DNA from: a virus
Strand: one strand, 5' to 3'
IMG/VR virus record: IMGVR_UViG_3300023170_000011
Span: 42,376 to 106,375 of that record
DNA length: 64,000 nucleotides
Part shown: positions 1 to 64,000 of the stretch, piece after piece
Numbering within the stretch: the first letter of the stretch is position 1
Layout of the letters: every line of letters begins with the position of its first letter
The notes under the pieces: model-generated
What the model was told of the DNA's origin: nothing
The model's database searches: none
Seen by the model: only the letters and a program-made list of their open reading frames with translations
Position numbers and translations under genes: made by a program

Positions 1-1
1 A

Positions 2-136
2 TTTATTGATAACGGGGATAAAGGACACAAGCAAATAATATCCCACTTTAAACTAGATACTATGCCCTCTGGTGTTTACAATTCTCCTACGGTATACAAC
101 AACACTAAGCTTGGAATCGAAGCTATTGGAAGTTAG
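2..136 (+). CDS. C-terminal end of an unidentified protein (partial)
   Basis: The window opens inside a reading frame that runs without a stop from base 2 to a TAG at 134-136, giving the last 44 residues of a protein whose start lies upstream of the window. The tail is polar (Asn, Tyr, Thr, Gly) and ends in IEAIGS after the rest of LG. Nothing in it identifies a family. It is on the same strand as, and 34 bases before, the UvdE-fold gene. Confidence 0.5.
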   Translation, partial: FIDNGDKGHKQIISHFKLDTMPSGVYNSPTVYNNTKLGIEAIGS

Positions 137-170
137 AAACTTTTGATCGTTTGCCTGCTAAAACACTTTG

Positions 171-1049
171 ATGATACTAGGCAGGAATTTAAATCGGATA
201 GGTTATACTAGCAAGGTAATTGGTCCAAAGACCAAGGACGTGTCTATTTTTGCCGAAACTGTGTTGGGACTAGTTTCAGAAAATCAAGAAAGAGGCATAT
301 CTGTTACCTGTATAGAGGTAGAACAAGGATTCCATCCTTTGGACTTTTCCGTCATCGAGGACGGTAGCCAGGAATCTGATGTTATCTGGGAAGTTTTCCA
401 ATTTTTGAAGTCAAATCGACATCGTCTTTTCTTCTTCCTGCCAAGTTACTATTTTTTGGGGAGTCAAATTCCTGAAGTTGTAACTGGCACAAAAGAAGTC
501 TTAAAATCCCTATCTGTATTCCTTGACCAGGTTGGTGTAAGGGAAACGTCTATAATTCTTAGGATTGGTAGCGCTTATGGTGCAAGGAAGCCTACTATGG
601 AAAGATTTTGTGATGTGATAGAAGGGCTTGAGAGTTCAATAGGTGAAAAGCTTTCGGTGTGTAATGACGAGAAGCCAAGCCTTTTTTCTGTAACCGATTT
701 ATTAAGTGGGATATTTTACAGGATTGGGATCCCTATAGTTTTTAGATTTTTACCACATCAGTTTAATGCTGGTAGCCTTTCTACTAGGGAGGCTTACTTT
801 CTAGCGGTTTCAACTTGGGTTAAAGGAAAGGTACCTATTTTTATGCATTCTGAATCCTCCGAGGTTGATGAGAATGGTATTTCCCTTTCCCCAGCACCCT
901 CTGATTATCTAAGACATCGAATACCAACTTTTGGTTTAGAAATAGATGTCATCATAGATCTCCCAACAGGATTGAATGGGTGTATGCATTACTTGGCTAA
1001 TTCGATTTCTTTCAAGCCAATGGTAATCAACAAAATTGGAAAGAAATAA
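171..1049 (+). CDS. UvdE/UvsE-fold protein, probably catalytically degenerate
   Basis: The 292-residue protein follows the TIM-barrel layout of UV damage endonucleases from end to end: RIGYTSK at the N-terminus, a FLPSYYFLGS segment, LRIGSAYGARK, CNDEKPSLFSVTDLL, GIPIVFRFLPHQFNAG, a MHSE segment and PTFGLEIDVIIDLP. In active family members (recalled, not aligned here) the matching positions are HPGQ, H-x-GG-x-YG-K, ENDE, D-x-x-HH and VEAK, which hold the metal cluster. Here most of those ligands are replaced (H by L or F, H by R, E by C, D by R, H by P, E by D); only the HSE and HQ histidines remain. The fold call is fairly firm. Loss of catalysis is inferred. I chose the ATG at 171 over the adjacent in-frame TTG. 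It heads a repair-gene run with the glycosylase and exonuclease. Confidence 0.72.
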   Translation: MILGRNLNRIGYTSKVIGPKTKDVSIFAETVLGLVSENQERGISVTCIEVEQGFHPLDFSVIEDGSQESDVIWEVFQFLKSNRHRLFFFLPSYYFLGSQIPEVVTGTKEVLKSLSVFLDQVGVRETSIILRIGSAYGARKPTMERFCDVIEGLESSIGEKLSVCNDEKPSLFSVTDLLSGIFYRIGIPIVFRFLPHQFNAGSLSTREAYFLAVSTWVKGKVPIFMHSESSEVDENGISLSPAPSDYLRHRIPTFGLEIDVIIDLPTGLNGCMHYLANSISFKPMVINKIGKK

Positions 1050-1095
1050 TTTTTATTGTACGCTTCCTTTGCTTAGTTTTGTCTAAATTCTAAAT

Positions 1096-1890
1096 ATGCC
1101 GGAATTAGCTGAATTGAAATTAACCTCGGATTTTGTAAATCTAGCATCTGAGAATAAAGCCTTTACTCACATTAGTAAGAACCCGGACCACAAGTGGAAT
1201 GAAATTGACTTTGGTGAGGATTTTACAATAGAATCCCAAAGTAGAGGAAAGGAAATTAAACTGGTGTTAAGATCTACACAAACAGATAGAACAAGTAATC
1301 TAATGATGACTATGGGTATGGGAGGGCATTTTCAATGGGCAAATCCAAGGGAAAGCATTAAGCACACACATCTTTTTTTCCATGCTAAAAATGGAGGACA
1401 CCTAGCCTTTGTTGACGTTCGTAGATTTGGTAAATGGAAATGGGGAGATTGGAATAAAGATAGAGGCCCAGATCCTACCACCGAGTATTTTTTGTTCTGT
1501 AACAATATATTGAAGAATTTACATAAACTTGCTTTTGATCATCCTATCTACGAGGTTTTAATGAATCAGAGATATTTCAATGGGATTGGGAATTACCTTA
1601 GAGCTGAAATATTGTTTCGAATACCCGATGAGGATCCGTTTGTTCCTGCACGAGATTACATAAAGAGGAATACATGGGAGCTTTTTGAACTCTGTCGGGA
1701 CATCCCAATTAAAGTTTATGAAATTGGTGGTGGTACTATAAAGGACTGGAAAAACCCTTTTGGGGAGGTTTCATCAGTTTCAGATCTTATGTTATGCTAT
1801 GGAAATCCACATATGCTCAAAATTAAAGACAGAGGTGGGAGGATGTTCTGGTATGACCCAAAATGGAAAAGAATAGAATATGATAGATAA
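1096..1890 (+). CDS. Fpg/Nei-family DNA glycosylase, NEIL1-like (zincless finger)
   Basis: A bifunctional base-excision glycosylase/AP lyase of 264 residues is predicted. It starts with the family PE dipeptide (Pro2 catalytic nucleophile, Glu3), has a conserved lysine in SRGKEIKL (about residue 52), VDVRRFGKW, and a helix-two-turn-helix around residues 152-176 containing NQRYFNGIGNYLRAEILFR. The C-terminus has CYGNPHML followed by DRGGRMFWYDP and no cysteine pairs, so it lacks the zinc finger of bacterial Fpg/Nei and instead resembles the zincless finger of animal NEIL1 and a mimivirus Nei. Resemblance to NEIL1 is strong across the H2TH. The stop overlaps the start of the exonuclease gene by 11 bases, suggesting translational coupling. 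Likely substrates are oxidised pyrimidines, by family analogy. Confidence 0.9.
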   Translation: MPELAELKLTSDFVNLASENKAFTHISKNPDHKWNEIDFGEDFTIESQSRGKEIKLVLRSTQTDRTSNLMMTMGMGGHFQWANPRESIKHTHLFFHAKNGGHLAFVDVRRFGKWKWGDWNKDRGPDPTTEYFLFCNNILKNLHKLAFDHPIYEVLMNQRYFNGIGNYLRAEILFRIPDEDPFVPARDYIKRNTWELFELCRDIPIKVYEIGGGTIKDWKNPFGEVSSVSDLMLCYGNPHMLKIKDRGGRMFWYDPKWKRIEYDR

Positions 1891-2587
1891 AAGAATTTTA
1901 GAGAATTGTCTCTTCTTAGATGTTGAGACTGCAACAGGCTGTCCTGATTTTGAAACCCTGTCTGAGGTGGATCCTAGACTAGCGGAACTTTGGAAAAAGA
2001 GAGCAAAATACTACAGAACTGTATACGAGGATATGAACGGACTTGCTACTTCTGAGATTTATAAAGAAAAAGCAACTCTGGAGCCGGAATTTTCAAAAGT
2101 AGTTTGTGTGTCCTTTGGTGTACATCAAGAGAATGGGCAGTTTCGTATGACTTCCTTCTACGGAGAGGACGAGGAAGATATTCTCATGAAGACTGCTAAG
2201 GTTTTTAATAATGCTCTTGCTAAGAACATGAAGCTCGCAGGACATAATATAAAGGGCTTTGATATTCCCTGCCTTGGTAAGAGGATGATTTATAAACTAA
2301 GTTCTCCTGTGCTTCCACAAAACCTTGTTATTTGGGACAAAAAGCCATGGGAGATTCCATATTTGGATACGTCGGAGGTTTTCTCATTTGGTAGTTGGTC
2401 GCACCAAAAGTACCTTTCACTAGACCTTCTTGCTTGTTCGTTAGGAGTTGACTCCCCTAAGGGTGATATGGACGGATCTAAGGTTAGTGAAGCCTACTGG
2501 AATGATAGAGATTTTGAAAAGATTAAAGAATATTGTGAAAGGGATGTCCAAACCGTAATAGACGTCCTAAACAAAGTAGCAACATAG
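1880..2587 (+). CDS. DnaQ-fold 3'-5' exonuclease (PolB-exonuclease-like)
   Basis: A 235-residue stand-alone ribonuclease-H-fold exonuclease. Motif I is FLDVETATG (Asp14, Glu16), motif II is GHNIKGFDIP (about residue 121) and motif III is YCERDVQTV near the C-terminus; together they supply the DEDD-type carboxylates for two-metal hydrolysis, with Tyr in motif III (DEDDy). The arrangement resembles the predicted 3'-5' exonuclease family related to the proofreading domain of family B polymerases. No polymerase domain is attached. It overlaps the NEIL1-like gene by 11 bases and ends the left-hand repair cassette; a terminator follows directly. A role in repair or trimming of DNA ends is an inference from the neighbours. 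Confidence 0.85.
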   Translation: MIDKRILENCLFLDVETATGCPDFETLSEVDPRLAELWKKRAKYYRTVYEDMNGLATSEIYKEKATLEPEFSKVVCVSFGVHQENGQFRMTSFYGEDEEDILMKTAKVFNNALAKNMKLAGHNIKGFDIPCLGKRMIYKLSSPVLPQNLVIWDKKPWEIPYLDTSEVFSFGSWSHQKYLSLDLLACSLGVDSPKGDMDGSKVSEAYWNDRDFEKIKEYCERDVQTVIDVLNKVAT

Positions 2588-2611
2588 AATTTCCTTTTTC
2601 TATTTCCTTCG

Positions 2612-2652
2612 GGGATTGTTTGGATATATAAAGTCCAAATAATCCCTTTTTT
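2612..2652 (+). terminator. Strong intrinsic terminator with a promoter-like loop
   Basis: Bases 2612-2624 (GGGATTGTTTGGA) pair with 2634-2646 (TCCAAATAATCCC), 13 pairs with one G-T wobble, around the nine-base loop TATATAAAG, followed by six T (2647-2652). It ends the repair cassette. The loop plus the stem top is itself the recurring late-promoter-like motif. Confidence 0.85.
2622..2633 (+). promoter_or_regulatory. Late-promoter-like motif GGATATATAAAG
   Basis: This is one of two exact copies of the best form of the recurring intergenic motif. It lies 31 bases before the GTG of the nucleotidyltransferase gene and sits inside the hairpin of the preceding terminator. Confidence 0.65.
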
Positions 2653-3444
2653 GTGGGCGCAGTTTTAGATTTTAACAGATTTGTTTTAAATGAGGATAAG
2701 ATTGGTTCTTTTTATAACGATGAACTAAATCCAAAGTTCTGGGACAAATACAAAAACAAGAATGGTGAAACCCAATGGGTCTTTGATAGGCTAGTAAGAA
2801 AAAAGCTGCTTAAGATAGCCGAAGACTTCTATGAAAAATATAGTGATCTATTGGGAGACCTACCTATCGAGGATATACAACTCACTGGATCACTAGCTAA
2901 TTTTAACTATACAGATAAGTCAGATCTTGATGTTCACGTGCTGGTTGACTTTAATAAGGTAAAGTCAAAACCAGAGATGGTAAAAGCAGCAGTTGATGGT
3001 ATTAGGTTTGTTTGGAATCTAAGACATGATGTTGTTATTAGAAACCATGACGTTGAGCTTTATCTCCAGAATATACACGAGCCACATACAGCTTCTGGCC
3101 TTTATTCCCTGCTTAATGATAAGTGGATTAGAAAACCAAAGTTTGATCCCCCGGAGGTAGACGAGCAAGATGTAAGAAAGAAGTTTGATGGATTAGCATC
3201 CGAGATTAATCAAATGGAATCAAAGCTTGTTATTTCTGCATCACTTCCCAAAGATGCAAAGGAGATGTATAAAAGACTTCTTAGGCTGAAGGAGAAGATA
3301 CAGAAAATGAGAAAAGACGGACTTTCAAAGGACGGAGAATTCTCGATAGGTAACCTCGCCTTTAAAATGCTAAGAAACGAGGGATATATAAGTAAGCTCA
3401 TAGATTTAATTTCAAAAGCTTACGCTAGAATTTATTCAGAGTAA
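2653..3444 (+). CDS. Nucleotidyltransferase-fold protein with capsid-targeting-like leader
   Basis: This 263-residue protein has the polymerase-beta-type nucleotidyltransferase signature: GS at residues 79-80, then SDLDVHVLVD with Asp91 and Asp93, and a third acidic residue in DVELYL (about Glu135). Such enzymes transfer a nucleotide to RNA, protein or a small molecule; the target is unknown. The C-terminal third is helical and charged. The N-terminus reads VLDFNRFVLNED, matching the leader pattern of neighbouring head proteins and containing L-N-E at 12-14, a fit to the T4 prohead protease rule. I infer that it may be packaged and trimmed. The start is GTG at 2653: the frame is closed by a TAA at 2629 and no ATG follows for most of the protein. 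Confidence 0.78.
   Translation: MGAVLDFNRFVLNEDKIGSFYNDELNPKFWDKYKNKNGETQWVFDRLVRKKLLKIAEDFYEKYSDLLGDLPIEDIQLTGSLANFNYTDKSDLDVHVLVDFNKVKSKPEMVKAAVDGIRFVWNLRHDVVIRNHDVELYLQNIHEPHTASGLYSLLNDKWIRKPKFDPPEVDEQDVRKKFDGLASEINQMESKLVISASLPKDAKEMYKRLLRLKEKIQKMRKDGLSKDGEFSIGNLAFKMLRNEGYISKLIDLISKAYARIYSE
3382..3393 (+). promoter_or_regulatory. Possible late promoter inside the nucleotidyltransferase gene
   Basis: GGATATATAAGT matches the motif at 10 of 12 positions and lies 81 bases before the next start. It is within coding sequence and farther from the start than the intergenic copies, so it may be chance. Confidence 0.25.
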
Positions 3445-3462
3445 AAACTTTATTAGAATAGC

Positions 3463-6162
3463 ATGATACTAGTATTTAGAAAGGGCCTTGAATATAATGG
3501 GAGCATGAACGGCCTCCCAGAAAACCAAGACGAGAACATTTTCCCAATCATGTCGGTTCCTCTTGATTTAGAGGGCGAAGAAACTGACCTTAATGATTTT
3601 CAATGGTGGGCATATTCTGACAAGTGGAATGAGTGGCTAAAAGATAACCCAAGAGAATGGAAAGCTGAATCTCATGACGTGAGGTTTGATAAGGCTGAGC
3701 AAATTTTAGAAGGTATAGTAACTGCTAAAAATCCTGTTACCGAATACGTTTCCCACCAGGCTAAGAGTTTATGGAAAAACGGTGAGGTTTCTTCCTTTTC
3801 TGATTATGTAAAAATGTTAGAAGCAGAAAGCACATCTGGATCTAGAGATGCTGCTAAGAAGTTTATTAAACTCGGGTATGCTTTAGAAAAACTTTCAAAA
3901 GAAGGAAAGCTTAAAGACGTCTTAAAGATGGAAGATCTCGAAGATGATAAGGAATATGCGGTTGTTGTCGATCCAATGACCGAGAGCGGTGACCCAGTTC
4001 AAGAGGCAAGACAGGCTTTGAGAATAAAGAAAATTGGGGATTCTGCCGGTATCATTATAGCTGAGGTTGATTACAGCATCCCATTGGGTGAAGTAGAGGA
4101 CACTAAGGATTTCATGGACAAGGTCGCAGAATTTGCTAAAGATGTAGCAATTGGAGGTGCAGGTCTTGCGGCACTTTATGGTGTAGCTCAAGTAGCTGGG
4201 TCTCTGTTCTTAGGATGGCAACTTTTAAAAGGAGCACGTGGTATTTACCGTACGCTCGGAAGGGCTAGAAGAATTCATAGCGCTGTTGCCGGTGCAAGAA
4301 CTGCAGGAGCACCTGCTTGGAACACGGTTAGATCTTTTGCTACAAGAGCTTTTACAAGAAGAGCAGGGGCACAAGCAGTTGCAAATGCTGCTAGAATTAC
4401 CTTACCTTCCGGTGCATTTGTTGAGGGCGGATTAGCTTACTCTACAAGAGCAACTGGAAATGTTCTTTTAAAAGGTGCAGCAGAAAAATCCGTTAAGTCA
4501 GCAGCACAAAGACTGGTAGCTCAAGGCGGAGCAAGAGCGGCAACAGCAGTAGCTGGTAGAGGAGCTGTAGCTGCTGGTGCAAGCTCAGCTGTAGCTGCTG
4601 AAGCTTCTAATCCAGTCGGATGGATTTTGCTAGCAGCTCAGGCAGTCGGTTCTGGAATTAATCAACTATGGAATTGGTATAGTGATAAACAAGCACCTAG
4701 GTACGGTGAAGTTGAGGACTTTGCATATGGAAGTTTTAATCCTAAAAATATTCCTGTAGGAAAGGCAATAACCGTTTGCTGGACTAGCGACGGTGGTGCA
4801 GGATGGGGTGAATATATCCTGGATATCTTAACTATGTCTAAGGATGATACTAGAACAACTATGGAATTGGTCAAACTTGGTGAGTTTGATGATAGGTCAG
4901 TTTTTGTAATGCTTCAAGTAAACTCAGAAATGTTTGAAAAGGCTATGAAGGATAACGACCTTATACTACTGTCTTTTGCTAACAATGATAAATTTGAAAG
5001 AGGAACATTTGATAATGATGATCTGGAATTCCAAACTATAGTTATTCCTGATATTACTGAACTTACAATTGGTACATCCTTTGTTGGATACTCAACATGG
5101 ACCGAAATGAAAGAGGCTTATAAAGAGAGCCCTGATAGCCCAATTTACGTACCAAGCGGAGCAAGAAAGGATTATCAATTCCATTACACAGACAAGGACG
5201 GAAACGATGTAAATGTAACTGGAACCCTTGTAAATGAAAATGAGATAAGTGACACAGTCCTACAGGATTTAGTTCCTGGTGCAGCTGGTGCTGTTGAGGA
5301 ATCTGCTAGTCCCGGTCTAGATTATTCGCACCTGGTAAATGAAAGCAAGGTATTATCATTCAACGACTTCTCAAATAGAGCTAATCCTATAATGGAAGAA
5401 GACGAAAACTCTCCAGAAGAAGATGGGAATACAGAAAATGCTGAGAGTACAGAATCCACTGAATCCACAGAAGGGAATACTTACGAGGAAGATTTGCTAA
5501 CCTCTCTTTCTGCTGCATCTCCACTCGAGACAGAATATAGTCAAATACCAGTATTAGCATATAGAGTTAATAGAATAAGTTTTGTCGACCCAACTGTTAA
5601 TGAAGATGTTGATCAGTTTAACTACTTTATAATCGGCGAGCAAAGTATGGATCCTAAACCAAATCAGCCAATCCTGGTTGAATCCGCTTCGGAGGATGCT
5701 ATTGAAGAACCTAGATTTGGATTGAAAACATACGTACCTCCAGTAGAGGATGATGAAAAAAAGGATGATAAGGAAGATGAGATTGATGACCCTGAAGTAA
5801 TTGATATCGAAGACGTCGATGAACCATCATCTAAAATGGTAAGAACACAAAGAGGCGATGTTCAAATAAAAAGCAAATCAGGATCCCTAACTATTAAAGA
5901 TAGAGAAATGGAAGGTGGCATTAACATCTTTGATGAATTTGCAAACTCTAGCTTGAAGAAAAAACTTAATATCGATGATTGGAAAAACATAACTAGCGTA
6001 AAGGTTAGGTATGATAATGAGGGAGAACCTAAAAAGGTAATTTTGAAAAACAGGTTTGCAAAAGTTGGTGATAGGAGAAGGGTTTTACAGAAAGGGGAGC
6101 AAGGATTTGAATCTGCTTTAAAATTTGCAGAGTCTGTAGAAGATGGTATATCTTTCTCCTGA
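3463..6162 (+). CDS. Large head-cluster protein with hydrophobic Ala/Gly-rich centre
   Basis: I do not recognise a family for this 899-residue protein. Residues 1-225 are polar and helical. Residues 227-256 (GGAGLAALYG, then SLFLGW) look like a membrane hairpin, followed by an Arg/Ala-rich stretch to about 380 and a second hydrophobic segment (PVGWILLAAQAVG, about 385-400). Residues 410-600 look globular. A linker contains V-N-E (625-627) followed by VLSFNDF, the leader-like motif of its neighbours, so the C-terminal part may be released by the prohead protease. A very acidic stretch lies at about 754-790. It sits between the nucleotidyltransferase and the protease. An ejected or membrane-inserting virion protein is one reading; a portal is not supported. 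Met15 (3505) is an alternative start. Confidence 0.7.
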   Translation: MILVFRKGLEYNGSMNGLPENQDENIFPIMSVPLDLEGEETDLNDFQWWAYSDKWNEWLKDNPREWKAESHDVRFDKAEQILEGIVTAKNPVTEYVSHQAKSLWKNGEVSSFSDYVKMLEAESTSGSRDAAKKFIKLGYALEKLSKEGKLKDVLKMEDLEDDKEYAVVVDPMTESGDPVQEARQALRIKKIGDSAGIIIAEVDYSIPLGEVEDTKDFMDKVAEFAKDVAIGGAGLAALYGVAQVAGSLFLGWQLLKGARGIYRTLGRARRIHSAVAGARTAGAPAWNTVRSFATRAFTRRAGAQAVANAARITLPSGAFVEGGLAYSTRATGNVLLKGAAEKSVKSAAQRLVAQGGARAATAVAGRGAVAAGASSAVAAEASNPVGWILLAAQAVGSGINQLWNWYSDKQAPRYGEVEDFAYGSFNPKNIPVGKAITVCWTSDGGAGWGEYILDILTMSKDDTRTTMELVKLGEFDDRSVFVMLQVNSEMFEKAMKDNDLILLSFANNDKFERGTFDNDDLEFQTIVIPDITELTIGTSFVGYSTWTEMKEAYKESPDSPIYVPSGARKDYQFHYTDKDGNDVNVTGTLVNENEISDTVLQDLVPGAAGAVEESASPGLDYSHLVNESKVLSFNDFSNRANPIMEEDENSPEEDGNTENAESTESTESTEGNTYEEDLLTSLSAASPLETEYSQIPVLAYRVNRISFVDPTVNEDVDQFNYFIIGEQSMDPKPNQPILVESASEDAIEEPRFGLKTYVPPVEDDEKKDDKEDEIDDPEVIDIEDVDEPSSKMVRTQRGDVQIKSKSGSLTIKDREMEGGINIFDEFANSSLKKKLNIDDWKNITSVKVRYDNEGEPKKVILKNRFAKVGDRRRVLQKGEQGFESALKFAESVEDGISFS

Positions 6163-6195
6163 TAAAAAAACGTCAAATTTTCTGAAAAAGAAAAT

Positions 6196-6207
6196 GGATA
6201 TATAAAG
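6196..6207 (+). promoter_or_regulatory. Late-promoter-like motif GGATATATAAAG
   Basis: Exact copy of the motif at 2622, placed in the 68-base gap 35 bases before the protease-scaffold start. No Shine-Dalgarno is obvious before that start. Confidence 0.7.
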
Positions 6208-6230
6208 TTAAATAATAGCAAAGTCAAGAA

Positions 6231-8246
6231 ATGAACGAGTCTTTATTGAATGGGAACCTTCTCTTCATCCTTGAAAAGCAAGAAAATAATCTTGCAGTTT
6301 CAAAGGACGGTAACTCGGATGGTGGTGGTTATATACTCAAAGGTATTGCTGCTCAGTTTGGGAAAGAGAATAATAACAATAGAATATACGAGGAAGGTGA
6401 ATACCTACCTCACCTTGAGTACCTAAAGGATAAGATAGGACAAAAGAGATTAGTTGGTGAATTAGATCACCCTGAAAAATTCGACGTATCTCTTAAAAAC
6501 ATTTCTCACGTTGTAGAAGATCTTGTTTATGACAAGGACGGAAGAGTATTAAACATTAAGGTTCGTTTGCTTGACACACCAGCTGGACAAATTGCTAAGA
6601 AATTAGTTGATGCTGGTATACCTCTTTCTATTTCTTCTAGAGCAGCTGGAAATGTAGGTCCAGATAAGAAGGTACAGATCAAAAAGATCTTTACTTATGA
6701 TTTGGTTGCAGATCCAGGTTTCCAAGACGCTCAACTCGAGAGAGTTTATGAAAGCGCTGGATTTGATGCTTTTGAATTTGAAGAAAGATCAAAAAAATCC
6801 GTTGTTAACAACTTAGAGTGTGTAAATGAGTCACTAGGTATAGAAAATGAATCTGGGGTAAAGATATATAAAGTTGAAAATAGCGAAGAATTCGAAAAAA
6901 TCCTTAATCAAGAAAAAAATAAATCCAACATTATGGAGGCCAACAAAGAATATGTTACTGCTGACGAGCTTAATAAGTATTCTATCTTTTTGAAAAATAA
7001 GATGGATGAGCTGGAAACGCAGATTTCTGAAATGAAACAACAAGAAGCTCAAGTTTCCGAGAGCGAAAGTGAATCTGTAGATTGCAAAGCTTTGGAGGAA
7101 AGAGTTGCTAAGCTAGAAAAGTACTCCGAGTATCTTGCTGAAAATCTAGAAAGTGCTATTAAGTACGGTGAGTATTTGTCAGAAAACCTAGATAGCAGCA
7201 TTACGTATTCTAAGTACCTTGCTGAGAATCTAGACAAGACTATCTCTTATTCTAAGTATTTGGCCGAAAATGTTGATAAGGGTATTTCTTACACTGAATA
7301 TGTAGCTGAGAATGTTGATAAGACTATCGACTATTCTAAGTATTTGGCAGAAAAACTAGATGATGGTATTCAATATACAGAATACGTGGCTGAAAATCTT
7401 GATAAGAATATCGCTTACTCTGAATACTTAGCAGAAAATGTTGATAAGAACATTGCTTACTCTGAGTATTTGGCAGAGAATCTAGATAAGGGTATTTCTT
7501 ACTCTGAATATCTAGCAGAAAACTTAGATAAGGGAATAGCTTACTCTGAGTACATTGCAGAAAAACTAGATCAAGGAATAAACTACACTGAGTACCTAGC
7601 AGAAAACCTAAATAAAGGTATTGCTTACTCAGATTATTTAGCTGAAAAGCTAAATGGAAATATAGCTAACACTGAAGCTATACACGAAAGCGTTAAAGCA
7701 GAAAACTCGCCAACACTTAACGAAAGTGCTAGGGAAAATGCTGAAAGCGCATCTAAAACTGAATTGGTTGAATCAGGATTTGCTGGAGATTATGAAAATC
7801 TCGGAAGCAAGATTGATTCTCTAATTGAATCAGTCAAAACACAAAAGACTGAGGAAAATATAAATGAGGCACAAACGAAAGTTGAGCCGACTGCTCAAAC
7901 ACAAAAAGCAGATGAGGCAATCAACGAAGCCGAAGAAGAAACATTGGCAGGATCATCAGGTCACAAATTTATTGATGAAATGCCAGAAGATTACTCTCCG
8001 ATTTGGGAGTCACTAAATGAAAGTCAAAAGCAATCAGTAATTGCACAATCAGCTTTCTATAACTTAGAGACTGCTTATCAGATCAAGAACTTCTGGTCAA
8101 CTCGTCAGCTTGGTGCTAAACCAGTAGGACTTCAGAAACTTCAAGAGAGCCAAGAAACACCAGAGCCTAAGACGGCTACTAACCCTCAGGGGTATTCAAA
8201 CGATTACCTTAATTGGGTCGCTAAGTCGCTCGAAGGTAAGTTTTAA
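6231..8246 (+). CDS. Prohead protease fused to scaffold/core protein (gp21-gp22-like)
   Basis: Residues 35-175 match the T4 gp21-type serine protease: YILKGIAAQFGKEN, GELDHP with the catalytic His80, PLSISSRAAG with the catalytic Ser at 135 or 136, and VADPGF as the likely third site. In T4 the protease and the scaffold (gp22) are separate genes; here the protease runs into a 450-residue coiled, charged C-terminal part with thirteen 14-residue repeats at 297-478. That part contains [ILV]-N-E at 198, 496, 544, 564 and 595, as expected of a scaffold digested during head maturation. It directly precedes the capsid gene, the T4 order. A promoter-like motif at 6862 and an ATG at 6933 (residue 235) could give a separate scaffold. 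The protease call is firm; the scaffold call rests on position and composition. Confidence 0.9.
   Translation: MNESLLNGNLLFILEKQENNLAVSKDGNSDGGGYILKGIAAQFGKENNNNRIYEEGEYLPHLEYLKDKIGQKRLVGELDHPEKFDVSLKNISHVVEDLVYDKDGRVLNIKVRLLDTPAGQIAKKLVDAGIPLSISSRAAGNVGPDKKVQIKKIFTYDLVADPGFQDAQLERVYESAGFDAFEFEERSKKSVVNNLECVNESLGIENESGVKIYKVENSEEFEKILNQEKNKSNIMEANKEYVTADELNKYSIFLKNKMDELETQISEMKQQEAQVSESESESVDCKALEERVAKLEKYSEYLAENLESAIKYGEYLSENLDSSITYSKYLAENLDKTISYSKYLAENVDKGISYTEYVAENVDKTIDYSKYLAEKLDDGIQYTEYVAENLDKNIAYSEYLAENVDKNIAYSEYLAENLDKGISYSEYLAENLDKGIAYSEYIAEKLDQGINYTEYLAENLNKGIAYSDYLAEKLNGNIANTEAIHESVKAENSPTLNESARENAESASKTELVESGFAGDYENLGSKIDSLIESVKTQKTEENINEAQTKVEPTAQTQKADEAINEAEEETLAGSSGHKFIDEMPEDYSPIWESLNESQKQSVIAQSAFYNLETAYQIKNFWSTRQLGAKPVGLQKLQESQETPEPKTATNPQGYSNDYLNWVAKSLEGKF
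6862..6873 (+). promoter_or_regulatory. Internal late-promoter-like motif before possible scaffold start
   Basis: AGATATATAAAG lies inside the protease-scaffold gene, 71 bases before the in-frame ATG at 6933, which follows an A-rich tract like other starts here. The bases downstream (GTTGAAAATAGCGAAG) also resemble those after the copy at 6196 (GTTAAATAATAGCAAAG). Confidence 0.4.
7119..7664 (+). repeat. Thirteen in-frame 42-bp repeats (14 residues each)
   Basis: Residues 297-478 of the protease-scaffold consist of thirteen tandem 14-residue units close to AYSEYLAENLDKGI. The period equals two heptads, compatible with a long helical rod. DNA copies differ at many third positions, so the protein pattern is kept by selection and the array is not recent. 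Confidence 0.95.
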
Positions 8247-8272
8247 AAACTAAAAAAATAAAAGATAGTAAA

Positions 8273-9994
8273 ATGAAACTAATCAACGAAGCAGAAATCT
8301 TCGAAACCTGGTCTCCTATCATCGAGCAGAAGGCCGGTATTCAAGATGCTGAAAAAAAAGGATGGTTGAGCAAGTACTGCCACTACCATTCATTAAACGA
8401 GTCTGCTGGTGCATATCAGTCACTAGCAACTGTAAACGGTATGGGTGCCGTACAACCACCCGCATACCCAGGTGGGTATAACTCCACTGGTTCTGCAGTA
8501 GGTACGCAAGCAAATTCTGCTTTCTATAACTCTGCTAACCAAGGTTCAGGTGATAAGTTTCCTTCACTTCTTCCATTGGCAATTCAGGTTGCTGCGAAGA
8601 CTGTTGGATTCGATATCGTTCCTGTAATTCCTATGTCAGGTCCTACTGGCGTACTTTCTTACCTAGATTACGTATACTCAGGTGGTAAAATCAGTCCTGC
8701 ATCTGCTGGCGCAACATCTGCTGAAGCTCTTGCAACTGCACCTTCTATGATCAAGGTAGAATTGACAACCCCTGCAGCAGGTTATCCTGCTAACTTTGCA
8801 GTAGGTACTACTTACTACATCACTAACGCTTCTTCAGCTGGTGCATATATCACTACTGAGTTTGTTGGTCTATCTAGAATCGATGCATTCCCAATCTTTA
8901 GAGTTATGGGATTAACTGCTGGTGAGACTATCTCTGCAGTTCTTGATGGTAACGCAGCTAAAATTGGTACTGCAGTAGATGGAAACCAAGCTGGTACTAC
9001 AACTGCGAGAGCAGAATTGGTTAAAGCTCTTGAGGATCACATCCAAGGATTCTCTGGTGCTGGTTTCAACAACGACCAAGACTGGCAAGGACCATTCGTA
9101 GATGGTACTAAGACTTACAACCCAATGCTAAGAGGTGTTGGTGAGAGCACTTACTACCAATCAATGGGTCTATCAACGTTCACTAAGTTCGTCGAAGCTG
9201 ATACTTTCCAAGTAGCTGCTTCAGTAACTACTGAGCAGATCCAAGACCTTAACAAGCAATTCGGTATCGACGTAATTTCTATGATCGAGAACGCATTGGT
9301 TAATGAGGTATCTCAAGCTATTAACAAGCACATCCTATCTAGAGCATTCGCTCTTGGTTGGTCTAACCACGACGAATTCTTGACTACAGAAGGTCAGAAC
9401 TTGAACCTAAACCTCGTTATCGGTGGTACTGCTGGTTCTTACACTATTCCTTCTTACATAGGTAAGTCTGACTCTGGTATCTCTATCGCTTCTGTTGCAG
9501 GTCCTGCTTCAGGAACTTACGAGAACTTGTCAACTCTACAGAGAAGACTATTCTCTAGAATTCTAGCATCTGCTAACGTGGTTGCTAACAGAGGAAGAAG
9601 AGGTCCTGCTAACTTCATCGTTACTAACGCTAACGTTGCAAGTGCATTGCAAGACATCTCTCAGTTCACTTTCGCACCTTTCTCTAACACTCTAACTCAG
9701 AACAACGGTACACTTTACCCAGTAGGTTCTCTTGCTGGTATGACCGTATATGTTGATCAGAACATGAAGTTCGGTGATAACAGAGTATTAGTAGGTAGAA
9801 AAGGTGGTGACGACGAACCAGGACTTAAGTTCATGCCTTACATGATGGCTGAGTCTATCCAAACAATCTCTGAAGGTACTATGTCACCTAAGATTGCGGT
9901 TAAGTCTCGTTACGCACTAGTAGAAGCTGGTTTCCACCCAGAAACTATGTACTTCTGTTTCCACGTGAACGTTCCTGCTGGAGGTCTATCCTAA
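8273..9994 (+). CDS. Major capsid protein, T4 gp23-like
   Basis: The 573-residue protein forms the head lattice. Its N-terminus (IFETWSPIIEQ) matches the gp23 leader helix, and KFPSLLPLAIQVAAKTVGFDIV followed by PMSGPTGVLSYLDYVY matches the gp23 start of the HK97-type fold; NFIVTNANVASALQD, TVYVDQNMKFGDNRVLVG and the AVKSRYALVEAGFHPE segment match the C-terminal half. T4 gp23 has 521 residues and loses a 65-residue leader. Here L-N-E at 41-43 followed by Ser44 is the likely cleavage point, leaving about 530 residues. Codons are strongly biased to C-ending AAC, TAC, ATC and TTC, unlike the neighbours, as expected of the most abundant product. It follows the scaffold by 26 bases and is closed by a terminator. 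Confidence 0.95.
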   Translation: MKLINEAEIFETWSPIIEQKAGIQDAEKKGWLSKYCHYHSLNESAGAYQSLATVNGMGAVQPPAYPGGYNSTGSAVGTQANSAFYNSANQGSGDKFPSLLPLAIQVAAKTVGFDIVPVIPMSGPTGVLSYLDYVYSGGKISPASAGATSAEALATAPSMIKVELTTPAAGYPANFAVGTTYYITNASSAGAYITTEFVGLSRIDAFPIFRVMGLTAGETISAVLDGNAAKIGTAVDGNQAGTTTARAELVKALEDHIQGFSGAGFNNDQDWQGPFVDGTKTYNPMLRGVGESTYYQSMGLSTFTKFVEADTFQVAASVTTEQIQDLNKQFGIDVISMIENALVNEVSQAINKHILSRAFALGWSNHDEFLTTEGQNLNLNLVIGGTAGSYTIPSYIGKSDSGISIASVAGPASGTYENLSTLQRRLFSRILASANVVANRGRRGPANFIVTNANVASALQDISQFTFAPFSNTLTQNNGTLYPVGSLAGMTVYVDQNMKFGDNRVLVGRKGGDDEPGLKFMPYMMAESIQTISEGTMSPKIAVKSRYALVEAGFHPETMYFCFHVNVPAGGLS

Positions 9995-10020
9995 TCAGTA
10001 GTTAGTACACACTAATATTA

Positions 10021-10050
10021 AACCCCAGGTTTTTGCCTGGGGTTTTTTTA
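10021..10050 (+). terminator. Intrinsic terminator after the capsid gene
   Basis: AACCCCAGG (10021-10029) pairs with CCTGGGGTT (10036-10044 region) around a short T/G loop and is followed by a run of T. This is the expected end of the capsid transcript. Confidence 0.9.
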
Positions 10051-10058
10051 TTGTCCAT

Positions 10059-10070
10059 GGATATATAGAA
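10059..10070 (+). promoter_or_regulatory. Late-promoter-like motif GGATATATAGAA
   Basis: Lies just after the capsid terminator and 31 bases before the ATG at 10090, restarting transcription for the internal-head-protein genes. Confidence 0.65.
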
Positions 10071-10089
10071 TAAATGTGATGGTTGCATA

Positions 10090-11190
10090 ATGAGGAAAAT
10101 AAGCTCACATAAACAGTTCCTTATTGAAAGGGATCTTTCGGTAGAAGTAGATCAGGTGGTGTTAGCTGAAATGCTTCTGGACTATTATGGATTAAACGAG
10201 GGAAAGGCATTGGATACTCTTAAAAATTCGATTTCTAAAGCTTTATTTGGTCCTTTCTCCAGATTGTCTGTTATAGACACAATCAGGAAAGGAAATCTCG
10301 ATATACAAAAGGAGATCATTAGAAAACAGTATGATGTGGAAGATGAAATCCTAGATCTGGAGGATAGGATAGAGGAGCTGAGAAAGAGCGGATCCTCTAG
10401 GAGCGATATTTCACGAATTCAAACACAGATTGAAAGAAAGAGAAAGGAATATAGATCTTTTGTTAAAATGAAGAAGGAGCAGACCAATAAAGGGATGAAA
10501 CTTCTTGAGAAAACAATAGGTAAAAATCCAAGAAGGAGAGAATATTACGAGGCTGGATTCTTAGACGATAAATACGAACTTGCAAAGTTTGAATTTGAAC
10601 TTGCACAACAGAAATCTGCTGAAGCTGGAAATCTAAAAGATCTAAAGAAGGATCTTGAAGACGCTGCTAAAAAAGCAGAATCCTTTGTAGTAAAGACAAA
10701 AAGCTCTGCACAAACTAAGGGGAAAATAAAAGACTCCGAACTTGAGGATGTATCTGCTTTGAGAAAGAGAATCTCAGCAAATGATATGGGCGTTATAATA
10801 TCTCTAAGAGAAAAGTCTAGGGATAGAATAAAGGAGCTTAAATCACAAATGTCCAAGATTCTTAGCGATATGAAGGGATTTATTTCAAAATCTCCTACAT
10901 ACGAGGAGGTTAAAGCTTCTGGAAAAATAACAAAGGGTATAAACGATCTCGAATCCAAAGCTAATGAGATGGATTCATTAGATAACCTTTCTAAGGTTTA
11001 CTCTGATGTTATTTCTTCAAAGGGTAAATCTATTTCCAATGAATCATCATTGACTAGCTTATTTGGTAAGATTAACTCTGCTATTTCCGATGGAAATGAT
11101 GCAGGATCTGGTGTTACTAAAGATGTTGTGGATATGAAATCGGACATCACATTGAAAAAGATTGGAAATCTAATAAAAAAATTGTCCTAA
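10090..11190 (+). CDS. Coiled-coil head-cluster protein (366 aa), likely internal
   Basis: No family is recognised. The protein is highly charged, Lys/Glu-rich and almost entirely helical, with long coiled-coil stretches (for example EDEILDLEDRIEELRK at about 86-101, and 150-210). It begins ISSHKQFLIE, the leader-like pattern of this cluster, and has L-N-E-G at 35-38, a candidate site for the prohead protease. It is the first gene after the capsid terminator and is followed after 2 bases by a similar helical protein, so the pair is probably expressed together. A role as an internal core or DNA-associated head protein is inferred from position and the leader. A minor scaffold component is the alternative. 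Confidence 0.75.
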   Translation: MRKISSHKQFLIERDLSVEVDQVVLAEMLLDYYGLNEGKALDTLKNSISKALFGPFSRLSVIDTIRKGNLDIQKEIIRKQYDVEDEILDLEDRIEELRKSGSSRSDISRIQTQIERKRKEYRSFVKMKKEQTNKGMKLLEKTIGKNPRRREYYEAGFLDDKYELAKFEFELAQQKSAEAGNLKDLKKDLEDAAKKAESFVVKTKSSAQTKGKIKDSELEDVSALRKRISANDMGVIISLREKSRDRIKELKSQMSKILSDMKGFISKSPTYEEVKASGKITKGINDLESKANEMDSLDNLSKVYSDVISSKGKSISNESSLTSLFGKINSAISDGNDAGSGVTKDVVDMKSDITLKKIGNLIKKLS

Positions 11191-11192
11191 AG

Positions 11193-12086
11193 ATGCTTTT
11201 AAAATTTAAAGAGTGGGAATCACAAAACATAAATGAAGGGGATGTTAGCCTTGATAAGATTATGAATTGGCTTAGCTCTAATTTTGGTGGTACAATATCT
11301 AAAATAGATTCTTTGCTTTCCAAAATAAGTTCCATAGAAACCCAATATTCTAAAGACTGGAATGATATCCAGACTGATATAGATGCACTGGAGGTAAAGA
11401 AAGCTCAAACAAAGAGCGATCCTGCTGAAGCTAAGAAGCTGGAAAGAATGATTGATAGGAATCAGAAATTGCTTACAGCTTTAAACAAGAAAAGAAAAGC
11501 GGACATAGCTAAGGTTGATGATAAAGTAGAAAAATTAACTAAAGGTAAAACAAGACTTGTTTCTTATTGGAATTTAAAGAAGGCTGAATTGGAAGCAGAT
11601 CTCGCCGAGAGTATGTACAAGATGGCTAAAGATCTTACTGACGAATCTGTTGCTGATGAATTGTACGACAAATACAAAGAGGCAGCACTTCAAGCGAAAT
11701 CTAAAGATGAGAAGTTTAGGGAAAGGTTTGGTAAGTTGGAATTAGCTAAGCCCTCCACTCTTAAATCAGATACTGAGTCTAAGGCTATATCAGGTGCTAA
11801 CTTTTCAATGGATCCTATCTTTTCAATGAACGCTCCCCAATTTACTAAATTCGTTCAGGATTTGGAAAAGAGTCAGGTAAGCGCATTAATCAAAGCCATG
11901 CAATCCGAAAGAAATGAAAGATATGCTACTTTAGATACCGAAAGAGATAGACTTGAAGCTCAAGCTGAAAAGAAAGGTTTGTCTCGGGATAGTGTGAAGA
12001 GGGATCTTTCAGATCTACGTGAAACTCTAATGAGACAAATTAGGGATTTGAGAACTAAAATAACTATTGCTAGAAGATATGCTTAA
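11193..12086 (+). CDS. Coiled-coil head-cluster protein (297 aa), likely internal
   Basis: Unrecognised, charged and helical, with coiled-coil heptads over most of its length (residues 45-180 and 225-290). The N-terminus LLKFKEWESQNINEG carries the leader-like pattern and I-N-E-G at 13-16, one of the clearest candidate prohead-protease sites here. Composition and size resemble the preceding 366-residue protein, and both have an ELA/DLA-rich central helix, but I see no convincing alignment that makes them paralogues. Its stop overlaps the next gene's ATG by 8 bases. Function is inferred only from location downstream of the capsid gene. Confidence 0.75.
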   Translation: MLLKFKEWESQNINEGDVSLDKIMNWLSSNFGGTISKIDSLLSKISSIETQYSKDWNDIQTDIDALEVKKAQTKSDPAEAKKLERMIDRNQKLLTALNKKRKADIAKVDDKVEKLTKGKTRLVSYWNLKKAELEADLAESMYKMAKDLTDESVADELYDKYKEAALQAKSKDEKFRERFGKLELAKPSTLKSDTESKAISGANFSMDPIFSMNAPQFTKFVQDLEKSQVSALIKAMQSERNERYATLDTERDRLEAQAEKKGLSRDSVKRDLSDLRETLMRQIRDLRTKITIARRYA

Positions 12087-12348
12087 TCGTATTAAAAAAC
12101 TAAATGAGTTTCCCTTATTGGAAGGTGTAAACGAGGATTTGGTAAAAGCAAAGGCTGATGTGAATGAAAAGCAAGCAGAAATTGCCGAAGAAATAGCAAA
12201 GCAGAAAGAAACCACAGATCTTAAGGAAAAAGCTGCTAGTATAAGAAACCAGGCTAGACTTGCTGGTCAGATGCCTTCTTTATTGAATGCGCTGGCAAAT
12301 GCAATGGATGCAAAGGCTGATTCTGGTGACACAACAAATATTTATTAA
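12079..12348 (+). CDS. Small helical head-cluster protein (89 aa)
   Basis: Begins at the ATG at 12079, overlapping the previous stop by 8 bases, with AGAAGA just upstream as a weak ribosome site; an in-frame TTG at 12067 is less likely. The sequence starts IKKLNEF and has GVNED at 16-20, so both the leader-like pattern and a V-N-E site are present. The rest is an Ala/Lys/Glu-rich helix (residues 20-60) with a Gly/Asn-rich end. A small internal head protein, by analogy to the T4 internal proteins, is the best guess. Confidence 0.65.
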   Translation: MLNRIKKLNEFPLLEGVNEDLVKAKADVNEKQAEIAEEIAKQKETTDLKEKAASIRNQARLAGQMPSLLNALANAMDAKADSGDTTNIY

Positions 12349-12351
12349 AAG

Positions 12352-14745
12352 ATGGCAAACAATTATCTTAGGAATAACCCAGTAGCGAATCAATTGTCGA
12401 TTGACACATTTAGATTGTTTGAAAATCAGGATGTTGACAAAGCTCTTGAAATAGCAGTCGATACTCTTTTAGGGGTCTTCAAAAAAATCACTTTTGATCT
12501 AGCTTCGGATAGGAATAGATCTTTTGAATCTTTTTCTAAAAAGCTTATGGGAGTGGGCGAGGCATCTTCTTTTAAATCACTGATTGCTAACATAAAAGAC
12601 GTTTGTGGGGATATTGAGCTTGCTGATCCTATTTTGGCACCACTTAAAAAGATGTATCTTGATTCTATCGATACGTTGGGTGATGCTATCAAAAGAATGA
12701 TAGAGTTAGATCCATCACTAGAAGCAAAAGCTATTGAATATTTCAAAAAAGCTAGCAAAAGATTGTTGGAAACAATTAAAAGAGTTGCTGACCAATACCA
12801 GGAAAGGATAAACGAATCCCAAGCTATTGGTGTTCCTGGCAGAATGGAGAGGCTTAAGAGAATCTTGGTAAATCACATTATGGATTCAAAGGGAAAGGAT
12901 GCAAAAGCTGGTTATGGTAGGGATTGGCACAGATTGTTTACTACTTTGGAACAGAAACTTTCTTCCATAAATGCCGATAAAGCAACATTCTCAGATGGTG
13001 ATAGAAAAAATCTCGCAGAACTTGAAAAGAAGACTGATAGCTTAACACAAGAGTACAATCAGTACAAAGTTAGAGCGGCTGAAACCGTGATGAGCAAGAT
13101 TATCAAGGATCCTGACCTAGAGTCAAAATTTGCTGATTATATTGAGATCATGACTAATGCCTTAGATGGTGTTACGAAAGCAAATACCGAGGAGGGCCTT
13201 ATCGAGGTAAAAGTACGTGAGATCCTTGATGATAAGGAAACTAAAATGCAGGATAGGGTATTCCCACTGAAAGTTGGTGATAAGGACAATGACGGTAAGC
13301 TTAAGGGTTCTGGCTTGATTCAGACAGTCCAGAAGGCACTTATTGATGCCTTTATACCGATTAAAAATCTTTTGGATCCTAGAGGTGGTGCTAATGGTAA
13401 ATTTGAAACCCCAACTAGTGTTGCTGTAAAGTCTATACAAGCTTCACTTGGAAATAAAGATGTGAATGGTACTTTGGATAAGCCTTTATTGGATGTTATT
13501 TTAAAGCTGGATCAGGTGTCTGGAGAAAATAAAGATGCAATAAAAGAAGCTATTTCAAAGCTTAGGGTTTCTTATTCATCAATGAGTGAGTCTACAAGCG
13601 CATTAAGTGTTACCGAATTTATGAGGCTGATGGAAGCTATGACTTATATAGATCCTAATGAAATAGAGGATAAAATCAAAATGTACAGTGAGGAAATAAC
13701 TGAAGATGATGATTCTGTTGCACAACCAACTACCTCTGACTACACCATGGCTGAAAGACTGGCTAAGATGTTAAGGACTAAGAATTACAACAAAAACGCG
13801 GAGACAGAAGATTTTCTTAAGGAGGATGGTACTTTAAAGGGATCTTGTCCCCAAGATTTTATTGACGGCTGGACAAAAGCAATATCTGGTGATAAGTCTG
13901 TTTCCTTCTTTTTTATAGAGGATGAGAATGGAGGTTCACTTTATCCTACTAAGAGATTATCTTGTAATGTGAATAAGCCATGTAACTGGAAAAGGTATAA
14001 ATCTATTGCTGGAGATGAAACAGACGACGTTCACAATTTTGGAAAATGGTACACGACATACTGGAAAAATTTTGGTGGCGTTGGTTCTGAAATCAAGTCA
14101 AAAGTTTTGGATGATGTAATGAAGTCCAATTGTTCATTGGCTAAAGAGGAAAAACTTTCCGATGTTATAACGATCTACGAAGATCTTGAGAACTCTTTCA
14201 TGCCTCATAAGGATGAAATATCACATGGCTATCTTAGACCAAATTCAATAAAGGAGATTTCTTCTGGAATAAAGGGTATGTTAGGTAATGATGGTGTTTC
14301 TAATCTTAGTCCTGCTGAACTAAGAGCTTTATATAACTCAGTTGTCCTAATTTCTCCCCTAATCACATTTGATAGAGAAAGAGATGAATGGGTACCAGCA
14401 CTATCCTTCCTATGTAAGACACTGGATTTAACTGAAGATGAGCTATTATCTGGGATTAAGAAAAGTAGTTCCTTAGGAAAGAAAGGCAAAATGAGTTCTG
14501 AAAAAGTAGCTTATCTTGATACTAAATCCTTACAGGATGGAGGTGATAGTGAAATTTTGAAATCAACTGTTATCGGTAGCACAGAGGATCCAGAGAAGAT
14601 AAACAACATGAAATCAACACTAGATAAGGTTAAGTCTGTACTAAAGAGTCTTTCCAAACACACTAAGAGAATTAGTATAAGCGATGTTGGTGATATTACT
14701 CCTGATATTTCTGATTCTGTTGTTGTTATCTCTATGGCCAAGTAA
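12352..14745 (+). CDS. Large head-cluster protein (797 aa) with possible PG-binding-like segment
   Basis: No family is assigned. The first 300 residues are helical; QLSIDTFRLFENQD at 14-27 resembles the leader-like motif and I-N-E-S occurs at 153-156. Residues 322-388 contain NGKFETPTSVAVKSIQASLG and VNGTLDKPLLDVIL, a pattern like the peptidoglycan-binding domain type 1 (G-x-x-T-x-x-AV-x-x-Q, then V-x-G-x-L-x-x-x). Residues 450-650 are a Cys-containing globular region (GSCPQDFIDGW, CNVNKPCNWKRY) with GKWYTTYWKNFGG. It starts 3 bases after the preceding stop and ends the head block. It could be a packaged and ejected protein acting on the envelope; that is a guess. Confidence 0.7.
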   Translation: MANNYLRNNPVANQLSIDTFRLFENQDVDKALEIAVDTLLGVFKKITFDLASDRNRSFESFSKKLMGVGEASSFKSLIANIKDVCGDIELADPILAPLKKMYLDSIDTLGDAIKRMIELDPSLEAKAIEYFKKASKRLLETIKRVADQYQERINESQAIGVPGRMERLKRILVNHIMDSKGKDAKAGYGRDWHRLFTTLEQKLSSINADKATFSDGDRKNLAELEKKTDSLTQEYNQYKVRAAETVMSKIIKDPDLESKFADYIEIMTNALDGVTKANTEEGLIEVKVREILDDKETKMQDRVFPLKVGDKDNDGKLKGSGLIQTVQKALIDAFIPIKNLLDPRGGANGKFETPTSVAVKSIQASLGNKDVNGTLDKPLLDVILKLDQVSGENKDAIKEAISKLRVSYSSMSESTSALSVTEFMRLMEAMTYIDPNEIEDKIKMYSEEITEDDDSVAQPTTSDYTMAERLAKMLRTKNYNKNAETEDFLKEDGTLKGSCPQDFIDGWTKAISGDKSVSFFFIEDENGGSLYPTKRLSCNVNKPCNWKRYKSIAGDETDDVHNFGKWYTTYWKNFGGVGSEIKSKVLDDVMKSNCSLAKEEKLSDVITIYEDLENSFMPHKDEISHGYLRPNSIKEISSGIKGMLGNDGVSNLSPAELRALYNSVVLISPLITFDRERDEWVPALSFLCKTLDLTEDELLSGIKKSSSLGKKGKMSSEKVAYLDTKSLQDGGDSEILKSTVIGSTEDPEKINNMKSTLDKVKSVLKSLSKHTKRISISDVGDITPDISDSVVVISMAK

Positions 14746-14796
14746 CCTAGAAACTTATCAAACACATAACTCTATAACTCCTAAAGGTGTTTTTTA

Positions 14797-15729
14797 ATGT
14801 GTAAGGCAGTTAAGTTATATTTCTTGAGTTTTTGTAGACAAGGTCCACCCTACGATTCGGGTAAAGACCTCACTAGTAACGTGGATAATATAAAAGCTCT
14901 ACTTGGTGGTTTCTTTGACGATGTAATTATTTACTCCCCAGCTTCTCTTAAAGAGTGTGAGGGTAGCGATGGATTTTGTGAGTTCCACGATGGTGATTTT
15001 CCACTTAACGCCGGTTTGAATGCAAATGGATGCGGGGATTTTAAATCTTTCATTATAGATAAAACTCTCGGTGAGATTGATGATGGTGATATTCTGGTTT
15101 ACCATGATTGCAATTTTGCTAAATATCCACAATACTGGCAAACAGATTGGGAAAACCTACACGATATTGTAAATTTCTTACTTTCTGAAAATGGTTCGGA
15201 TTTTTTTATACCCTTTGAGCATGAGGCATTTGGCAAAAAACCTACAGTTTCTCTTCACGGAAAAAGATATACTACAAATAAAATCATAACAAATTCTACT
15301 GAGGCTGAGATTGTTTCCAGATGCTATGAGATCGCTTCCAGTAGGATGATAATAAGGAATTCTGAATCCTCTCGTGCTTTCTTTGGTGATTATAAAAGGC
15401 TGTGTAGCCAAAAGGATCTACTAACAAAATATCCAAATCCAAATCCATATCCGGAATTTACCCATAGCTGCCCAGAGCAACATGTGTTAAATTGTTTAAT
15501 TTACAAGTACATTTTAGACGGTAAGCTTGATAAGCATTTTCCTAGGTATTCATTTCCCAACGGGAGACTTTCAATCCATTCTGGAGTTGAATATAGAATA
15601 AACGAGGAACTGTCGAAATATATGAAGGTTAAGACCATAAAAGAATTTGAAAAAAGGAACAACAATGTCGGGGAAAATAAAGATATTCGAGGGACCAAGG
15701 AATTCGGGGAAGACATTTTTAGCACGTAG
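14797..15729 (+). CDS. Putative glycosyltransferase-like protein (310 aa)
   Basis: The middle of the protein, DDGDILVYHDCNFAKYP (about residue 88), resembles the strand plus D-x-D-type metal and nucleotide-sugar site of GT-A glycosyltransferases, and CPEQHVLNCLIYKY near residue 225 resembles the acceptor-side helix often seen as EQ-x-x-L-N. No membrane segment or signal is present. It opens a three-gene accessory cassette set between head proteins, with AAAGGTG nine bases before the ATG, a better ribosome site than most here, and no late-promoter motif. The last 65 bases overlap the next gene in another frame, so the final 21 residues may be an extension gained by loss of an earlier stop. Confidence 0.55.
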   Translation: MCKAVKLYFLSFCRQGPPYDSGKDLTSNVDNIKALLGGFFDDVIIYSPASLKECEGSDGFCEFHDGDFPLNAGLNANGCGDFKSFIIDKTLGEIDDGDILVYHDCNFAKYPQYWQTDWENLHDIVNFLLSENGSDFFIPFEHEAFGKKPTVSLHGKRYTTNKIITNSTEAEIVSRCYEIASSRMIIRNSESSRAFFGDYKRLCSQKDLLTKYPNPNPYPEFTHSCPEQHVLNCLIYKYILDGKLDKHFPRYSFPNGRLSIHSGVEYRINEELSKYMKVKTIKEFEKRNNNVGENKDIRGTKEFGEDIFST

Positions 15730-16213
15730 GTATTCTGAGATCCACAGTCTTCCTATTTATCAGTTTGACTTCGTTGGGTGGTTCAATAAGTTAGAATTTG
15801 ATAATGGCTCCCGAGAGACCCACTCATTTGCGCTTGGTAAGGAACTGATGCTGCTCCAGCTTTCGAGGGATAAACTACTTCCTACCTTTATACTCGATCG
15901 GGGTATAATTACTGTGCTTTCCTGGGGAATATTATCAGGAAGGATAACGGAAGAATTTGCTCTAAATCAGCTTAAAATGATTGCTGGAGAGGGTTTGCTT
16001 AAAAACTGTGAAATCTATTTCGTAACTGGAGATAATCCAGACAAGTCCCCTAGAAATAAGGACAATTGGGATTTTACTGAGGAAGACAACAAGGAACTAG
16101 AGATAGTTGAAAATTTGATAGGTTATATTCAAAATCAACCTTACAATGTTTATACCCAACGTATTTTTAATAGCTTCAGTGATAAAACGATAAACGATTT
16201 AAAACATATTTAG
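15665..16213 (+). CDS. P-loop kinase-like protein (dNMP/nucleoside kinase-like)
   Basis: A 182-residue protein with a Walker A loop EGPRNSGKT at 9-17 and a LDRGIITVLSWG segment (about 83-94) matching the D-R motif of deoxynucleoside and thymidylate kinases, where it contacts the nucleoside. A lid-like region with KSPRNKDNW follows. The substrate cannot be read from sequence. I chose the ATG at 15665, which has AAAAAAGGA upstream, over an in-frame TTG at 15647; even so the gene overlaps the putative glycosyltransferase by 65 bases. The stop TAG is followed immediately by the ATG of the asparagine synthetase, so the two are probably co-translated. Confidence 0.65.
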   Translation: MSGKIKIFEGPRNSGKTFLARRYSEIHSLPIYQFDFVGWFNKLEFDNGSRETHSFALGKELMLLQLSRDKLLPTFILDRGIITVLSWGILSGRITEEFALNQLKMIAGEGLLKNCEIYFVTGDNPDKSPRNKDNWDFTEEDNKELEIVENLIGYIQNQPYNVYTQRIFNSFSDKTINDLKHI

Positions 16214-17617
16214 ATGTGTGGAATAATAATTACGAAAACTCCAGGTGAGGATGTTTTAGACTCTATTAAACATAGGGGGATTGAGAAAACTGTGGTTGTG
16301 AAAAACGGACTCAGTATTTGTCACCACAGGCTCCCAATTCAAACATCTGATGGTGATAATTGGAATCAGCCTATAGAGGTAGCAGACGGCATTTATTTGC
16401 TGTTTAATGGTGAGATATTTAACTATGACACAGTAAGGTTTGATTCTGATATAGAATATCTAACCAACTTATTTAGAAGATACCGAGGCGGGAGTTTTGA
16501 GATGTTCTGCTCTCTTTTTATTCCTATTATACAAACTTGGGATGGATTTTGGGCAATTACAATCTATGATTCTTCAACCAACGATATAATTGCATTTACG
16601 GATCCTTTGGGTAGAAAATGTCTTTATTACAATTCACTTGGTGAAATTGCATCCGAGATTAAGCCTTTGGTTTATGAGAATTCCCAGATCGATGAATCTT
16701 TTATTAGTACTGTGAGAAAGTGGGGGTACAACACCGATGAAAGAACACCATACAGCGACATTAAAAGGATCCTACCGAACAACATTTATCACTTTAATTT
16801 AGATAAAACTCCTGAGTTTAAAAATGTTTATCAAACTTACTATAAGGGTTTTGACTACCCAATTCAAGAATTGGTTGGTAAAGATTATGATGCCCATATG
16901 GAATGGCTTTGGTCTAAAATGTTCGAGTCTGTTAGGAATAGATTGATCTCTAAAGATTATCCGATTTCACTTCTAATCTCAGGGGGGCTTGATTCTTCAA
17001 TTATTGCATCAATTCTCAATGAGCTTGGTGCTGATGTTAGGTGGTTTAGTATTGAGAATGGCGAGAAGGAGTTTGTTGACATTCTCGCTTCAAAGCTCGG
17101 TAAAGAGGTTTCCTTTTTGGACTATTCAATGGATGAATCTATGAATGAAAAAATCTACAAGAAGTGGAACGAATCACCGATAGATCTGGGTTCTGTAATA
17201 CCGCAATACCACTTATTTGATGCGGTAAAAAGATTTGGTGGATATCGTATAGTTCTTTCTGGTGATGGTGCTGATGAGCTATTTGGAGGGTATAAAAGAA
17301 TACACGAATATGATTCTCAAAAGTCAGATGTTTTTGATGAGCTTTCATACTACCACTTGCCTAGGCTTGATAAAATGTCTATGGCGCATACACTTGAGTT
17401 AAGAAGCCCATTTTTAAATCTTGATCTAGTAAGGTTTGCTTTACATCTTCCCCTTGAATGGAGAAAGGACAAAAAAATTCTTAAGGACACTTTTGCACCG
17501 TTACTCCCCGATGAGATTATTAATCGTAAGAAGGCACCACTAAAAAATCCGAAGATAAAGGAGGATAAAATTGCATATAGATATAAAGCAGTTGATCTTT
17601 TTCTAGGTAATAGATAA
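16214..17617 (+). CDS. asnB: Glutamine-hydrolysing asparagine synthetase
   Basis: The enzyme makes asparagine from aspartate, ATP and glutamine. It is 467 residues long, shorter than E. coli AsnB (about 554), mainly at the C-terminus, but key sites are intact: Cys2 of the amidotransferase (MCGI), HHRLPI, FNGEIFNY for glutamine binding, FTDPLGRKCLYY, the ATP pyrophosphate loop LLISGGLDSS, SGDGADELFGGY, and DKMSMAHTLELRSPF in the synthetase half. It starts directly after the preceding TAG. In the cassette with a putative glycosyltransferase and a kinase, it might raise the asparagine pool or amidate another carboxylate, as relatives in sugar and antibiotic pathways do. Asparagine synthesis is the default reading. 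Confidence 0.93.
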   Translation: MCGIIITKTPGEDVLDSIKHRGIEKTVVVKNGLSICHHRLPIQTSDGDNWNQPIEVADGIYLLFNGEIFNYDTVRFDSDIEYLTNLFRRYRGGSFEMFCSLFIPIIQTWDGFWAITIYDSSTNDIIAFTDPLGRKCLYYNSLGEIASEIKPLVYENSQIDESFISTVRKWGYNTDERTPYSDIKRILPNNIYHFNLDKTPEFKNVYQTYYKGFDYPIQELVGKDYDAHMEWLWSKMFESVRNRLISKDYPISLLISGGLDSSIIASILNELGADVRWFSIENGEKEFVDILASKLGKEVSFLDYSMDESMNEKIYKKWNESPIDLGSVIPQYHLFDAVKRFGGYRIVLSGDGADELFGGYKRIHEYDSQKSDVFDELSYYHLPRLDKMSMAHTLELRSPFLNLDLVRFALHLPLEWRKDKKILKDTFAPLLPDEIINRKKAPLKNPKIKEDKIAYRYKAVDLFLGNR

Positions 17618-17631
17618 ATTACTTCTTGGAG

Positions 17632-17643
17632 CGATATATAAAG
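17632..17643 (+). promoter_or_regulatory. Late-promoter-like motif CGATATATAAAG
   Basis: Lies 26 bases before the ATG at 17658, after the accessory cassette. It is flanked by the inverted repeat TTGGAG (17626-17631) and CTCCAA (17651-17656), echoing the stem around the 2622 copy. Confidence 0.65.
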
Positions 17644-17657
17644 AAAAAATCTCCAAA

Positions 17658-18338
17658 ATGGCTAATAATATTAAATCCTTTGAGGATTTTAAATCTGATA
17701 TAGCTCAGGAAGTAAACGAGAGCTGGTTCTCTGATATACTTGGGTATGCTGGAGGTGCATTTAGCGATGTTCTAAAAGGTAAAGCATCTGCTTACCTTAT
17801 GAGTTTCTTTGGTATTGGTGAGCAATCTATATTTAGTAAACTTGTACAGAACTTTGTAGAACAAATTCCAATTGCAGATTTAACCAAAATTATATTTGCT
17901 GGTAAGGCAAATTCTGCTTACCTTGCTCCAAAAATGGCTGACGCAACTATAGAATTCCTTTCTGAGAAAGGTCTAGACGGGATAGCAGAGGATCTCCATA
18001 TAGAGCCTTCTGGATGGATTTACAGGACATTATCAGAGATAATAAGCAACCAAGCAAGAAGGGAAAATTTCAGGGAATCCTTGGTTAAATTTTACTTGCA
18101 AGCATTTAATGGATTTGAAAGTCCTGATGTCGAGGAATTTAAAAGTTCTTTATCTTCCATGGATAAAAGAAGTCTGGAAAGGGGTCTAGAGGATGCTTCC
18201 AGAAGATCTGGTGCTGATTTAGATGTGGCATCTAGCGAAGCTGGAAGGGATATGGTTACTGACTTTTTATCTGGATTAGCTGGTGATGGTCAATCAATGC
18301 AATCTCTCGGATTAAGTACTGGGGGAACAATACAATAA
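17658..18338 (+). CDS. Probable virion protein with capsid-targeting-like leader (226 aa)
   Basis: Family unknown. The N-terminus NIKSFEDFKSDIAQEVNES is the clearest match in the window to the leader pattern of T4 internal head proteins, with V-N-E-S at 19-22 as a candidate cleavage site. After it comes a Gly/Ala-rich amphipathic region (ILGYAGGAFSDVLKG; YLMSFFGIG), then a helical body and a Ser/Gly-rich tail. It follows its own late-promoter-like motif by 26 bases and is 13 bases ahead of another leader-bearing protein. A packaged head protein is inferred from the leader. Confidence 0.7.
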   Translation: MANNIKSFEDFKSDIAQEVNESWFSDILGYAGGAFSDVLKGKASAYLMSFFGIGEQSIFSKLVQNFVEQIPIADLTKIIFAGKANSAYLAPKMADATIEFLSEKGLDGIAEDLHIEPSGWIYRTLSEIISNQARRENFRESLVKFYLQAFNGFESPDVEEFKSSLSSMDKRSLERGLEDASRRSGADLDVASSEAGRDMVTDFLSGLAGDGQSMQSLGLSTGGTIQ

Positions 18339-18351
18339 AAATACTAATATC

Positions 18352-18717
18352 ATGAATATAAATGACGTAGCAAAGAGAGAGGTTTTAGACTTTGATCAAT
18401 TTAAGAAAAAGGTACACGACGAAACATACAAACCATTCGCTGCTGAAAATCAAGAAGGTGGTGAAGGAAAGACTGGACTACATAGGATAAAAAGAGAGCC
18501 TGCTTACGATTGGGTTGGCTATGCTGATGCAGTATTTAGCCCAGAAAAAGCGGGAATCGAGGTTCCTGGATATAATGCTGATGGTGACAGAGAGTACAAC
18601 ATTGCAAATGCTGGTCCTTCTATAGTAAATGCCCCAAATTCTTCTATCTCTGGATTGGGAGAATCTGAAACACCAGTTAATGAATCGTTTTCAATTAAGA
18701 GGTTAGAAGATTTCTAA
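18352..18717 (+). CDS. Small probable virion protein (121 aa)
   Basis: Family unknown. The N-terminus reads EVLDFDQFKKKVHDE, the leader-like pattern, and the C-terminus reads PVNESFSIKRLEDF with V-N-E at 109-111, so both ends look like substrates or targeting elements of the head. The middle is polar with YDWVGYADAVFSPEKAG. It is transcribed with the 226-residue protein and closed by a terminator 26 bases downstream. Its small size and two end motifs suggest a minor head component. Confidence 0.65.
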   Translation: MNINDVAKREVLDFDQFKKKVHDETYKPFAAENQEGGEGKTGLHRIKREPAYDWVGYADAVFSPEKAGIEVPGYNADGDREYNIANAGPSIVNAPNSSISGLGESETPVNESFSIKRLEDF

Positions 18718-18742
18718 CATAACCGGTTTTGATAAATCTTAT

Positions 18743-18775
18743 AAGACAAGTTTCACCCGAAACTTGTCTTTTTTT
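18743..18775 (+). terminator. Intrinsic terminator
   Basis: A perfect 12-bp stem, AAGACAAGTTTC (18743-18754) with GAAACTTGTCTT (18759-18770), has the loop ACCC and is followed by a T run. It ends the two-gene unit starting at the promoter motif at 17632. Confidence 0.93.
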
Positions 18776-18811
18776 ATGTAATATAAAAAAAACAAAGATC
18801 CGGATCTCACA

Positions 18812-19480
18812 ATGAATATTAAATTAGTTCACATACTGACAGAGCCCGAAACAAGAAGAGAGCAAGCTTCAATAAACTCCTTATCTCCACTTGGAGAAAT
18901 GTGCTTAACTTATCAACAACAGGTTAATGAGAGATACAAGGGTGAAGCATGGAAGGAAGTTCCTGCTCTTTCCCAATCCCCTGCTACAAACCATGGACCT
19001 GGACACTATGGTGCTTTCCAATCCTTCAAGAAAGCAATGTTAGAGAATTTCTCGGATGATTTGGATGCTTTGGTTTTATGCGAGTGCGATTGTGTTCTTG
19101 AATGCTCCCACGAAGACTTTATGAATAAGCTGAAGAGGGGTATTGATTTCTGTAATAGGAATGACCTTAAATACCTTTCTCTGGGTTCCAGATTTGTTAA
19201 CGGTGTTTTACAGTCCCCAGAGATCGATTCTGATGATGAATACAAAGACTTTTATGTTACCAATAAGGTGATCTTGGCTCACTGTATTGTTCTCCCCGCA
19301 TCTTCTAGGGATCTTATCCTAGGTGCCCTTGATAAATTCAGTTGGGATAGTCCGGACATCTGGTTTAATGAAGCTTTGTGGAAGTCTGGTATAAATAGAT
19401 TTGGTATTGTAAAAGAAAGGCTTGCTAGACAGCACGAGGGCATCTCGCTTATAGATAATGTCTGGAAGGAGTCTCAGTAA
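18812..19480 (+). CDS. Putative glycosyltransferase (222 aa)
   Basis: The N-terminus (IKLVHILTEPETRREQASI) is typical of a GT-A strand and loop, NHGPGHYGAFQSFKKAM resembles the helix that follows the donor site, and ALVLCECDCVLE (about residue 85) stands where the D-x-D metal motif is expected, here E-C-D. The segment YLSLGSRF and the later LAHCIVLP fit the acceptor-site strands of such folds. No membrane segment is present. It follows a terminator with only a weak AATATAAAAAA sequence upstream. Its stop abuts that of the convergent reverse-strand gene. Target (DNA base, tail fibre or host glycan) is unknown. Confidence 0.6.
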   Translation: MNIKLVHILTEPETRREQASINSLSPLGEMCLTYQQQVNERYKGEAWKEVPALSQSPATNHGPGHYGAFQSFKKAMLENFSDDLDALVLCECDCVLECSHEDFMNKLKRGIDFCNRNDLKYLSLGSRFVNGVLQSPEIDSDDEYKDFYVTNKVILAHCIVLPASSRDLILGALDKFSWDSPDIWFNEALWKSGINRFGIVKERLARQHEGISLIDNVWKESQ

Positions 19481-20209
19481 TTACCTTCTTTCCCTCTCTT
19501 CCTTACTTACCTCTCTTATGAATAGCTCCTTTGCTATCTTTAATGTTACTGAATCCTCAGTAAAATCTTCGTATATCTCCATCACATTAACTGCAGGATC
19601 AATGTGTCTATCTAGATCCATTGCTTCTAATATTTCGTTAACTATGAATTCATAGGACATTGAAAAATAACTGTTCCTTAGGAAAACCCTTTTCATTAAT
19701 GTTCCTTGTGGTCCACTGTTATTCTTTCCGTTTTGCCACCAGTAAGCGATTATATTGTCTGTTGCCATGTTTCTAAAGATCAGTATACCACTATCTTTGT
19801 TTTTTACATCCCCAAATTTCCCTAGAGAAAATGCTTTGATCCTGCTTTCGATGTTCTTCCAGAGTTCCATACCGAGGTCTGCATATTTATAGAGGATGTT
19901 AAGTGACATCTCTATGATTTTGAAAATTTCTTCGTTCTCAAAATCCTCTATTTCAGAATTTTCGTAATACTCAACCAGTTTTTTAATATTTAATGGTAGA
20001 TCTTCTGGTATCTGATTAAATTCGTTTTCAATCCAGACTTTAATTGAAGTGATTTCCTTGATCATTGAGAATATTCTCTTTATGGGATAATAAATATCCT
20101 CCTCTGCAATGTCCTTGTTTACAGTGGATAGAAAATCTAATAAAACGTATTGTTTGTATTCTTGATCGATTGGATGTTCGATGAACCATGTGGGTTTAAT
20201 ATCTTTCAT
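19481..20209 (-). CDS. Unknown protein (242 aa), reverse strand
   Basis: Not recognised. It is acidic and mostly helical with the aromatic-rich segment WFIEHPID at the start, KIIEMSLNILYKYADLG in the middle and IIAYWWQNGKNN around residue 150. No catalytic motif, signal or membrane segment stands out. It is one of three reverse-strand genes in the window. Its ATG is 36 bases from a reverse-strand copy of the late-promoter-like motif, in a divergent 115-base gap, so it is probably expressed at the same time as the forward genes. Confidence 0.7.
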   Translation of the reverse strand: MKDIKPTWFIEHPIDQEYKQYVLLDFLSTVNKDIAEEDIYYPIKRIFSMIKEITSIKVWIENEFNQIPEDLPLNIKKLVEYYENSEIEDFENEEIFKIIEMSLNILYKYADLGMELWKNIESRIKAFSLGKFGDVKNKDSGILIFRNMATDNIIAYWWQNGKNNSGPQGTLMKRVFLRNSYFSMSYEFIVNEILEAMDLDRHIDPAVNVMEIYEDFTEDSVTLKIAKELFIREVSKEERERR

Positions 20210-20233
20210 GGTAAAGAAGAATTATGTTTGATA

Positions 20234-20245
20234 TTCTATATATTA
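20234..20245 (-). promoter_or_regulatory. Reverse-strand late-promoter-like motif
   Basis: Read on the minus strand this is TAATATATAGAA, the same core as the copy at 10059, placed 36 bases before the ATG of the reverse-strand gene. Confidence 0.5.
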
Positions 20246-20291
20246 TCCCCGGGGTATACTTCTGGACTTTTAAAGAACCCATTTTAGGTTG

Positions 20292-20303
20292 TGATATATA
20301 ATA
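20292..20303 (+). promoter_or_regulatory. Late-promoter-like motif TGATATATAATA
   Basis: Lies 33 bases before the ATG at 20325 and diverges from the reverse-strand motif at 20234; the CCCCGGGG palindrome at 20247-20254 lies between them. Confidence 0.55.
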
Positions 20304-20324
20304 CATAAAAATAGTGGTCCCATC

Positions 20325-20762
20325 ATGCCAAGAATAGACGATTATATTTCATTCAGCTCCAATAAGAAAAACAACGTTTCTAGCGAGTTTATCTTTTCAA
20401 AAGAACTGGGCTTGTTAGACGTTGAGGTTGTTAATAGGCCTCCTGAGATTTCTGATGTTGATTCGTTAGAATGTGAAATTGAATACAAGGTTGGCATAGA
20501 AAGAAGAAAAGATGGGATACAGGACCTGAACTTTTCTATAGAGGAAATAGAACTTGAAATTAAAGTCGACGATTATCCAAACGAACAGAAGGAATTTGAA
20601 TTTGATATAGTACCAGATGTAAACATCGCTATTCCTTCCATTGTAATCCAGAAGGGGTCGAGATTAGTCCCAACAGATCCTTCTTTTGCAAGAATTGATA
20701 TGAGAAAGTCGATGAATCCCAAAGACTTCAGAATCCAAATACTCTTTGGAACCAATGAATAA
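20325..20762 (+). CDS. Unknown protein (145 aa)
   Basis: Not recognised. The sequence is acidic and strand-rich with alternating charged and hydrophobic residues (for example EIELEIKVDDY and EFEFDIVPDVNIAIPSIVI), consistent with a beta-sandwich. No catalytic motif is visible. It begins after a late-promoter-like motif and overlaps the next gene by 8 bases, so it is likely co-expressed with it. A virion or assembly role is inferred from position only. Confidence 0.65.
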   Translation: MPRIDDYISFSSNKKNNVSSEFIFSKELGLLDVEVVNRPPEISDVDSLECEIEYKVGIERRKDGIQDLNFSIEEIELEIKVDDYPNEQKEFEFDIVPDVNIAIPSIVIQKGSRLVPTDPSFARIDMRKSMNPKDFRIQILFGTNE

Positions 20763-21573
20763 AGCACTTAAATTTGGCCAGTTTGGGAGAATTTTTGAAT
20801 CTCTGGGGATATCTAAAAAGGATGTTGGACTAATTGGTCCAAATATGTCTGGCGAAATAAAGCTTAGAATACCTAATCCTGGTATCACATTAAAGAGAAT
20901 AGACGATGGTGATAACTTTACTTTTCAAATGGGTGAGAAGTCTTGTTCGGTGCCTAAAAAATATGTAGGTCTCACCACTCAACCTGGGTATGACATTATT
21001 TCCTTTGATACTAATATGAACTGGTTCAGGGAAGACGATAATGGTGAAAAAATTTCGGATATCATAGAGGAATATGTTTCTTCTCAGTATAAAGAACTTT
21101 CAAAGGTTGCTAATCAACTTGAGGATGATGCTAATATGATTTTAGATATTTTGGGTATTAAGGAGGATGTAAAAACATTTAATTCTAATTCACCCTTACA
21201 AATGGACGGGCAAATTTCAAATGGGATGGAATTTGAAATTGAAAAGGAGAAACCGGAAGACTTATTTAAGAAGATCTTTATTTATAAAACTACTGATGAG
21301 ATACATCCTTTGATTTCTATAAAAAGAAAAGGCGGCAGATTTAATTGTGTTTATAGAACTCCAAAGGGAAATTTTGAATGTAAACATGATTCTATTAAGG
21401 GAATGCTTGATAACCCAGTTGATAAGTATTTGCTCTCTGTGTGTAACGGAGGAGACAATAATAAAAATCAAAGGGATCTCGTGGACCACCTCATGAAGCT
21501 TTTTAAGTATCATTCCTGGGATAAATCCTCTTCACCAAAGAAGGATGATAAGCATCTTGATGAAAGGAGGTAG
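20755..21573 (+). CDS. Unknown protein (272 aa)
   Basis: Not recognised. The N-terminus NKALKFGQFGRIFESLG weakly resembles the leader-like pattern of head proteins. A beta-rich region with FTFQMGEKSCSVPKKYVG and a helical middle (about 100-140) precede a charged C-terminus ending DERR. I chose the ATG at 20755, overlapping the preceding stop by 8 bases, over an in-frame TTG at 20746. AAAGGAGG, a strong Shine-Dalgarno-like sequence, lies at the very end of the gene and may serve the small frame downstream. Confidence 0.65.
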   Translation: MNKALKFGQFGRIFESLGISKKDVGLIGPNMSGEIKLRIPNPGITLKRIDDGDNFTFQMGEKSCSVPKKYVGLTTQPGYDIISFDTNMNWFREDDNGEKISDIIEEYVSSQYKELSKVANQLEDDANMILDILGIKEDVKTFNSNSPLQMDGQISNGMEFEIEKEKPEDLFKKIFIYKTTDEIHPLISIKRKGGRFNCVYRTPKGNFECKHDSIKGMLDNPVDKYLLSVCNGGDNNKNQRDLVDHLMKLFKYHSWDKSSSPKKDDKHLDERR

Positions 21574-21585
21574 ATTAAAAAGGTA

Positions 21586-21672
21586 ATGAACATTCTTAAA
21601 AATACTATTCCTGAACAGCACATTGAGGAAATGTATTCTGATGCTAGATCCAAATTTCTGGGTAATTCATAG
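21586..21672 (+). CDS. Possible 28-residue small protein
   Basis: An ATG at 21586 preceded by AAAAAGGTA, and farther upstream by AAAGGAGGT at the end of the previous gene, opens 28 codons (NILKNTIPEQ at the start, SKFLGNS at the end) closed by TAG. It lies in the 218-base gap 21574-21791, the largest gap between confident genes. No family is recognised, and at this length an open frame could be chance. The rest of the gap, 21673-21791, holds no convincing feature. Confidence 0.28.
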   Translation: MNILKNTIPEQHIEEMYSDARSKFLGNS

Positions 21673-21791
21673 AACCCGGAACACTTTTGTACATTTTCCA
21701 TATAATTTTTAAATCTAGCAATGCTGCCCAGTGAATTGTTTTTACACATACCTTTTCGATTTTCGATTAACCTCTTAATGATTGAAAGTAA

Positions 21792-22457
21792 ATGGGATGG
21801 CTGAGCCGAATATTTAAGAAGAAAAAAAAGATGGATCTAAAGGAAAAAACTTTACCTGAGATTAAAGAAGAACTCTCCAAGGTCGATTTTCAATGGATTA
21901 AGGGAGACAAGATGGGCAACATCGAAAAATTTGATGGTGTCACAACGGACGAATCCACTGGGATGACCTTTATTGATTTTAAAGGAGGAGGAAGAATTAA
22001 CCTGGAGCTTTTGGAAGAATATCTTGAATCCTTTCCTGCTTCAAAGGTCGACTTTGGTGATACACAAATTTCTCCTGACGTTCCGGTAAATCCGTTGCCA
22101 AAAGATGTTCAGACACAGCCTGCTGCTTCTAAGAGAAATACAGTTTCTTCGGTAGCACTTGAAGAATCTCCGATATATAAGCTACTTAAGCAGCAAAAGG
22201 AGAATTGGGTAAATGTGAATATTTCCCTAAAATTAAATCTCCCGCCAAAGAGTCTTTATAATGTTCTTATAAGTTCTTTTGATGGTGCAAACGAGGAAAT
22301 AATAAATTATGTTACCGAGGGTATTGATATTGAGGATATTAGGTCTGCTTTAGCAGAATCTATTACCAGCTATTATGATGCTTCTCAAAAGTCAACAAGT
22401 CAAAGAGTTAAGAACAAGAAAGAAGAAAACAAACCGGTAGAGGATGGAAACGAATAA
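21792..22457 (+). CDS. Unknown protein (221 aa) with basic N-terminus
   Basis: Not recognised. It starts GWLSRIFKKKKK, a short amphipathic basic segment that could contact membrane or DNA, then has a small acidic domain (to about residue 85), a Pro/Gln linker, and a helical C-terminal domain around LEESPIYKLLKQQKENWVNV with LKLNLPPKSLYNVL. The last 14 bases overlap the NUDIX gene. It belongs to the co-oriented run 21792-23685 of closely packed small genes; a virion assembly role is only a guess from place. Confidence 0.65.
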   Translation: MGWLSRIFKKKKKMDLKEKTLPEIKEELSKVDFQWIKGDKMGNIEKFDGVTTDESTGMTFIDFKGGGRINLELLEEYLESFPASKVDFGDTQISPDVPVNPLPKDVQTQPAASKRNTVSSVALEESPIYKLLKQQKENWVNVNISLKLNLPPKSLYNVLISSFDGANEEIINYVTEGIDIEDIRSALAESITSYYDASQKSTSQRVKNKKEENKPVEDGNE

Positions 22458-23022
22458 AGTCTTATACGAAACACCTGGCCTAAATTTAGTCGAAAGGGAT
22501 GGTAGAATTGGTGTAGTCCCAACATTTATGAATGTTGTTGTAATGCCATTTATATCTGATGAGCAAGGACTCCCTTTGGCAATTGGTGTTTTAAAGGAGC
22601 CAAATCCTTTTAGAGAAGGTGGTATGACAGTGTCTCTTATCACAGGAACAAGTGACGACGAGGATCCTGATCTATTAACTACAGCAAAAAGAGAACTTAT
22701 GGAAGAAAGTGGATTCCAAGCGGATGAAAATGAAAGGTGGTACTATCTTGGTTCCGTTACGTCATCTAAGTTTGTCGACCATGAACAACCTTGCTTTGCA
22801 GTAGATGTCACTGGTTTACAAAAGGGTGAAGCAACAACAGACGGTAGTCCAGAAGAGCAGGAGATGGAATTTAAGTTTATTCCCGCTAATGATGTGGTAA
22901 AAGCTAAAGACATTTTCATCCCCGGTCTTTTTCTAAAGTTGTTTAAATATGTTCTTGGTATTGATATACAAGGATCTACCGAGGAATCTAAAGAGGATGC
23001 GTTTAAATTTTCAGCAGAATGA
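22444..23022 (+). CDS. NUDIX hydrolase-like protein
   Basis: The protein (192 residues) has the second half of the NUDIX box intact, AKRELMEESGF at about 80-90, with the R-E-x-x-E-E carboxylates that bind catalytic metal. The first half, GTSDDEDPDLLTT, is spaced one residue longer than the G-x5-E-x7 rule and the usual Glu is Pro, so the box is partly degenerate. The N-terminus (LNLVERDGRIGVVP; NVVVMPFISDEQG) fits the ADP-ribose/sugar-nucleotide pyrophosphatase subgroup. Substrate is unknown: dNTP cleanup, ADP-ribose or mRNA cap-like ends are possible. It is packed between small unknown genes, overlapping both neighbours, which is unusual for a metabolic enzyme in a virion block. Confidence 0.8.
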   Translation: METNKVLYETPGLNLVERDGRIGVVPTFMNVVVMPFISDEQGLPLAIGVLKEPNPFREGGMTVSLITGTSDDEDPDLLTTAKRELMEESGFQADENERWYYLGSVTSSKFVDHEQPCFAVDVTGLQKGEATTDGSPEEQEMEFKFIPANDVVKAKDIFIPGLFLKLFKYVLGIDIQGSTEESKEDAFKFSAE

Positions 23023-23360
23023 GTCAATCTAGAAGACAAAGAAGACAAATGGCCAAACAGTTTGGTCTACTAGGGAAAAATGAATCCTTCGATGAAATGA
23101 GGGAAAGAATACGAAGAGCCCAGCAGATGGGACAGCAGATTCACCTAAAAAATCTTGAGAATAACAAGAACAGTCAAATAGAGGCTCAGAGAGCTAGAGA
23201 GGTTGCCATCCAGGAAGAAATAGCAAAAAATTTATCCACTGAGAAAGAGGATAATCCAGACGATACCGTTAAATTAAATACTAGTTCCTTTAATTTCTTA
23301 AAGGATGTAAATGAGGGTCCTCAGGCTTCTGGTGAAAAAGAAACCAAAGATAATGCCTAA
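23019..23360 (+). CDS. Small basic/helical unknown protein (113 aa)
   Basis: Not recognised. It begins MSQSRRQRRQMAKQFG, very basic, followed by a helical Arg/Gln-rich region (MRERIRRAQQMGQQ, REVAIQEEIAKNL) and an acidic, probably disordered tail. The ATG overlaps the preceding stop by four bases (ATGA), indicating coupling. It could be an assembly chaperone or a nucleic-acid-binding protein; neither is demonstrated. Confidence 0.6.
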   Translation: MSQSRRQRRQMAKQFGLLGKNESFDEMRERIRRAQQMGQQIHLKNLENNKNSQIEAQRAREVAIQEEIAKNLSTEKEDNPDDTVKLNTSSFNFLKDVNEGPQASGEKETKDNA

Positions 23361-23685
23361 GGAAATACCAGATACTAGATTTCTTCTTACATCAAGTTCT
23401 TTAAAAGAGGCCAAAAGAAAGTATTGCTCTGATAAAACCTATTATATTGTGGATATAGGAAAAATCATAAGGGAGCTCGGCTATGATGTTAACGAGCTTT
23501 CCCCAGAATCAGAGTTTGTCATCAATTACGCAGTTCAGAAGAAAATAACCCAAGGAATATATAGTACAAGATGTAATGACATCTTGGTGGTGTATAGAAA
23601 CATCTCACAAAGGTTTGCAGAAAACCTAAATCATTTCTTAGAAGAAATGGAAGAGGAGTTTGAATTCACCATCGAGGTAGAATGA
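23353..23685 (+). CDS. Small unknown protein (110 aa)
   Basis: Not recognised. Start placed at the ATG at 23353, overlapping the previous stop by 8 bases; an earlier in-frame ATG at 23311 would give a long overlap and a less natural N-terminus. The protein has mixed alpha/beta character: TRFLLTSSSLKEAKRKYC, YYIVDIGKIIRELGYD, then a helix with ISQRFAENLNHFLEEMEEE and an acidic end. It could be a small tail assembly protein, as it directly precedes the tail hub genes. Confidence 0.6.
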   Translation: MPKEIPDTRFLLTSSSLKEAKRKYCSDKTYYIVDIGKIIRELGYDVNELSPESEFVINYAVQKKITQGIYSTRCNDILVVYRNISQRFAENLNHFLEEMEEEFEFTIEVE

Positions 23686-23706
23686 AAAAAAATCTTGTCT
23701 ATATAA

Positions 23707-25677
23707 ATGTCAACAGGGACAAACTCAAGAACAGGATCCCAATCCTCTACTGAATCTTATGCAGAAAGGGAATTAAGGTATTCCGTTGGTAATTCCTCAG
23801 GTAGCCCAACCACAGCTGCGAACAGTTCTATTCACGGATCGAGAGAAGAACAATTAGATAGTGCATCCGCGCAATTAACTTCGAGGATGTCCAACCTTGG
23901 ATCTGTTAATCCTAACAAAGGACCAACACCAAGAACTCTATTTTATAATGGTGGTTTTTATTCCTCTGACGATGCTAAATATGGTCAGTTCCTTTTCTAT
24001 TCTTTTGGAAGCAATCAGAACACATTTATACAGGAATATTATAAATCCGAGAATAGGGAATTTAACTCTTCTATTTCTTCGGTATCCAGTGTTACTGGAA
24101 GAGGCGCTAGTAAGAACCCCTCTGCGGGTCAACTTGTTAGAATAACACAAGAAACTCTTAATGAGATCGATGCTTCCATGGGAGAGGACGGACAAGATTC
24201 TTCCGGAAGTCTTGGTACAAGAGGAAATAAATCACTTGTTATAGGGGGAGCTTCTGCTCCATATTACTGGAAAGACTTTTTGTACTGTAAGTATTATGGT
24301 GCTATCCCAAATAATTATATGGTAACTCTCAGAAGGTTCCCTGCTCCAATGAGAGATAACCTTTCTATACCAGATCAGCTTTTAGCTTCTGATTTATATA
24401 AAAAACAAGGTGCTGGTAGACCCGTTGCCCAGGCAGTAACCTGGTGGGGAGGAAACACAGATAACTCTTTGGATGAGATAATTGGATTTAGTGCTGGTCT
24501 AACATGGCAAGACAAATATCAAAACGACGTTGGCTACCAAAAAGGATTTGACCAAGGATTTTTCAAAAGTGTGCTCGGAAGAGCTTTTGCTGGTGCTGCT
24601 AGTGGTGCAGGGGCAGGTGAACTTTTAGCTACTTTGGGTGACGTTGCAAATATAGCAGTTGCAGCAACCGAAGGTGGTAGGGATGAAGTTACCGTTCCTA
24701 AAATAAACTATGCATTGAGGGACAAAATGATCTCTGAAGGCGGGCCTCTTTCTGACTTTATATTCGTTTCTGTAGATACTGTGGATAAAACATGGGTAAG
24801 AGGGAGAGGACTGACTTTTACCGAAAACCCAATAAGACTTAAGTTCCATTATGAGCTAACATCCGTTGGTGAAGTAAACACTAAAGCTGCAATGCTTGAT
24901 ATCATAGGAAACTTACTTGCTATTGGTACTAATTATGGTAATTTTCTAACCCCAGATATTAGATACGATAACACTTTCCCAGCTATTGGATTTCCTGGTG
25001 GAGATGAGGGGTTAAGGGCTTTTTATTCAGATCCTATTAAATGGACTAAAACTGCTATTAAATATCTTTCAGATCCTGACGGATTAACAATGAATGATCC
25101 ACAAGCACAGCAATTTAAAGAGTCTGCAGATTCTGTTGAAAAAGCAGTTACTGAGCTTCAAAGTGCAATAAAACAATTAAAGGAAACCGATATTGGTGGG
25201 TTAAACGAACTTATAGAATCTGACGCTGCAATTGGTAACATTATTGCTTTCGCTCTTGCTGACGATTTCGTTGAGAATATACAGCTTCCGATAGCTATTC
25301 AAACCGGTGCACCAACAGGTGAATGGCATTTAGTGGTTGGTAATCCAATGAATCCGATAGCGATGATAGGCAATCTTGTTTGCGATGGTGTAAATATAGA
25401 ATTTAATGAAGTTCTTGGTCCGGATGATTTTCCAACAGAGGTTATGGCAACTTTCACGTTAAAACATGGAAGAGATAGAGAAAGAGGTGAGATTGAAAGT
25501 ATGTTTAATAGAGGTGATGGAAGGCTTTACCAAAGTACAATACCAACGTATGCAAACAATCAATCTATCTATAACCAAGGACTTTCCGATGGAACTGTTG
25601 TTCAGACAACCAAGGATGGAACTACACTCACTGATCCTTCGAATGTGGTGGCTCAGAACGGTGGACAAACAAACTAA
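23707..25677 (+). CDS. Large tail/baseplate structural protein (656 aa)
   Basis: No firm family. The first 70 residues are Ser/Thr/Gly-rich. The middle includes PYYWKDFLYCKYYGAIPNNYM and a Gly/Ala-rich hydrophobic loop (AFAGAASGAGAGELLATLG, about 296-314). The C-terminal part, GEWHLVVGNPMNPIAMIGNL followed by LGPDDFPTEVMATFTLKHG, resembles the tube-type beta-barrel of baseplate-tube proteins (T4 gp48/gp54 class): a strand, an N-P turn, and a closing strand before an EIESMFN helix. The next gene is gp53-like, so a place at the tail tip is likely. The specific role as tube initiator is inference. Confidence 0.65.
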   Translation: MSTGTNSRTGSQSSTESYAERELRYSVGNSSGSPTTAANSSIHGSREEQLDSASAQLTSRMSNLGSVNPNKGPTPRTLFYNGGFYSSDDAKYGQFLFYSFGSNQNTFIQEYYKSENREFNSSISSVSSVTGRGASKNPSAGQLVRITQETLNEIDASMGEDGQDSSGSLGTRGNKSLVIGGASAPYYWKDFLYCKYYGAIPNNYMVTLRRFPAPMRDNLSIPDQLLASDLYKKQGAGRPVAQAVTWWGGNTDNSLDEIIGFSAGLTWQDKYQNDVGYQKGFDQGFFKSVLGRAFAGAASGAGAGELLATLGDVANIAVAATEGGRDEVTVPKINYALRDKMISEGGPLSDFIFVSVDTVDKTWVRGRGLTFTENPIRLKFHYELTSVGEVNTKAAMLDIIGNLLAIGTNYGNFLTPDIRYDNTFPAIGFPGGDEGLRAFYSDPIKWTKTAIKYLSDPDGLTMNDPQAQQFKESADSVEKAVTELQSAIKQLKETDIGGLNELIESDAAIGNIIAFALADDFVENIQLPIAIQTGAPTGEWHLVVGNPMNPIAMIGNLVCDGVNIEFNEVLGPDDFPTEVMATFTLKHGRDRERGEIESMFNRGDGRLYQSTIPTYANNQSIYNQGLSDGTVVQTTKDGTTLTDPSNVVAQNGGQTN

Positions 25678-25688
25678 TATTTTATGTT

Positions 25689-26273
25689 ATGCTTGAAATA
25701 GACATATTAGCAAGAAACAAAAACATATTTAATCCCGATAGCAAGGAACAGCAGAGAAACTATGGTATCTGGGACCTGGCAAGATCTAGCATATCATATA
25801 AAAATGTGGATGTAAGATTTAAAAAGTATTTTGTTGTAAAAGAAGACGAGCAAATGAGACCAGACCTAATGGCATATAAAATGTATGGTTCTATGTCTTA
25901 TACTGGTAGTCTTTTAAAAGTAAATGGCGTGTGTAATCCCTTTGCCATAAGTGTTGGTGAAGTTTTTGCAGCTCCAACTACCAAGTCTATTGACAGCATG
26001 TTATCAACAAAAGCTTCACTACTACGGAAAGACGAAGCAAATAATAATCCAAATTCTGAGTTTAGAAAGTCACAGGAGCAAAGGAAATTTAAGGTAAGTG
26101 ATTCTAGAAAAGATTTCTTAGACCGAAGGTCAAAGGCAAAAAATCCTACCCCACAGATTTTGCCACCTAACATATTACAAGACGGAGAAAGGCAGACAGT
26201 TAGGACTAATTCGGTTATTGGATTGGCACCGGATGTAAGTAACGCGGCTCCTAATCCAAACGCTAATATTTAA
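25689..26273 (+). CDS. Baseplate wedge protein, T4 gp53-like (LysM-type)
   Basis: At 194 residues it has the same length as T4 gp53 (196). Residues 57-97, RPDLMAYKMYGSMSYTG followed by VNGVCNPFAISVGEVFAAPT, match the gp53/LysM-like pattern (RPD-x-x-Y-x-x-YG, then N-x-x-x-NPF and a closing strand) that joins baseplate wedges in contractile tails. The C-terminal third is charged and then Pro/Asn-rich, probably flexible. It lies between a tail-tip protein and the hub, the expected neighbourhood. A role in host peptidoglycan binding, the other use of LysM folds, is less likely. Confidence 0.78.
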   Translation: MLEIDILARNKNIFNPDSKEQQRNYGIWDLARSSISYKNVDVRFKKYFVVKEDEQMRPDLMAYKMYGSMSYTGSLLKVNGVCNPFAISVGEVFAAPTTKSIDSMLSTKASLLRKDEANNNPNSEFRKSQEQRKFKVSDSRKDFLDRRSKAKNPTPQILPPNILQDGERQTVRTNSVIGLAPDVSNAAPNPNANI

Positions 26274-26278
26274 AACAT

Positions 26279-27772
26279 ATGGCATCTGACCAGATTATTA
26301 TAAATAACTTTTCCAAAACTAGTATTAGGTTAGATGAATTGGTTGTTCCTAATAGAACTGGCGAACAAACACCCAATTCCTCGTTAGCAAGTGATGCTGA
26401 TGATAAATCATGGGGTGCTTATAGGCCCGTGGTTTTTATAAATGGGTATTATGTTGATCAGCAAATGGATTATTTTGAGTTTTTACAAATTGATTTTCTA
26501 CCCACTGTAAGGCTAAGTTTTACGATGAACGATCCAATGTTTGTTAGTGTAAATTATCCTAAGGATGGTGATATAATATCGATGTACATTAGGTCTAAAG
26601 AGGAAATTTACAAACCTATTAGGATGGACTTTAATATCTTGAATGTTCGCTCCTCACAATCACAGGACCCTGAGGGTAATAAAATAAGATATACGATTCT
26701 TGGGGAAACTAGAATCCCTGGTTTATACTCGGAGGTTTCTAAAGCTTTCCGTACTATGACATCATATGATGCTCTTTTTGAGGTTTCACAAGATCTAAAT
26801 TTAGGTTTTTCTTCGAACGATAGCGCTCTCGACGATACCATGACATGGATATGCCCAAACTTTTCATATTATAACTTTATACATGAAATTTGCGAGAGAT
26901 CTTATAAGAATGACGAGAGCTTTTACCGTGTTTGGATTGATCCGTATTACAATTTAACTTTTGTAAACATGCATAACCAGCTAACTGCTGATGATTATGT
27001 ACAACAGGTAAAGGTTATTAGAGGTGGTGATACTGCTAATGATACATTCTTGGCCGAAACTGAACTTGATATGCAAGAAATGCCTTTGGCCTTAACCAAC
27101 CAAAGGGGATCTGGTGATCTTCCCTTCTTTATTAATAACTTTACATTACTTTCCAAATCTGGTAACACCTCAAATAAGTACGGCTACATCCAGGAGGTCC
27201 AGTTTTATGACGAGGCGATAGTTCCTGAAAAATCCTTTGCTGAGAAGTATGTCAAATATACTATTGAAACAAGTACCTCCGATTTTGTTGGAGAGAACCA
27301 GGTATTGCAAAAAGGTAGACCTAAGGAGGATTTATACAAGGTTGAGGTTAGAAAAGCATGGTATGGTTCACTCAACAACTCCACTAGTGGAGTGCATGAT
27401 AACTTCATCCAAGCTCTTATACAGAACGAATTTAATTTGGGGGACCTTGAGAAATTTACACTTAAGGTTGAACTCAGCGGTTACTATGCTGGAATTTATA
27501 GAGGGCAAGCAGTGCCGGTCATCCTTTATGCAAACGAGCAGGGGAAAAGAAAAGAAAATACTGGTGTATCAAATGACCAAAAACCCGAAAGTGAAACAAA
27601 TCCAGTACTTGATAGATTCCTATCCGGAATTTATGTGGTGAGCGCTATGGAAGTTAGGTATGATATCCTCAGAGGTGTGTACCAAGTGCTTCATTTGAAT
27701 AAGAGGGAATGGACATTGAATAGCGCTGGAGCTTTCCCTAAATCTTTCCCCATTAATCTCCTAACTGGATAA
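26279..27772 (+). CDS. Baseplate hub protein, T4 gp27-like
   Basis: The 497-residue protein fits the gp27/gpD hub fold that forms the trimeric ring at the end of the tail tube. PVVFINGYYVDQ and DFLPTVRLSFTMND match the first tube-like barrel, then a DGDIISMYI strand, and the central helical insert has YDALFEVSQDLNLGFSSND, TMTWICPNFSYYNFIHEICE and SFYRVWIDPYYNLTFVN, which is highly characteristic. The second barrel follows, ending with YAGIYRGQAVPVIL and SGIYVVSAMEVRYD. T4 gp27 has 391 residues. Its partner, the gp5-like spike, is two genes downstream. It starts 5 bases after the gp53-like gene. Confidence 0.8.
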   Translation: MASDQIIINNFSKTSIRLDELVVPNRTGEQTPNSSLASDADDKSWGAYRPVVFINGYYVDQQMDYFEFLQIDFLPTVRLSFTMNDPMFVSVNYPKDGDIISMYIRSKEEIYKPIRMDFNILNVRSSQSQDPEGNKIRYTILGETRIPGLYSEVSKAFRTMTSYDALFEVSQDLNLGFSSNDSALDDTMTWICPNFSYYNFIHEICERSYKNDESFYRVWIDPYYNLTFVNMHNQLTADDYVQQVKVIRGGDTANDTFLAETELDMQEMPLALTNQRGSGDLPFFINNFTLLSKSGNTSNKYGYIQEVQFYDEAIVPEKSFAEKYVKYTIETSTSDFVGENQVLQKGRPKEDLYKVEVRKAWYGSLNNSTSGVHDNFIQALIQNEFNLGDLEKFTLKVELSGYYAGIYRGQAVPVILYANEQGKRKENTGVSNDQKPESETNPVLDRFLSGIYVVSAMEVRYDILRGVYQVLHLNKREWTLNSAGAFPKSFPINLLTG

Positions 27773-27796
27773 ATATAGTAAAATAATAGAACCCCT

Positions 27797-30052
27797 ATGG
27801 GAATCAGAGCAACAGATAAGAATAGAAATTTATTTTTAAAGGGTTTTAAGTTATCCAATTCAGGAAAGAACGAAGACCCTACCTATTTGGGTTTTAAGAT
27901 CGTGTTTGATCCTGGTATACTTCCAATCAATCCTGATTATGGATGGGCTCCAAGTCCATTGTTAAGAGCCCAGAATTATACGCTTGATTCCGGTGCTGGA
28001 GCTGCTACTAATTTGCAAAACCCCTTCGGACAACCGCAGTATTTGAGAAGACAGAGCGACGTAACTTATTACTCTGCTTATAATTACCTTCTAGAAAGGG
28101 AAGCAAATTTCCCTGGAGGCGACACACAAAGAAGAGCACAAGCATTAAGGCAATTTCAAAAACTTTTGCAGGAAATAAATACAAATTCTCCTTGGTTTTT
28201 CCAATCCATAGAAGGACTTAATACACTTGATAAAATATCTAAAAGCGGATTTCAAGACCAAGAAGATGTAGACACATTCGATCCACAAAGAACTAGAGAC
28301 AAGGCTTTGGTAATAAATTGTCTGGAATCTTTAAACCTTAGAATAAGTGCCCTAGCAGATCTTTATAACCAAGCAACTTTTGATGCTGATAATATGAGGT
28401 ATTTGGTTCCTAGAAATCTAAGAAAATTCACCATGTGGATTTTTGTTACTGAGATTAGAAATTTTTTCAAGACAAGTAGGTTAACAGCATCTAGTACAGC
28501 TTTATCTGCTATTGACAACTTAAGCTCTTTGCTTTCTACAAATAACAATCCAGGGTCATCTATTGTTTCACAAGAAAGTGGTCAATATAGTGTAGATGGA
28601 TTTAATCTTGGTTCTGAAACATCTCAAGGTGGTGGAGGTGGAGGTGCTTTTTCATCTTTTGTAAATAATGTTTTTAGCGGATCCGGTCTTCAAAACGACG
28701 TACAGGCTTTAACGAATCAGCAAGATCAAACCGGTATAAAGCCAGTTTTAATTTATGAGTGTAGCCAATGTGAGTTTGATTTTAGTGACAGTACTCCTCT
28801 AAAAAGCACTATAGATATGGGATCAAGTAATGCCGATCCAGAGGATCAGTCTTTTAGGATACATGTAGGAAAGGTTAGAACGAAAAACCAATACCCAAAT
28901 ATTAGGGCTGACAAAAAGCCTTTGGTTCTTGCGGATGGTTGGGATCAAAACAGATCGAGTTACCAATTCCTTGGGGACGATACACTTTCTTTAGAGAGTT
29001 TTCTTGGACTTGGTCAGCAAGCTTTAACTAATGTGGTTTCGAATGCAGTATCTGATTTGGTAAACGAGGGCATTAATCAATTTATAGATCCTGCTTTAAG
29101 TGGAATCGACCAGTCTTTATTAGGAAACATATATTCGTTTAACCCATCACAACTTGGTAGATTGACTAGTCAAAACGGATCTTTCGGTTTTAACAATTTG
29201 GAGAATTTTTTAAACGGGGCAGCTGAAACCGGAATTGATAATATATTCAAAGGAAACTTGCCGAACCCACAAACTATGGGTGAAGGTGGTCCGAAGGAAA
29301 GAGTGTATCCTCCAGTTCCTCCAACTGACGTATATGAAGGAGTACCTGGCGAAGATCTAGGAGTTCCTGATAGAGTGTATCCTCAGGTAAATGATGACGT
29401 TTACGAAAATGTTCCTGGTGAGGATCTAGGAGTTCCTGATAGAGTGTATCCTCAGGTAAATGATGACGTTTACGAAAATGTTCCTGGTGAAGATCTCGGA
29501 GTTCCTGATAGGGTGTATCCACCTAGTAGTGGTGATGCATATGATGACGTTCCTGGAACTGATTTAGGTGTTCCTGATAGAGCATATCCACCTAGTAGTG
29601 GTGATGCATATGATGAAGTTCCTGGAACTGACCTTGGAGTTCCCGATAGGCAATATAAATTCGAAAGATCTGGGGATGTTTATGACAATGTCCCTGGCGC
29701 TGATCTTGGCGTACCAGATCGAAATTATACTTCTAACCTAAACGATGACGTTTACACGGATAGGAATTTCACTACCGATTCTCTCGAAACCTCAAAAGTG
29801 TATGGTGAAAGTTCACAAGTATCCTCCAGAGGTGAATTAAGATCCCCAGAAAATAACTTTACACAACCTCCGGGAACAGTTTATTCTTCTTCAAGAAAAA
29901 ACCCGACCTCTGGCGAAATTGGAAACGTTTATCCAGTTACTAATGGTGATTTTATAATTGAGAATCCACTTAATTTGGGGAACTCAAAACCTGCTGATAA
30001 ATATAATGTTAGCCTTGGTGATTATAACCCAGATGATTACGAGGAGCAATAA
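27797..30052 (+). CDS. Tail-tip structural protein with six 23-residue C-terminal repeats
   Basis: Residues 1-420 look like a structured tail protein: FTMWIFVTEIRNFF and YECSQCEFDFSDSTPL followed by FRIHVGKVRTKNQYPN recall the strands of baseplate-tube proteins. Residues 280-300 are Gly-rich. Residues 511-650 carry six tandem copies of a 23-24 residue unit around DVYENVPGEDLGVPDRVYP, and the rest is polar and probably disordered. It sits between the gp27-like hub and the gp5-like spike, so an extended C-terminal tail could run along the tube or the tip. The GGATAAATATAG upstream (27767) is only a partial match to the promoter motif. Exact role unknown. Confidence 0.65.
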   Translation: MGIRATDKNRNLFLKGFKLSNSGKNEDPTYLGFKIVFDPGILPINPDYGWAPSPLLRAQNYTLDSGAGAATNLQNPFGQPQYLRRQSDVTYYSAYNYLLEREANFPGGDTQRRAQALRQFQKLLQEINTNSPWFFQSIEGLNTLDKISKSGFQDQEDVDTFDPQRTRDKALVINCLESLNLRISALADLYNQATFDADNMRYLVPRNLRKFTMWIFVTEIRNFFKTSRLTASSTALSAIDNLSSLLSTNNNPGSSIVSQESGQYSVDGFNLGSETSQGGGGGGAFSSFVNNVFSGSGLQNDVQALTNQQDQTGIKPVLIYECSQCEFDFSDSTPLKSTIDMGSSNADPEDQSFRIHVGKVRTKNQYPNIRADKKPLVLADGWDQNRSSYQFLGDDTLSLESFLGLGQQALTNVVSNAVSDLVNEGINQFIDPALSGIDQSLLGNIYSFNPSQLGRLTSQNGSFGFNNLENFLNGAAETGIDNIFKGNLPNPQTMGEGGPKERVYPPVPPTDVYEGVPGEDLGVPDRVYPQVNDDVYENVPGEDLGVPDRVYPQVNDDVYENVPGEDLGVPDRVYPPSSGDAYDDVPGTDLGVPDRAYPPSSGDAYDEVPGTDLGVPDRQYKFERSGDVYDNVPGADLGVPDRNYTSNLNDDVYTDRNFTTDSLETSKVYGESSQVSSRGELRSPENNFTQPPGTVYSSSRKNPTSGEIGNVYPVTNGDFIIENPLNLGNSKPADKYNVSLGDYNPDDYEEQ
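29327..29746 (+). repeat. Six tandem 69-72 bp coding repeats
   Basis: Each unit encodes 23-24 residues around the core VPGEDLGVPDR. The second and third units are almost identical at DNA level and the others have drifted, which points to a recent unit duplication in an older array. The frame is kept throughout. Confidence 0.95.
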
Positions 30053-30064
30053 AATATTGAGTGA

Positions 30065-30739
30065 ATGCCTTATAATCCGCCTAAAATATATCTTGGTGAA
30101 ATAGTAGATATTGATGACCCACTAAAAGATGGAAGGGCAAAGATAAAGGTATTTGGACTTTTCGATGAGCTGGAAACTGAGGATATACCATGGGCAAGCC
30201 AAGTGAATGGTATTTCGTTTGGTGGGAGTGGTAACGGAAGGCTTTCTGTTCCTAGAGTAGGTTCTGTTGTAGCATGTGAATTTGATGGGCAGAACTATTA
30301 CAGAATGGTTTACTATGGTGAGTGGGAAAGCTCACCAGAGATGCTAGCTGAGATTAGTGATTCGTATGAAGGGGCACACTCATTTGTTTATGACGTTGGT
30401 GCGGAACCAGGTCCTTTAAAAATATTTTATACCAAGAAAAAGGGATTGAATCTAGCCCTTGGCGATGCTAAGGTTCAATTGGACACTCAAGACGGAGGTC
30501 AACTTAGGGTAGTAATTGAGATGGGAAGTGACCAGATTAGGATGGAAAATAATAAGGTCATTATCAATTCTAATAATATAGAATTAGGAGAGGCAGCGAT
30601 AGAATCCGTTATTAAGGGGAACACGTTCCAAACATATTTTAATAACCATACACATATTGGTAACCTTGGTGGTCCAACCTCACCCCCTGTAATACCTTCG
30701 GATCCAACACATTTGTCCAACATATCTAAAACAAAGTAA
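30065..30739 (+). CDS. Baseplate central spike protein, gp5-like (OB fold, no lysozyme)
   Basis: Residues 1-90 fit the OB-fold of gp5/gpV/VgrG spikes: YLGEIVDIDDPLKDGRAKIKVFG, DIPWASQVN, and VPRVGSVVACEFDGQNYYRM. A strand-rich part follows (GLNLALGDAKVQL, GSDQIRMENNKVIINSNNIELG), as in the triple-stranded beta-helix needle. The C-terminus has FNNHTHIGNLGGPTSPPVIP, an H-x-H plus Pro-rich tip like those that bind metal at spike ends. At 224 residues it lacks the lysozyme domain of T4 gp5 (575 residues), so cell-wall digestion must come from another protein. It is 12 bases after the repeat-bearing gene. Confidence 0.85.
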   Translation: MPYNPPKIYLGEIVDIDDPLKDGRAKIKVFGLFDELETEDIPWASQVNGISFGGSGNGRLSVPRVGSVVACEFDGQNYYRMVYYGEWESSPEMLAEISDSYEGAHSFVYDVGAEPGPLKIFYTKKKGLNLALGDAKVQLDTQDGGQLRVVIEMGSDQIRMENNKVIINSNNIELGEAAIESVIKGNTFQTYFNNHTHIGNLGGPTSPPVIPSDPTHLSNISKTK

Positions 30740-30742
30740 TAT

Positions 30743-33709
30743 ATGCCTGTTTTACCGGACAAAATATTAGAGGATTTTGAAATAGATGCATTTTTTGATA
30801 GAGTAAACGTTTCAGCGGAAAAGATAATTAGTGACCCTAAGTTTAAGTTAACAACTCCGAATTTACCTGGACTTTCTTTACTTCTTAAACTTCAAATAAG
30901 GGTATTTGAGAAAAGTTTAGCCTCTTCTTTTGCTCCTATATTTTTAGGCAAAAAAGCTTTAACCGGTGGATTCAAAGAAATTAAAGATACTTTCGAAGCC
31001 CTAAAGAGTCTTTTCCAAAACCCATTGCAGTTTTTACTAGATGAAGGAGTAAATAGCGTGCTTAATGAATTCCCATTTCCTATAAAATTGGAGATAGGAG
31101 GTGGACCTGACATTAATTATAATCCACCAGAGGGCGATGGTAGGGCTTTTAATTCTTTTGAGGATTATTCCTATGTGGGTGTTTTTAATTCTAGCGGGTT
31201 ACCTTCATCTGGGCAATATACAACACAACAATCATCTATACCTAATATTTCTGAGGTTACAATTAGTAAAATCACAAACAGCGGATTTGATAACACATTC
31301 CTAGAAAGGATAGTTTCAGGTGATGAGATTCAAATATCTGATGATAATTTTTTAGGTACCTTTATAGTAAACTCTTCAATTTTTCTTAGCGAAGACCAAA
31401 GTGTAAGATTGAATCTTTCAGTTAAGTCCATTAAAAATCTAAAAAATGGAAAGGGTGAAAACACTATACCTGGTTTTAACCTATCAAGTTTAAAGCTTAA
31501 TGGGTGTCAGTTAGCTACTCGGTCTTTTTTGCAAGCTGATGGAACACTAAGAATGCCTTTAAGTTCATTGGGATTAAACATTCCTTTATTATCCTCAGTT
31601 TCTTTTGTACTTGGTGATTTTGAAAATGTTCAGGACTCTTCACCTACAAAGCAGTATATTAAAAAGCTGTCCGATGAAACTGGTGTGGAATTTCAAGAAT
31701 TATTGGGTGGTGTTTTGGAGGGTAAATTTCCATCTTTGGATTTTGCAAAGATTCAGGAGGAAACCCAAGCTGGTATTGAAAATTCTAATGAGCAAAGTAA
31801 GAAGGACTTAATAGTACTTGCTAGGTTATTGGAAATTGCTGTAACCAATCCTTGCTTTTTAATAGCAATAATTATAAATTATTTAAAATTACTTCTTTTG
31901 CCAATTAGGGTTGTCGTTGGGGTTCTAAAGGGTCTTGGCGAATTGATTTCAGGTCCAATTAAACTCATCAAGACGGTAATTAAAGGAATTACAGACCCAA
32001 TAGGATTGATTTGCGATCTTGTATCGAAATCATTTTTGGAGGTATTACGACCCTATATTCAAAGTCCATTACAAGCTTCTAATATTACATGGGAAGAAGC
32101 ACTCAACGATCCCGATGATCCAAGTAGGGGTTTACAACCTTTGGTTTCTGATATGGTTTGTGGAGATTTTTCTAAGAAGTTAAAAAATTATGTTCCTAAT
32201 CCAAGTTTCTTTGAAAATTTAAATAACAGTTTAAATATTGAAAGTGAAAAAGAAAATGGCCCCCAAATTACATTTGATCTAATAACAGAAGGGGATTTTC
32301 CAAAGGAAGGACAAGTTTTAGTTAATTCAGATAAAATATCTAAGATAACTAACTTCAAGGTTTCTTCTTTTTCAAATACTGTTGAAAATGCATTACCATA
32401 TCTAGCATATCTTACACCGGGGGACGAGTTTAGTTTTCAGTTTGATGATCAAAGTGGAAAATATAGAATTAGTACGAAGAATTTCGTTAGAAATGAGGGA
32501 TCATCTTATTTTGATATAAATGTTGTACTAGTTAAAAGTATATTGGATTTAGCAAAGGAAAAGTCTATAGGGGATTTATTACTTGCTGGTATTAATATCG
32601 ATTCTTTAAAAGCTAGTTTAAGTATTACAAATCCTGATAGGGAATTCTTATTTATAATAGAAAGGTATCTGCCAATTAAAGTAGTGGTAGCTTGGGAAGC
32701 TATAAAAGGAATAATAGCTGTTTTTGGTGGATTAGCCCAACAGGTTCCTTCCCTAATACCAGCTGTACTTAGAAGTATATTAGGATTGAATGAAGGCAAA
32801 AGCAGGGCTGAAATTGAAAGTCAACTGGATGGTGGTTTTAACTCTCCTGAAACATTGATTGATTCTACATCGGAAGTTCTTCAACTTTTATTTAATGTCC
32901 CAATTGATTCTTTTTTGCAGACTTATTCTACCGAGTCAGATAGAGTTATGAGCTTGGATAAGCCTGGTTTAATATTGGAGGGCAATAACAAAAGGGGAAG
33001 AAGAATAAGATTAGTAAATAGGGGAGTGTTTCCAATTAGGAGAAATGAGAATCAAAAAAATGCATTAGATGCTGCTTATGATGTTGTACAAAATGAAAAA
33101 AAAGATTTGGAGCCTGGTGTGGAGGACATTTTTTATGACCTATATGATCTTTTAGATTCCAACGGCTTGGATACTGCTATTTATAGAAACAAGATTTCTC
33201 CTCTTCCGGGTGTAGCTACTTACCGCTCTTATAGCTTCGGTCAGCAATTTTTGAATTTTAGTAAGGATGGAGTTGGTGGTGGATTATTTGAGGGAAAAGA
33301 ACCATTTTATCCCTTCAGACTTCGAGGAAGGCAGGATTTTTATTGGGGAGCTTTAAATGTAAAGGAGCTTGGGGATAGCGTTAAGATAAGAGCTTGGATT
33401 TTATTAATCATAAATAATGTTCCTTGGTTTAACGATAAAAGAAAAAATTTCACTTTTGATAGCTCCCTTTCCGCAAAAAAATTTAACCTGGAAGACACGA
33501 ATATAGTTGTTTATGGAAATGATTATAACCAGGATGAAGTGAAAAGGAAAATAATATTTAGTGGATCTGTTTACGATGCATTAAATAAATACAAGATTAC
33601 CAAATTATCGTATGATAAAAAGGAGTCCTATTACAAACTTAGGGTTAAAATTTTGCGTGAGATAGTTTTCGTTACTGATTTTGCTCTTCCTTCCCTTCTT
33701 GAAAGCTAA
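30743..33709 (+). CDS. Large tail protein with hydrophobic segments (988 aa)
   Basis: No family is recognised. Two strongly hydrophobic blocks stand out: about residues 365-430 (PCFLIAIIINYLKLLLLPI, VVVGVLKGLGELISGP) and about 645-690 (VVVAWEAIKGIIAVFGG, VPSLIPAVLRSILG). The rest is strand-rich with Ser/Asn loops. It follows the spike gene by 3 bases and ends the hub block. Hydrophobic helices in a tail-tip protein suggest a tape-measure-like or pore-forming part delivered into the membrane at infection, but no tape-measure repeats are visible. A purely structural hub component is the alternative. Base composition is more AT-rich than its neighbours. Confidence 0.65.
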   Translation: MPVLPDKILEDFEIDAFFDRVNVSAEKIISDPKFKLTTPNLPGLSLLLKLQIRVFEKSLASSFAPIFLGKKALTGGFKEIKDTFEALKSLFQNPLQFLLDEGVNSVLNEFPFPIKLEIGGGPDINYNPPEGDGRAFNSFEDYSYVGVFNSSGLPSSGQYTTQQSSIPNISEVTISKITNSGFDNTFLERIVSGDEIQISDDNFLGTFIVNSSIFLSEDQSVRLNLSVKSIKNLKNGKGENTIPGFNLSSLKLNGCQLATRSFLQADGTLRMPLSSLGLNIPLLSSVSFVLGDFENVQDSSPTKQYIKKLSDETGVEFQELLGGVLEGKFPSLDFAKIQEETQAGIENSNEQSKKDLIVLARLLEIAVTNPCFLIAIIINYLKLLLLPIRVVVGVLKGLGELISGPIKLIKTVIKGITDPIGLICDLVSKSFLEVLRPYIQSPLQASNITWEEALNDPDDPSRGLQPLVSDMVCGDFSKKLKNYVPNPSFFENLNNSLNIESEKENGPQITFDLITEGDFPKEGQVLVNSDKISKITNFKVSSFSNTVENALPYLAYLTPGDEFSFQFDDQSGKYRISTKNFVRNEGSSYFDINVVLVKSILDLAKEKSIGDLLLAGINIDSLKASLSITNPDREFLFIIERYLPIKVVVAWEAIKGIIAVFGGLAQQVPSLIPAVLRSILGLNEGKSRAEIESQLDGGFNSPETLIDSTSEVLQLLFNVPIDSFLQTYSTESDRVMSLDKPGLILEGNNKRGRRIRLVNRGVFPIRRNENQKNALDAAYDVVQNEKKDLEPGVEDIFYDLYDLLDSNGLDTAIYRNKISPLPGVATYRSYSFGQQFLNFSKDGVGGGLFEGKEPFYPFRLRGRQDFYWGALNVKELGDSVKIRAWILLIINNVPWFNDKRKNFTFDSSLSAKKFNLEDTNIVVYGNDYNQDEVKRKIIFSGSVYDALNKYKITKLSYDKKESYYKLRVKILREIVFVTDFALPSLLES

Positions 33710-33719
33710 TTTTGTTATT

Positions 33720-33731
33720 AGATATATAGTT
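33720..33731 (+). promoter_or_regulatory. Late-promoter-like motif AGATATATAGTT
   Basis: Lies in a 48-base gap, 38 bases before the ATG of the S1-domain gene. Confidence 0.55.
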
Positions 33732-33757
33732 TAGTTAACTTTCTAATACAAAAATAA

Positions 33758-34924
33758 ATGAACACATCCGAAAACAAAGATAACATCCAGGAAGAGTTTA
33801 ACTGGAACATCCCTAACAGAAGAACAATCAACAGAGACATAGAAGTTTTTGACGATTCCAAAGTTTACTGTAGGGAAGACTATGCACAATCTTTGTACTA
33901 TCAAATGGCTGAAAGCCTGAAGGGAATAAATTCTTCCAAAGATCTAAGAACTGGGAATTCTTACGAAAGCACAATTACCACTCTAACTGAAAAATACGCT
34001 ATTGCACAGACATACGAGGGGCAGTCAATTTATATTGACCTTGTAAAGGAAACAAAGGATGCAGGCAAACTTGGAATCACTGGGGTTGAGTTTGAGATAG
34101 GATCAGAAATACAGACGATTGTCAGAAACGTAAACGGCACTTATTATGGGTCTGTAATCGATTGCTTCATAGAGAATACCAAACAGGAATTCTTTGAACA
34201 AATTAAGAAAGAATCTCTTGCATATGAAGCTAGAATTGAATCCATTAATAATGGTGGCTATATCGTTGACGTTCAGGGCATTAAATGTTTCCTTCCTGGA
34301 TCTTTAGCAGCTGCTAACAAGATTACAGATTTTGAATCCTATTTAGGCAAGGAAATCTATGTGATGATCGACGGGTACGTACAGAAGAAAGACATTTTCG
34401 TAGTTTCTTATAAGAAGTATCTTAATAAGATTATGGACGAGAAGATACAAGAACTCGATCTTACCAAGAAATATAAAGGACACGTTACAGGAACCTCGAG
34501 CTTTGGTATCTTTGTTGAATGGGAAGACATTTACACTGGACTTATACACAAGACAGAATTTGACAACCAGAAGGTCCAAGGATTTACCGCTGGCGATGAG
34601 ATTGAATTCTACGTGAAGGAAGTAAAAGATGACAACAGACTTACATTGACCTTTGGCGAACCAGTAGATAAAACACTTAAGATTTACGATCTTAAGAAAG
34701 ACATCGATGAAGGATCAAATCCAATTTCGAATGCAAGGGTAAAGCACAAAAGAAAAAATGGTGCTTTAGTTGAACTTCCTGAAATGGGTTTAATGGCTAT
34801 GATTCCACAAGGAAGACTTAGTAGGGACCATAAAAATCTCAAAAGTGGAGATCAAATACTCGTTTCCGTTTATGAGGTAGATCCAGTGATGGGTAAAATA
34901 TTTGTAGAACCACTTAATGAGTAA
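33758..34924 (+). CDS. Multi-S1-domain RNA-binding protein (ribosomal protein S1-like)
   Basis: The 388 residues contain up to four S1/OB-type domains. The clearest is at about 237-300 (KKYKGHVTGTSSFGIFVEW, TGLIHKTEF, AGDEIEFYVKEV, DNRLTLTF), the canonical S1 pattern. Others at about 155-220 (YEARIESINNGGYIVDVQG; CFLPGSLA) and 325-388 are more divergent, and one near 75-135 is doubtful. Ribosomal S1 binds single-stranded RNA and brings mRNA to the 30S subunit, and S1 is also a subunit of Q-beta replicase. Codons favour C-ending forms, like the capsid gene, suggesting high expression. It has its own promoter motif. A role in recruiting ribosomes to phage mRNA, many of which lack a Shine-Dalgarno, is inferred; an RNase-type S1 protein is less likely because no nuclease part is seen. 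Confidence 0.85.
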   Translation: MNTSENKDNIQEEFNWNIPNRRTINRDIEVFDDSKVYCREDYAQSLYYQMAESLKGINSSKDLRTGNSYESTITTLTEKYAIAQTYEGQSIYIDLVKETKDAGKLGITGVEFEIGSEIQTIVRNVNGTYYGSVIDCFIENTKQEFFEQIKKESLAYEARIESINNGGYIVDVQGIKCFLPGSLAAANKITDFESYLGKEIYVMIDGYVQKKDIFVVSYKKYLNKIMDEKIQELDLTKKYKGHVTGTSSFGIFVEWEDIYTGLIHKTEFDNQKVQGFTAGDEIEFYVKEVKDDNRLTLTFGEPVDKTLKIYDLKKDIDEGSNPISNARVKHKRKNGALVELPEMGLMAMIPQGRLSRDHKNLKSGDQILVSVYEVDPVMGKIFVEPLNE

Positions 34925-36314
34925 TTACACCCACTTTGATAAAAGACAGGTACTTTCCTCTGCTGTATTAGGATTTGAGTTTGAATTCTTTTCTGAAATG
35001 GTTAGGGGAAGGATTACCGAGTCTTTGTCAAAATTGTTGGGTAAAAAAGTGATGCTTTCCAATAAGTATCACTCGAAGGATCCAGTTAGCTCAGAGGTAT
35101 TTAAGCTAGAGCCAGATTACTCTGGTGGTAGTAAAATGAATGAGTTGGTAACGGGTCCTTTACCATATGCTGAAGCAATTCCCGTACTTATAAAAGTTCT
35201 AAAATGGATTGGCGAGAATGGGTGGACTACAGATAAATGTGCATTCCAATTTTCACTAAGTTTTGACAAGTTTGATAGATCTTTGAAAAGGATGGAGGAA
35301 CTTGATAAGCTTAAATTTATACTAGGCATAGACGAGGGACTAATTTACTCAAAGTTTGGTAATAGAAAAAATAACGTTTACGCTAAGTCTATTAAAAGGG
35401 TAATTCCTAGAAATAGATTTTCGATACTAGAAAATGTTTCTTATATAGATCCAAAGCTTTTCAAGATACCTGAGGAGAAGTATTACGGTGCTAATTTTAG
35501 TAAAATTCCAAAGGGATACGTTGAGATAAGATATCTTGGTGGCAGGGATTACCAGAAGAAAATAGGTGCAATTAGAGAAGTGATTGATTATGTCATTCTT
35601 TATACTCATGATATTCTTTCCGGTAGGTCTGTTTATGACAAAAATGATCTTGAGAATCTCAAGAAGATGATGAAAGAATATTCTAAGGTTGTTAGAAGTT
35701 TCTCAAATCCCGAAAGCTTCTTTAGCAACTTCCCAGATTTCCATCTTCTTGTAGATCTTAAGGGCTATGAAGAAAATATCAAAACCTATTTCCCTTACAT
35801 AAGGGAAAAGATATTTGATTTGATAGTGGAGGGAAATGTGAGGAGCGGATTCTTCAATTATGATACCACCAATGGTAGATTCCAATTGAAGGATGCTAAG
35901 GTAAAAAACGCTTCTTATATAGACGATATGGATTTGGTTAATTGTAAAATCAGATCTTCAAAGTTGGATAATTGTAGATTATTCGGATCCGATATAAGGA
36001 ATAGTGAAATATACAATTCAGAGATAACTAATTCGAATAGCATCCAAAAGTCTAAAATCAAAGATTGTAGCGCAGACTATGGAAATAAACTTATTGAATG
36101 CTACGTTGATTGTCCCGAAAAGATGATCGATTGTGAAATTACTGGTGGTGTCCTTAGAAAGGCAGATATCGGTAGAAATGCACAAGTAAGTAAGGAGACT
36201 GAAAAAGCAAAAGACTTTAATGAAATAAGGAAAAGTCGATTTATAACTGATTCCAGACTAAAGAATCTGAACGATCCTATATCTAGAATAAAGTTTAAAA
36301 ATCAGAATTACTAA
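34917..36314 (+). CDS. Amidoligase-like protein with C-terminal beta-helix repeats
   Basis: Residues 15-120 resemble the amidoligase (COOH-NH2 ligase, glutamine-synthetase-like fold) family found in T4-like phages: VLGFEFEFFSE, then LEPDYSGG, MNELVTGPLPYAEA and CAFQFSLSFDKF. KGYVEIRYLGGRDY supplies the later conserved strand. Such enzymes are predicted to use ATP to join a carboxylate to an amine. The usual G-x-H-V-H site is not evident, so activity is uncertain. Residues 345-430 are pentapeptide-like (VNCKIRSSKLDNCRLFGSD, then IRNSEIYNSEITNS), a right-handed beta-helix. The ATG overlaps the S1 gene by 8 bases. Tail or capsid protein modification is a possible job, inferred from the late position. 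Confidence 0.68.
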   Translation: MSNYTHFDKRQVLSSAVLGFEFEFFSEMVRGRITESLSKLLGKKVMLSNKYHSKDPVSSEVFKLEPDYSGGSKMNELVTGPLPYAEAIPVLIKVLKWIGENGWTTDKCAFQFSLSFDKFDRSLKRMEELDKLKFILGIDEGLIYSKFGNRKNNVYAKSIKRVIPRNRFSILENVSYIDPKLFKIPEEKYYGANFSKIPKGYVEIRYLGGRDYQKKIGAIREVIDYVILYTHDILSGRSVYDKNDLENLKKMMKEYSKVVRSFSNPESFFSNFPDFHLLVDLKGYEENIKTYFPYIREKIFDLIVEGNVRSGFFNYDTTNGRFQLKDAKVKNASYIDDMDLVNCKIRSSKLDNCRLFGSDIRNSEIYNSEITNSNSIQKSKIKDCSADYGNKLIECYVDCPEKMIDCEITGGVLRKADIGRNAQVSKETEKAKDFNEIRKSRFITDSRLKNLNDPISRIKFKNQNY

Positions 36315-36315
36315 C

Positions 36316-37092
36316 ATGACCTTAGAAGAACTAGTACAGGAAATTAAGGACGATCTTTCAGCAAGTTGCTCTTTACCCTATAATCTTAATGATGATGAAA
36401 TACACAGAATCATAAGAAGGGCAAAGTTGTATATGTATGACAACTATCAATATGCTGCTGAGGAAAGGGTTTTTATCCTTGCCAACAACCTATTCGGTCA
36501 TGAGGAGTTTAGAAGAACCCGCCAGATAAAACTGCCAGAGAAGATTGTCAGTGTTTATGATGTAAGAGAAGTTAATGGAATGGGTATTGCAGGAACTCCA
36601 GATAGGGATTTTGGTGACTCTAAACTTCTTGGGTCTGAACTTCTGTTATCTCCTTTTACTGGGGATAACCTAGTTTATAGGACAGTTATGTATTCTTACT
36701 TTGATCTTGCACAAGCATATCTACTACCGACATTTGCATTTAAGTTTAATAAAAACAATAAGAAACTTACCATTCTAGGTAGAGATCCAAATAGATCTGG
36801 ATCTGGTGGCGTAGGCACAGGCTATAACCAAAACGGTATGGATGTGGCTGTAAGATGTTTTATTGCTATTGATGATTATGAACTATACGACGACGAGTTG
36901 TTTGTTAGATACTGCTTAGCTAAGGCAAAGATTTCTCTCTCCAGGGTGTTAAGCGCTTTTGATTATAACCTTCCTGGTGGTGTAAGAGTAAATACGTCGG
37001 AACTTAGATCTGATGGAGAAAGAGAACTTCAAGAGGTCATGGATATGATCAACGGGGAGAACACTCCTTCTTATTTCTTACAGTGGAACTAA
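36316..37092 (+). CDS. Probable neck or connector structural protein (258 aa)
   Basis: No named family is certain. The C-terminal part, YDDELFVRYCLAKAKISLSRVL followed by NLPGGVRVNTSELRSDGE and a final helix ending YFLQWN, is a pattern I associate with conserved structural proteins of large T4-like phages. The N-terminus is helical (DDEIHRIIRRAKLYMYDN). A Gly-rich loop (SGSGGVGTGYN) lies near residue 160. It starts 1 base after the amidoligase-like stop and precedes the gp25-like gene. The T4 neck proteins gp13 (309 aa) and gp14 (256 aa) are similar in size, but I do not claim homology. Confidence 0.55.
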   Translation: MTLEELVQEIKDDLSASCSLPYNLNDDEIHRIIRRAKLYMYDNYQYAAEERVFILANNLFGHEEFRRTRQIKLPEKIVSVYDVREVNGMGIAGTPDRDFGDSKLLGSELLLSPFTGDNLVYRTVMYSYFDLAQAYLLPTFAFKFNKNNKKLTILGRDPNRSGSGGVGTGYNQNGMDVAVRCFIAIDDYELYDDELFVRYCLAKAKISLSRVLSAFDYNLPGGVRVNTSELRSDGERELQEVMDMINGENTPSYFLQWN

Positions 37093-37095
37093 TCT

Positions 37096-37107
37096 TGATA
37101 TATATGG
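37096..37107 (+). promoter_or_regulatory. Late-promoter-like motif TGATATATATGG
   Basis: Lies in the 31-base gap, 28 bases before the ATG of the gp25-like gene and at the head of the baseplate wedge operon. Confidence 0.5.
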
Positions 37108-37123
37108 GGAATTAAAATTTCCC

Positions 37124-37495
37124 ATGGTAGAGATTTATAACAGAGACCCTTCTGATCCAAATTACAAGGAAAATATTGTTGAGATAACTCAACCGGTTGA
37201 AATTTGTATAGGTCAACTGAAAATGCTTCTCCTTACTAATAAGGGAGAAGTCCTTGGTGACCCTAAATTCGGACTTAATCTTGAGGATTTGGTTTTTAGT
37301 TTAGAACTATCCGAAAAAACGTTAAGAGATGAAATAGAGAAGGGACTTAGATTCTATGTACCCCTGTTTGCTCAATTGGGTGGATATTTTGATTTGAAAT
37401 TTTACCAGGGTACCGAAAGGGACATCTGTTTGCTTGATTTTTATATACCAAGTTCGGGTGACCAAAGCCCAACAATATCATTGAAAGTAAGTTAA
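37124..37495 (+). CDS. Baseplate wedge protein, gp25-like
   Basis: The 123-residue protein matches the GPW/gp25 family that connects wedge and sheath in contractile tails (T4 gp25 has 132 residues). Characteristic parts are VEICIGQLKMLLLTNKGE, the invariant-type DPKFGLNLEDLVF (normally P-x-F-G), and RFYVPLFAQLGGYFDLKFYQG. Family members look lysozyme-like but lack activity. It is 4 bases ahead of the gp6-like gene, the pairing usual in phages and phage-derived injection systems. A short weak hairpin sits immediately before its ATG. Confidence 0.9.
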   Translation: MVEIYNRDPSDPNYKENIVEITQPVEICIGQLKMLLLTNKGEVLGDPKFGLNLEDLVFSLELSEKTLRDEIEKGLRFYVPLFAQLGGYFDLKFYQGTERDICLLDFYIPSSGDQSPTISLKVS

Positions 37496-37499
37496 GAAG

Positions 37500-39269
37500 A
37501 TGGCTAACAATATTTTTAGAAAAAATAACATCCTTATCAAAGGGCTTCTTGGTGATTCCTTTGAATTTCTACAAAGGACCTATAATCAGACAAGGAACGT
37601 CTTTACCGTATCCTCTGCCTGGGGACAGATACTTTTTGTTCTCGAAAACCTTTCCCAACTTATTCTTTACTTCATAGAGGATTCTATCACTGAACTTAAC
37701 ATGCAAGAGGCAACTAGAAGTTATTCTATAAAAAGTTTGGCCAGAATTGCAGGATATGATCCAGTAAGGGGTATGTCTGCACAAGGGGAAGCATCTGTAG
37801 CCTGGAACTTGAGAGAAGATGATGCAGGCGGCGGCGCTGTCATACTAAGTAACAACCCAAAGATACAAAGTATCCAAAATGGTCTTCCATATACAATTGT
37901 ATTGAATTCACCTTCTGTAAAGATACCTTTAACAAGAGGAAAAAAGTACAATTTTAAGATAGTCCAAGGTTCCTTTTCTACCTCCACGTTTACTGGAACT
38001 GGACTTTCATTGCAGAGCTTCAATCTTCCATCTAAAGCTGGTGCATACATTGATCAGTTTTATGTGGATGTATATGTTAACGGTAACAAATGGGAAAGAT
38101 ATGAATCCTTATATGACATACCATTAAATGGAGAGGGCTACTTAGTAAAGAGTGGAATTGGTGAAGGTATAGACATATATTTTGGAAATAATAATTTTGG
38201 TAAAATACCACAATCTGGGAGTATCATAACTGTAGAGTATTTGCAAACCTCGGGGTTCAGTGGTAATCTACAATCAAGATCTGATACAAACCTTACTTAT
38301 AGATTCCTTGATAGTGGCACGGATCTTTTTGGTAATGACGTAAATCTTAATAACTACCTTACAGTAACGGGATTGCTTGATCCAAGCTTTGGTGCAGATC
38401 CAGAACCCATAGAACTGACAAGATTAGTTGCTCCTAAAACAAGTAGGTCTTATGTTTTTGCTAATTCTGAGAATTATGAGATTTATTTGCAAAAGCTAAA
38501 TATATTCTCACAAATACAGGCTTTCTCAACTTTTGATGATGAATACCTGGATGACGACAATGTTGTTTACATTTTCTTAGTCCCAGATGTAACTATTTCT
38601 CTTACCTCAAACCAAGACTACTTTGATATACCTCAGAGTCAGTTTTTGCTTACACAGTCTCAAAAGCTTTCTTTACTTAATTTGATAGAAGATTCTGGTA
38701 GAATGATAGCAACTACTGTTGTTAAAATATTAGATTCTGAGATAAAAAGGTTTGTTGGAAATGTGTCTATGTCTATTTTCGAAGGATATGATCCTGAGAT
38801 TCTTAAGGATATTATCAGGGAAAGAATATCAGAATACATGCTTAATCTTAAAAGGAGGGATAGGATACCAAAGTCTGATATAATTGCTATTATAGAAGGC
38901 GTCGAAGGTGTAGATTCAGTTTCTTTCTTCTTTGTAGGTGAGGACAATGAAAGATATCATGAAACTGTGGATAATCTATCGAACGCATCTAATGCACAGC
39001 TTGAAAGACAAATTGGGATGGATGAGTATGGTGATATAATTATAGGAAGGGGTGAACTTGTTCTTCTTCGAGGTGGATGGTCTGATAGATATGGAACTAC
39101 TTATGAAGAGGGAATTGTTACTGGTAAGCCCTCCGCATTAAATATTTCAATTTCGAGCATTAACCCAAGAAACTTCTTGAATGAATTAAATGCTAAAGCC
39201 AAAGCAAATCTCGTAAATGCTGATAGAAATTCGCTTAGTAATACGAGATCAATGAGATCAACGCTATGA
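37500..39269 (+). CDS. Baseplate wedge protein, gp6/baseplate J-like
   Basis: A 589-residue protein of the wedge core (T4 gp6 has 660). It has the gp6/J layout: an N-terminal helical part with the motif SIKSLARIAGYDPVRGMSA that marks the family, a beta-rich middle (GEASVAWNL, then Ser/Thr-rich strands), and a C-terminal alpha/beta unit with IIREKRISEYMLNLKRR-like helix and DIIAIIEGVEGVDSVSFFFV, the usual end motif. gp6 dimers ring the hub and drive sheath contraction. Its stop overlaps the start of the next gene by four bases (ATGA), so the two are translationally coupled. Confidence 0.82.
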   Translation: MANNIFRKNNILIKGLLGDSFEFLQRTYNQTRNVFTVSSAWGQILFVLENLSQLILYFIEDSITELNMQEATRSYSIKSLARIAGYDPVRGMSAQGEASVAWNLREDDAGGGAVILSNNPKIQSIQNGLPYTIVLNSPSVKIPLTRGKKYNFKIVQGSFSTSTFTGTGLSLQSFNLPSKAGAYIDQFYVDVYVNGNKWERYESLYDIPLNGEGYLVKSGIGEGIDIYFGNNNFGKIPQSGSIITVEYLQTSGFSGNLQSRSDTNLTYRFLDSGTDLFGNDVNLNNYLTVTGLLDPSFGADPEPIELTRLVAPKTSRSYVFANSENYEIYLQKLNIFSQIQAFSTFDDEYLDDDNVVYIFLVPDVTISLTSNQDYFDIPQSQFLLTQSQKLSLLNLIEDSGRMIATTVVKILDSEIKRFVGNVSMSIFEGYDPEILKDIIRERISEYMLNLKRRDRIPKSDIIAIIEGVEGVDSVSFFFVGEDNERYHETVDNLSNASNAQLERQIGMDEYGDIIIGRGELVLLRGGWSDRYGTTYEEGIVTGKPSALNISISSINPRNFLNELNAKAKANLVNADRNSLSNTRSMRSTL

Positions 39270-39796
39270 GAAACCGTAACTATACACCGTACCTACCCCC
39301 AGTAGAGACTAGTTATACAGTAAGAGGATTTAAGTTTAGAACTTATACTACTGACTTTGAAACCTCTGATGATCTCTATAAAAGCATTTCAGATGCTGAA
39401 GAAAGAGCATATAATATAGGATGCTCTGGCTATAGAAAAGTTACAACGGATGCTTTAGGTACACAGCTTTATGGACCTTGTTCGGACCTTAATACATATG
39501 TAAATATTACAAAAGATATTAAACCGAAAGCAATGGAAAGGAGATATTATGAATTTGATCCAACCGAAAATATCTATGATGTAAGGGCTTCGATAAATGA
39601 TGATGTGAAAGAGGGATTTGATTATAAAAACCAAATTTTTGAAAAAACACTATCTAACGTGCTGTTTAGAGACCCACAAAAGATAGCAATCCTGAATAAT
39701 ATGCAAAGGGTAGTTTTTGCACTTATTGAGTCTGTTAAGCAGATAAGGAATTTTTTCAACTACACAGTACCTTTCAATAATAAAAGAGTATTCTAA
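39266..39796 (+). CDS. Small baseplate-associated protein (176 aa)
   Basis: Not recognised. It starts in a four-base overlap with the gp6-like stop and ends 2 bases before the gp7-like gene, so it is almost certainly a baseplate part. The sequence has RGFKFRTYTTDFE, AYNIGCSGYRKVT, YGPCSDLNTYV and a C-terminal helix (QRVVFALIESVKQIRNFFNY). The two Cys residues in GCSGYR and GPCSD could pair or bind metal. No catalytic signature is present. Confidence 0.65.
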   Translation: MRNRNYTPYLPPVETSYTVRGFKFRTYTTDFETSDDLYKSISDAEERAYNIGCSGYRKVTTDALGTQLYGPCSDLNTYVNITKDIKPKAMERRYYEFDPTENIYDVRASINDDVKEGFDYKNQIFEKTLSNVLFRDPQKIAILNNMQRVVFALIESVKQIRNFFNYTVPFNNKRVF

Positions 39797-39798
39797 AA

Positions 39799-42700
39799 AT
39801 GGCTGATAGGCATTTAAGATTTTATAATAAACAGGGAAATCCTTTAAATTTTGAGTATGTTGGAGCTACAGCTTCAACTCCCTTAACTTACACTTTCAAT
39901 TACGAGACCTCTTCTGGAAATACAACACCCGCTGCTGGTAAGGTTTCTTTGATATCTTTATCTAGTAATGTGATCTATTTGAACAGTGTTGATCTTAACG
40001 GTTTTAACATTAGCCAATGGGCAGAAACAGTAAATACCAAAACCCAGCAGGGCGGAAAAATAAGTTTAAAGCTTAATATACAACCTGCTAATGTAATTGT
40101 TGCTGCTATATCTTCAGCTTCGGTTGCTTCTGGGATTGTTACACTAAACCTAAGTTCGTTTACTGGACCCTCCGCAATATCGAATGGGAATATTGCTTAT
40201 TGTGAAACCTTGTCGCAGGACCTTCCTGGCGGTTATTTTAAGGGAAGTATATTCTTTGAACCCGTTTCTGCTGGTCTGTACGAGAATGAGCAGATTTTTG
40301 TTTTGCAAGAGTTTAAGGATTCTTCGAGTGGATTAAACTTTATAGGGTTTCCACATACTGGTGCTACGGGAGCTACCGGATCACCCTTATGGAGATCGAG
40401 ATGGGAAAATGATTCCTATGGTGATGTAGATGTTTCTAATGTTATCTTCACGTATAAGATAACTGAGAATGATCCCGAACTTGGGGGTGATCCTACTATA
40501 ACAAACTACCAAAATATAGTTTTTCCGGTAGTTCAAAATGCTTCTGATCTCTATTCAAACGGTTATGTTTCTACTCCAGAAGCAGCAACACCTTCAAGGT
40601 CTCTTCAGATAAACATCGCAATTAATGCCCCTGAGCAGGGAGCAGAGGTATACGAGAGAAAGCTTATAGTAGAAGATATTACTTCAGGATCCCCCTCTAA
40701 GGTTGCTGAAATAGAATTCTATGGACAGGTGGTTGGTTCTGACGAAAGACTTGACGTACTTACAAGAAATCTTGGTAGAGCATTTTTGGCTGAAGATTCA
40801 ACTATTCTTAGAAATCACGATCCAGATGAACCACTTCCTGATTACATTGAGATAAATGAGAAAAGAAAGGAATTGATGGTAGCTGGGGAAGAGATCTTCC
40901 CCTACATAGGAAGTTATAAGGGATTAATAGGTGCTCTTAAATTCTTTGGTTACCAAGACCTGAGGATAAAGGAATATTGGCTTAATTTAAATTACCAAAG
41001 AGTAAATCTTACACCTCTCCAGGAAAATAAAATATTCTTAGACAATTACAACAATACCAAGACGCCAAACCAAACGGTTTTGATTGCTGACGTCCTTGAT
41101 AATGAAAATAGTGGTAAGTACAGGCTAGAGCAAACATATGGACCTAACTCGGATGGTGAATATGTACTTGATGTCTCGTCTGAAAATACACTTGTTCCTT
41201 CAAGGACTTATAAGAAGACCTCTTTATTTGGTCTCTATTATGACATCAATACTACTTCCTCCCAAGAGGATCCTTATGGATATCCTGTCACCCCAGAATC
41301 CTTTACCTTTACTCAAGAGGAAGTCCTTGTTAAACTTTTTGCACTTAAGGAAAGACTTAAGCAAAGTTATCTTCCACTCAATGCCAGGATAATTGATATA
41401 ACTGGTGAGGGTGTTTATTATAATGTTTATAACACAAAAGCTTGGTCCGATACTTTAGAAAGAGATGAGATTGACTCCGGTAACAATATTAATTTTATAA
41501 CTAATCCAGATTTTGGGTTTATAGAAGATCTTAGAGCATTTGGTATAAGAACTGACGCTAAGTCTATCCAATCCCCTATGAACTATAATAATGTGGTTGA
41601 TATAGATGTGCAAGTTATAGGGCCTTCTGGAGATGCTTTTAGGTTCTCCACAACAAATACATTAAACCCGACACTCTCAATACAAAGGGGAAGGGAATAT
41701 AATTTCAATCTTGTTACAAGCGGATTTGATCTTTACTTTACTACTGATGCTTCTTTAGCTCAGGTAGATCCTGTTGGAATTTCAAATAATGGTTCAACCG
41801 GCGGTGTTGTTAGAATAGGTGTTAATCCTAGTGCAACTGGCCCATATTATTACTACTCCTCCGTTAATCCTTCTAAGATGAATGGAACCGTAACAATTAC
41901 GGATTCTCCGGTTTCCGATTTTGGTAATGTAGTTAAACCGCTTCATAATAACCAAAGATATACCGCAAGTCAAAATGCAAGCCTTTTAACTGCTATTTCT
42001 AATTTTTACACCAAGAAAATGAATGGTGAGATTAGAAACCTTGGCGATAACATTTCGACATCATTCCCTATTGAAGATTGCGGGGTTGATATAGGAATGC
42101 CTGTGGTGCTTGAATTTATTCCTGACACCTGGGATTGGGATGAAATGGGCATGTCTTGGGACTCTTTAGAACTTCCTTCTTTTACTTTGAGTGATAGTAG
42201 GTCACTTACTTGGAGAACAATAGATTTCTCAGCTTACAACGAGATAGAATGGGTTATAAACAAGTCCCAAAACCAGGTTGGTTCTGGTTATAATTTTTCA
42301 TATAGGGGCTATGCAGTTGATTTTTATAAGTTAGCTCACTTTTTACCATATACCGGCGAGTATGACGTTACCTGTTATCTGTATGATGCTTTTAACTTTA
42401 AAAATAGGAAAATTGTTAAATCCTCCATCACAGTATCCCCCAGGACAACATTATTGGATGGGTGGACAAGATATAGGGAGAATGAGAAATATTCTTGGGA
42501 TTTAACCATTAGAGATTGGGATAGCTATGACTCCATGTGGGAATATCCAGCAGAGGGTAAAACCTATGATGAAACTAAAAAAGAAATTCCAGAGGCAATA
42601 TTAGATTTCGCTGTTTATGGTAATAATGCAATAGACGGACAGATATTTAAGGTTGGAAAAAATGTACCTGCTATAGGTGCTTCGGGGAATATCCGACTAA

Positions 42701-43830
42701 ATCAGAACATACTAAGTGTTTCGAGGATTTATTCTACTTTGATATCTGGTAGTCAATATGGCTTTGCTAATGTGTTTACTACACAACCTCATAATTTTGT
42801 AGAAGGATCTGAGGTGTTTATAACTGGTAGTATTGACGACTTGAATAAATCTTGGAAAGTGTCTATCCCATCTGGGGCCACTGGATATTCTTTCCAAATT
42901 CCCTATATCTTGAGTAATCAAGCGGGTGTAGGTGCTACGTCTGGTCCTTCCTCGATTGCTGGGGGTACTGGATATTATGTACTTCCCGATTCATATCCAG
43001 CACAAAAGGTAACTGGTGGTGGATCTATTAGTGTTTCCATAAATGGTAGAGTAATAGGTGCAACATCTTCGGGTTCTAATTTGCAATCTACAGCTAACTC
43101 GATTATTAAGGAGATAAACTCAGTTGTTACACAACCCGACTATTTTGCCCAGACTTTTGATCCTACAGAGAATCCAGTAAATGTGAATCTAGTTGCTGAT
43201 ACTGAAAGTGGCAATATTGGAAATGGTGATAAAATAACTGTTGCCCTAACTGGATCTTTAATTCTGGCTTCTGCAGATAGTGAACTTTCTGGTGGTGCTA
43301 CTGGAGGATTTAGATATGTCGATTGGGATGCTTCTTCCGGAACAAATCCGGTTGAGAATTTAAAATACTTCGGTACTAAAAACCTTAAGTGGCAAACTTT
43401 TACCAATGCTTCTTGGGATAATGCTTATGCACATTCTTGGGATGATTTTGAATATGAAAACGGATGGCTTGGTGGATATGAAATCCACAGTTCAAAGCCT
43501 GGAGATAACGTAAAGGCAAGTGTTGGCAATGAGACATTACCTTTCCCAATTGGTGTAACCTTTACTGCTAGCTCTGGTACTGGTGCTTCTGCAAGTTTAA
43601 CTCTTGGATCAGCGGCAAGTCAATTAAATGCTTCTAATGATCCTAACATTACTAATTTTTACTATAGAGTAATTCCAGAGACATCAACTGCTACATTAAC
43701 TACTGCAGGACCGACTTCGGTGTCTATTTATCCATTTGCTGCTACTGGAGGAACGGGGGCTGTTCCAGCATCAGTTCCTGGTGCACCACCGCCTTTGTTA
43801 GTATCCTTCACGGTAGCAACAGGACCATAA
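39799..43830 (+). CDS. Large baseplate wedge/tail protein, possibly gp7-like (1343 aa)
   Basis: The 1343-residue protein is beta-rich throughout and lies where T4-like operons have gp7 (1032 residues in T4). The segment EEIFPYIGSYKGLIGALKFFG (about residue 370) is of a type conserved in large baseplate proteins of T4-like phages. A PKD-like strand set is seen near residue 850 (PYTGEYDVTCYLYDAF). A short collagen-like HTGATGATGSP occurs near residue 190. The C-terminus is Gly/Ser/Ala-rich and ends VSFTVATGP. It connects wedges to peripheral fibres, by analogy. Homology to gp7 is tentative; structural role is secure. Confidence 0.65.
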   Translation: MADRHLRFYNKQGNPLNFEYVGATASTPLTYTFNYETSSGNTTPAAGKVSLISLSSNVIYLNSVDLNGFNISQWAETVNTKTQQGGKISLKLNIQPANVIVAAISSASVASGIVTLNLSSFTGPSAISNGNIAYCETLSQDLPGGYFKGSIFFEPVSAGLYENEQIFVLQEFKDSSSGLNFIGFPHTGATGATGSPLWRSRWENDSYGDVDVSNVIFTYKITENDPELGGDPTITNYQNIVFPVVQNASDLYSNGYVSTPEAATPSRSLQINIAINAPEQGAEVYERKLIVEDITSGSPSKVAEIEFYGQVVGSDERLDVLTRNLGRAFLAEDSTILRNHDPDEPLPDYIEINEKRKELMVAGEEIFPYIGSYKGLIGALKFFGYQDLRIKEYWLNLNYQRVNLTPLQENKIFLDNYNNTKTPNQTVLIADVLDNENSGKYRLEQTYGPNSDGEYVLDVSSENTLVPSRTYKKTSLFGLYYDINTTSSQEDPYGYPVTPESFTFTQEEVLVKLFALKERLKQSYLPLNARIIDITGEGVYYNVYNTKAWSDTLERDEIDSGNNINFITNPDFGFIEDLRAFGIRTDAKSIQSPMNYNNVVDIDVQVIGPSGDAFRFSTTNTLNPTLSIQRGREYNFNLVTSGFDLYFTTDASLAQVDPVGISNNGSTGGVVRIGVNPSATGPYYYYSSVNPSKMNGTVTITDSPVSDFGNVVKPLHNNQRYTASQNASLLTAISNFYTKKMNGEIRNLGDNISTSFPIEDCGVDIGMPVVLEFIPDTWDWDEMGMSWDSLELPSFTLSDSRSLTWRTIDFSAYNEIEWVINKSQNQVGSGYNFSYRGYAVDFYKLAHFLPYTGEYDVTCYLYDAFNFKNRKIVKSSITVSPRTTLLDGWTRYRENEKYSWDLTIRDWDSYDSMWEYPAEGKTYDETKKEIPEAILDFAVYGNNAIDGQIFKVGKNVPAIGASGNIRLNQNILSVSRIYSTLISGSQYGFANVFTTQPHNFVEGSEVFITGSIDDLNKSWKVSIPSGATGYSFQIPYILSNQAGVGATSGPSSIAGGTGYYVLPDSYPAQKVTGGGSISVSINGRVIGATSSGSNLQSTANSIIKEINSVVTQPDYFAQTFDPTENPVNVNLVADTESGNIGNGDKITVALTGSLILASADSELSGGATGGFRYVDWDASSGTNPVENLKYFGTKNLKWQTFTNASWDNAYAHSWDDFEYENGWLGGYEIHSSKPGDNVKASVGNETLPFPIGVTFTASSGTGASASLTLGSAASQLNASNDPNITNFYYRVIPETSTATLTTAGPTSVSIYPFAATGGTGAVPASVPGAPPPLLVSFTVATGP

Positions 43831-43843
43831 AATACAGAAAAGA

Positions 43844-45466
43844 ATGGCTTCAAATATTCAAATATACGAGACACAATCAGTTATCTATACGGATACAACC
43901 TCTGGTGGATTTCCTCCGTATTCTAGAAGATGGAACTTCACAGGTGGAAATATTTCAAGTGCTACTGGTGCCACTGCTTTGGTTAGATATAACAACCCCG
44001 GTACATATACCGCAACATTAACTGTAACTGATTTTAATAACATAACAGCATCTTTTTCTTCAACTAATGGTATAGAGGTATTAGCATCTTCTGTTTCTGC
44101 ATCGTTTACAGTTAATCCGACTTTGATCCTGATGGATCAGTCTACACAGTTTACCGACACTTCAACAGGTGCACCTGAGGATCCAACTTCTTTTCAATGG
44201 GACGTTGGTGGATCATCATATTCTACATCACAAAATCCAACACTTAGCTATGATAATTGGCAGAACGTACCGGGAGCAGCTCTTAGTGCACTTCCTGGTG
44301 CCACTGTAAGTGTTACTGTTGAATTAACTGCTACTAGCTCTTTTGGTAGTGATTCAGCATCTTCTTCCGTAAGTGTAAAAAAGCTGGGGCAAACAACAGT
44401 CAACACTATAAACAAGAGTTCTGGAGGACTTTCTTATTACCCGGAGGTTTCTATTATATCAACTGGAGTTAGAGCTTCTGCTTTTGGATATCCAACTAGC
44501 TCTGAAATTTTTGAGCTAGATTATTCGTCCGCTAAAGTCCAGGTTGTAGATGGATTCCATTCTACCCAAGAAGAAGCTTACATATTGATGACTGGTCTTG
44601 GTGGAATTCCATCTTTTGTAACAGAGGGGGTTGCTCGAGTTAATGGATATCTAGTAATTGAGGATGCGCTTTATGGTTTGGGTGTTCCTGAAATTTCAGT
44701 TGGAAAATACATATGGGACCGTGTTAACTCTGGAGGCCCAGTTACGTCACTTTACTTTGCAGACGATGGATCAACAGGAAATTTAACAGATCTTATTACC
44801 ACTACTGGTTATAGCACAACATTGGTTGCTTCGATAATGGATAATCTATATCCTCAACTCAACTCTACCCAAAGTGATTATTGGAGTCCTGCTTTCCCGC
44901 TCACCACTGTGAGCATAACAGGAAAAAATCCGGTTATTTATGCTACCCAATATTTCACTAATAGGTCCATTACCGGAGTCAACTACGAGGTCTATATTGA
45001 TATAAATGGTGGAAGTACAAGGATTACATGTGCGTTCAACGCTAATTCGGGTCAGGGTAACGAAAGTGGTGGTAATTTTGAATACTATGTAATGCAGGAT
45101 GTTGCTGGTAATAGTGGTGCTGCAACTCAGCTTAATGCCGCCATTACTGCAACTCTTGGGAGCACGAGTGATATCGAGTTTACTGCTGTTCAGGACTTTA
45201 ATATTAATTCCAGTGGAACCCCAGCTAGTTATTATGGGTTAAAAATGGAGGTAAAGAATACTTCAATTGAATCGGTGGTGTTAGGGGATAACTCTACAAC
45301 ATTAAATGCCACATATAGTCTTAACTTAGCCCCATTCACATACCAATATAGTAGCGGGTCAGCAGGAATTATTTCTTGTTCTGGAATGCCACCACAATTA
45401 AACCTAGGATTTGACGACTATTTTACAACAGGAAAATCCATAAATTATGGTGGTTCTATATTCTAA
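43844..45466 (+). CDS. Tail adhesin-like protein with two N-terminal PKD domains
   Basis: Residues 8-85 and 90-180 form two PKD-type Ig folds. In the first, FTGGNISSATGATALVRYNNP and GTYTATLTVTDFNN are the classic strand E-F pattern; in the second, QSTQFTDTSTGAPEDPTSFQW then VSVTVELTATSSFG. PKD domains are common in surface and secreted proteins of Bacteroidota and in tail proteins of their phages. The rest is strand-rich with many Ser/Thr/Gly and no catalytic motif. It follows the putative gp7-like gene by 13 bases and precedes the propeller protein. Glycan or surface-protein binding is likely but not shown. Confidence 0.75.
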   Translation: MASNIQIYETQSVIYTDTTSGGFPPYSRRWNFTGGNISSATGATALVRYNNPGTYTATLTVTDFNNITASFSSTNGIEVLASSVSASFTVNPTLILMDQSTQFTDTSTGAPEDPTSFQWDVGGSSYSTSQNPTLSYDNWQNVPGAALSALPGATVSVTVELTATSSFGSDSASSSVSVKKLGQTTVNTINKSSGGLSYYPEVSIISTGVRASAFGYPTSSEIFELDYSSAKVQVVDGFHSTQEEAYILMTGLGGIPSFVTEGVARVNGYLVIEDALYGLGVPEISVGKYIWDRVNSGGPVTSLYFADDGSTGNLTDLITTTGYSTTLVASIMDNLYPQLNSTQSDYWSPAFPLTTVSITGKNPVIYATQYFTNRSITGVNYEVYIDINGGSTRITCAFNANSGQGNESGGNFEYYVMQDVAGNSGAATQLNAAITATLGSTSDIEFTAVQDFNINSSGTPASYYGLKMEVKNTSIESVVLGDNSTTLNATYSLNLAPFTYQYSSGSAGIISCSGMPPQLNLGFDDYFTTGKSINYGGSIF

Positions 45467-45487
45467 AATTTTGATAAATACTAAATA

Positions 45488-48400
45488 ATGCCAACAACCT
45501 TTTTCTATATCAATACAGCAGCACTTGACTCCTTTGGGGATGTTTGGTGTGTGGGTCGTGACCTAACCAAGTATGACGGCGAAAGCTGGGACTATTACAA
45601 TTATCAGAATTCTGTGGTTCCTAGCAACTCACCATATTTTCTAGACACAAGGTCAATTTCAATTGATAATGAGAACAGCAAGTGGGTTGGATGTGCAGTA
45701 ACTGCTTCACTTTCACAGGACCTTGTTTTTGTTGCGAAAGGTAGCCAAGCAGCAACTGGTACAAGCTGGAATCTAAGCCAGTTTGGTGATTATTCTTTGC
45801 AATCACCTAACTGGGAAGTACCAACAATTTACGCAAGTCCTTATTCTGAGGAGGTCATTGCATTTATATCTCCTCTCAATGGTGGTGCAGGGACAGGGGG
45901 AACCGGAAATACAGGTGTTACTGGAGGTTACCTTTGGAGATATGATAAAGTGGCAGAAGAATGGAGTGAGGTTTCTCCTGGATATACTTGGCCCCACATT
46001 TATGAAATCACTGCAAAAGGTGATAACGGAGATTACTTTGAATATTATTTGAGTACTAATGATGGATTACAAACTATACCACAGGGTAATTTGGATCCTA
46101 TTACTTTGGATAATGGTGAGCTTGCAATAAAGCAGATGAACAAATTTAATTCGCTTACATCTGGAATAGGTGGTGACACGGTTTATAGTGTTTCCTTTGA
46201 TGAAGATGGTAATTATTGGGCAGGTACCGAAAATGGTATTACCTACTGGGATGGCAAGAAATTCTATAACTGGAATGTTGCTGGAGCAGATGGTGTAACT
46301 AAGGTGGTAGCCAGGAAAAATGGACATGTATTCTTTAGGATAGGAAATCCATTTGATCAGCCCTCAACTTCTAATGGATTCTATCATTTTAATGGTAGCA
46401 CATTTACTCATCTAACATCTTCAAACACAAATCTTCCGGATAATAGAGTTATCCAGCTGATGAAAGTTGAAGAGAAATCAAATGCTGGCTCGCTTAAAAT
46501 TTACGAGGACGATCTTTGGATCGTGGCTGGAAATAATATTTGTTTGTTTGATTACACGATGCCACATATTTACGGTACATCTAAATACACAGGTACAACA
46601 GGTTGGAATTTCGTTTATTATACCCATACAACGGAAGGCGGGACTACAGATACTGCTAGATTACCAAAAGCAGACAAATATACATGGAAGTATCCAACGT
46701 GGAGAGGATATGATAACGAATACCTCAAGAACCAACATCCCGGTTTGGACCCAAGGAATTTATTTCTAGAAACAGATTTCAAGGATATTGCAAGTGGAGT
46801 TGCTGGAAGACAACCGTATTGGAACGATGGAGTTATTCCAGAATATGATCAAGTCGAATTAGCCAAACTTATTCCTGATGCTGAGTGGTTAATAGATACC
46901 ACGTCATTTACTGTCACCTCAACTTCAAGGTACAAGCATTACAATATTGTAACGGGTTATTCCTCAGAGTCATCAATTAACTTTGGGGGGAAAAATAACC
47001 TTGAGCCCAATTATACTGTAAGTAATCCAAATCCTACAAACTTTGCTGGCGGAACTGGTGATTTAGGATTTGTTGCTCTCTATACGGATGGTGGACAAGT
47101 GAAGAGTGTAATTCCGTTCAGAGGATTTGGTACAAGAGTTTATAGTGCTGTCCCAGCGGTAGACAATTCTTCGATCTTTGTTCTTGGTACGTTCAAGAAA
47201 TTTATTGAGGCAAGGGAACTGGTTTACTCTAGTAAATATCCAGGTGCATCTGCTATGACTGTAACTGGCATAACCGGACCAACTGGTGGTCCTGTTGGAT
47301 TCTCAAACATTGCTACTCCTGGTTTAACTGCATCTGCGTCTTCAGAATACGGATGGATCTTAAATGGAGCAACTGGGGCAACTTCTGGGATATTTTTGCC
47401 AGAAACCTCTATATTAAGCGATACTGAAGCAATATTCATTGCTGAGGTCGAGGCTGATCTTGGGAACAAGGTTAGTTACGGTGACATGGATTTTTCCTCT
47501 GATACCTCTCCTTTAAATCAATTCTCGTTGAAGAACTTTAGATATTTCCCTGGTGCAAGTGGTAGTTTTGATCCATCAGGTGTAATAGATGCTAATTTTT
47601 CTCCGCCTTCGGAAATAGTCAATTTAGCCCTTTCAATATCTAACAATTCAGTAAGAGTAACATCTAATTATATCGGTGGAATATCAACTCTAAAAGATGG
47701 ATGGTTAGATCTAAGTGATTTACCGAATTCATCCCCCTTTGTTTTTTCAAGTAAGGACGGCGGAACCTACGATAGGAGTGGTAGTGTGATAGACCTAGAT
47801 TCAGGTCTTTCTCTTAGAAATGCTTATGGTGTAGGATTGACTGGTAATTCAACTTCCAGTCTGGATGGAATTTCATCTCTTGAAAACTCTTTGACTTATT
47901 TGCTCTTTGGTACTTCGACAAGGGATGTTATTTCTAGAGGGATAACTTTCACACACCCAAACCCCGGGTATTCTTATCCATTTTTTATTCTGAATGATTT
48001 TAATCACTCACCTTTAACTGGAGCTTTTGTTAAAAATTCAGGGGGTACTGGATCTGGATATACTTCTTGGTATAATACAATATCTGGGTATAAGTCTGGT
48101 AATCAGTATTATTTGAATTCCCTTTATACTGATTCACCAACACTTTCTCCAGCTTCTCCTTCTGGAGTACTTTCTGACATAGGAACGTCAGGCGGAGCTA
48201 ATATGCTTACAATATCTCTTAAGCCTGGTGGTACTTACATGATGTTATCTTCTTCTGAAGTTCTCCCTGAAAGTTATGGAAGTCCTTATCTATCATCAAT
48301 TAGTGACCAAAGCGATGCATTGCCTGACGGTGATCAGTACACGGCAATATATTATCCACAGACTGCTGGAGTGACTGGCGGAGGTCATAATATAATAAAG

Positions 48401-49156
48401 AGAAATGTTACTGGGACAAGTATAGATTCGTTCTCAACTTTTGGACAAGGAAATACTGGGGACCAGAGCAGATTAAGGATGTATGTTGGCCATCGTATGG
48501 ATTTATTTGTAGCTGGGTCTAGTGCTGGAGTAACAGGGCCTCCTGGATTACCATACAGTTCTGCTACTGGATCCTTCGTTTCGTTCTTAGAAAGCTATAA
48601 ACCAGGTATTGGAAAGGATATGGGTAACATTATTTCTAGAGCTGGTTCTGGGGCTTGGACTTGGGTAGATGTTCACAATTCAAATTCAGACCTTTTTGTA
48701 CCTATGTTATCAACTGTTTTCTTAAGTAATTATGATTCTAAGATTTTTGGTAAGAATAGTAATAGATGGAAATTAACCAATGCACTTACCAACGAAGTAC
48801 TGCTTGACATAAAAGACATACCTTATTTCATATACACATTTGCACAATCTGGATATTTTTCGATACAAAATATTGTTGAGGATTGTGAAGGTAACGTTTA
48901 TGAAATATCAAAGCCAGCTTTTGTAAAAGTTGTCGACCAAACGGTTCCTGTACCTTCGGATCCAAATCCAGATTATGTAAATTCTGCTGATTATGGTTAC
49001 AGAAAACAAACTAACTATAACAACACACAGGAATACGAGGATCTAAGCAAAGATCTAAGTGAGGAACAAAAAAAGATCATGCTAGAAAACATGATCCAGT
49101 TTGGATCTTCCCTAATTATCAGGGATAATCCTGATGCAACTTTTGATCAATTCTAA
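45488..49156 (+). CDS. Large tail protein with beta-propeller-like repeats (1222 aa)
   Basis: The N-terminal half repeats the propeller blade signature of two-component-regulator propellers: FGDVWCVGRDLTKYDGESW (about 15), DNENSKWVG (about 58), and SFDEDGNYWAGTENGITYW followed by DGKKFYNW (about 236). These W-x-G/T-x-x-G-(L/I)-x-x-(Y/F)-(D/N)-G blades are common in Bacteroidota sensors. The remainder is beta-rich with short G-x-T stretches (GNTGVTGG; ITGPTGGPVG; GVTGPPGLP), like collagen fragments, and a C-terminal part with PYFIYTFAQSGYF resembling a PKD or Ig closing strand. It is a candidate receptor-binding or fibre-network protein. It converges with the reverse-strand ATPase gene, sharing 4 bases. 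Confidence 0.7.
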   Translation: MPTTFFYINTAALDSFGDVWCVGRDLTKYDGESWDYYNYQNSVVPSNSPYFLDTRSISIDNENSKWVGCAVTASLSQDLVFVAKGSQAATGTSWNLSQFGDYSLQSPNWEVPTIYASPYSEEVIAFISPLNGGAGTGGTGNTGVTGGYLWRYDKVAEEWSEVSPGYTWPHIYEITAKGDNGDYFEYYLSTNDGLQTIPQGNLDPITLDNGELAIKQMNKFNSLTSGIGGDTVYSVSFDEDGNYWAGTENGITYWDGKKFYNWNVAGADGVTKVVARKNGHVFFRIGNPFDQPSTSNGFYHFNGSTFTHLTSSNTNLPDNRVIQLMKVEEKSNAGSLKIYEDDLWIVAGNNICLFDYTMPHIYGTSKYTGTTGWNFVYYTHTTEGGTTDTARLPKADKYTWKYPTWRGYDNEYLKNQHPGLDPRNLFLETDFKDIASGVAGRQPYWNDGVIPEYDQVELAKLIPDAEWLIDTTSFTVTSTSRYKHYNIVTGYSSESSINFGGKNNLEPNYTVSNPNPTNFAGGTGDLGFVALYTDGGQVKSVIPFRGFGTRVYSAVPAVDNSSIFVLGTFKKFIEARELVYSSKYPGASAMTVTGITGPTGGPVGFSNIATPGLTASASSEYGWILNGATGATSGIFLPETSILSDTEAIFIAEVEADLGNKVSYGDMDFSSDTSPLNQFSLKNFRYFPGASGSFDPSGVIDANFSPPSEIVNLALSISNNSVRVTSNYIGGISTLKDGWLDLSDLPNSSPFVFSSKDGGTYDRSGSVIDLDSGLSLRNAYGVGLTGNSTSSLDGISSLENSLTYLLFGTSTRDVISRGITFTHPNPGYSYPFFILNDFNHSPLTGAFVKNSGGTGSGYTSWYNTISGYKSGNQYYLNSLYTDSPTLSPASPSGVLSDIGTSGGANMLTISLKPGGTYMMLSSSEVLPESYGSPYLSSISDQSDALPDGDQYTAIYYPQTAGVTGGGHNIIKRNVTGTSIDSFSTFGQGNTGDQSRLRMYVGHRMDLFVAGSSAGVTGPPGLPYSSATGSFVSFLESYKPGIGKDMGNIISRAGSGAWTWVDVHNSNSDLFVPMLSTVFLSNYDSKIFGKNSNRWKLTNALTNEVLLDIKDIPYFIYTFAQSGYFSIQNIVEDCEGNVYEISKPAFVKVVDQTVPVPSDPNPDYVNSADYGYRKQTNYNNTQEYEDLSKDLSEEQKKIMLENMIQFGSSLIIRDNPDATFDQF

Positions 49157-49785
49157 TTGTAAGAATATAGAAGCCTAAGTACCTCGTCAATTGACTCGTG
49201 CCTATGGTTGTCCTTTAGGGCAATATTATACACGTACATGGAGTCTTTTAGTTTGGGTACTTCGTGAATTGCTGAGTCATTTGCAAATTTCAAATCTATC
49301 TGCTGGCCATCACCACACAAAATCATTGTGGAATATTTACCAAGCCTACCAAGAACCATTCCTAGTTGCTGTTTGGTCAGGTTTTGGAATTCATCTACAA
49401 TAACAACTGCGTTATCAAAAGTTCTTCCTCTAAAGTGGCTTAGAGAAACAAGCTCAATCACTTCATCTTTTTCTAGCTTTTCTAAATGATCCGCTTTATT
49501 GTAAACTTTTCTCATATTCGACCTAATTGGAACTAGCCATGGTTCCATCTTTTCTTCTAGCGATCCAGGTAGGAATCCATTATCCTCATTAGAAACTGTT
49601 GGTCTTGTGATAACTATCTTTTCACATTGTTTTTTGAAAAGTCTATCCAAGGCTATTTGAACCGCTAAAAGTGTTTTACCACTACCAGCTTTACCTGTTA
49701 TGAAATTAAATGGGTGTGTAAGTATCTGTGATTTTGCAGATTTTTGCTCCTCTGAAAGTGTGATTGAGAATTTGTTTTTGTCCAC
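49153..49785 (-). CDS. PhoH-like P-loop ATPase
   Basis: The 210-residue protein has the Walker A loop FITGKAGSGKT (about 28-38), a Walker B with VVIVDEFQNL (about 127-136), the PhoH signature ITRPTV near residue 60, and CGDGQQIDL, where the usual D-x-x-Q-x-D is present. PhoH proteins are predicted RNA/DNA helicase-like ATPases and are frequent in large marine and T4-like phages; their job is unsettled. The start is GTG at 49785, because no ATG precedes the Walker A. The gene follows the reverse-strand glycosyltransferase by 11 bases and its end overlaps the propeller gene by four bases. Confidence 0.88.
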   Translation of the reverse strand: MDKNKFSITLSEEQKSAKSQILTHPFNFITGKAGSGKTLLAVQIALDRLFKKQCEKIVITRPTVSNEDNGFLPGSLEEKMEPWLVPIRSNMRKVYNKADHLEKLEKDEVIELVSLSHFRGRTFDNAVVIVDEFQNLTKQQLGMVLGRLGKYSTMILCGDGQQIDLKFANDSAIHEVPKLKDSMYVYNIALKDNHRHESIDEVLRLLYSYN

Positions 49786-49796
49786 TGAGTTTGTTT

Positions 49797-50558
49797 TTAT
49801 TTGTTATAGGTGATTTTCCACCCGTAGTTATCGACAAGATCCCTTAGCATAGGACTTTTAAGATGCTTGACCTGGTCAAAGAGATTGTGTTGATCGCTTC
49901 CATTTTTAAATTTAGCTGAGCTTTTTCTGAGAATGTATCCGTGATAGTGGCTTGCAAAGAAAGATAACCATAAATCCTCTATAAACCAATATTTCTCTGG
50001 ACATTCAAAGAGTTTTTTGTGCGAGAATATTTCCAGGTCACAAACCATGCCACCAGTACCACAATAATCTACGGGTTCTCCCCCAGCAACGTTTACTCTA
50101 TTGGCTGCACCATAATAGTTTAGTGTTTTAATCCTCCAAGCCCATTGGGATGATATTTCACCTTCCCTGGATTCTTTTATAAATATGTCTAGAGAATCTT
50201 TTCCAAATGTTTGGTCGTCGTCTACGAATACACAAAAATTCATAAATCCCGAATTTTTAAGAATGTGTCTTGCAAAATAGAATCTTCCGAATCCCCCTAG
50301 ATTTTCACTGCTGTGGTATATGGTACATGGGAATTTTGAATTTTCTTCTAATATTTTTTGGAACAGACCTGACTTTTCTTTGTTGTTATTCCATACATGA
50401 AGATGGAAGTTTTTAAAGTCTTGGTTGTTTAGCTGTTGTACTACATGGAGAAACCCTTCTTCCCTTTGCCAAGTACACATGATTACTGGAAGTATATGTG
50501 AGTCTGTGTTTTTGAGATCAGTATTTATATGTACAAGGTTTCCCTCTTCTAAGAGCAT
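49797..50558 (-). CDS. Family-2-like glycosyltransferase
   Basis: A GT-A fold enzyme of 253 residues: PVIMCTWQREEGFLHVV is the N-terminal nucleotide-binding strand, SENLGGFGRFYFARHI the middle, and FCVFVDDDQTFGKDS contains the D-x-D metal site. CGTGGMVCDLEIF and WFIEDLWLSFF supply the acceptor-side E-D-x-W motif of family 2. I chose the ATG at 50558; a longer form from a TTG at 50609 would run across the promoter motif of the divergent fibre gene. A copy of that motif reads GAATATATATCA on this strand, 34 bases before the ATG. The enzyme sits next to fibre genes rich in Ser/Thr and may glycosylate them, or a host surface sugar; this is inference. Confidence 0.82.
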   Translation of the reverse strand: MLLEEGNLVHINTDLKNTDSHILPVIMCTWQREEGFLHVVQQLNNQDFKNFHLHVWNNNKEKSGLFQKILEENSKFPCTIYHSSENLGGFGRFYFARHILKNSGFMNFCVFVDDDQTFGKDSLDIFIKESREGEISSQWAWRIKTLNYYGAANRVNVAGGEPVDYCGTGGMVCDLEIFSHKKLFECPEKYWFIEDLWLSFFASHYHGYILRKSSAKFKNGSDQHNLFDQVKHLKSPMLRDLVDNYGWKITYNK

Positions 50559-50580
50559 GTTTATGTGTTTGAAAATAGTT

Positions 50581-50592
50581 TGATATATATTC
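50581..50592 (+). promoter_or_regulatory. Near-palindromic promoter element, probably bidirectional
   Basis: On the plus strand it reads TGATATATATTC, 43 bases before the fibre ATG at 50624. On the minus strand it reads GAATATATATCA, 34 bases before the glycosyltransferase ATG at 50558 and close to the plus-strand copy GAATATATAAAC at 62908. Confidence 0.5.
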
Positions 50593-50623
50593 GAAACTAA
50601 AGAAATCAAAATAATTACAACAA

Positions 50624-51514
50624 ATGGCTACAGTAAATACTACTTCCATTCTTGGCTCTGATTCGATTTCTGCATCGAGAACAACGATTAACTCCAATTT
50701 TTTGACACTTCAAAATTGGATTAACAATTACAACACTGTTTTCGGTCTAGATACGGTTAACGGAATTATTAACTTAACTGGTGCTTCAACCGGTCGGGTT
50801 TCGGCTAAAACTGGAAAGTTCGATTCAATCATTGTTCCGAGTGGAGGTACAGCATTAGCACAAATTAATTCTTCCGGTGCAGGTTCTTTCTCTTCGGTTT
50901 CTACAACAAACCTAACAGGGAGTGGGACTATCACGTTTGGTGCTGGTAGCACTTTAACACAAGCGGGAACTTCTACATTCTCTGGATCAACAACATTGAG
51001 TGGATCTACTACCCTTAATAATACTATGACCCTAGGTCCAGTAGGTAACTTTGCTTCTCAGAACTCTGTTGGAGCAAGCGGAGCTACTGCAGGTACTGCA
51101 TTTCCGTCTTCTGCAACAGGAGGCGGTGGCGGTAGGGGAACCTCATCTGCAAATCCTTATGTAATTACAGCCCAAGAGGATGTGATCTACGCACAATGTT
51201 CTTCTGGATTCTATATGAGTGTTGGTACTAATGGAGCAACTGCAGCAAACTTACCAGCAGGACTTAGAATTACGATCGTGAATACCGAATCTTCGGCTGG
51301 TTCGATTAAGACCGGTGTTCAAGGATCAAATTACACGGGTTTTAATACTGCAAGTGGTTATGGTGAATTCCCATCAACTGGAATTACAGTAGATGCAAAT
51401 AGACCTTATCAATCCTCTGTACAACTACAATGGGAACCTAGAATAGGAAAGGGTGTGGGAAGCCAAGAAGGATCTTGGATAGTTCTCGGATCTTCAAATA
51501 TGTCTTGGTCGTAA
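50624..51514 (+). CDS. Tail fibre-like protein (296 aa)
   Basis: A short fibre rich in Ser, Thr, Gly and Ala. The N-terminus, SASRTTINSNFLTLQNWINNY, is a helix that resembles the docking segment of the collagen-like fibre at 62937 (KVNSNFDSIV). A repetitive strand-rich shaft follows (LTGSGTITFGAGS, then SGSTTLSGSTTLNN). A Gly-rich GGGGGRGTS precedes a globular C-terminal beta-domain (residues 180-296) with SSGFYMSVGTNG and VQLQWEP, probably the tip. It follows a divergent promoter-like element by 43 bases. Its Ser/Thr content fits a glycosylation substrate of the adjacent transferase, but that is inference. Confidence 0.68.
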   Translation: MATVNTTSILGSDSISASRTTINSNFLTLQNWINNYNTVFGLDTVNGIINLTGASTGRVSAKTGKFDSIIVPSGGTALAQINSSGAGSFSSVSTTNLTGSGTITFGAGSTLTQAGTSTFSGSTTLSGSTTLNNTMTLGPVGNFASQNSVGASGATAGTAFPSSATGGGGGRGTSSANPYVITAQEDVIYAQCSSGFYMSVGTNGATAANLPAGLRITIVNTESSAGSIKTGVQGSNYTGFNTASGYGEFPSTGITVDANRPYQSSVQLQWEPRIGKGVGSQEGSWIVLGSSNMSWS

Positions 51515-51531
51515 TAAAAAAATTAGAGTAA

Positions 51532-53742
51532 ATGGCAAAAACTCCATTTATAAGACCTCTTCAACTACAGGGCGGAACTTTTTACGCATTTTCTTCTGCT
51601 GCTGAAGATCTGTCTTTTACGTTTAATAATTCGGTAAATAAGTTTAAGTTTTCCAAGTTTGCCTTGCTAAATATCCCAGATATCAATTCTGGGGATCCTT
51701 TAGGAAATAGTATAAAGCTTAATGCTCCTGATAGTGCTTTCCTTGATTATGCAACTAGCGCTGGGAATATTATTACTGGAAATGCAAATACCGATTTTTC
51801 TCAGAGCTTCCAAAGCTATTGTCTAAACTTTGAAACAACGGTATTAAGTTCGGATGTTTATAATTCAGACCTAAAGCAAAACATCTCCGAAAGGGTGTTT
51901 TTCAAATGGCTGAAGGAGGTAGGAGCCATAAGATATCAGCCTGCTGCATCAAGTCAGGTGGTTTCAACACTTGACCAGAATGTAGTAACTACTGTTAACG
52001 GCCTTCCATCTACTCAAAAAAGATATGTTGAAGGAGATCCCTCCGGAGGTACTGGATCCTATGGCCTTTCTGGATCCACTTATAATAGGGTAGTCCAATA
52101 TATTGGTAATCTGGATATAGTAAACTCTGTAAAAAACAATAACAACACATATTCTGAAGTCTATGTACATGTTCCTACCAAGGATGGGAATACTCCTACT
52201 GTACTTTTTAAAAATGTTGTGGATGAAAATTATTATCCTGACTATCAGTGGACTAATAACCCTTCAGACCCTCTAGATAAGGAATATTTGACTGGAAGGT
52301 CTTACGATGAGCTCAATCCAAGCGGCCTTACAAACCTTGCAATATTCGACGATGACGTTTTAGGATCTCCGTCAGTAACTTTTAGCGATACTACAGATGG
52401 AACCACTGGGAGTGGTAACTGGTATTCGCCAAGGGATACAGCAAACACATATTTCACAGACTCTTCATTCACTGACCCAACTGCCCTGATTCTTGAAAAA
52501 TCAGTTTCTGGTGCAACTGCTGGAGTAGGATACCAAAAATATGTAAGAACTAAACTCGATTCTGTTGGGATAGACTTTGATCCTGATTCATATAAACAGA
52601 TTGTTGATGACGCATCAATTTCAACTTTGGAAGAATTTAATTCAACCTCAATCTCTGAGGATTTCGAATTTAATGCGGTTCTTATTTATTATGATGTTTA
52701 TGACCCAGCGGATCCAAATAATTCTTCTACAAACCTTTACGGTGTACTTTTCCTAGATGATGTACAAACTTCAGGAACGGATGTTTATAGCATTCCAAGA
52801 TTCCAAAAGTACAAGCCAAATATTGTTACTAAACTAAACGGTAATTCCTACGGCTTGAAGCTGAATATTAAGTTTGATGTTGACATAGATCAGACTGGTG
52901 TGGAACAAGCAATAAACGATTACTCTCCATTCTCTTTAACAATGTTTATGGATGCTGTAAATGTTTTACAAGATGCCTCAAGCACCATGAACAACAACGC
53001 TGCTTCTTATATTGATTTGGAAAGAAGACTTTCGGCGGTTGAGAATCTGTTATTGACACAGGATAGCTCAGCGACATTGGACAGAAGAATAACAAGCCTT
53101 GAAGCTTCATATTCAGCTAATCAAGCTCTATTTAATAACACCCAATCTGTGATGGGTCTAATAACTCAAAATTATGAGTTAATACGTGCGATTGTTAACA
53201 ACGAGACTTCTGTAGAAATATCTTACAACTTAGATACGATAAAACAAGGTCCGGGTGTTATTGTGAATAGGTCAATACCAAACCAGGTTATTATCGAAAA
53301 TAAAAACCAAGAGTTTGACCTTGGTGAAGGTAATGGTACAATCACACTACAAAACAATGCACTGAATAGTATAGGGCTAGCGTCATTTGGAAATTATGTT
53401 AAGCACATTAACGATGGTACACCGATTAATCTTTCGTCGGATCTTTCAATAAGGATAGACGATTCTGTGGTAAATTGGAAAAAGGGACAGTCATACAGAT
53501 TTAGTTTTGGTGACCAGGTAATTCCTGGAGACTTTACAATCAACTTCCTTACTAATGCGGTTGGTAAATATCCAATTAGTAACCCTAGTGGAGTTGCTTA
53601 TTCAAACCTGATAATATCCCTAGTTGATTCAGATATTTCAGCATATGACTATATGCCAGTAATTGAGATAGTTTGTATCGACAATGAAAACTTAGTATTC
53701 CAAGCTGATATAGTCGGCAAAAGCTTAACAAATAATGGGTAA
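51532..53742 (+). CDS. Large structural protein with central coiled coil (736 aa)
   Basis: Not recognised as a named family. Residues 1-470 are beta-rich and Asp/Ser/Thr-loop-rich. A trimeric-type coiled coil is seen at about 490-555 (YIDLERRLSAVENLL; LDRRITSLEASYSANQAL), followed by a short linker (GPGVIVNRSIPNQVIIENK) and a C-terminal beta-domain with YRFSFGDQVIPGDFTI. It starts 17 bases after the short fibre gene and belongs to the same probable transcript. The coiled-coil shaft with beta ends is typical of trimeric fibres or baseplate-fibre connectors. Confidence 0.65.
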   Translation: MAKTPFIRPLQLQGGTFYAFSSAAEDLSFTFNNSVNKFKFSKFALLNIPDINSGDPLGNSIKLNAPDSAFLDYATSAGNIITGNANTDFSQSFQSYCLNFETTVLSSDVYNSDLKQNISERVFFKWLKEVGAIRYQPAASSQVVSTLDQNVVTTVNGLPSTQKRYVEGDPSGGTGSYGLSGSTYNRVVQYIGNLDIVNSVKNNNNTYSEVYVHVPTKDGNTPTVLFKNVVDENYYPDYQWTNNPSDPLDKEYLTGRSYDELNPSGLTNLAIFDDDVLGSPSVTFSDTTDGTTGSGNWYSPRDTANTYFTDSSFTDPTALILEKSVSGATAGVGYQKYVRTKLDSVGIDFDPDSYKQIVDDASISTLEEFNSTSISEDFEFNAVLIYYDVYDPADPNNSSTNLYGVLFLDDVQTSGTDVYSIPRFQKYKPNIVTKLNGNSYGLKLNIKFDVDIDQTGVEQAINDYSPFSLTMFMDAVNVLQDASSTMNNNAASYIDLERRLSAVENLLLTQDSSATLDRRITSLEASYSANQALFNNTQSVMGLITQNYELIRAIVNNETSVEISYNLDTIKQGPGVIVNRSIPNQVIIENKNQEFDLGEGNGTITLQNNALNSIGLASFGNYVKHINDGTPINLSSDLSIRIDDSVVNWKKGQSYRFSFGDQVIPGDFTINFLTNAVGKYPISNPSGVAYSNLIISLVDSDISAYDYMPVIEIVCIDNENLVFQADIVGKSLTNNG

Positions 53743-53758
53743 AATTTTATAAAATAAA

Positions 53759-56700
53759 ATGGCATCAACACAAAATTCAATAAGTTCTCTAGTAGCTCAG
53801 TTTCTAAGACTGCAAAAAAATTCATTGGAGATAATTAATGGACTAAACGAGGTAGCAACTTCGACTAACGAAAATGTGCAAATCGAGTTGCTTGACGAAA
53901 ACGGTTTGCCATCTTTCACCAGTATTCCAGCATATGGTTATCTAAGAAGTGAGATAGAAAGGCTTGATTCTAATATACAATCATTAGCTGGTCTTGGTGA
54001 CAACTTTGCCACTGTGAGAAACCCGGACGGTACATACAGTCAGGTTTATAGATCAGAGCCGCTAAAAGATCCCACCCCCTTATCCAATTTGCAAGTTCCT
54101 AGCACCTTTGCTACCAGAGACAATTGGTTCTTTGAAAGTTTTTTAAGTCCTCTTCTTTATATCTCAATTGATGTTACCGGGCAAGTTTCTGATACTGCTG
54201 ATCGTGTTAGAGTAAAAAGGATCATTGCTAACACTAACACTGACGATAAGAAAGCTTATTTTGATGCCAACCTAAATGGAAGAAACGACCTTTCTGAACA
54301 AGATTTTATTAATGACCTTGAGGATGCTGGCATAGATTACTTTGTAGATGAGGATAACATTGACCTTCCTCTAAGGACAATTAGAAATAAAGGAACGTTT
54401 GGAGTACTCTCTTTTTATGATGATGTTGTGACCATAACTGATACAAACGGCAATCAAGTCCAGGAAACTAGAAGGAATTACAAGTTGAATACCGTCAATT
54501 ACACAGATACAACATCAAATGTAACTAACGGAAGAACATTATCGAATGGGGATACTCTTTTAACCCCTGACGGAACAAGATATCTAATAACTATGGTGGA
54601 TGTGGAGGAAACTTCAGTCCAGCTAAAAAGAACCTCTGGATATCAGCCTGTACAAATTGGTGATAATCAGCTTACTTTAGAATCTACTCAACTTAGCTCA
54701 AGGTCTATAGATGTCAACGTTGGATTTGATGAAAGACAGGGTATTTTCTTTAAGCAGATTGATGACAATTATAATGTTGTTGGATCTACCTGGTCTACTG
54801 GTGTTGTCATATTCAGTAATGAATTAACCATCAATACAGATTCTGGTGTTCAAACACTGGAACAATTCTATCTTACCTCTGTAGCTGATCTTGGGCAAAT
54901 TTTCCTTGGAATGGCTAAGGAGAAGAAAGTAAATGCAATAAATGGTTTAGTTCCTGATGTGCCTTCGGTTTCTGCTACTAATTTTAGGGTTGTTCAGGTA
55001 AACACTCAGCTTACCCAAGGAACTGACGTCCAGACATTAAATGATAAAGTCTCTTTGAAATCGACTCTTCAGTCTGAAATTCAGCAATTGGACAATTCGA
55101 TATCTAAAGCAAGAACTGATTTAAATTCGGTTTCTTCCACAAACGTTTTAGCAAACGATGGACCAGCAACATTCTCTGGTTCATCCTCGTTATCAGTTTC
55201 CTCAACATCTTCGAATGCACAAGCTTCTAGCTCTATACTTGCTTCCCTAAATTCATTAACTCAACAAAGGGTTCAAAAGCAGCAGCTTTTGACCTCAGTA
55301 GTTGGTGATATTACTACGCTATCAGAAACCAATACCCAATTTAAGGTTGAGCCTAAATACAGAGTTAGAGGCTTCTGGCCAATACCACCTCCTAAAAATA
55401 GCTCAATTACTGGTGACCAAAGCGTCATTCAGTTCATTGTCCAGTATAGGTATCTTTCAGAAGCTGGTGCTTCTCCTGCAGTGCAACAGATAAGTTATCT
55501 GGATGATAATGGACAAGAAAAAAGCGGGGCCTTTTCAAACTGGACTGAAATAAAGTCTGAACTTAGGAAAAAAATATACGATGTTAATACAGGTACTTAT
55601 GTTTGGGCACCAGAGGATACTGAAAATGCAGATGCAACTAATATAAATCAACTCGATATACCGATCACAAAAGGTGAAAGAGTTGAAGTAAGAATTAAAT
55701 CTGTTTCTGAGGCTGGTTGGCCAGATAACCCCGTTACTTCAGATTTCTCTGATCCTGTCGTAGTTACTTTCCCTGATGATCTTTCTACGCAAAGCACAGC
55801 TGAAAGTGTAAGTACTAACTTAAAGGATGAGGCAGTTCTTGCTATTCAGCAAGATTTGTCTGCGAAAGGAATTGATGGTCTATTAAGCCAGCAAGTAGTC
55901 ACAGGAGAAAAGACATATTATCTTGGTTCGTCGTCTATATTGAGTGGATATTACGATTCTGCTGGTAATCCTTTGGACCTTTTACAAAAGCTTAATGAAT
56001 TACAAGACCAGTTAAATTCTCTAAAAGCTACAGTTGAAAATGCCACTGGTATTCTTGAAGTTTATATAGTAGATGGGACTAACACACAATTGGTTTCGAA
56101 TGGGTCCACTATTAATCTAAATGCTGGGTATTTCAATCAGATCTATCAAAACGCTTCAACTTCGGATGCAGGTAAAATTGCATCAACTGTATATGAGATA
56201 AAAATAAGCAATACCTCTTCAGGTCTTCTTGAATTGTCCTCTATTCTGCCAGGTGGATTAACTACACTTGCCGGAACAAGTTCAACTTATGCTTTACCAG
56301 ACGGATACTCGACTAATCTTAGATATGGTGATGTGCCTATCTCAATAACATCACTTACTACTGCTGATATAATACCAGTTGGATCTACCGGCGGCGCAAA
56401 TAGTGACGCCTTTAAGGAGTACCGTCAGGCACCACCTTATGCTTCAGGAAATTCTAATAGCCAGTTCATTTATCCTAGATGGAAATCTGTTGGCTTTGAT
56501 GCTGACCTATACATTACTCCATCTGCATTTGCAGGTTCTTACTTATACACTGGCGACTCAAGTGGCCTTCCAAGAAATGGTAGTCAGCTTTTGCCATACG
56601 ATCCAACAGATAGTTCGGTACCAACCGCTTCTGGAACCGACGCTAGCGTTTGGAGTGGTGTAATAACAGGGGCTACTGGTAGTTATAGTGGTGTAGGAAA

Positions 56701-57331
56701 CGGAACCCTTAGTGAATTCTGTATTCATAAAGATCACCCAGATCTATCTACTGGCCTATCTTTCACTAACCTAGTTAAGCCAGATTTCTCTGGTGGTTTG
56801 GTTGTTTACCCATACTTCAGACAATCTGATTACTTCTATACTGACACAACACTCCAGGACAATTACAAGCAGCTCGGATATCAGCAGGTATCTGCTGATT
56901 TTGTACAGGGACCAACAGCTTCTAGAGGTGATGATATGTACCCAAATAAATTGGGCTTCACTGTTAATGATGAATATCTAATTGGTAGGTATACTTGTGG
57001 TGCTTACCTATTCTTAGGTCCTCCTACTGCTTCAACAATTCAGGTGGAAGGATCTACACAATTAGCATCCAAGTATGTTAAAAATGGAGATTCCAATTCT
57101 ATAAATGTGCCTTTAATATTCCAATTTAGAGCAAACGATAAGCTAGGATATATTGGTGGATTTAGGGCTGATGGAAACCCAACTAATATTACCTACAGTA
57201 AAAAGGCCGGAATAGATATACAGGTTAGAAACCAAAGTCCATTCTCTTTCGATGTTCAGGTTACTGGAAAATATAAAAATGATACTCTTTCAGCTCCAAA
57301 TTTCTCATCAACAACTAGAAACGTAGGCTAA
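53759..57331 (+). CDS. Giant fibre/baseplate protein with fibronectin-III-like domain (1190 aa)
   Basis: No named family overall. The N-terminus is a helix (SLVAQFLRLQKNSLEIINGLNEV) like an oligomerisation or docking segment. Coiled coil occurs at about 430-530 (LKSTLQSEIQQLDNSISKA). Residues 535-670 resemble a fibronectin type III fold: SVIQFIVQYRYLSE, FSNWTEI, then KGERVEVRIKSVSEAGWP and PVVVTFPDD. A second coiled coil follows (LQKLNELQDQLNSL) and a Ser/Gly-rich, strand-rich C-terminal domain of about 400 residues. This reads as a trimeric fibre with an adhesive tip. It follows the 736-residue protein by 16 bases. Confidence 0.68.
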   Translation: MASTQNSISSLVAQFLRLQKNSLEIINGLNEVATSTNENVQIELLDENGLPSFTSIPAYGYLRSEIERLDSNIQSLAGLGDNFATVRNPDGTYSQVYRSEPLKDPTPLSNLQVPSTFATRDNWFFESFLSPLLYISIDVTGQVSDTADRVRVKRIIANTNTDDKKAYFDANLNGRNDLSEQDFINDLEDAGIDYFVDEDNIDLPLRTIRNKGTFGVLSFYDDVVTITDTNGNQVQETRRNYKLNTVNYTDTTSNVTNGRTLSNGDTLLTPDGTRYLITMVDVEETSVQLKRTSGYQPVQIGDNQLTLESTQLSSRSIDVNVGFDERQGIFFKQIDDNYNVVGSTWSTGVVIFSNELTINTDSGVQTLEQFYLTSVADLGQIFLGMAKEKKVNAINGLVPDVPSVSATNFRVVQVNTQLTQGTDVQTLNDKVSLKSTLQSEIQQLDNSISKARTDLNSVSSTNVLANDGPATFSGSSSLSVSSTSSNAQASSSILASLNSLTQQRVQKQQLLTSVVGDITTLSETNTQFKVEPKYRVRGFWPIPPPKNSSITGDQSVIQFIVQYRYLSEAGASPAVQQISYLDDNGQEKSGAFSNWTEIKSELRKKIYDVNTGTYVWAPEDTENADATNINQLDIPITKGERVEVRIKSVSEAGWPDNPVTSDFSDPVVVTFPDDLSTQSTAESVSTNLKDEAVLAIQQDLSAKGIDGLLSQQVVTGEKTYYLGSSSILSGYYDSAGNPLDLLQKLNELQDQLNSLKATVENATGILEVYIVDGTNTQLVSNGSTINLNAGYFNQIYQNASTSDAGKIASTVYEIKISNTSSGLLELSSILPGGLTTLAGTSSTYALPDGYSTNLRYGDVPISITSLTTADIIPVGSTGGANSDAFKEYRQAPPYASGNSNSQFIYPRWKSVGFDADLYITPSAFAGSYLYTGDSSGLPRNGSQLLPYDPTDSSVPTASGTDASVWSGVITGATGSYSGVGNGTLSEFCIHKDHPDLSTGLSFTNLVKPDFSGGLVVYPYFRQSDYFYTDTTLQDNYKQLGYQQVSADFVQGPTASRGDDMYPNKLGFTVNDEYLIGRYTCGAYLFLGPPTASTIQVEGSTQLASKYVKNGDSNSINVPLIFQFRANDKLGYIGGFRADGNPTNITYSKKAGIDIQVRNQSPFSFDVQVTGKYKNDTLSAPNFSSTTRNVG

Positions 57332-57359
57332 AGAATTAATTAAAGGAATAACATTTTAA

Positions 57360-60300
57360 ATGGCTGCACCAAAATTATTTGACTATAATTCATCCTTTGG
57401 ACTATTAAGAACTAACCCGAAAATTACTGGGAATGTAAAGGTTTCATTAGACTCATCTGGTGGGGTTTGGCTCAATTCGTTTAATGCTAATCCGACATTA
57501 AGTTCTGACAAGTTTAAGAAATTTGAGGTTACTGGAGAAGATTCTTATGCAACAGATCTCTATAACTTTTTCGACAAGGGAAGCATAGCCAACGATCTTA
57601 TATTCCAGGTTGGAGAACTTACTGATGGCAGTTCTAAAGCTCAGGAAGATTTTGAATTCCAGTATGATTTCTTTTATGGTAGTGGGGCATCCACCTTAAT
57701 TGATAAGAACTATACAGAGAATTTTTCATTCTTACAGCCACTTTGGCTAAGGGATGAATTACCCGAATTTTTTGTAATCTTCAAAATACCAGAGCCATTA
57801 AGTTATCCTTACACAACTAATGTTACTCGAATTCAGAAAACAATTAGTTATAAGCTTATCCAAGATCCAGATTCTAGCGAAACTTTCCAAATTGCATACG
57901 GGAAAGATAATTCTGGACAAGAAGTAATCTATTCTTCCAATGAGATCTTTGAGGGACTAGACCTTTACACAAATTATAGTGTGGTTTCTGGATCCGGTAA
58001 GGTAGTTGAAATGGATGAATTAAAGTTCCAAAATCAGGTAAATGATGTAGAGTCTTTCTTTAATTCGCAAATATTGCCTAATGCTACCGTGGTTTCTACC
58101 TTTGATTTAAGGTCCGAGACAAAAATAGGAAAGTATATCAGAAGCATTGTAAATAACAAAAATTACAAACAGTCACCGATAGATTTCTCATTCCAACCAA
58201 ACACCTATACGTACTACAATGGTGCGAGCATAAAAGATGGTGTTTTTACAGAAAGTGGTGAACTTCTTTATGATTATCTTGTTAGCCCACAATCTTCTGT
58301 CCAATCTGATTTTGAAAATTATGTAACCGATGGATTCCAAAGGAATGGGATTATATGTCCTAATGTCCTGAATATGGAATTTCTATTTAATGATACTGAT
58401 TCAGATTTATACACTATAAATAGATATTTTGGATTTTACGTCTCTAAGAATGACCTTGGGAATTTCTTTCTGAACGGTGATTATTTCTATGAATTTAGAA
58501 ATGATGAAAACAATTTAAATTTACCAAAGCCTTCTAGGAATAATGTTGGGCACTACGAGGACAATAAACCTAATTTCCAAAGTAGTACTGGGGGCGTAAG
58601 ATTATATTACGAAGGTGCTTCCGGATGGATACCAGGCTCTTATGACACAAACATAAATGATGCTCAGAAGTTATACTACATAACAGATAAATCTGATAAT
58701 TTCTATTCGCTTAAAAGGTACCCGAATTACAATACAACAACTAAAACCTGGGAAAACAATACTCCTGATTATGCAAAATACGGCCCTTATGATGGAAGTT
58801 CTTTTGGCGTAACTGGCAACACTAGCCTTCCAACTGGATCGATTGTAGTTGGAAACACATCGGTGAATCTGCAAGACTTTACCGGATATGGTGATAAGAT
58901 TGGATCCATTAAAGGATCCTTACCAAATTCTAATGGTAGAGCAAACATTGGCATTGAATTCTTAAGTACTGAGGAATTGGATCAGGAGATTGTATTCAAG
59001 ATTTTCTGGCCAAATGGAACAAGATCGGAAGCTGCTGGTAGGTATGACTTGATCAAAAGTGGTGAATTCGGCGGAACTTTGGTTGGTTGGAAGGAAGGAT
59101 CCTCATATAACATAGGTAACGAACATTTCTACAATGCAATTGACGGTACTACAGATAACGTAGCATCCGCCTTTTGTGATTGTGTAAAATCGATTAGCGA
59201 TGTTGTTTGGGATTCTGCACCTAGTTCCTCAACTTCGGTAATTAGGGCCAAAGCAGCAGGTAAAAAAGTAAACAGCACATTTAAGGTTGTAGCATACGAG
59301 GACTATGCATCCTTTGAGAGTGCTTATGTTGGTCTTTGGAATAATACATCTGCTTATTCTTCCGGTGATGTTGTAATATCCTCTGACGTTTACTACCAAG
59401 CAAAAAATAATATACCAGCTGCTACCCCAGGATCCGAAAATTTATTACCTCCCTCCGATTCTACCAATTGGGAGTTATACTACACATTTTCTACAAGTGG
59501 AATAGTAAAGATCTCTGGGATTGACGCTTCAGTCTTAAGTGGAATTACGTCGTTCGTGGGTGGAACTGATTATCCTTTGTCTAGGGTTGCATTTGACATA
59601 AAGGAAATTAACAAAGTGGTAGAGGGAAGCTATATACAAGTTACTTCTGGCACTGGAGTAACTGGTGGTGCTTCTATGATAGAAAGCGTAACTAGATATG
59701 TTGATGACCCAGCTTTCGATGCAAACGGAAAGGTAACTGGATTCCGTGGCTATAAAGAACTTCTCGTTGCTAATCTAAGGGATCAAAAATCCGTAATAGA
59801 TCTTGGAACTAGTGGGTCTTTCAATCTATTTGAGATGCCAAAAATAAACACTGGAGTATTTTCGTTCTTTGACGTTAAAGACTTCGACTTTGATTTTTGG
59901 GCCTCTGATTATGGTGAAACCCCGACCCCTGAATTTCATAGATATTTTCAGCTCATACCTGAAGTTAGAGGTCAGATTAAGGAAAATGTAAAATATTTGG
60001 TTAAGTCCGGTGAAATCGTTGTTGATGTTGGAACTGGTACTGAAAGAAAAATTCCTGCAGGAAAAGCTTTTATCGGAACCTCTGTAAACTATTTCCAGGA
60101 TATAGGATTTACGACAACCGGGGTTGAATCAATTGTTGTCCCCGCTATTTTTACTCAAATTCTGTGGAAGGATGTTGATTCATTTTATAACGTAAAGGGA
60201 ATTAACTTTGAATCGAATTTGGATTCTTTTGATGGGTTCTATGGAATACAATCTATTAGCGAGACCCAATCAGTTACCCAATCTAACACAAAGGAATTTA

Positions 60301-62891
60301 TTTTTAATTATGGAAAACTGGATACCGAGTATGAGTATTTGGAGGAAAATTATACAACATCTAGGGCCAATAGGTCCAAAATAGTACCATTTATTAACAA
60401 ATGGGGTTACTTAGGAGGTACTGATGCTAGAGGTCACAAATATAGACTTAATGCTTCCCCAGCTTTTAGTCCAACCAACTTCTCGCCAAGTTTTGAGAAG
60501 GAAACCCCAGATCCAATGTACCTTACTCACGAATGGTTGCTTCTAGAGGGAGTTCCTGATGGTTATCCTGTTGATAAAATGGAAAGTCAGAATAGCTATT
60601 TGCCCTCTAAGATTGACTTGTCTAAAATAAGAAGTGCAGATCCTGCGGATAGCTTGTATTTCTCCTCCTTTTTTACTGTTGATCCATTGGATTACAGTAG
60701 TCCATACAACGTAACTGTTAATACCACAAAGGAGCTTTTCACTCCATTTGTTTATAACAAGTCTACTGGATTTTATGATTCCGTATTTAGAGGTGCAAAA
60801 ATATCTCTGAGAAGAAGAAGTACAGTTGTAAATCCACAGAGCGATCTTGAGAAATATGTGCCTAACTTTAGGGGATTCCAAGATTATAAATTTGCATCGG
60901 TGCTAAGAATAATACCTGAAACAAGCAATAGTATACAAGCTCCAGTAAGCTATGAAATAATTGAAAACACTCAGCAGAAGTGTGTTCTATTTGTTTGTAC
61001 AGCTGTAATTAAAGATTATAGAGCATTGCCACTTGGATATACTGGAGGAACCGGTGGTAACCCATCTGTAGACTATACATTACTTTACAGCTTAAGCGAT
61101 AAAAATAAGGACGCTGGCGTAGGAGCAACCGGAACTACCGGTGCAACTGGCATTCCACTTTATGAGATAGATGACATTAAGCTTAGTTCAGCTTTGGATC
61201 TATCTATGATCTCAGATAGTTCTGTCACGCAGTTTACTAATCCTGGGTTTATATACACTATACCTAACAGTGAATATGACACTGACCTAAGGGAGGAAAT
61301 AAACACGATATACCCAGTCGGTGCAAGCACTACTATTCCATCTACAGGAAAGGGAAGTTTCAGCGTACCTGCAATTTCATCTACCTATCCATGGCCTGTA
61401 GGAAGATCTAAAAATTTGGCTTCGTTCGGTCCAGTTAGCTCTAGTTATTATTTTGATATACCGTTTGCCTTTAGCTCTCCAGTTACTATCCCAGTGGGAC
61501 CAAGGAGTGCATACGAGGGTAATCCGGTATTCCAGTTAGAGGGGGGTGAGAAATACTTCGACTTCATAATGAGGAGGATTTCACTATCTCAAATTTCGGA
61601 TCGTGTAAATAACGAAAGCCCCTATATTAAGTACAGAACATATTCTTGGAACGAGGATACACAAACAACGGAGGAAAGAAGCGATTATTTCCAAATTTAT
61701 ATGCAACAACCTACTGCTCTTTACCGTGCAGCTGGTACATATCCAGTAGCTGATTATTCAGGACCACAAACACTTGGACAAAATGAACCTACTGGATATC
61801 AAATACAAGTGGGTGGCTCTTCTTATGCATCGGACATTTTAAGATATGCTGGTAAATATGAACCTTTGTTTAGGAAAATTATTAGATACAAAAACGATAA
61901 AACCGATACTATAACTGGATATAGTACGGCTGATTTGAGTTACAGGAATTGTACCTTAGCGCCAGAGAAAATATCATTCGGGGAGGTACAGAATCTTAAC
62001 TATAGTAAGGTGTCTCTAGGTAAAAACATATTGGAAAAGTCAGACAACCTTCCATTAGGGCCTGTTTATCCTTTGGTTGGTGAAACACCAATTGCTAAAA
62101 AAGACTTCCCTATTTTCCTTTCAACCTGGGATCCTGGATATTTTAACCTTTATACTTCTGCAACGCAAAATTCACCTGTTGCTGGTACCCGGTCTATGAG
62201 GGAAAATAAGTCATTCTTTGGTTCTAAAATGATGCAAACCCCATACACCATAACGGCGTACACTTTTATCACTCTTGAGGTAAACAGAACAACAGGGGAA
62301 ACTGATATTCAGAAGATTAACACTGCTGCTCAAAATGCTTTAAGTGAAATCCAGAGCATTACACCAAAAACTTCAAACACAGGTATTGGACAGCTTGGAA
62401 CCGTATTATCTAATGTGGATCTTCAGGTGTTTGACGAAGGTATTTTCCCTGACGTAGAGGTTTTCTGGCAGAAGAATGAAAGAACTAATACCCTTTATGG
62501 ATCCATCAGATTGGATAGGATCCTTAGAAGATACCTTTTGAATGCTGGTATAAGCAAGGTATTCGTTGAAAATATAATAAGTGAATTTGGTGTAGGAGAT
62601 CCAGAGAATATCAATGATGATATTAAGACTTATATCGACAAAAACGTGGTTCCAATCTACCAAGGAATTACTTTCGATCTTTTTGTTAAAAAGACTGGAA
62701 CAAATCTAACATCCACTGAACTACTACTAAGGGGTGATTTGATAGGTCCTGATAGGATAAGATATTCGTATTATTCAGAGCCCAATTATAAGCTGACCAA
62801 AAGGAATGCTCTTTCATACACCTTTGAGCTTCCACTAGAAAGTGGGAAAAACTACTCAACAACGTTTGGATTCCAGATTGAAAAAATATAA
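57360..62891 (+). CDS. Giant baseplate/tail structural protein (1843 aa)
   Basis: The longest gene in the window, 1843 residues, beta-rich and without catalytic motifs. The N-terminal region has SIANDLIFQVGELTDGS and SFLQPLWLRDELPEFFVIFKI, a segment of a type found in large baseplate proteins of T4-like phages. A GxT collagen-like stretch (GATGTTGATGIP) appears near residue 1260. The C-terminal 300 residues include a VFWQKNERTNTLYGSIRLD region and end SGKNYSTTFGFQIEKI. It is followed by a promoter motif before the collagen-like fibre. A scaffold for peripheral baseplate fibres is the most plausible role. No domain of known function can be claimed. Confidence 0.65.
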   Translation: MAAPKLFDYNSSFGLLRTNPKITGNVKVSLDSSGGVWLNSFNANPTLSSDKFKKFEVTGEDSYATDLYNFFDKGSIANDLIFQVGELTDGSSKAQEDFEFQYDFFYGSGASTLIDKNYTENFSFLQPLWLRDELPEFFVIFKIPEPLSYPYTTNVTRIQKTISYKLIQDPDSSETFQIAYGKDNSGQEVIYSSNEIFEGLDLYTNYSVVSGSGKVVEMDELKFQNQVNDVESFFNSQILPNATVVSTFDLRSETKIGKYIRSIVNNKNYKQSPIDFSFQPNTYTYYNGASIKDGVFTESGELLYDYLVSPQSSVQSDFENYVTDGFQRNGIICPNVLNMEFLFNDTDSDLYTINRYFGFYVSKNDLGNFFLNGDYFYEFRNDENNLNLPKPSRNNVGHYEDNKPNFQSSTGGVRLYYEGASGWIPGSYDTNINDAQKLYYITDKSDNFYSLKRYPNYNTTTKTWENNTPDYAKYGPYDGSSFGVTGNTSLPTGSIVVGNTSVNLQDFTGYGDKIGSIKGSLPNSNGRANIGIEFLSTEELDQEIVFKIFWPNGTRSEAAGRYDLIKSGEFGGTLVGWKEGSSYNIGNEHFYNAIDGTTDNVASAFCDCVKSISDVVWDSAPSSSTSVIRAKAAGKKVNSTFKVVAYEDYASFESAYVGLWNNTSAYSSGDVVISSDVYYQAKNNIPAATPGSENLLPPSDSTNWELYYTFSTSGIVKISGIDASVLSGITSFVGGTDYPLSRVAFDIKEINKVVEGSYIQVTSGTGVTGGASMIESVTRYVDDPAFDANGKVTGFRGYKELLVANLRDQKSVIDLGTSGSFNLFEMPKINTGVFSFFDVKDFDFDFWASDYGETPTPEFHRYFQLIPEVRGQIKENVKYLVKSGEIVVDVGTGTERKIPAGKAFIGTSVNYFQDIGFTTTGVESIVVPAIFTQILWKDVDSFYNVKGINFESNLDSFDGFYGIQSISETQSVTQSNTKEFIFNYGKLDTEYEYLEENYTTSRANRSKIVPFINKWGYLGGTDARGHKYRLNASPAFSPTNFSPSFEKETPDPMYLTHEWLLLEGVPDGYPVDKMESQNSYLPSKIDLSKIRSADPADSLYFSSFFTVDPLDYSSPYNVTVNTTKELFTPFVYNKSTGFYDSVFRGAKISLRRRSTVVNPQSDLEKYVPNFRGFQDYKFASVLRIIPETSNSIQAPVSYEIIENTQQKCVLFVCTAVIKDYRALPLGYTGGTGGNPSVDYTLLYSLSDKNKDAGVGATGTTGATGIPLYEIDDIKLSSALDLSMISDSSVTQFTNPGFIYTIPNSEYDTDLREEINTIYPVGASTTIPSTGKGSFSVPAISSTYPWPVGRSKNLASFGPVSSSYYFDIPFAFSSPVTIPVGPRSAYEGNPVFQLEGGEKYFDFIMRRISLSQISDRVNNESPYIKYRTYSWNEDTQTTEERSDYFQIYMQQPTALYRAAGTYPVADYSGPQTLGQNEPTGYQIQVGGSSYASDILRYAGKYEPLFRKIIRYKNDKTDTITGYSTADLSYRNCTLAPEKISFGEVQNLNYSKVSLGKNILEKSDNLPLGPVYPLVGETPIAKKDFPIFLSTWDPGYFNLYTSATQNSPVAGTRSMRENKSFFGSKMMQTPYTITAYTFITLEVNRTTGETDIQKINTAAQNALSEIQSITPKTSNTGIGQLGTVLSNVDLQVFDEGIFPDVEVFWQKNERTNTLYGSIRLDRILRRYLLNAGISKVFVENIISEFGVGDPENINDDIKTYIDKNVVPIYQGITFDLFVKKTGTNLTSTELLLRGDLIGPDRIRYSYYSEPNYKLTKRNALSYTFELPLESGKNYSTTFGFQIEKI

Positions 62892-62907
62892 GGGGATTAA
62901 GAGCAAA

Positions 62908-62919
62908 GAATATATAAAC
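62908..62919 (+). promoter_or_regulatory. Late-promoter-like motif GAATATATAAAC
   Basis: Lies in the 45-base gap, 29 bases before the ATG of the collagen-like fibre. Confidence 0.5.
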
Positions 62920-62936
62920 AAAGATAAGATAAGAAA

Positions 62937-64000
62937 ATGCCGAATCTGAACATAAAAGCTTTGAATGCTGGTGATACTCAGGAGTCAATAAGAGAGAAGG
63001 TTAACTCAAATTTTGATTCAATTGTAGCAGCTGGCGGCGGTCCTCAAGGTCAACAGGGACAGCAAGGTGATCAGGGACCTATCGGTCCTGCTGGTCCTAA
63101 GGGGGATCCTGGGCAGGAGGGATTGAGGGGTACGAAATGGTTTGTTCAGGGAGCGGAACCAACAGGGGGAGCAAGCGACCCTATAAGGGTTGGTGATTAT
63201 TGGGTACAAACCTTGGTTAATAATTCTATCTTTGAATACACCAGTTCTGGCTGGGTTGATACAGGACAAAACCTGAAGGCCTCTGAGGTTTTTGAGGTTG
63301 TTGCTGGAATATCTGGACCTACAGGGAGCAAAGATGCCATTGTTATTAGTAGTCCATTTCCTGAATTAAACACTTTAGTCATAAGCGACTCTGCTCCTGC
63401 GACATCAACGGTTAACCCAACTTACGCTAAATTTTTGATTTCTTCCAATGGTAACAACGATTATCCAATCATGGAGTTTTCAAAAACAAACGTAAGTGGT
63501 ATAGGGACACCTTCCGATTATAATAGGCACCCGCAATTCAGATGGATAGATCCATCTGGCACTAATTACGACCTTTTATTCTCTGTTCCTCAGGATGATT
63601 TCCGAGTTACTTCTGGTGGAAGTATGTTGCTCCAGTCAACTTCCTCTACCCTTAATATTTCCGGTAATGGTGGGCTTAATATAACTTCTGGGTCTCAAAT
63701 GACATTTACCTCAACTGGTGCTATGTCGTTTAATTCCGGAACATCTTTAATGACCTTCTCCTCTCAGAAATTTAATTTGAGCTCGAGTCTATTTGCACTT
63801 TCAGTGCCTATGACTATTTCTGGCGTTACAACCCAATCTCCTCTTTTAAGTCTTCTTAGTAGTGGTTCTGGGGACACTCTAAAGGTCCAATCTACATCTT
63901 CGTCTTCTTCTTACTATCTTCTGAGGCTATTAAGTGCAAGCACAGAAAGATTTAGTGTTAGAAATGATGGTAAAGTAACATTCCAAAGACAAGTTAATGC
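62937..64000 (+). CDS. Collagen-like tail fibre (partial, runs off the window)
   Basis: An ATG at 62937 after AAGATAAGATAAGAAA opens a frame that stays open to the window end, 354 residues so far. Residues 1-34 are a helical docking segment (SIREKVNSNFDSIV) resembling that of the short fibre at 50624. Residues 35-64 are ten G-x-y collagen triplets (GPQGQQGQQGDQ, then GPIGPAGPKGDP). A small domain with YWVQTLVNNSIFEY follows, then a long Ser/Thr-rich, strand-repeating shaft (GGSMLLQSTSSTLNISG; MTFTSTGAMSFNSGT). The receptor-binding tip and any C-terminal chaperone lie outside the window. Confidence 0.82.
   Translation, partial: MPNLNIKALNAGDTQESIREKVNSNFDSIVAAGGGPQGQQGQQGDQGPIGPAGPKGDPGQEGLRGTKWFVQGAEPTGGASDPIRVGDYWVQTLVNNSIFEYTSSGWVDTGQNLKASEVFEVVAGISGPTGSKDAIVISSPFPELNTLVISDSAPATSTVNPTYAKFLISSNGNNDYPIMEFSKTNVSGIGTPSDYNRHPQFRWIDPSGTNYDLLFSVPQDDFRVTSGGSMLLQSTSSTLNISGNGGLNITSGSQMTFTSTGAMSFNSGTSLMTFSSQKFNLSSSLFALSVPMTISGVTTQSPLLSLLSSGSGDTLKVQSTSSSSSYYLLRLLSASTERFSVRNDGKVTFQRQVN
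63039..63128 (+). repeat. Ten collagen-like G-x-y triplets
   Basis: Thirty codons encode GPQ, GQQ, GQQ, GDQ, GPI, GPA, GPK, GDP, GQE, GLR. Such stretches form short triple helices in phage fibres. Confidence 0.95.

Follow-up and report, generated by a model that had tools for sequence, protein, structure and literature searches.

Head genes and their prohead protease

The window, a 64-kb (64,000-nucleotide) stretch of a 106,375-base viral record, makes up the structural half of a T4-like myophage. This phage belongs to the Lak/PAU/PTm5 lineage, in which the members with names infect Bacteroidota. All features described below lie on the plus strand.

The gene preceding the capsid gene (6231-8246, 671 aa) encodes a gp21-type S77 prohead protease (residues ~20-190) fused to its own coiled-coil scaffold. 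The protein matches PHROG 207 (E 9e-33) and Pfam S77 (PF03420; 30.0 bits, above the cut-off of 27). A low-confidence AlphaFold model of residues 1-204 (pLDDT 55.5) matches T4 gp21 (5JBL) with E 3e-7 and probability 1.00, and in the PDB only 5JBL chains gave significant hits (E 3e-7 to 5e-7, TM 0.51-0.54 by query length). The catalytic His and Ser expected of this family correspond to His80 and Ser135/Ser136, which are invariant in 25 sequences and fall within the stretch aligned to 5JBL. The major capsid protein of the gp23 family follows (8273-9994, 573 aa; Pfam Gp23 E 6e-41, T4 gp23 in the PDB E 2.6e-9), so that the order protease, scaffold, capsid is that of gp21-type systems. The PDB copy searched contained no solved mature capsid structure from this lineage, only that of T4 gp23.

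A conserved [ILV]NE triplet in the head cluster

The sequence-only reading of this DNA had proposed that the triplet [ILV]-N-E marks prohead-protease cleavage sites of the T4 gp21 type and listed 15 positions. All of them are exact in the translations, and the residue after Glu, described as usually S, A, G or D, is one of these at 15/15 sites. We read LNED at residue 12 of a nucleotidyltransferase, VNES at 625 of an 899-aa protein, LNEG at 35 of a 366-aa protein and INEG at 13 of a 297-aa protein. The protease-scaffold carries VNES at 198, LNES at 496, INEA at 544 and 564, and LNES at 595; the capsid protein has INEA at 4 and LNES at 41. VNED at 17 of an 89-aa protein, INES at 153 of a 797-aa protein, VNES at 19 of a 226-aa protein and VNES at 109 of a 121-aa protein complete the list. 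It was selective, omitting residues 590 and 712 of the 899-aa protein, VNEV at capsid residue 343, residues 8 and 28 of the 89-aa protein and MNES at the scaffold start.

With these omitted occurrences included, the ten head genes contain 20 [ILV]NE triplets vs 4.4 expected. For [ILV]NE[SAGD] the count is 16 vs 1.3 expected, and the rest of the record (29,053 residues; the record itself may be a fragment) holds 9 vs 6.4 expected. The comparison of head genes with the rest of the genome for which the reading had called favours the head genes (Fisher p = 4e-9). One might suppose that Asn and Glu cluster by chance or composition in charged head proteins, as these are rich in Glu, the triplet is short and a few listed sites show no conservation. 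However, the [ILV]NE[SAGD] count was reached in 0/300 shuffles, and site residues are conserved far more than their neighbours in fast-evolving proteins. At the best sites the P1 Glu is retained in 96-100% of relatives, whose proteins are otherwise 34-54% identical. In the 366-, 297-, 797- and 226-aa proteins it reaches 100%, against 38-49% for an average Glu column. We therefore give chance almost no credence and regard it, judging from these sequence data, as already refuted for the site set as a whole. Pooled over relatives, the sites read [LIV] at P3, N (78%) at P2, E (94%) at P1 and [SGA] at P1'.

In the capsid protein, LNE/S at residues 41-43 (8393-8401) is the predicted propeptide cleavage site. 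It is present in 26/26 relatives, and an [LI]xE occurs at the corresponding position or close to it in Lak, LR756500, LR756504, PTm5, MaF61, pT24, PAU and MA9V-2, preceding a conserved NGMG region throughout the wider lineage. The prediction that the mature capsid protein starts at Ser44 (base 8402) is supported by this conservation in close relatives and in eight more distant ones. INE/A at residues 4-6 (8282-8290) is also found in 26/26, with a following residue in [SAGDN] in only 35% (it may be A, Q, K or S). Since that residue varies and the triplet lies inside the propeptide that cleavage at 41 would remove, it is doubtful as a cleavage site. VNEV at 343 was rejected: it fits the triplet and is fully conserved, but it is part of the folded shell domain and is followed by Val, which shows that the triplet alone is insufficient.

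In the protease-scaffold, VNE/S at residue 198 (6822-6830) is the predicted point of protease-scaffold release, with [ILVM]NE in 23/24 relatives. Further along, INE/A 544 (7860-7868) is kept in 17/25 relatives (P1 Glu 80%), INE/A 564 (7920-7928) in 22/26, and LNE/S 595 (8013-8021) has NE in 19/26 and P1 Glu in 96%. LNE/S 496 (7716-7724) is weak, being present in 9/26. INE/S at residues 153-155 of the 797-aa protein (12808-12816) is found in 33/36 relatives, with the P1 Glu in 36/36, and from its position we predict a long N-terminal propeptide. VNE/S 625 of the 899-aa protein (5335-5343) has NE in 15/38 relatives.

Taken as a set, the repeated triplets very probably mark where a head-maturation protease of the T4 kind cuts. 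This reading is not supported for residue 109 of the 121-aa protein (Glu in 41% of relatives), residue 17 of the 89-aa protein or residue 496 of the scaffold. We also rejected residues 590 and 712 of the 899-aa protein, where Glu occurs in only 21% and 8% of relatives, and an INE at residue 7 of a 160-aa protein, which is conserved but mostly followed by F or Y. The latter we read as part of a targeting core itself (IKxINEF).

Asparagine at P2

T4 gp21 cuts at L/I-x-E (PMC9026906). The protease of this phage resembles it in S77 membership, the 5JBL fold match, P1 Glu and P3 Leu/Ile, as well as in its predicted substrates, which in T4 are the capsid, scaffold and internal proteins (PMC9026906). 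It differs in its strong P2 Asn, in Ser/Gly/Ala at P1', in the frequent Val at P3 and in forming one chain with the scaffold, whereas T4 has separate gp21 and gp22. The prohead protease gp245 of giant phage SPN3US cuts at A-x-E (PMC10052503). It likewise cleaves behind the Glu of a triplet, and N-terminal propeptides are numerous among the ejection proteins packaged by that phage (PMC10052503), but its P3 is Ala rather than Leu/Ile/Val and the protease is distant.

The middle Asn had been called nearly fixed. What stands is a strong lineage preference, as seen in the pooled orthologous sites; the fixed positions are P1 Glu and P3 Leu/Ile/Val, and in orthologues Asn gives way to S, L, F, T, D or Y. 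Among [ILV]xE[SAG] occurrences in the head genes (the ten plus a 930-aa protein), Asn is found 17 times vs 3.6 expected; elsewhere in the record the figures are 7 vs 5.2. The excess recurs in MA9V-2 (17 vs 2.9), PTm5 (8 vs 2.6) and LR756504 (8 vs 3.4), and none was seen in T4, cyanophage, KVP40-like or phiM19 heads. This suggests a preference of the lineage and not a rule.

It is possible, though we consider it clearly the less likely reading, that the T4 rule [LI]xE governs cutting and that P2 Asn goes unread, deriving from Asn-rich linkers or a copied founding tag. Orthologues of the nucleotidyltransferase do vary at P2 (N 13, L 5, F 4, S 2), capsids of other lineage members have Y, H, M or L there, and 98 tag sites show N 40, F 23 and Y 7. 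An enzyme preference, on the other hand, predicts that one residue converges at independent sites. The head-gene excess at unrelated sites of unrelated proteins, together with its recurrence in three relatives and not in the other heads, counts against an unread Asn.

N-terminal targeting-like segments and head maturation

Many of the sites terminate an N-terminal [ILVM]xx[FLIY]xx[FYW] segment, which is the layout of the T4 capsid-targeting sequence and went unmentioned in the sequence-only reading. In T4 IPIII, residues 4 and 7 direct targeting while 8 and 10 direct processing (PMC9026906), and these positions match the core and the site of the tag in this lineage. As in T4 IPI/IPII/IPIII, the segment is short and N-terminal, has hydrophobic or aromatic residues at a spacing of three and finishes with a protease site (PMC9026906). 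It differs from the T4 tag in that the cleavage site often lies 5-25 residues past the core, in the many more tagged proteins of larger relatives and in possible internal and C-terminal copies.

The nucleotidyltransferase (263 aa) starts with MGAVLDFNRFVLNE (2653-2694), in which the site occupies residues 12-14 (P1 Glu 25/26, Asn 50%). Its model has a single low-confidence segment, residues 1-16, and when its fold was searched against the PDB the only matches were weak ones, with aminoglycoside nucleotidyltransferases (E 4e-4, TM 0.21). The N-terminus of the 366-aa protein (10090-10200) has a targeting-like core and LNE/G at 35-37, with [ILVM]NE in 31/38 relatives and P1 Glu in 38/38 at a mean column identity of 34%. 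Similar N-termini are MLLKFKEWESQNINE in the 297-aa protein (11193-11237; NE 33/41, P1 Glu 41/41) and MANNIKSFEDFKSDIAQEVNE in the 226-aa protein (17658-17720; P1 Glu 33/33, Asn 24/33). The 89-aa protein begins with MLNRIKKLNEFPLLEGVNE (12079-12135), which contains a targeting-like core; its exact cut is uncertain, as Glu19 occurs in 36% of relatives, and most relatives have [LIF]xE near residue 15, mainly LNE/D or LFE/G.

Two proteins carry cores elsewhere. In the 899-aa protein, VNE/S 625 is followed by KVLSFNDF...IMEE, an internal targeting-like core flanked by two [ILV]xE sites; in its family a core [ILVM]x.F.[DEAQ]F occurs after residue 500 in 26/40 members vs 0.8 in shuffles. The 121-aa protein (18352-18717) has an N-terminal VLDFDQF and a C-terminal IKRLEDF, and 22/30 relatives have a C-terminal [IVL]xx[LFYI]xxF; its unconserved NE site (18676-18684) is found in 4/28.

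The combination of N-terminal tag and [ILV]NE occurs 5 times vs 0.1 expected in the source phage. For three larger relatives the counts are 6 vs 0.3, 20 vs 0.6 and 22 vs 0.7, and internal protein positions gave no comparable excess. In MA9V-2, two proteins start MKTFTYFINEA and MKNFFSFINEA, the IPIII layout. The head of Sphingobacterium phage PAU (JQ362498) also has LNE sites, besides an [LI]xE close to the corresponding position of its capsid protein, and differs in having separate protease and scaffold genes. The strict F/Y/W core shows no excess in PAU (1 vs 0.5 expected). There, 19 proteins start M-x-x-[LI]-x-x-[LM]-[YF]-E, several continuing with KLNEA, so that the third core position, Leu, doubles as P3 (LYE/A). 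The count (0.23 expected) is descriptive, because this pattern was chosen after viewing the sequences. Four of the five PAU proteins annotated as internal capsid proteins carry this equivalent tag (p = 6e-5); such annotations may themselves stem from N-terminal similarity. Among papers available in PMC, we found none describing the motif or the tag in the Lak/PAU/PTm5 lineage.

The tag thus recurs on otherwise unrelated proteins of the source phage, of its relatives and, in equivalent form, of PAU. Many of the tagged genes in relatives sit at scattered places a long way from the head cluster; in the two relatives with 20 and 22 tagged proteins, these include RimK-like ligases, an exonuclease and a phosphodiesterase. 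That scatter, and the presence of enzymes without a known virion role, would suit a tag for another destination, such as a phage compartment or the tail channel. We find this unlikely, given that the layout equals the T4 capsid-targeting sequence, that the tag ends in the motif common to capsid and scaffold sites and that four of the tagged PAU proteins are annotated as internal to the capsid. We lean, with some reserve, towards a genome-wide sorting signal shared by these huge phages of Bacteroidota, a T4-style core plus [LI](N/F/Y)E, which would load dozens of proteins into the head for early injection; candidate cargo would then be RimK-like ligases, the exonuclease, the phosphodiesterase, a CHAP peptidase and the nucleotidyltransferase.

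Overall, a gp21-type protease, [LIV]NE sites and N-terminal targeting tags on cargo form what is, with good confidence, the best explanation. The protease would be made in one chain with the scaffold and activated inside the assembled prohead, where it would release itself at VNE/S 198, cut the C-terminal part of the scaffold at several [ILV]NE/[SA] sites, take off capsid residues 1-43 and trim inner-head proteins. The presumed rule is [LIV]-N-E/[SGAND], with Asn preferred and not required. In the putative cargo (the nucleotidyltransferase and the 226-, 297-, 366- and 89-aa proteins) the site would terminate a targeting sequence that binds the scaffold core, and the cut after Glu would free the protein inside the head, possibly for later injection.

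Which proteins enter the cell together with the DNA of jumbo and huge phages is mostly unknown, since many such phages are known only from metagenomes. A prohead protease with a P2 preference unlike that of T4 would be useful for studying how such short sites are read. If our reading of the tag is true, packaged and probably injected proteins could be recognized from sequence alone, the mature N-termini of head proteins would become predictable, and candidates for injection into bacteria by huge phages could be listed for testing.

A gp21-type protease and its predicted sites

The virus record has 106,375 bases, of which the window covers 42376-106375. Pfam assigns its capsid protein to the gp23 family (E 6e-41). 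Its closest named relatives are those of the Lak phages, the huge metagenomic phages LR756500 and LR756504, the Tenacibaculum phages PTm5 and pT24, MaF61 (Flavobacterium), MA9V-2 (Chryseobacterium) and PAU. As the PAU host is now placed in Sphingobacterium (PMC3738902), the hosts named for this lineage are all Bacteroidota.

The gene at 6231-8246 encodes a protease domain fused to a long coiled-coil scaffold. Its product exceeds the Pfam cut-off for S77, and its top PDB sequence match, a weak one (E 0.028), is T4 gp21 (5JBL). A low-confidence model (55.5) of residues 1-204, built from 25 sequences, gave three 5JBL chains as its only significant structural matches (E 3e-7), and His80 and Ser135/136 are invariant. 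In sequence, catalytic residues, fold and gene order the protease is thus of the gp21 type, with its cleavage predicted. Scaffold site 198 (sites are numbered by first residue) falls where the protease domain ends, and from this we infer, as the most natural interpretation, that the protease frees itself from the scaffold at this point. In two relatives (L037:8709-9980 and L039:8702-9976) the scaffold was called without the protease part, so protease and scaffold may be encoded separately there, as they are in T4 and PAU.

The sequence-only reading had listed [ILV]-N-E motifs, as probable cleavage sites, at 15 positions in the head cluster, and translation reproduced every motif position exactly. 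When every occurrence was counted and each protein shuffled, the ten head genes held 20 [ILV]NE against 4.4 expected, and the record's other genes 29 against 23.7. With [SAGD] following, the counts were 16 against 1.3 and 9 against 6.4, so the head genes pass the enrichment check proposed with that reading. Asn in the middle of [ILV]xE[SAG] occurred 17 times (3.6 expected) in the head genes including a 930-aa protein, and 7 times (5.2 expected) elsewhere.

We collected 80 loci (capsid identity 71-100%) and aligned orthologues, with near-duplicates (90%) taken out first. Capsid site 41 is kept in 26/26 relatives. The residue-35 site of the 366-aa protein, whose mean column identity is 34%, is [ILVM]NE in 31/38 and has Glu in 38/38; corresponding values are 33/41 and 41/41 for site 13 of the 297-aa protein, and 33/36 and 36/36 for site 153 of the 797-aa protein. 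Glu is present in 33/33 at site 19 of the 226-aa protein and in 25/26 at nucleotidyltransferase site 12. Scaffold sites are kept in 23/24 (198), 17/25 (544) and 22/26 (564), with Glu at 96% for 595, and the NE form of site 625 in the 899-aa protein in 15/38. These glutamates are singled out, because the mean Glu column in fast-evolving proteins is only 33-51% kept. Three listed positions (109 of the 121-aa protein, 17 of the 89-aa protein and scaffold 496) failed this test, while capsid 4 is conserved but followed by A, Q, K or S.

Mature capsid start and the preference for Asn

A predicted mature capsid start at Ser44 remains the best prediction from sequence. Across the wider lineage, [LI]xE occupies the matching place, or one close to it, ahead of the NGMG region, which is conserved. 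The site reads LNE|S in this phage and in MA9V-2, LYE|N in LR756500, LNE|D in Lak, IHE|N in LR756504, INE|S in PTm5, IYE|S in MaF61, ILE|S in pT24 and LME|N in PAU. Homology of position is only approximate, as the alignment is loose in this loop.

Eleven good sites, when pooled, gave L 54, I 24 and V 14% at P3, N 78% at P2, E 94% at P1, and S 41, G 20 and A 17% at P1'. In head regions, P2 Asn was at expectation in T4 (1 vs 1.0), a cyanophage (0 vs 0.6), a KVP40-like phage (1 vs 1.0) and phiM19 (1 vs 0.8), with a small excess in Stenotrophomonas phage BUCT608 (3 vs 0.6) and Deifobo (2 vs 0.7). Among loci of the lineage, it was raised in MA9V-2 (17 vs 2.9), PTm5 (8 vs 2.6), LR756504 (8 vs 3.4), MaF61 (8 vs 3.3) and PAU (10 vs 3.6, plus Tyr 13 vs 2.5), and near expectation across the whole locus in pT24, Lak-A2 and LR756500. 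Asn is therefore a preference in much of the lineage. The proposed narrow specificity holds to that extent, but Asn is not near-fixed, being replaced at some sites (N in 13/26 for the nucleotidyltransferase). At sites closing an N-terminal tag (n = 98), P2 was N in 40, F in 23 and Y in 7; Phe/Tyr is the second choice there.

An N-terminal tag resembling the T4 targeting sequence

Alignments revealed that the N-terminal sites close a segment in which positions i, i+3 and i+6 are hydrophobic or aromatic (VLDFNRF-VLNE, LKFKEW-..INE, IKSFEDF-..VNE, IKKLNEF-..LxE). In T4 IPIII, the first ten residues direct head entry, residues 4 and 7 serving targeting and 8 and 10 processing (PMC9026906). MKTFTYFINEA and MKNFFSFINEA of MA9V-2 have the same spacing.

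In three larger relatives of the same lineage, the tag with [ILV]NE stands on 20 proteins of G001 (348 kb), 22 of G002 (434 kb, of which 400 kb were read) and 6 of G005 (230 kb). Shuffling the N-termini gave 0.6, 0.7 and 0.3, respectively, and internal positions gave 0.1-0.6. We defined the pattern after inspecting the head families of the window; genes outside the head cluster of these three relatives played no part in it. Pfam matches among the tagged proteins, with domains starting downstream of the tag, include RimK-like ATP-grasp (in each of the three), GDPD, RNase_T exonuclease, CHAP, AAA, OmpA and peptidoglycan binding. The ATP-grasp enzymes, with tag and LNE in three relatives (L108:2580-4034, L147:16321-17793, L124:1302-2765), are candidate injected ligases. 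The RNase_T exonuclease (L133:3415-4257) carries MKNLSTFSQFLNES ahead of its domain. Three tandem paralogues on the minus strand (L123:7042-9936) have near-identical starts, MKHLQSFSLFEARKTS, the first weakly matching leucine-rich repeats; possibly they are an expanded family of packaged proteins.

In PAU, 19 proteins begin M-x-x-[ILVF]-x-x-[LIFM]-[YFN]-E (0.23 in shuffles; the pattern was chosen after seeing them). They include 4/5 of those noted in the record as 'internal capsid protein' (p = 6e-5), which is support rather than proof, because the record gives no basis for the annotators' decision.

Related cores occur elsewhere. The 899-aa family has an internal KVLSFNDF between site 625 and another xE, with a similar core in 26/40 members (0.8 in shuffles), and in the 121-aa family 22/30 members have IKRLEDF or a sequence like it at the C-terminal end; these may be internal and C-terminal forms of the same core-binding motif. 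The 930-aa protein lies outside the window (record C1:27765-30557; window -14610 to -11818; L003:8765-11557). With seven [ILV]NE (those at 352, 406 and 458 also present in most of the three relatives compared), 34 [ILVF]xE[SAGDN] and a repeated, MGYNLDEA-like C-terminus, it is a candidate core protein that would be cut to pieces. Nearby, two tandem genes (window -10106 to -8496 and -8485 to -6890; L003:13269-14879 and 14890-16485) both match portal family PHROG 213 (E 7e-58 and 9.5e-58); one portal gene per phage is normal.

The tag agrees with the T4 capsid-targeting sequence in layout and recurrence, with packaging predicted. Taken with the gp21-type protease, this makes the system T4-type with variations of its own, and we call it T4-type head maturation with predicted cleavage and packaging. 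Relative to known T4-type maturation, what is new is the Asn preference and a much broader deployment of the targeting-like tag.

What the first reader, a model, noticed from the sequence alone, without database searches (positions are those of the whole stretch)
2653..3444. A nucleotidyltransferase-fold enzyme that appears tagged for packaging into the head
The protein has GS and SDLDVHVLVD of the polymerase-beta-type nucleotidyltransferases and an N-terminus VLDFNRFVLNED. The same aliphatic-x-x-F-x-x-F/W pattern begins the 226-aa (IKSFEDF), 121-aa (VLDFDQF), 297-aa (LLKFKEW) and 366-aa (ISSHKQF) proteins and resembles the capsid-targeting leaders of T4 internal proteins and Alt. An enzyme with such a leader could be carried in the capsid and delivered with the DNA to modify a host RNA or protein at once, as T4 Alt does with ADP-ribose. 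This would be a different chemistry for an injected effector.
Basis: partly seen in the sequence, partly recalled or inferred. Interest (0 to 1): 0.72.

Follow-up and report, generated by a model that had tools for sequence, protein, structure and literature searches.

The report
Head-packaged nucleotidyltransferase of T4-like phages
A virus of bacteria carries a late gene for a nucleotide-attaching enzyme whose first 14 residues look like the T4 'pack me into the head' tag, and a distant relative of the enzyme was already found by mass spectrometry in purified phage particles but listed only as 'hypothetical'; if it is injected with the DNA, it would be a host-takeover chemistry not described in the literature I could search.

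Summary
The ORF at 2653-3444 is a Pol-beta-superfamily nucleotidyltransferase (NTase): G79-S80, D91-x-D93 and E135 are invariant in 73 relatives, and the AlphaFold model (pLDDT 88) matches known NTases at domain level. Its first 14 residues, F-x-x-F-x-L-N-E, are disordered in the model and follow the experimentally defined T4 capsid-targeting rule (aromatics three apart, then L/I-x-E). In 74 dereplicated relatives the motif precedes the NTase domain in 36, against a shuffle mean of 4.7.
Independent support: (1) the gene has the phage's putative late promoter, inside a covarying hairpin as in T4 gene e; (2) it lies two genes before the S77 prohead protease and gp23-type capsid genes, in an order kept to about 52% identity; (3) the homolog in cyanophage S-CREM2 (ORF156) was detected in CsCl-purified virions (6 unique peptides) but listed as 'hypothetical'; (4) relatives are fused to an S-adenosylmethionine lyase or a HAD-like domain.
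Not shown: packaging in this phage, ejection, activity, target. One clade keeps the leader but has lost the catalytic residues. Verdict: packaging likely; injected nucleotidylating effector plausible; target unknown.

The parts
2653..3444 (+). Pol-beta-superfamily nucleotidyltransferase gene, 263 aa, GTG start; phrog_36119 family
2653..2694 (+). N-terminal leader, residues 1-14 (MGAVLDFNRFVLNE), T4-type capsid-targeting/propeptide-like; predicted cleavage after Glu14
   Evidence: (pLDDT <50 for residues 1-15); T4 rule from PMC9026906 and T4 leaders read
2887..2892 (+). G79-S80 catalytic glycine motif
2923..2931 (+). D91-x-D93 metal-binding carboxylates
3055..3057 (+). E135, third catalytic carboxylate on the next strand (DVELYL)
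2623..2630 (+). GATATATA late-promoter-like element 30 nt before the start codon
2612..2652 (+). hairpin GGGATTGTTTGGA/TCCAAATAATCCC with the promoter element at its tip, followed by TTTTTT and the GTG; conserved with compensatory changes
3463..6162 (+). 899-aa protein between NTase and protease; internal site LVNE|SKVLSFNDF resembling the leaders
6231..8246 (+). prohead protease (Peptidase_S77, T4 gp21 family) fused to a repetitive scaffold-like region; candidate processor of the leader
8273..9994 (+). major capsid protein (Gp23 family) with conserved maturation-like site HSLNE|SAGA
10090..11190 (+). 366-aa protein with leader ISSHKQFLIE
11193..12086 (+). 297-aa protein with leader LLKFKEWESQNINE|G; [IVL]NE kept in relatives
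17658..18338 (+). 226-aa protein with leader IKSFEDFKSDIAQEVNE|S
18352..18717 (+). 121-aa protein with motif VLDFDQF

Best explanation
The gene makes, late in infection, a Pol-beta-type nucleotidyltransferase carrying a T4-style capsid-targeting leader. The leader docks the enzyme on the prohead core; the S77 prohead protease cuts after Leu-Asn-Glu14; the mature enzyme stays in the head and enters the next host with the DNA, where it would attach an NMP to a host macromolecule (protein or RNA) as part of early takeover or counter-defence. Shown or strongly supported: fold, catalytic residues, leader, late-type control, linkage to head genes, virion presence of a homolog. Inferred: packaging of this very protein, cleavage, ejection, activity, target.
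For: NTase: invariant GS, DxD, E135. Relatives pass Pfam NTP_transf_2's cut-off. The domain model's best structural neighbours are NTases: 1ylq and 2rff Z 6.8, MNT 6.5, then FAM46, AadA, CD-NTases and Tailor near Z 6. Leader: statistics; residue pattern; it matches the T4 IPIII rule, where residues 4 and 7 target, 8 and 10 govern processing, and gp21 cuts after L/I-x-E (PMC9026906; T4 sequences). Calibration: in S-CREM2 the T4-strict pattern marks 7 of 52 virion-detected against 4 of 167 undetected proteins (p=0.004), including SAM hydrolase, Cas9, a kinase and a cytidylyltransferase. Virion presence: S-CREM2 ORF156, the homolog, 6 unique peptides, 15.2% coverage (PMC10665884). Late control and hairpin: with the T4 gene e precedent in PMC3014915. 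Synteny with protease and capsid; protease S77 and Gp23 families. Fusion to S-AdoMet lyase.
Against: No proteomics exists for this phage. The S-CREM2 homolog is only 30% identical and its N-terminus (MKKLISE|L) lacks the F-x-x-F part; its authors warn of possible carry-over in CsCl preparations. About half of the relatives lack the motif. The L022-L024 clade keeps leader and gene order but has GP/SPLE in place of GS/SDLD, and no second copy was found on those contigs, so catalysis is dispensable there. No substrate evidence. Leader counts are not phylogenetically independent.
Confidence: 0.6

Rival explanations
1. Packaged but not an enzyme in action: the protein is an internal head or core protein that uses the NTase fold as a scaffold or nucleotide/DNA binder, with catalysis optional.
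For: L022-L024 retain an intact ORF, leader (FDDFLGE) and gene order without GS/DxD.
Against: All 73 aligned relatives outside that clade keep every catalytic residue and H95/D99; a purely structural protein would not need this.
Confidence: 0.13
2. An RNA-end enzyme (tRNA or other RNA repair/tailing) that acts in the infected cell, packaged or not; Pol-beta NTases of phages are known for this.
For: Jumbo phages use RlaP and CCA-adding NTases for RNA repair (PMC7824862). The domain model also resembles terminal uridylyl- and poly(A) polymerases. Some relatives are fused to a HAD-like domain, the class of fold used by 3'-phosphatases.
Against: No RNA ligase or RlaP profile match in this record and no tRNA genes in the stretches scanned, window and L002-L003. 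No RlaP Pfam match of the protein. Late control and head-gene linkage point to the virion rather than to mid-infection repair.
Confidence: 0.15
3. The leader resemblance is incidental (an amphipathic N-terminus) and the S-CREM2 detection is lysate carry-over; the enzyme is an ordinary cytoplasmic late protein.
For: About half of relatives lack the motif; the S-CREM2 authors raise carry-over; the loose motif is not enriched in the window genome.
Against: 36 of 74 against 4.7 expected, motif residues conserved while neighbours vary, conserved leaders on other head-block proteins. In S-CREM2, RecA-like recombinase gp43, ssDNA-binding gp200 and NrdA/B gp163/164 are absent from the detected list, so carry-over of non-structural proteins is not general.
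Confidence: 0.08
4. A small-molecule NTase (aminoglycoside-adenylyltransferase-like) or a nucleotide-signal synthase (CD-NTase-like).
For: First Foldseek rows are AAD(9), ANT(6) and AadA, with CdnC/CdnD further down; a cyanophage homolog is annotated 'aminoglycoside nucleotidyltransferase'.
Against: Matches are weak (best E 1.5e-3, TM 0.24) and cover the generic NTase core; packaging such an enzyme has no obvious benefit for an aminoglycoside target.
Confidence: 0.04

Closest known systems
T4 internal proteins IPI/IPII/IPIII (capsid targeting sequence MKTYQEFIAE)
   Same: N-terminal position, aromatics at i and i+3, L/I-x-E processing motif, gp21-family protease in the same genome, late expression
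   Different: cargo is a nucleotidyltransferase, not a small basic protein; here one extra residue lies between the second aromatic and L-x-E (F-V-L-N-E against F-I-A-E), though L092, L050 and L054 have the exact T4 spacing
T4 Alt (head-packaged ADP-ribosyltransferase injected with DNA)
   Same: proposed logic: a virion enzyme that could modify a host component at the start of infection; leader MELITELFDE recalls the S-CREM2 NTase start MKKLISEL
   Different: unrelated fold and chemistry (NMP transfer expected instead of ADP-ribose); target unknown
S-CREM2 virion-associated proteins (SAM hydrolase, Cas9, APH/ChoK-like kinase, cytidylyltransferase; PMC10665884)
   Same: the NTase homolog ORF156 is in the same virion list; these four cargo enzymes carry T4-type leaders
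   Different: the paper lists ORF156 as hypothetical and, in the sections read, does not describe leaders
Polyvalent proteins of phages (PMC5512222)
   Same: relatives fuse the NTase to other early-effector domains (S-AdoMet lyase + DUF5662 in L133)
   Different: the window protein is a single-domain version with its own leader
GlnE/DrrA-type protein adenylyltransferases (G-x11-D-x-D)
   Same: same G-to-DxD spacing and weak profile matches (SidM_N E 1.5e-4 for L054; DrrA chain E 0.06)
   Different: similarity is near noise level and limited to the shared NTase core
RlaP / CCA-adding NTases of jumbo phages (PMC7824862)
   Same: Pol-beta superfamily, phage-encoded
   Different: no RlaP profile match; no RNA ligase found in this record

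Membership tests
Pol-beta nucleotidyltransferase superfamily | G[GS] followed by [DE]x[DE], third carboxylate on a later strand | tested here: met
   G79-S80, D91/D93, E135 invariant in 73 sequences
Pol-beta nucleotidyltransferase superfamily | profile score over a curated cut-off | tested here: inconclusive
   window protein 18.3 bits against cut-off 21; relatives L097, L102, L116 and L138 exceed it
Pol-beta nucleotidyltransferase superfamily | palm fold | tested here: met
   domain model pLDDT 92.6; top VIA rows are NTases, Z 6-6.8; Z is middling but the rows agree
T4-type capsid-targeted internal proteins | short N-terminal leader with aromatics at i, i+3 | tested here: met
   F7/F10, conserved
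T4-type capsid-targeted internal proteins | L/I-x-E processing site ending the leader | tested here: met
   L12-N13-E14 invariant in seven lineages; cleavage itself not testable
T4-type capsid-targeted internal proteins | gp21-family prohead protease and gp23-type capsid in the same phage | tested here: met
   Peptidase_S77 over cut-off, Gp23 E 6e-41
T4-type capsid-targeted internal proteins | presence in the virion | tested here: inconclusive
   met for the 30%-identical homolog in S-CREM2 by published MS; no data for this phage
T4-type capsid-targeted internal proteins | ejection into the host | not testable with these tools
   experiment needed
Alt ADP-ribosyltransferases | ART catalytic domain | tested here: not met
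   Pfam and structure matches are NTases; no ART match
RlaP RNA-repair NTases | RlaP profile match (PF10127) | tested here: not met
   no match with E up to 10 for the protein (weak matches may be filtered) nor up to 1 in the genome
Protein AMPylators of the GlnE/DrrA type | G-x11-D-x-D with demonstrable relationship | tested here: inconclusive
   spacing met; profile matches weak

The most novel reading that the evidence does not exclude
A widespread family (at least 599 viral-contig loci) of head-carried NMP-transferases that phages inject to nucleotidylate a host protein or RNA at the start of infection, often bundled with anti-restriction enzymes: an NMPylation counterpart of T4 Alt.
Probability: 0.4. 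Interest if true: 0.85.

Novelty: new variant of a known kind. Interest (0 to 1): 0.66.

Why it matters
T4 Alt is the textbook case of an enzyme injected with phage DNA. A second, widespread family with another chemistry, present in cyanophages, Bacteroidota phages and megaphages, would widen that theme. The work also gives a calibrated, sequence-level way to list head cargo in T4-like phages (leader + L-x-E + late promoter). In the one phage with published MS data that I could read, the T4-strict leader pattern marks SAM hydrolase, Cas9, a kinase, a cytidylyltransferase, gp13 and gp136 among the virion proteins without an assigned structural role (plus one baseplate protein, probably by chance). 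It makes the cargo of uncultured phages predictable and testable.

Tried and rejected
A looser S-CREM2 pattern (variable gap before h-x-E) and bare h-x-E near the N-terminus: no discrimination between detected and undetected proteins (p=0.25 and 0.32). Whole-protein structural search: the list fills with helical-bundle matches of the C-terminal domain, so the NTase domain was modelled alone. Maribacter phage Molly paper searched for virion proteomics: none found. S-CREM1 virion proteome (14 proteins): no nucleotidyltransferase mentioned. RNA ligase, RlaP and tRNA genes as signs of RNA repair: none found where searched. Coordinates of models are not exposed, so distances between D91, D93 and E135 were not measured; the case for geometry rests on strand placement. 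T4 alt region first fetched at the wrong coordinates.

Full report
WHERE IT IS. The window is G000:C1:42376-106375 of a 106-kb IMG/VR virus record. The phage has a Gp23-type major capsid protein (Pfam E 6e-41) and a Peptidase_S77 prohead protease. Its capsid protein is nearest to those of Lak phages, an uncultured megaphage and Tenacibaculum/Sphingomonas phages, which suggests a Bacteroidota host (inference). The ORF 2653-3444 encodes 263 aa from a GTG.

THE ENZYME. Pfam places the protein just under threshold in NTP_transf_2/Polbeta. PHROG 36119, without known function, matches at 2e-37. There are 45 matching annotated phage records: cyanophages, Caulobacter Cr30, Maribacter phages, Lak and other megaphages. 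In 73 aligned relatives D74, G79, S80, S90, D91, D93, H95, D99, E135, R220, K238 and R241 are invariant. Several relatives exceed Pfam's NTP_transf_2 cut-off. AlphaFold gives mean pLDDT 88 with residues 1-15 below 50. The domain alone (pLDDT 92.6) aligns best with known NTases: 1ylq and 2rff Z 6.8, MNT antitoxin 6.5, then FAM46, AadA, CD-NTases and Tailor near Z 6. DxD lies at the start of strand 92-98 and E135 in strand 132-140, as expected for the superfamily; distances were not measured.

THE LEADER. In T4, ten N-terminal residues of IPIII suffice for packaging; residues 4 and 7 carry targeting, 8 and 10 processing, and gp21 cuts after L/I-x-E (PMC9026906). IPII and IPIII begin MKTYQEFIAE. 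The window protein begins MGAVLDFNRFVLNE|D. In seven close lineages V/I4, F7, F/Y10, L12, N13 and E14 are kept while residues 2, 3, 5, 6, 8, 9 and 11 vary. L021 reads LNE|S. Distant relatives have MKSYNNFITE, LKPYNQFLNE|G, LKPYTSFINE|G, FKQWILNE|G and FDDFLGE. Over 74 dereplicated relatives the motif precedes the domain in 36, against 4.7 expected from shuffles (maximum 15 of 2000); the T4-strict form occurs in 12 against 0.6; only 27 of 946 control windows inside the domain match. These counts are not phylogenetically independent and the looser pattern was chosen after looking; the strict pattern comes from T4. The same L-N-E occurs at a conserved maturation-like site of the capsid protein, HSLNE|SAGA.

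CALIBRATION WITH REAL VIRIONS. S-CREM2 is a T4-like cyanophage with a published virion proteome of 52 proteins (PMC10665884). Pattern [FYL]xx[FYW][LIVMF]xE near the N-terminus occurs in 7 of 52 detected and 4 of 167 undetected proteins (p=0.004). The hits include SAM hydrolase MKDFDSFLEE, kinase MKRFDAFLTE, cytidylyltransferase MKNFSSFLTE and Cas9 (FASFMAE). ORF156, coordinates 126012-126725, is the homolog of the window enzyme (H45). It is in the virion list with 6 unique peptides and 15.2% coverage, as 'Hypothetical protein'. Its own leader is MKKLISE|L, which has the I-x-E site but not F-x-x-F. The authors warn of possible carry-over; replication proteins that are usually abundant (RecA-like gp43, SSB gp200, NrdA/B) are not in their list, which argues against general carry-over.

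CONTROL OF EXPRESSION. GATATATA occurs 19 times on the coding strand of the record (3.7-5.8 expected) and never on the other; 13 copies lie 25-71 nt before a predicted gene start, 12 of them at 25-52 nt. The NTase has it at 30 nt, the protease gene at 34, and the 366- and 226-aa genes at 30 and 25, spacing that is kept in relatives for the last two. I read it as the late promoter (inference; no transcript data). At the NTase it sits at the tip of a hairpin with a T-run that ends at the GTG. The hairpin is conserved with compensatory changes and folds far better than shuffles (z -2.7 to -5.0). T4 gene e has this layout: early read-through RNA hides the start, late transcripts begin inside the hairpin and are translated (PMC3014915). 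This would restrict the NTase to late synthesis.

NEIGHBOURHOOD. Exonuclease, NTase, 899-aa protein (or an unmatched gene in its place) and prohead protease keep this order down to 52-55% NTase identity, with the Fpg-like gene upstream in most and the capsid gene following where the locus reaches it; a protease homolog also flanks the NTase in the distant L073/L074 and L122. Some relatives are fused to other domains: S-AdoMet lyase plus DUF5662 (L133, 1252 aa), a HAD-like domain with the motif DMDGVLTDW (L105, L107; L109, L115, L120 similar), and a sub-threshold DUF3008 match (L065). The lyase fusion parallels the SAM hydrolase found in the same S-CREM2 virions as the NTase homolog and fits early counter-defence cargo (inference). 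In contig L123, from a Bacteroidetes MAG and probably phage, three nearby genes bear T4-type leaders: IKLFESFITE, HNFNNFLNE and the NTase's KPYTSFINE.

COUNTER-EVIDENCE. L022-L024 keep leader, open frame and gene order but read GP...SPLE where GS...SDLD should be, and no second copy was found on those contigs. Many relatives lack the motif, and the HAD fusions have no such leader before the NTase domain. No substrate is indicated; a weak pull towards GlnE/DrrA-type protein adenylyltransferases (G-x11-DxD; SidM_N E 1.5e-4 for one relative; DrrA E 0.06) is too slight to count. RNA repair is a live rival in general for phage NTases (PMC7824862), but no RNA ligase or RlaP was found in this record and no tRNA in the stretches scanned.

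VERDICT. Packaging into the head: about 0.8. Injected and catalytically active on a host component: about 0.55-0.6. Target protein versus RNA: open. The kind (injected capsid enzyme with a T4 leader) is known; the chemistry in this role was not found in the literature library available.

Noticed in passing
2612-2652: Late-promoter-like GATATATA at the tip of a covarying hairpin plus T-run directly before the GTG start; same layout as T4 gene e. Similar short palindromes seem to flank the element before 17658 and at window coordinate -21677 in the same record.
   Followed up: partly
whole record G000, e.g. 2623, 6197, 10060, 17633, 20293, 33721, 37097, 50582: GATATATA is strand-biased (19 forward, 0 reverse) and mostly 25-50 nt before genes: probable late promoter of this phage group, differing from T4's TATAAATA.
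   Followed up: yes
L022 6001-6750, L023 1753-2244, L024 6001-6492: Leader-bearing pseudo-NTase: open frame kept but catalytic GS/DxD replaced by GP/SPLE.
   Followed up: partly
L133 3971-7729: 1252-aa protein joining the NTase with DUF5662 and an S-adenosylmethionine lyase domain.
   Followed up: partly
L105 2503-3663, L107 2506-3663; also L109, L115, L120: HAD-like N-terminal domain (KYKIYVDMDGVLTDWE) fused to the NTase; not recognised by Pfam.
   Followed up: partly
3463-6162: 899-aa protein has a conserved internal L-N-E|S followed by VLSFxDF, a leader-like motif inside the protein, next to a Gly/Ala-rich stretch like tape-measure proteins.
   Followed up: partly
6231-8246: S77 prohead protease fused to a long array of about 18-residue repeats (YxEYLAENLDKxIxYS), perhaps a built-in scaffold.
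   Followed up: no
S-CREM2 (L039) 7704-10313: Cas9-like protein detected in virions carries a T4-type leader (FASFMAE) at residue 19.
   Followed up: no
1096-1890: Fpg/Nei-type DNA glycosylase gene upstream, largely kept in synteny with the NTase.
   Followed up: no
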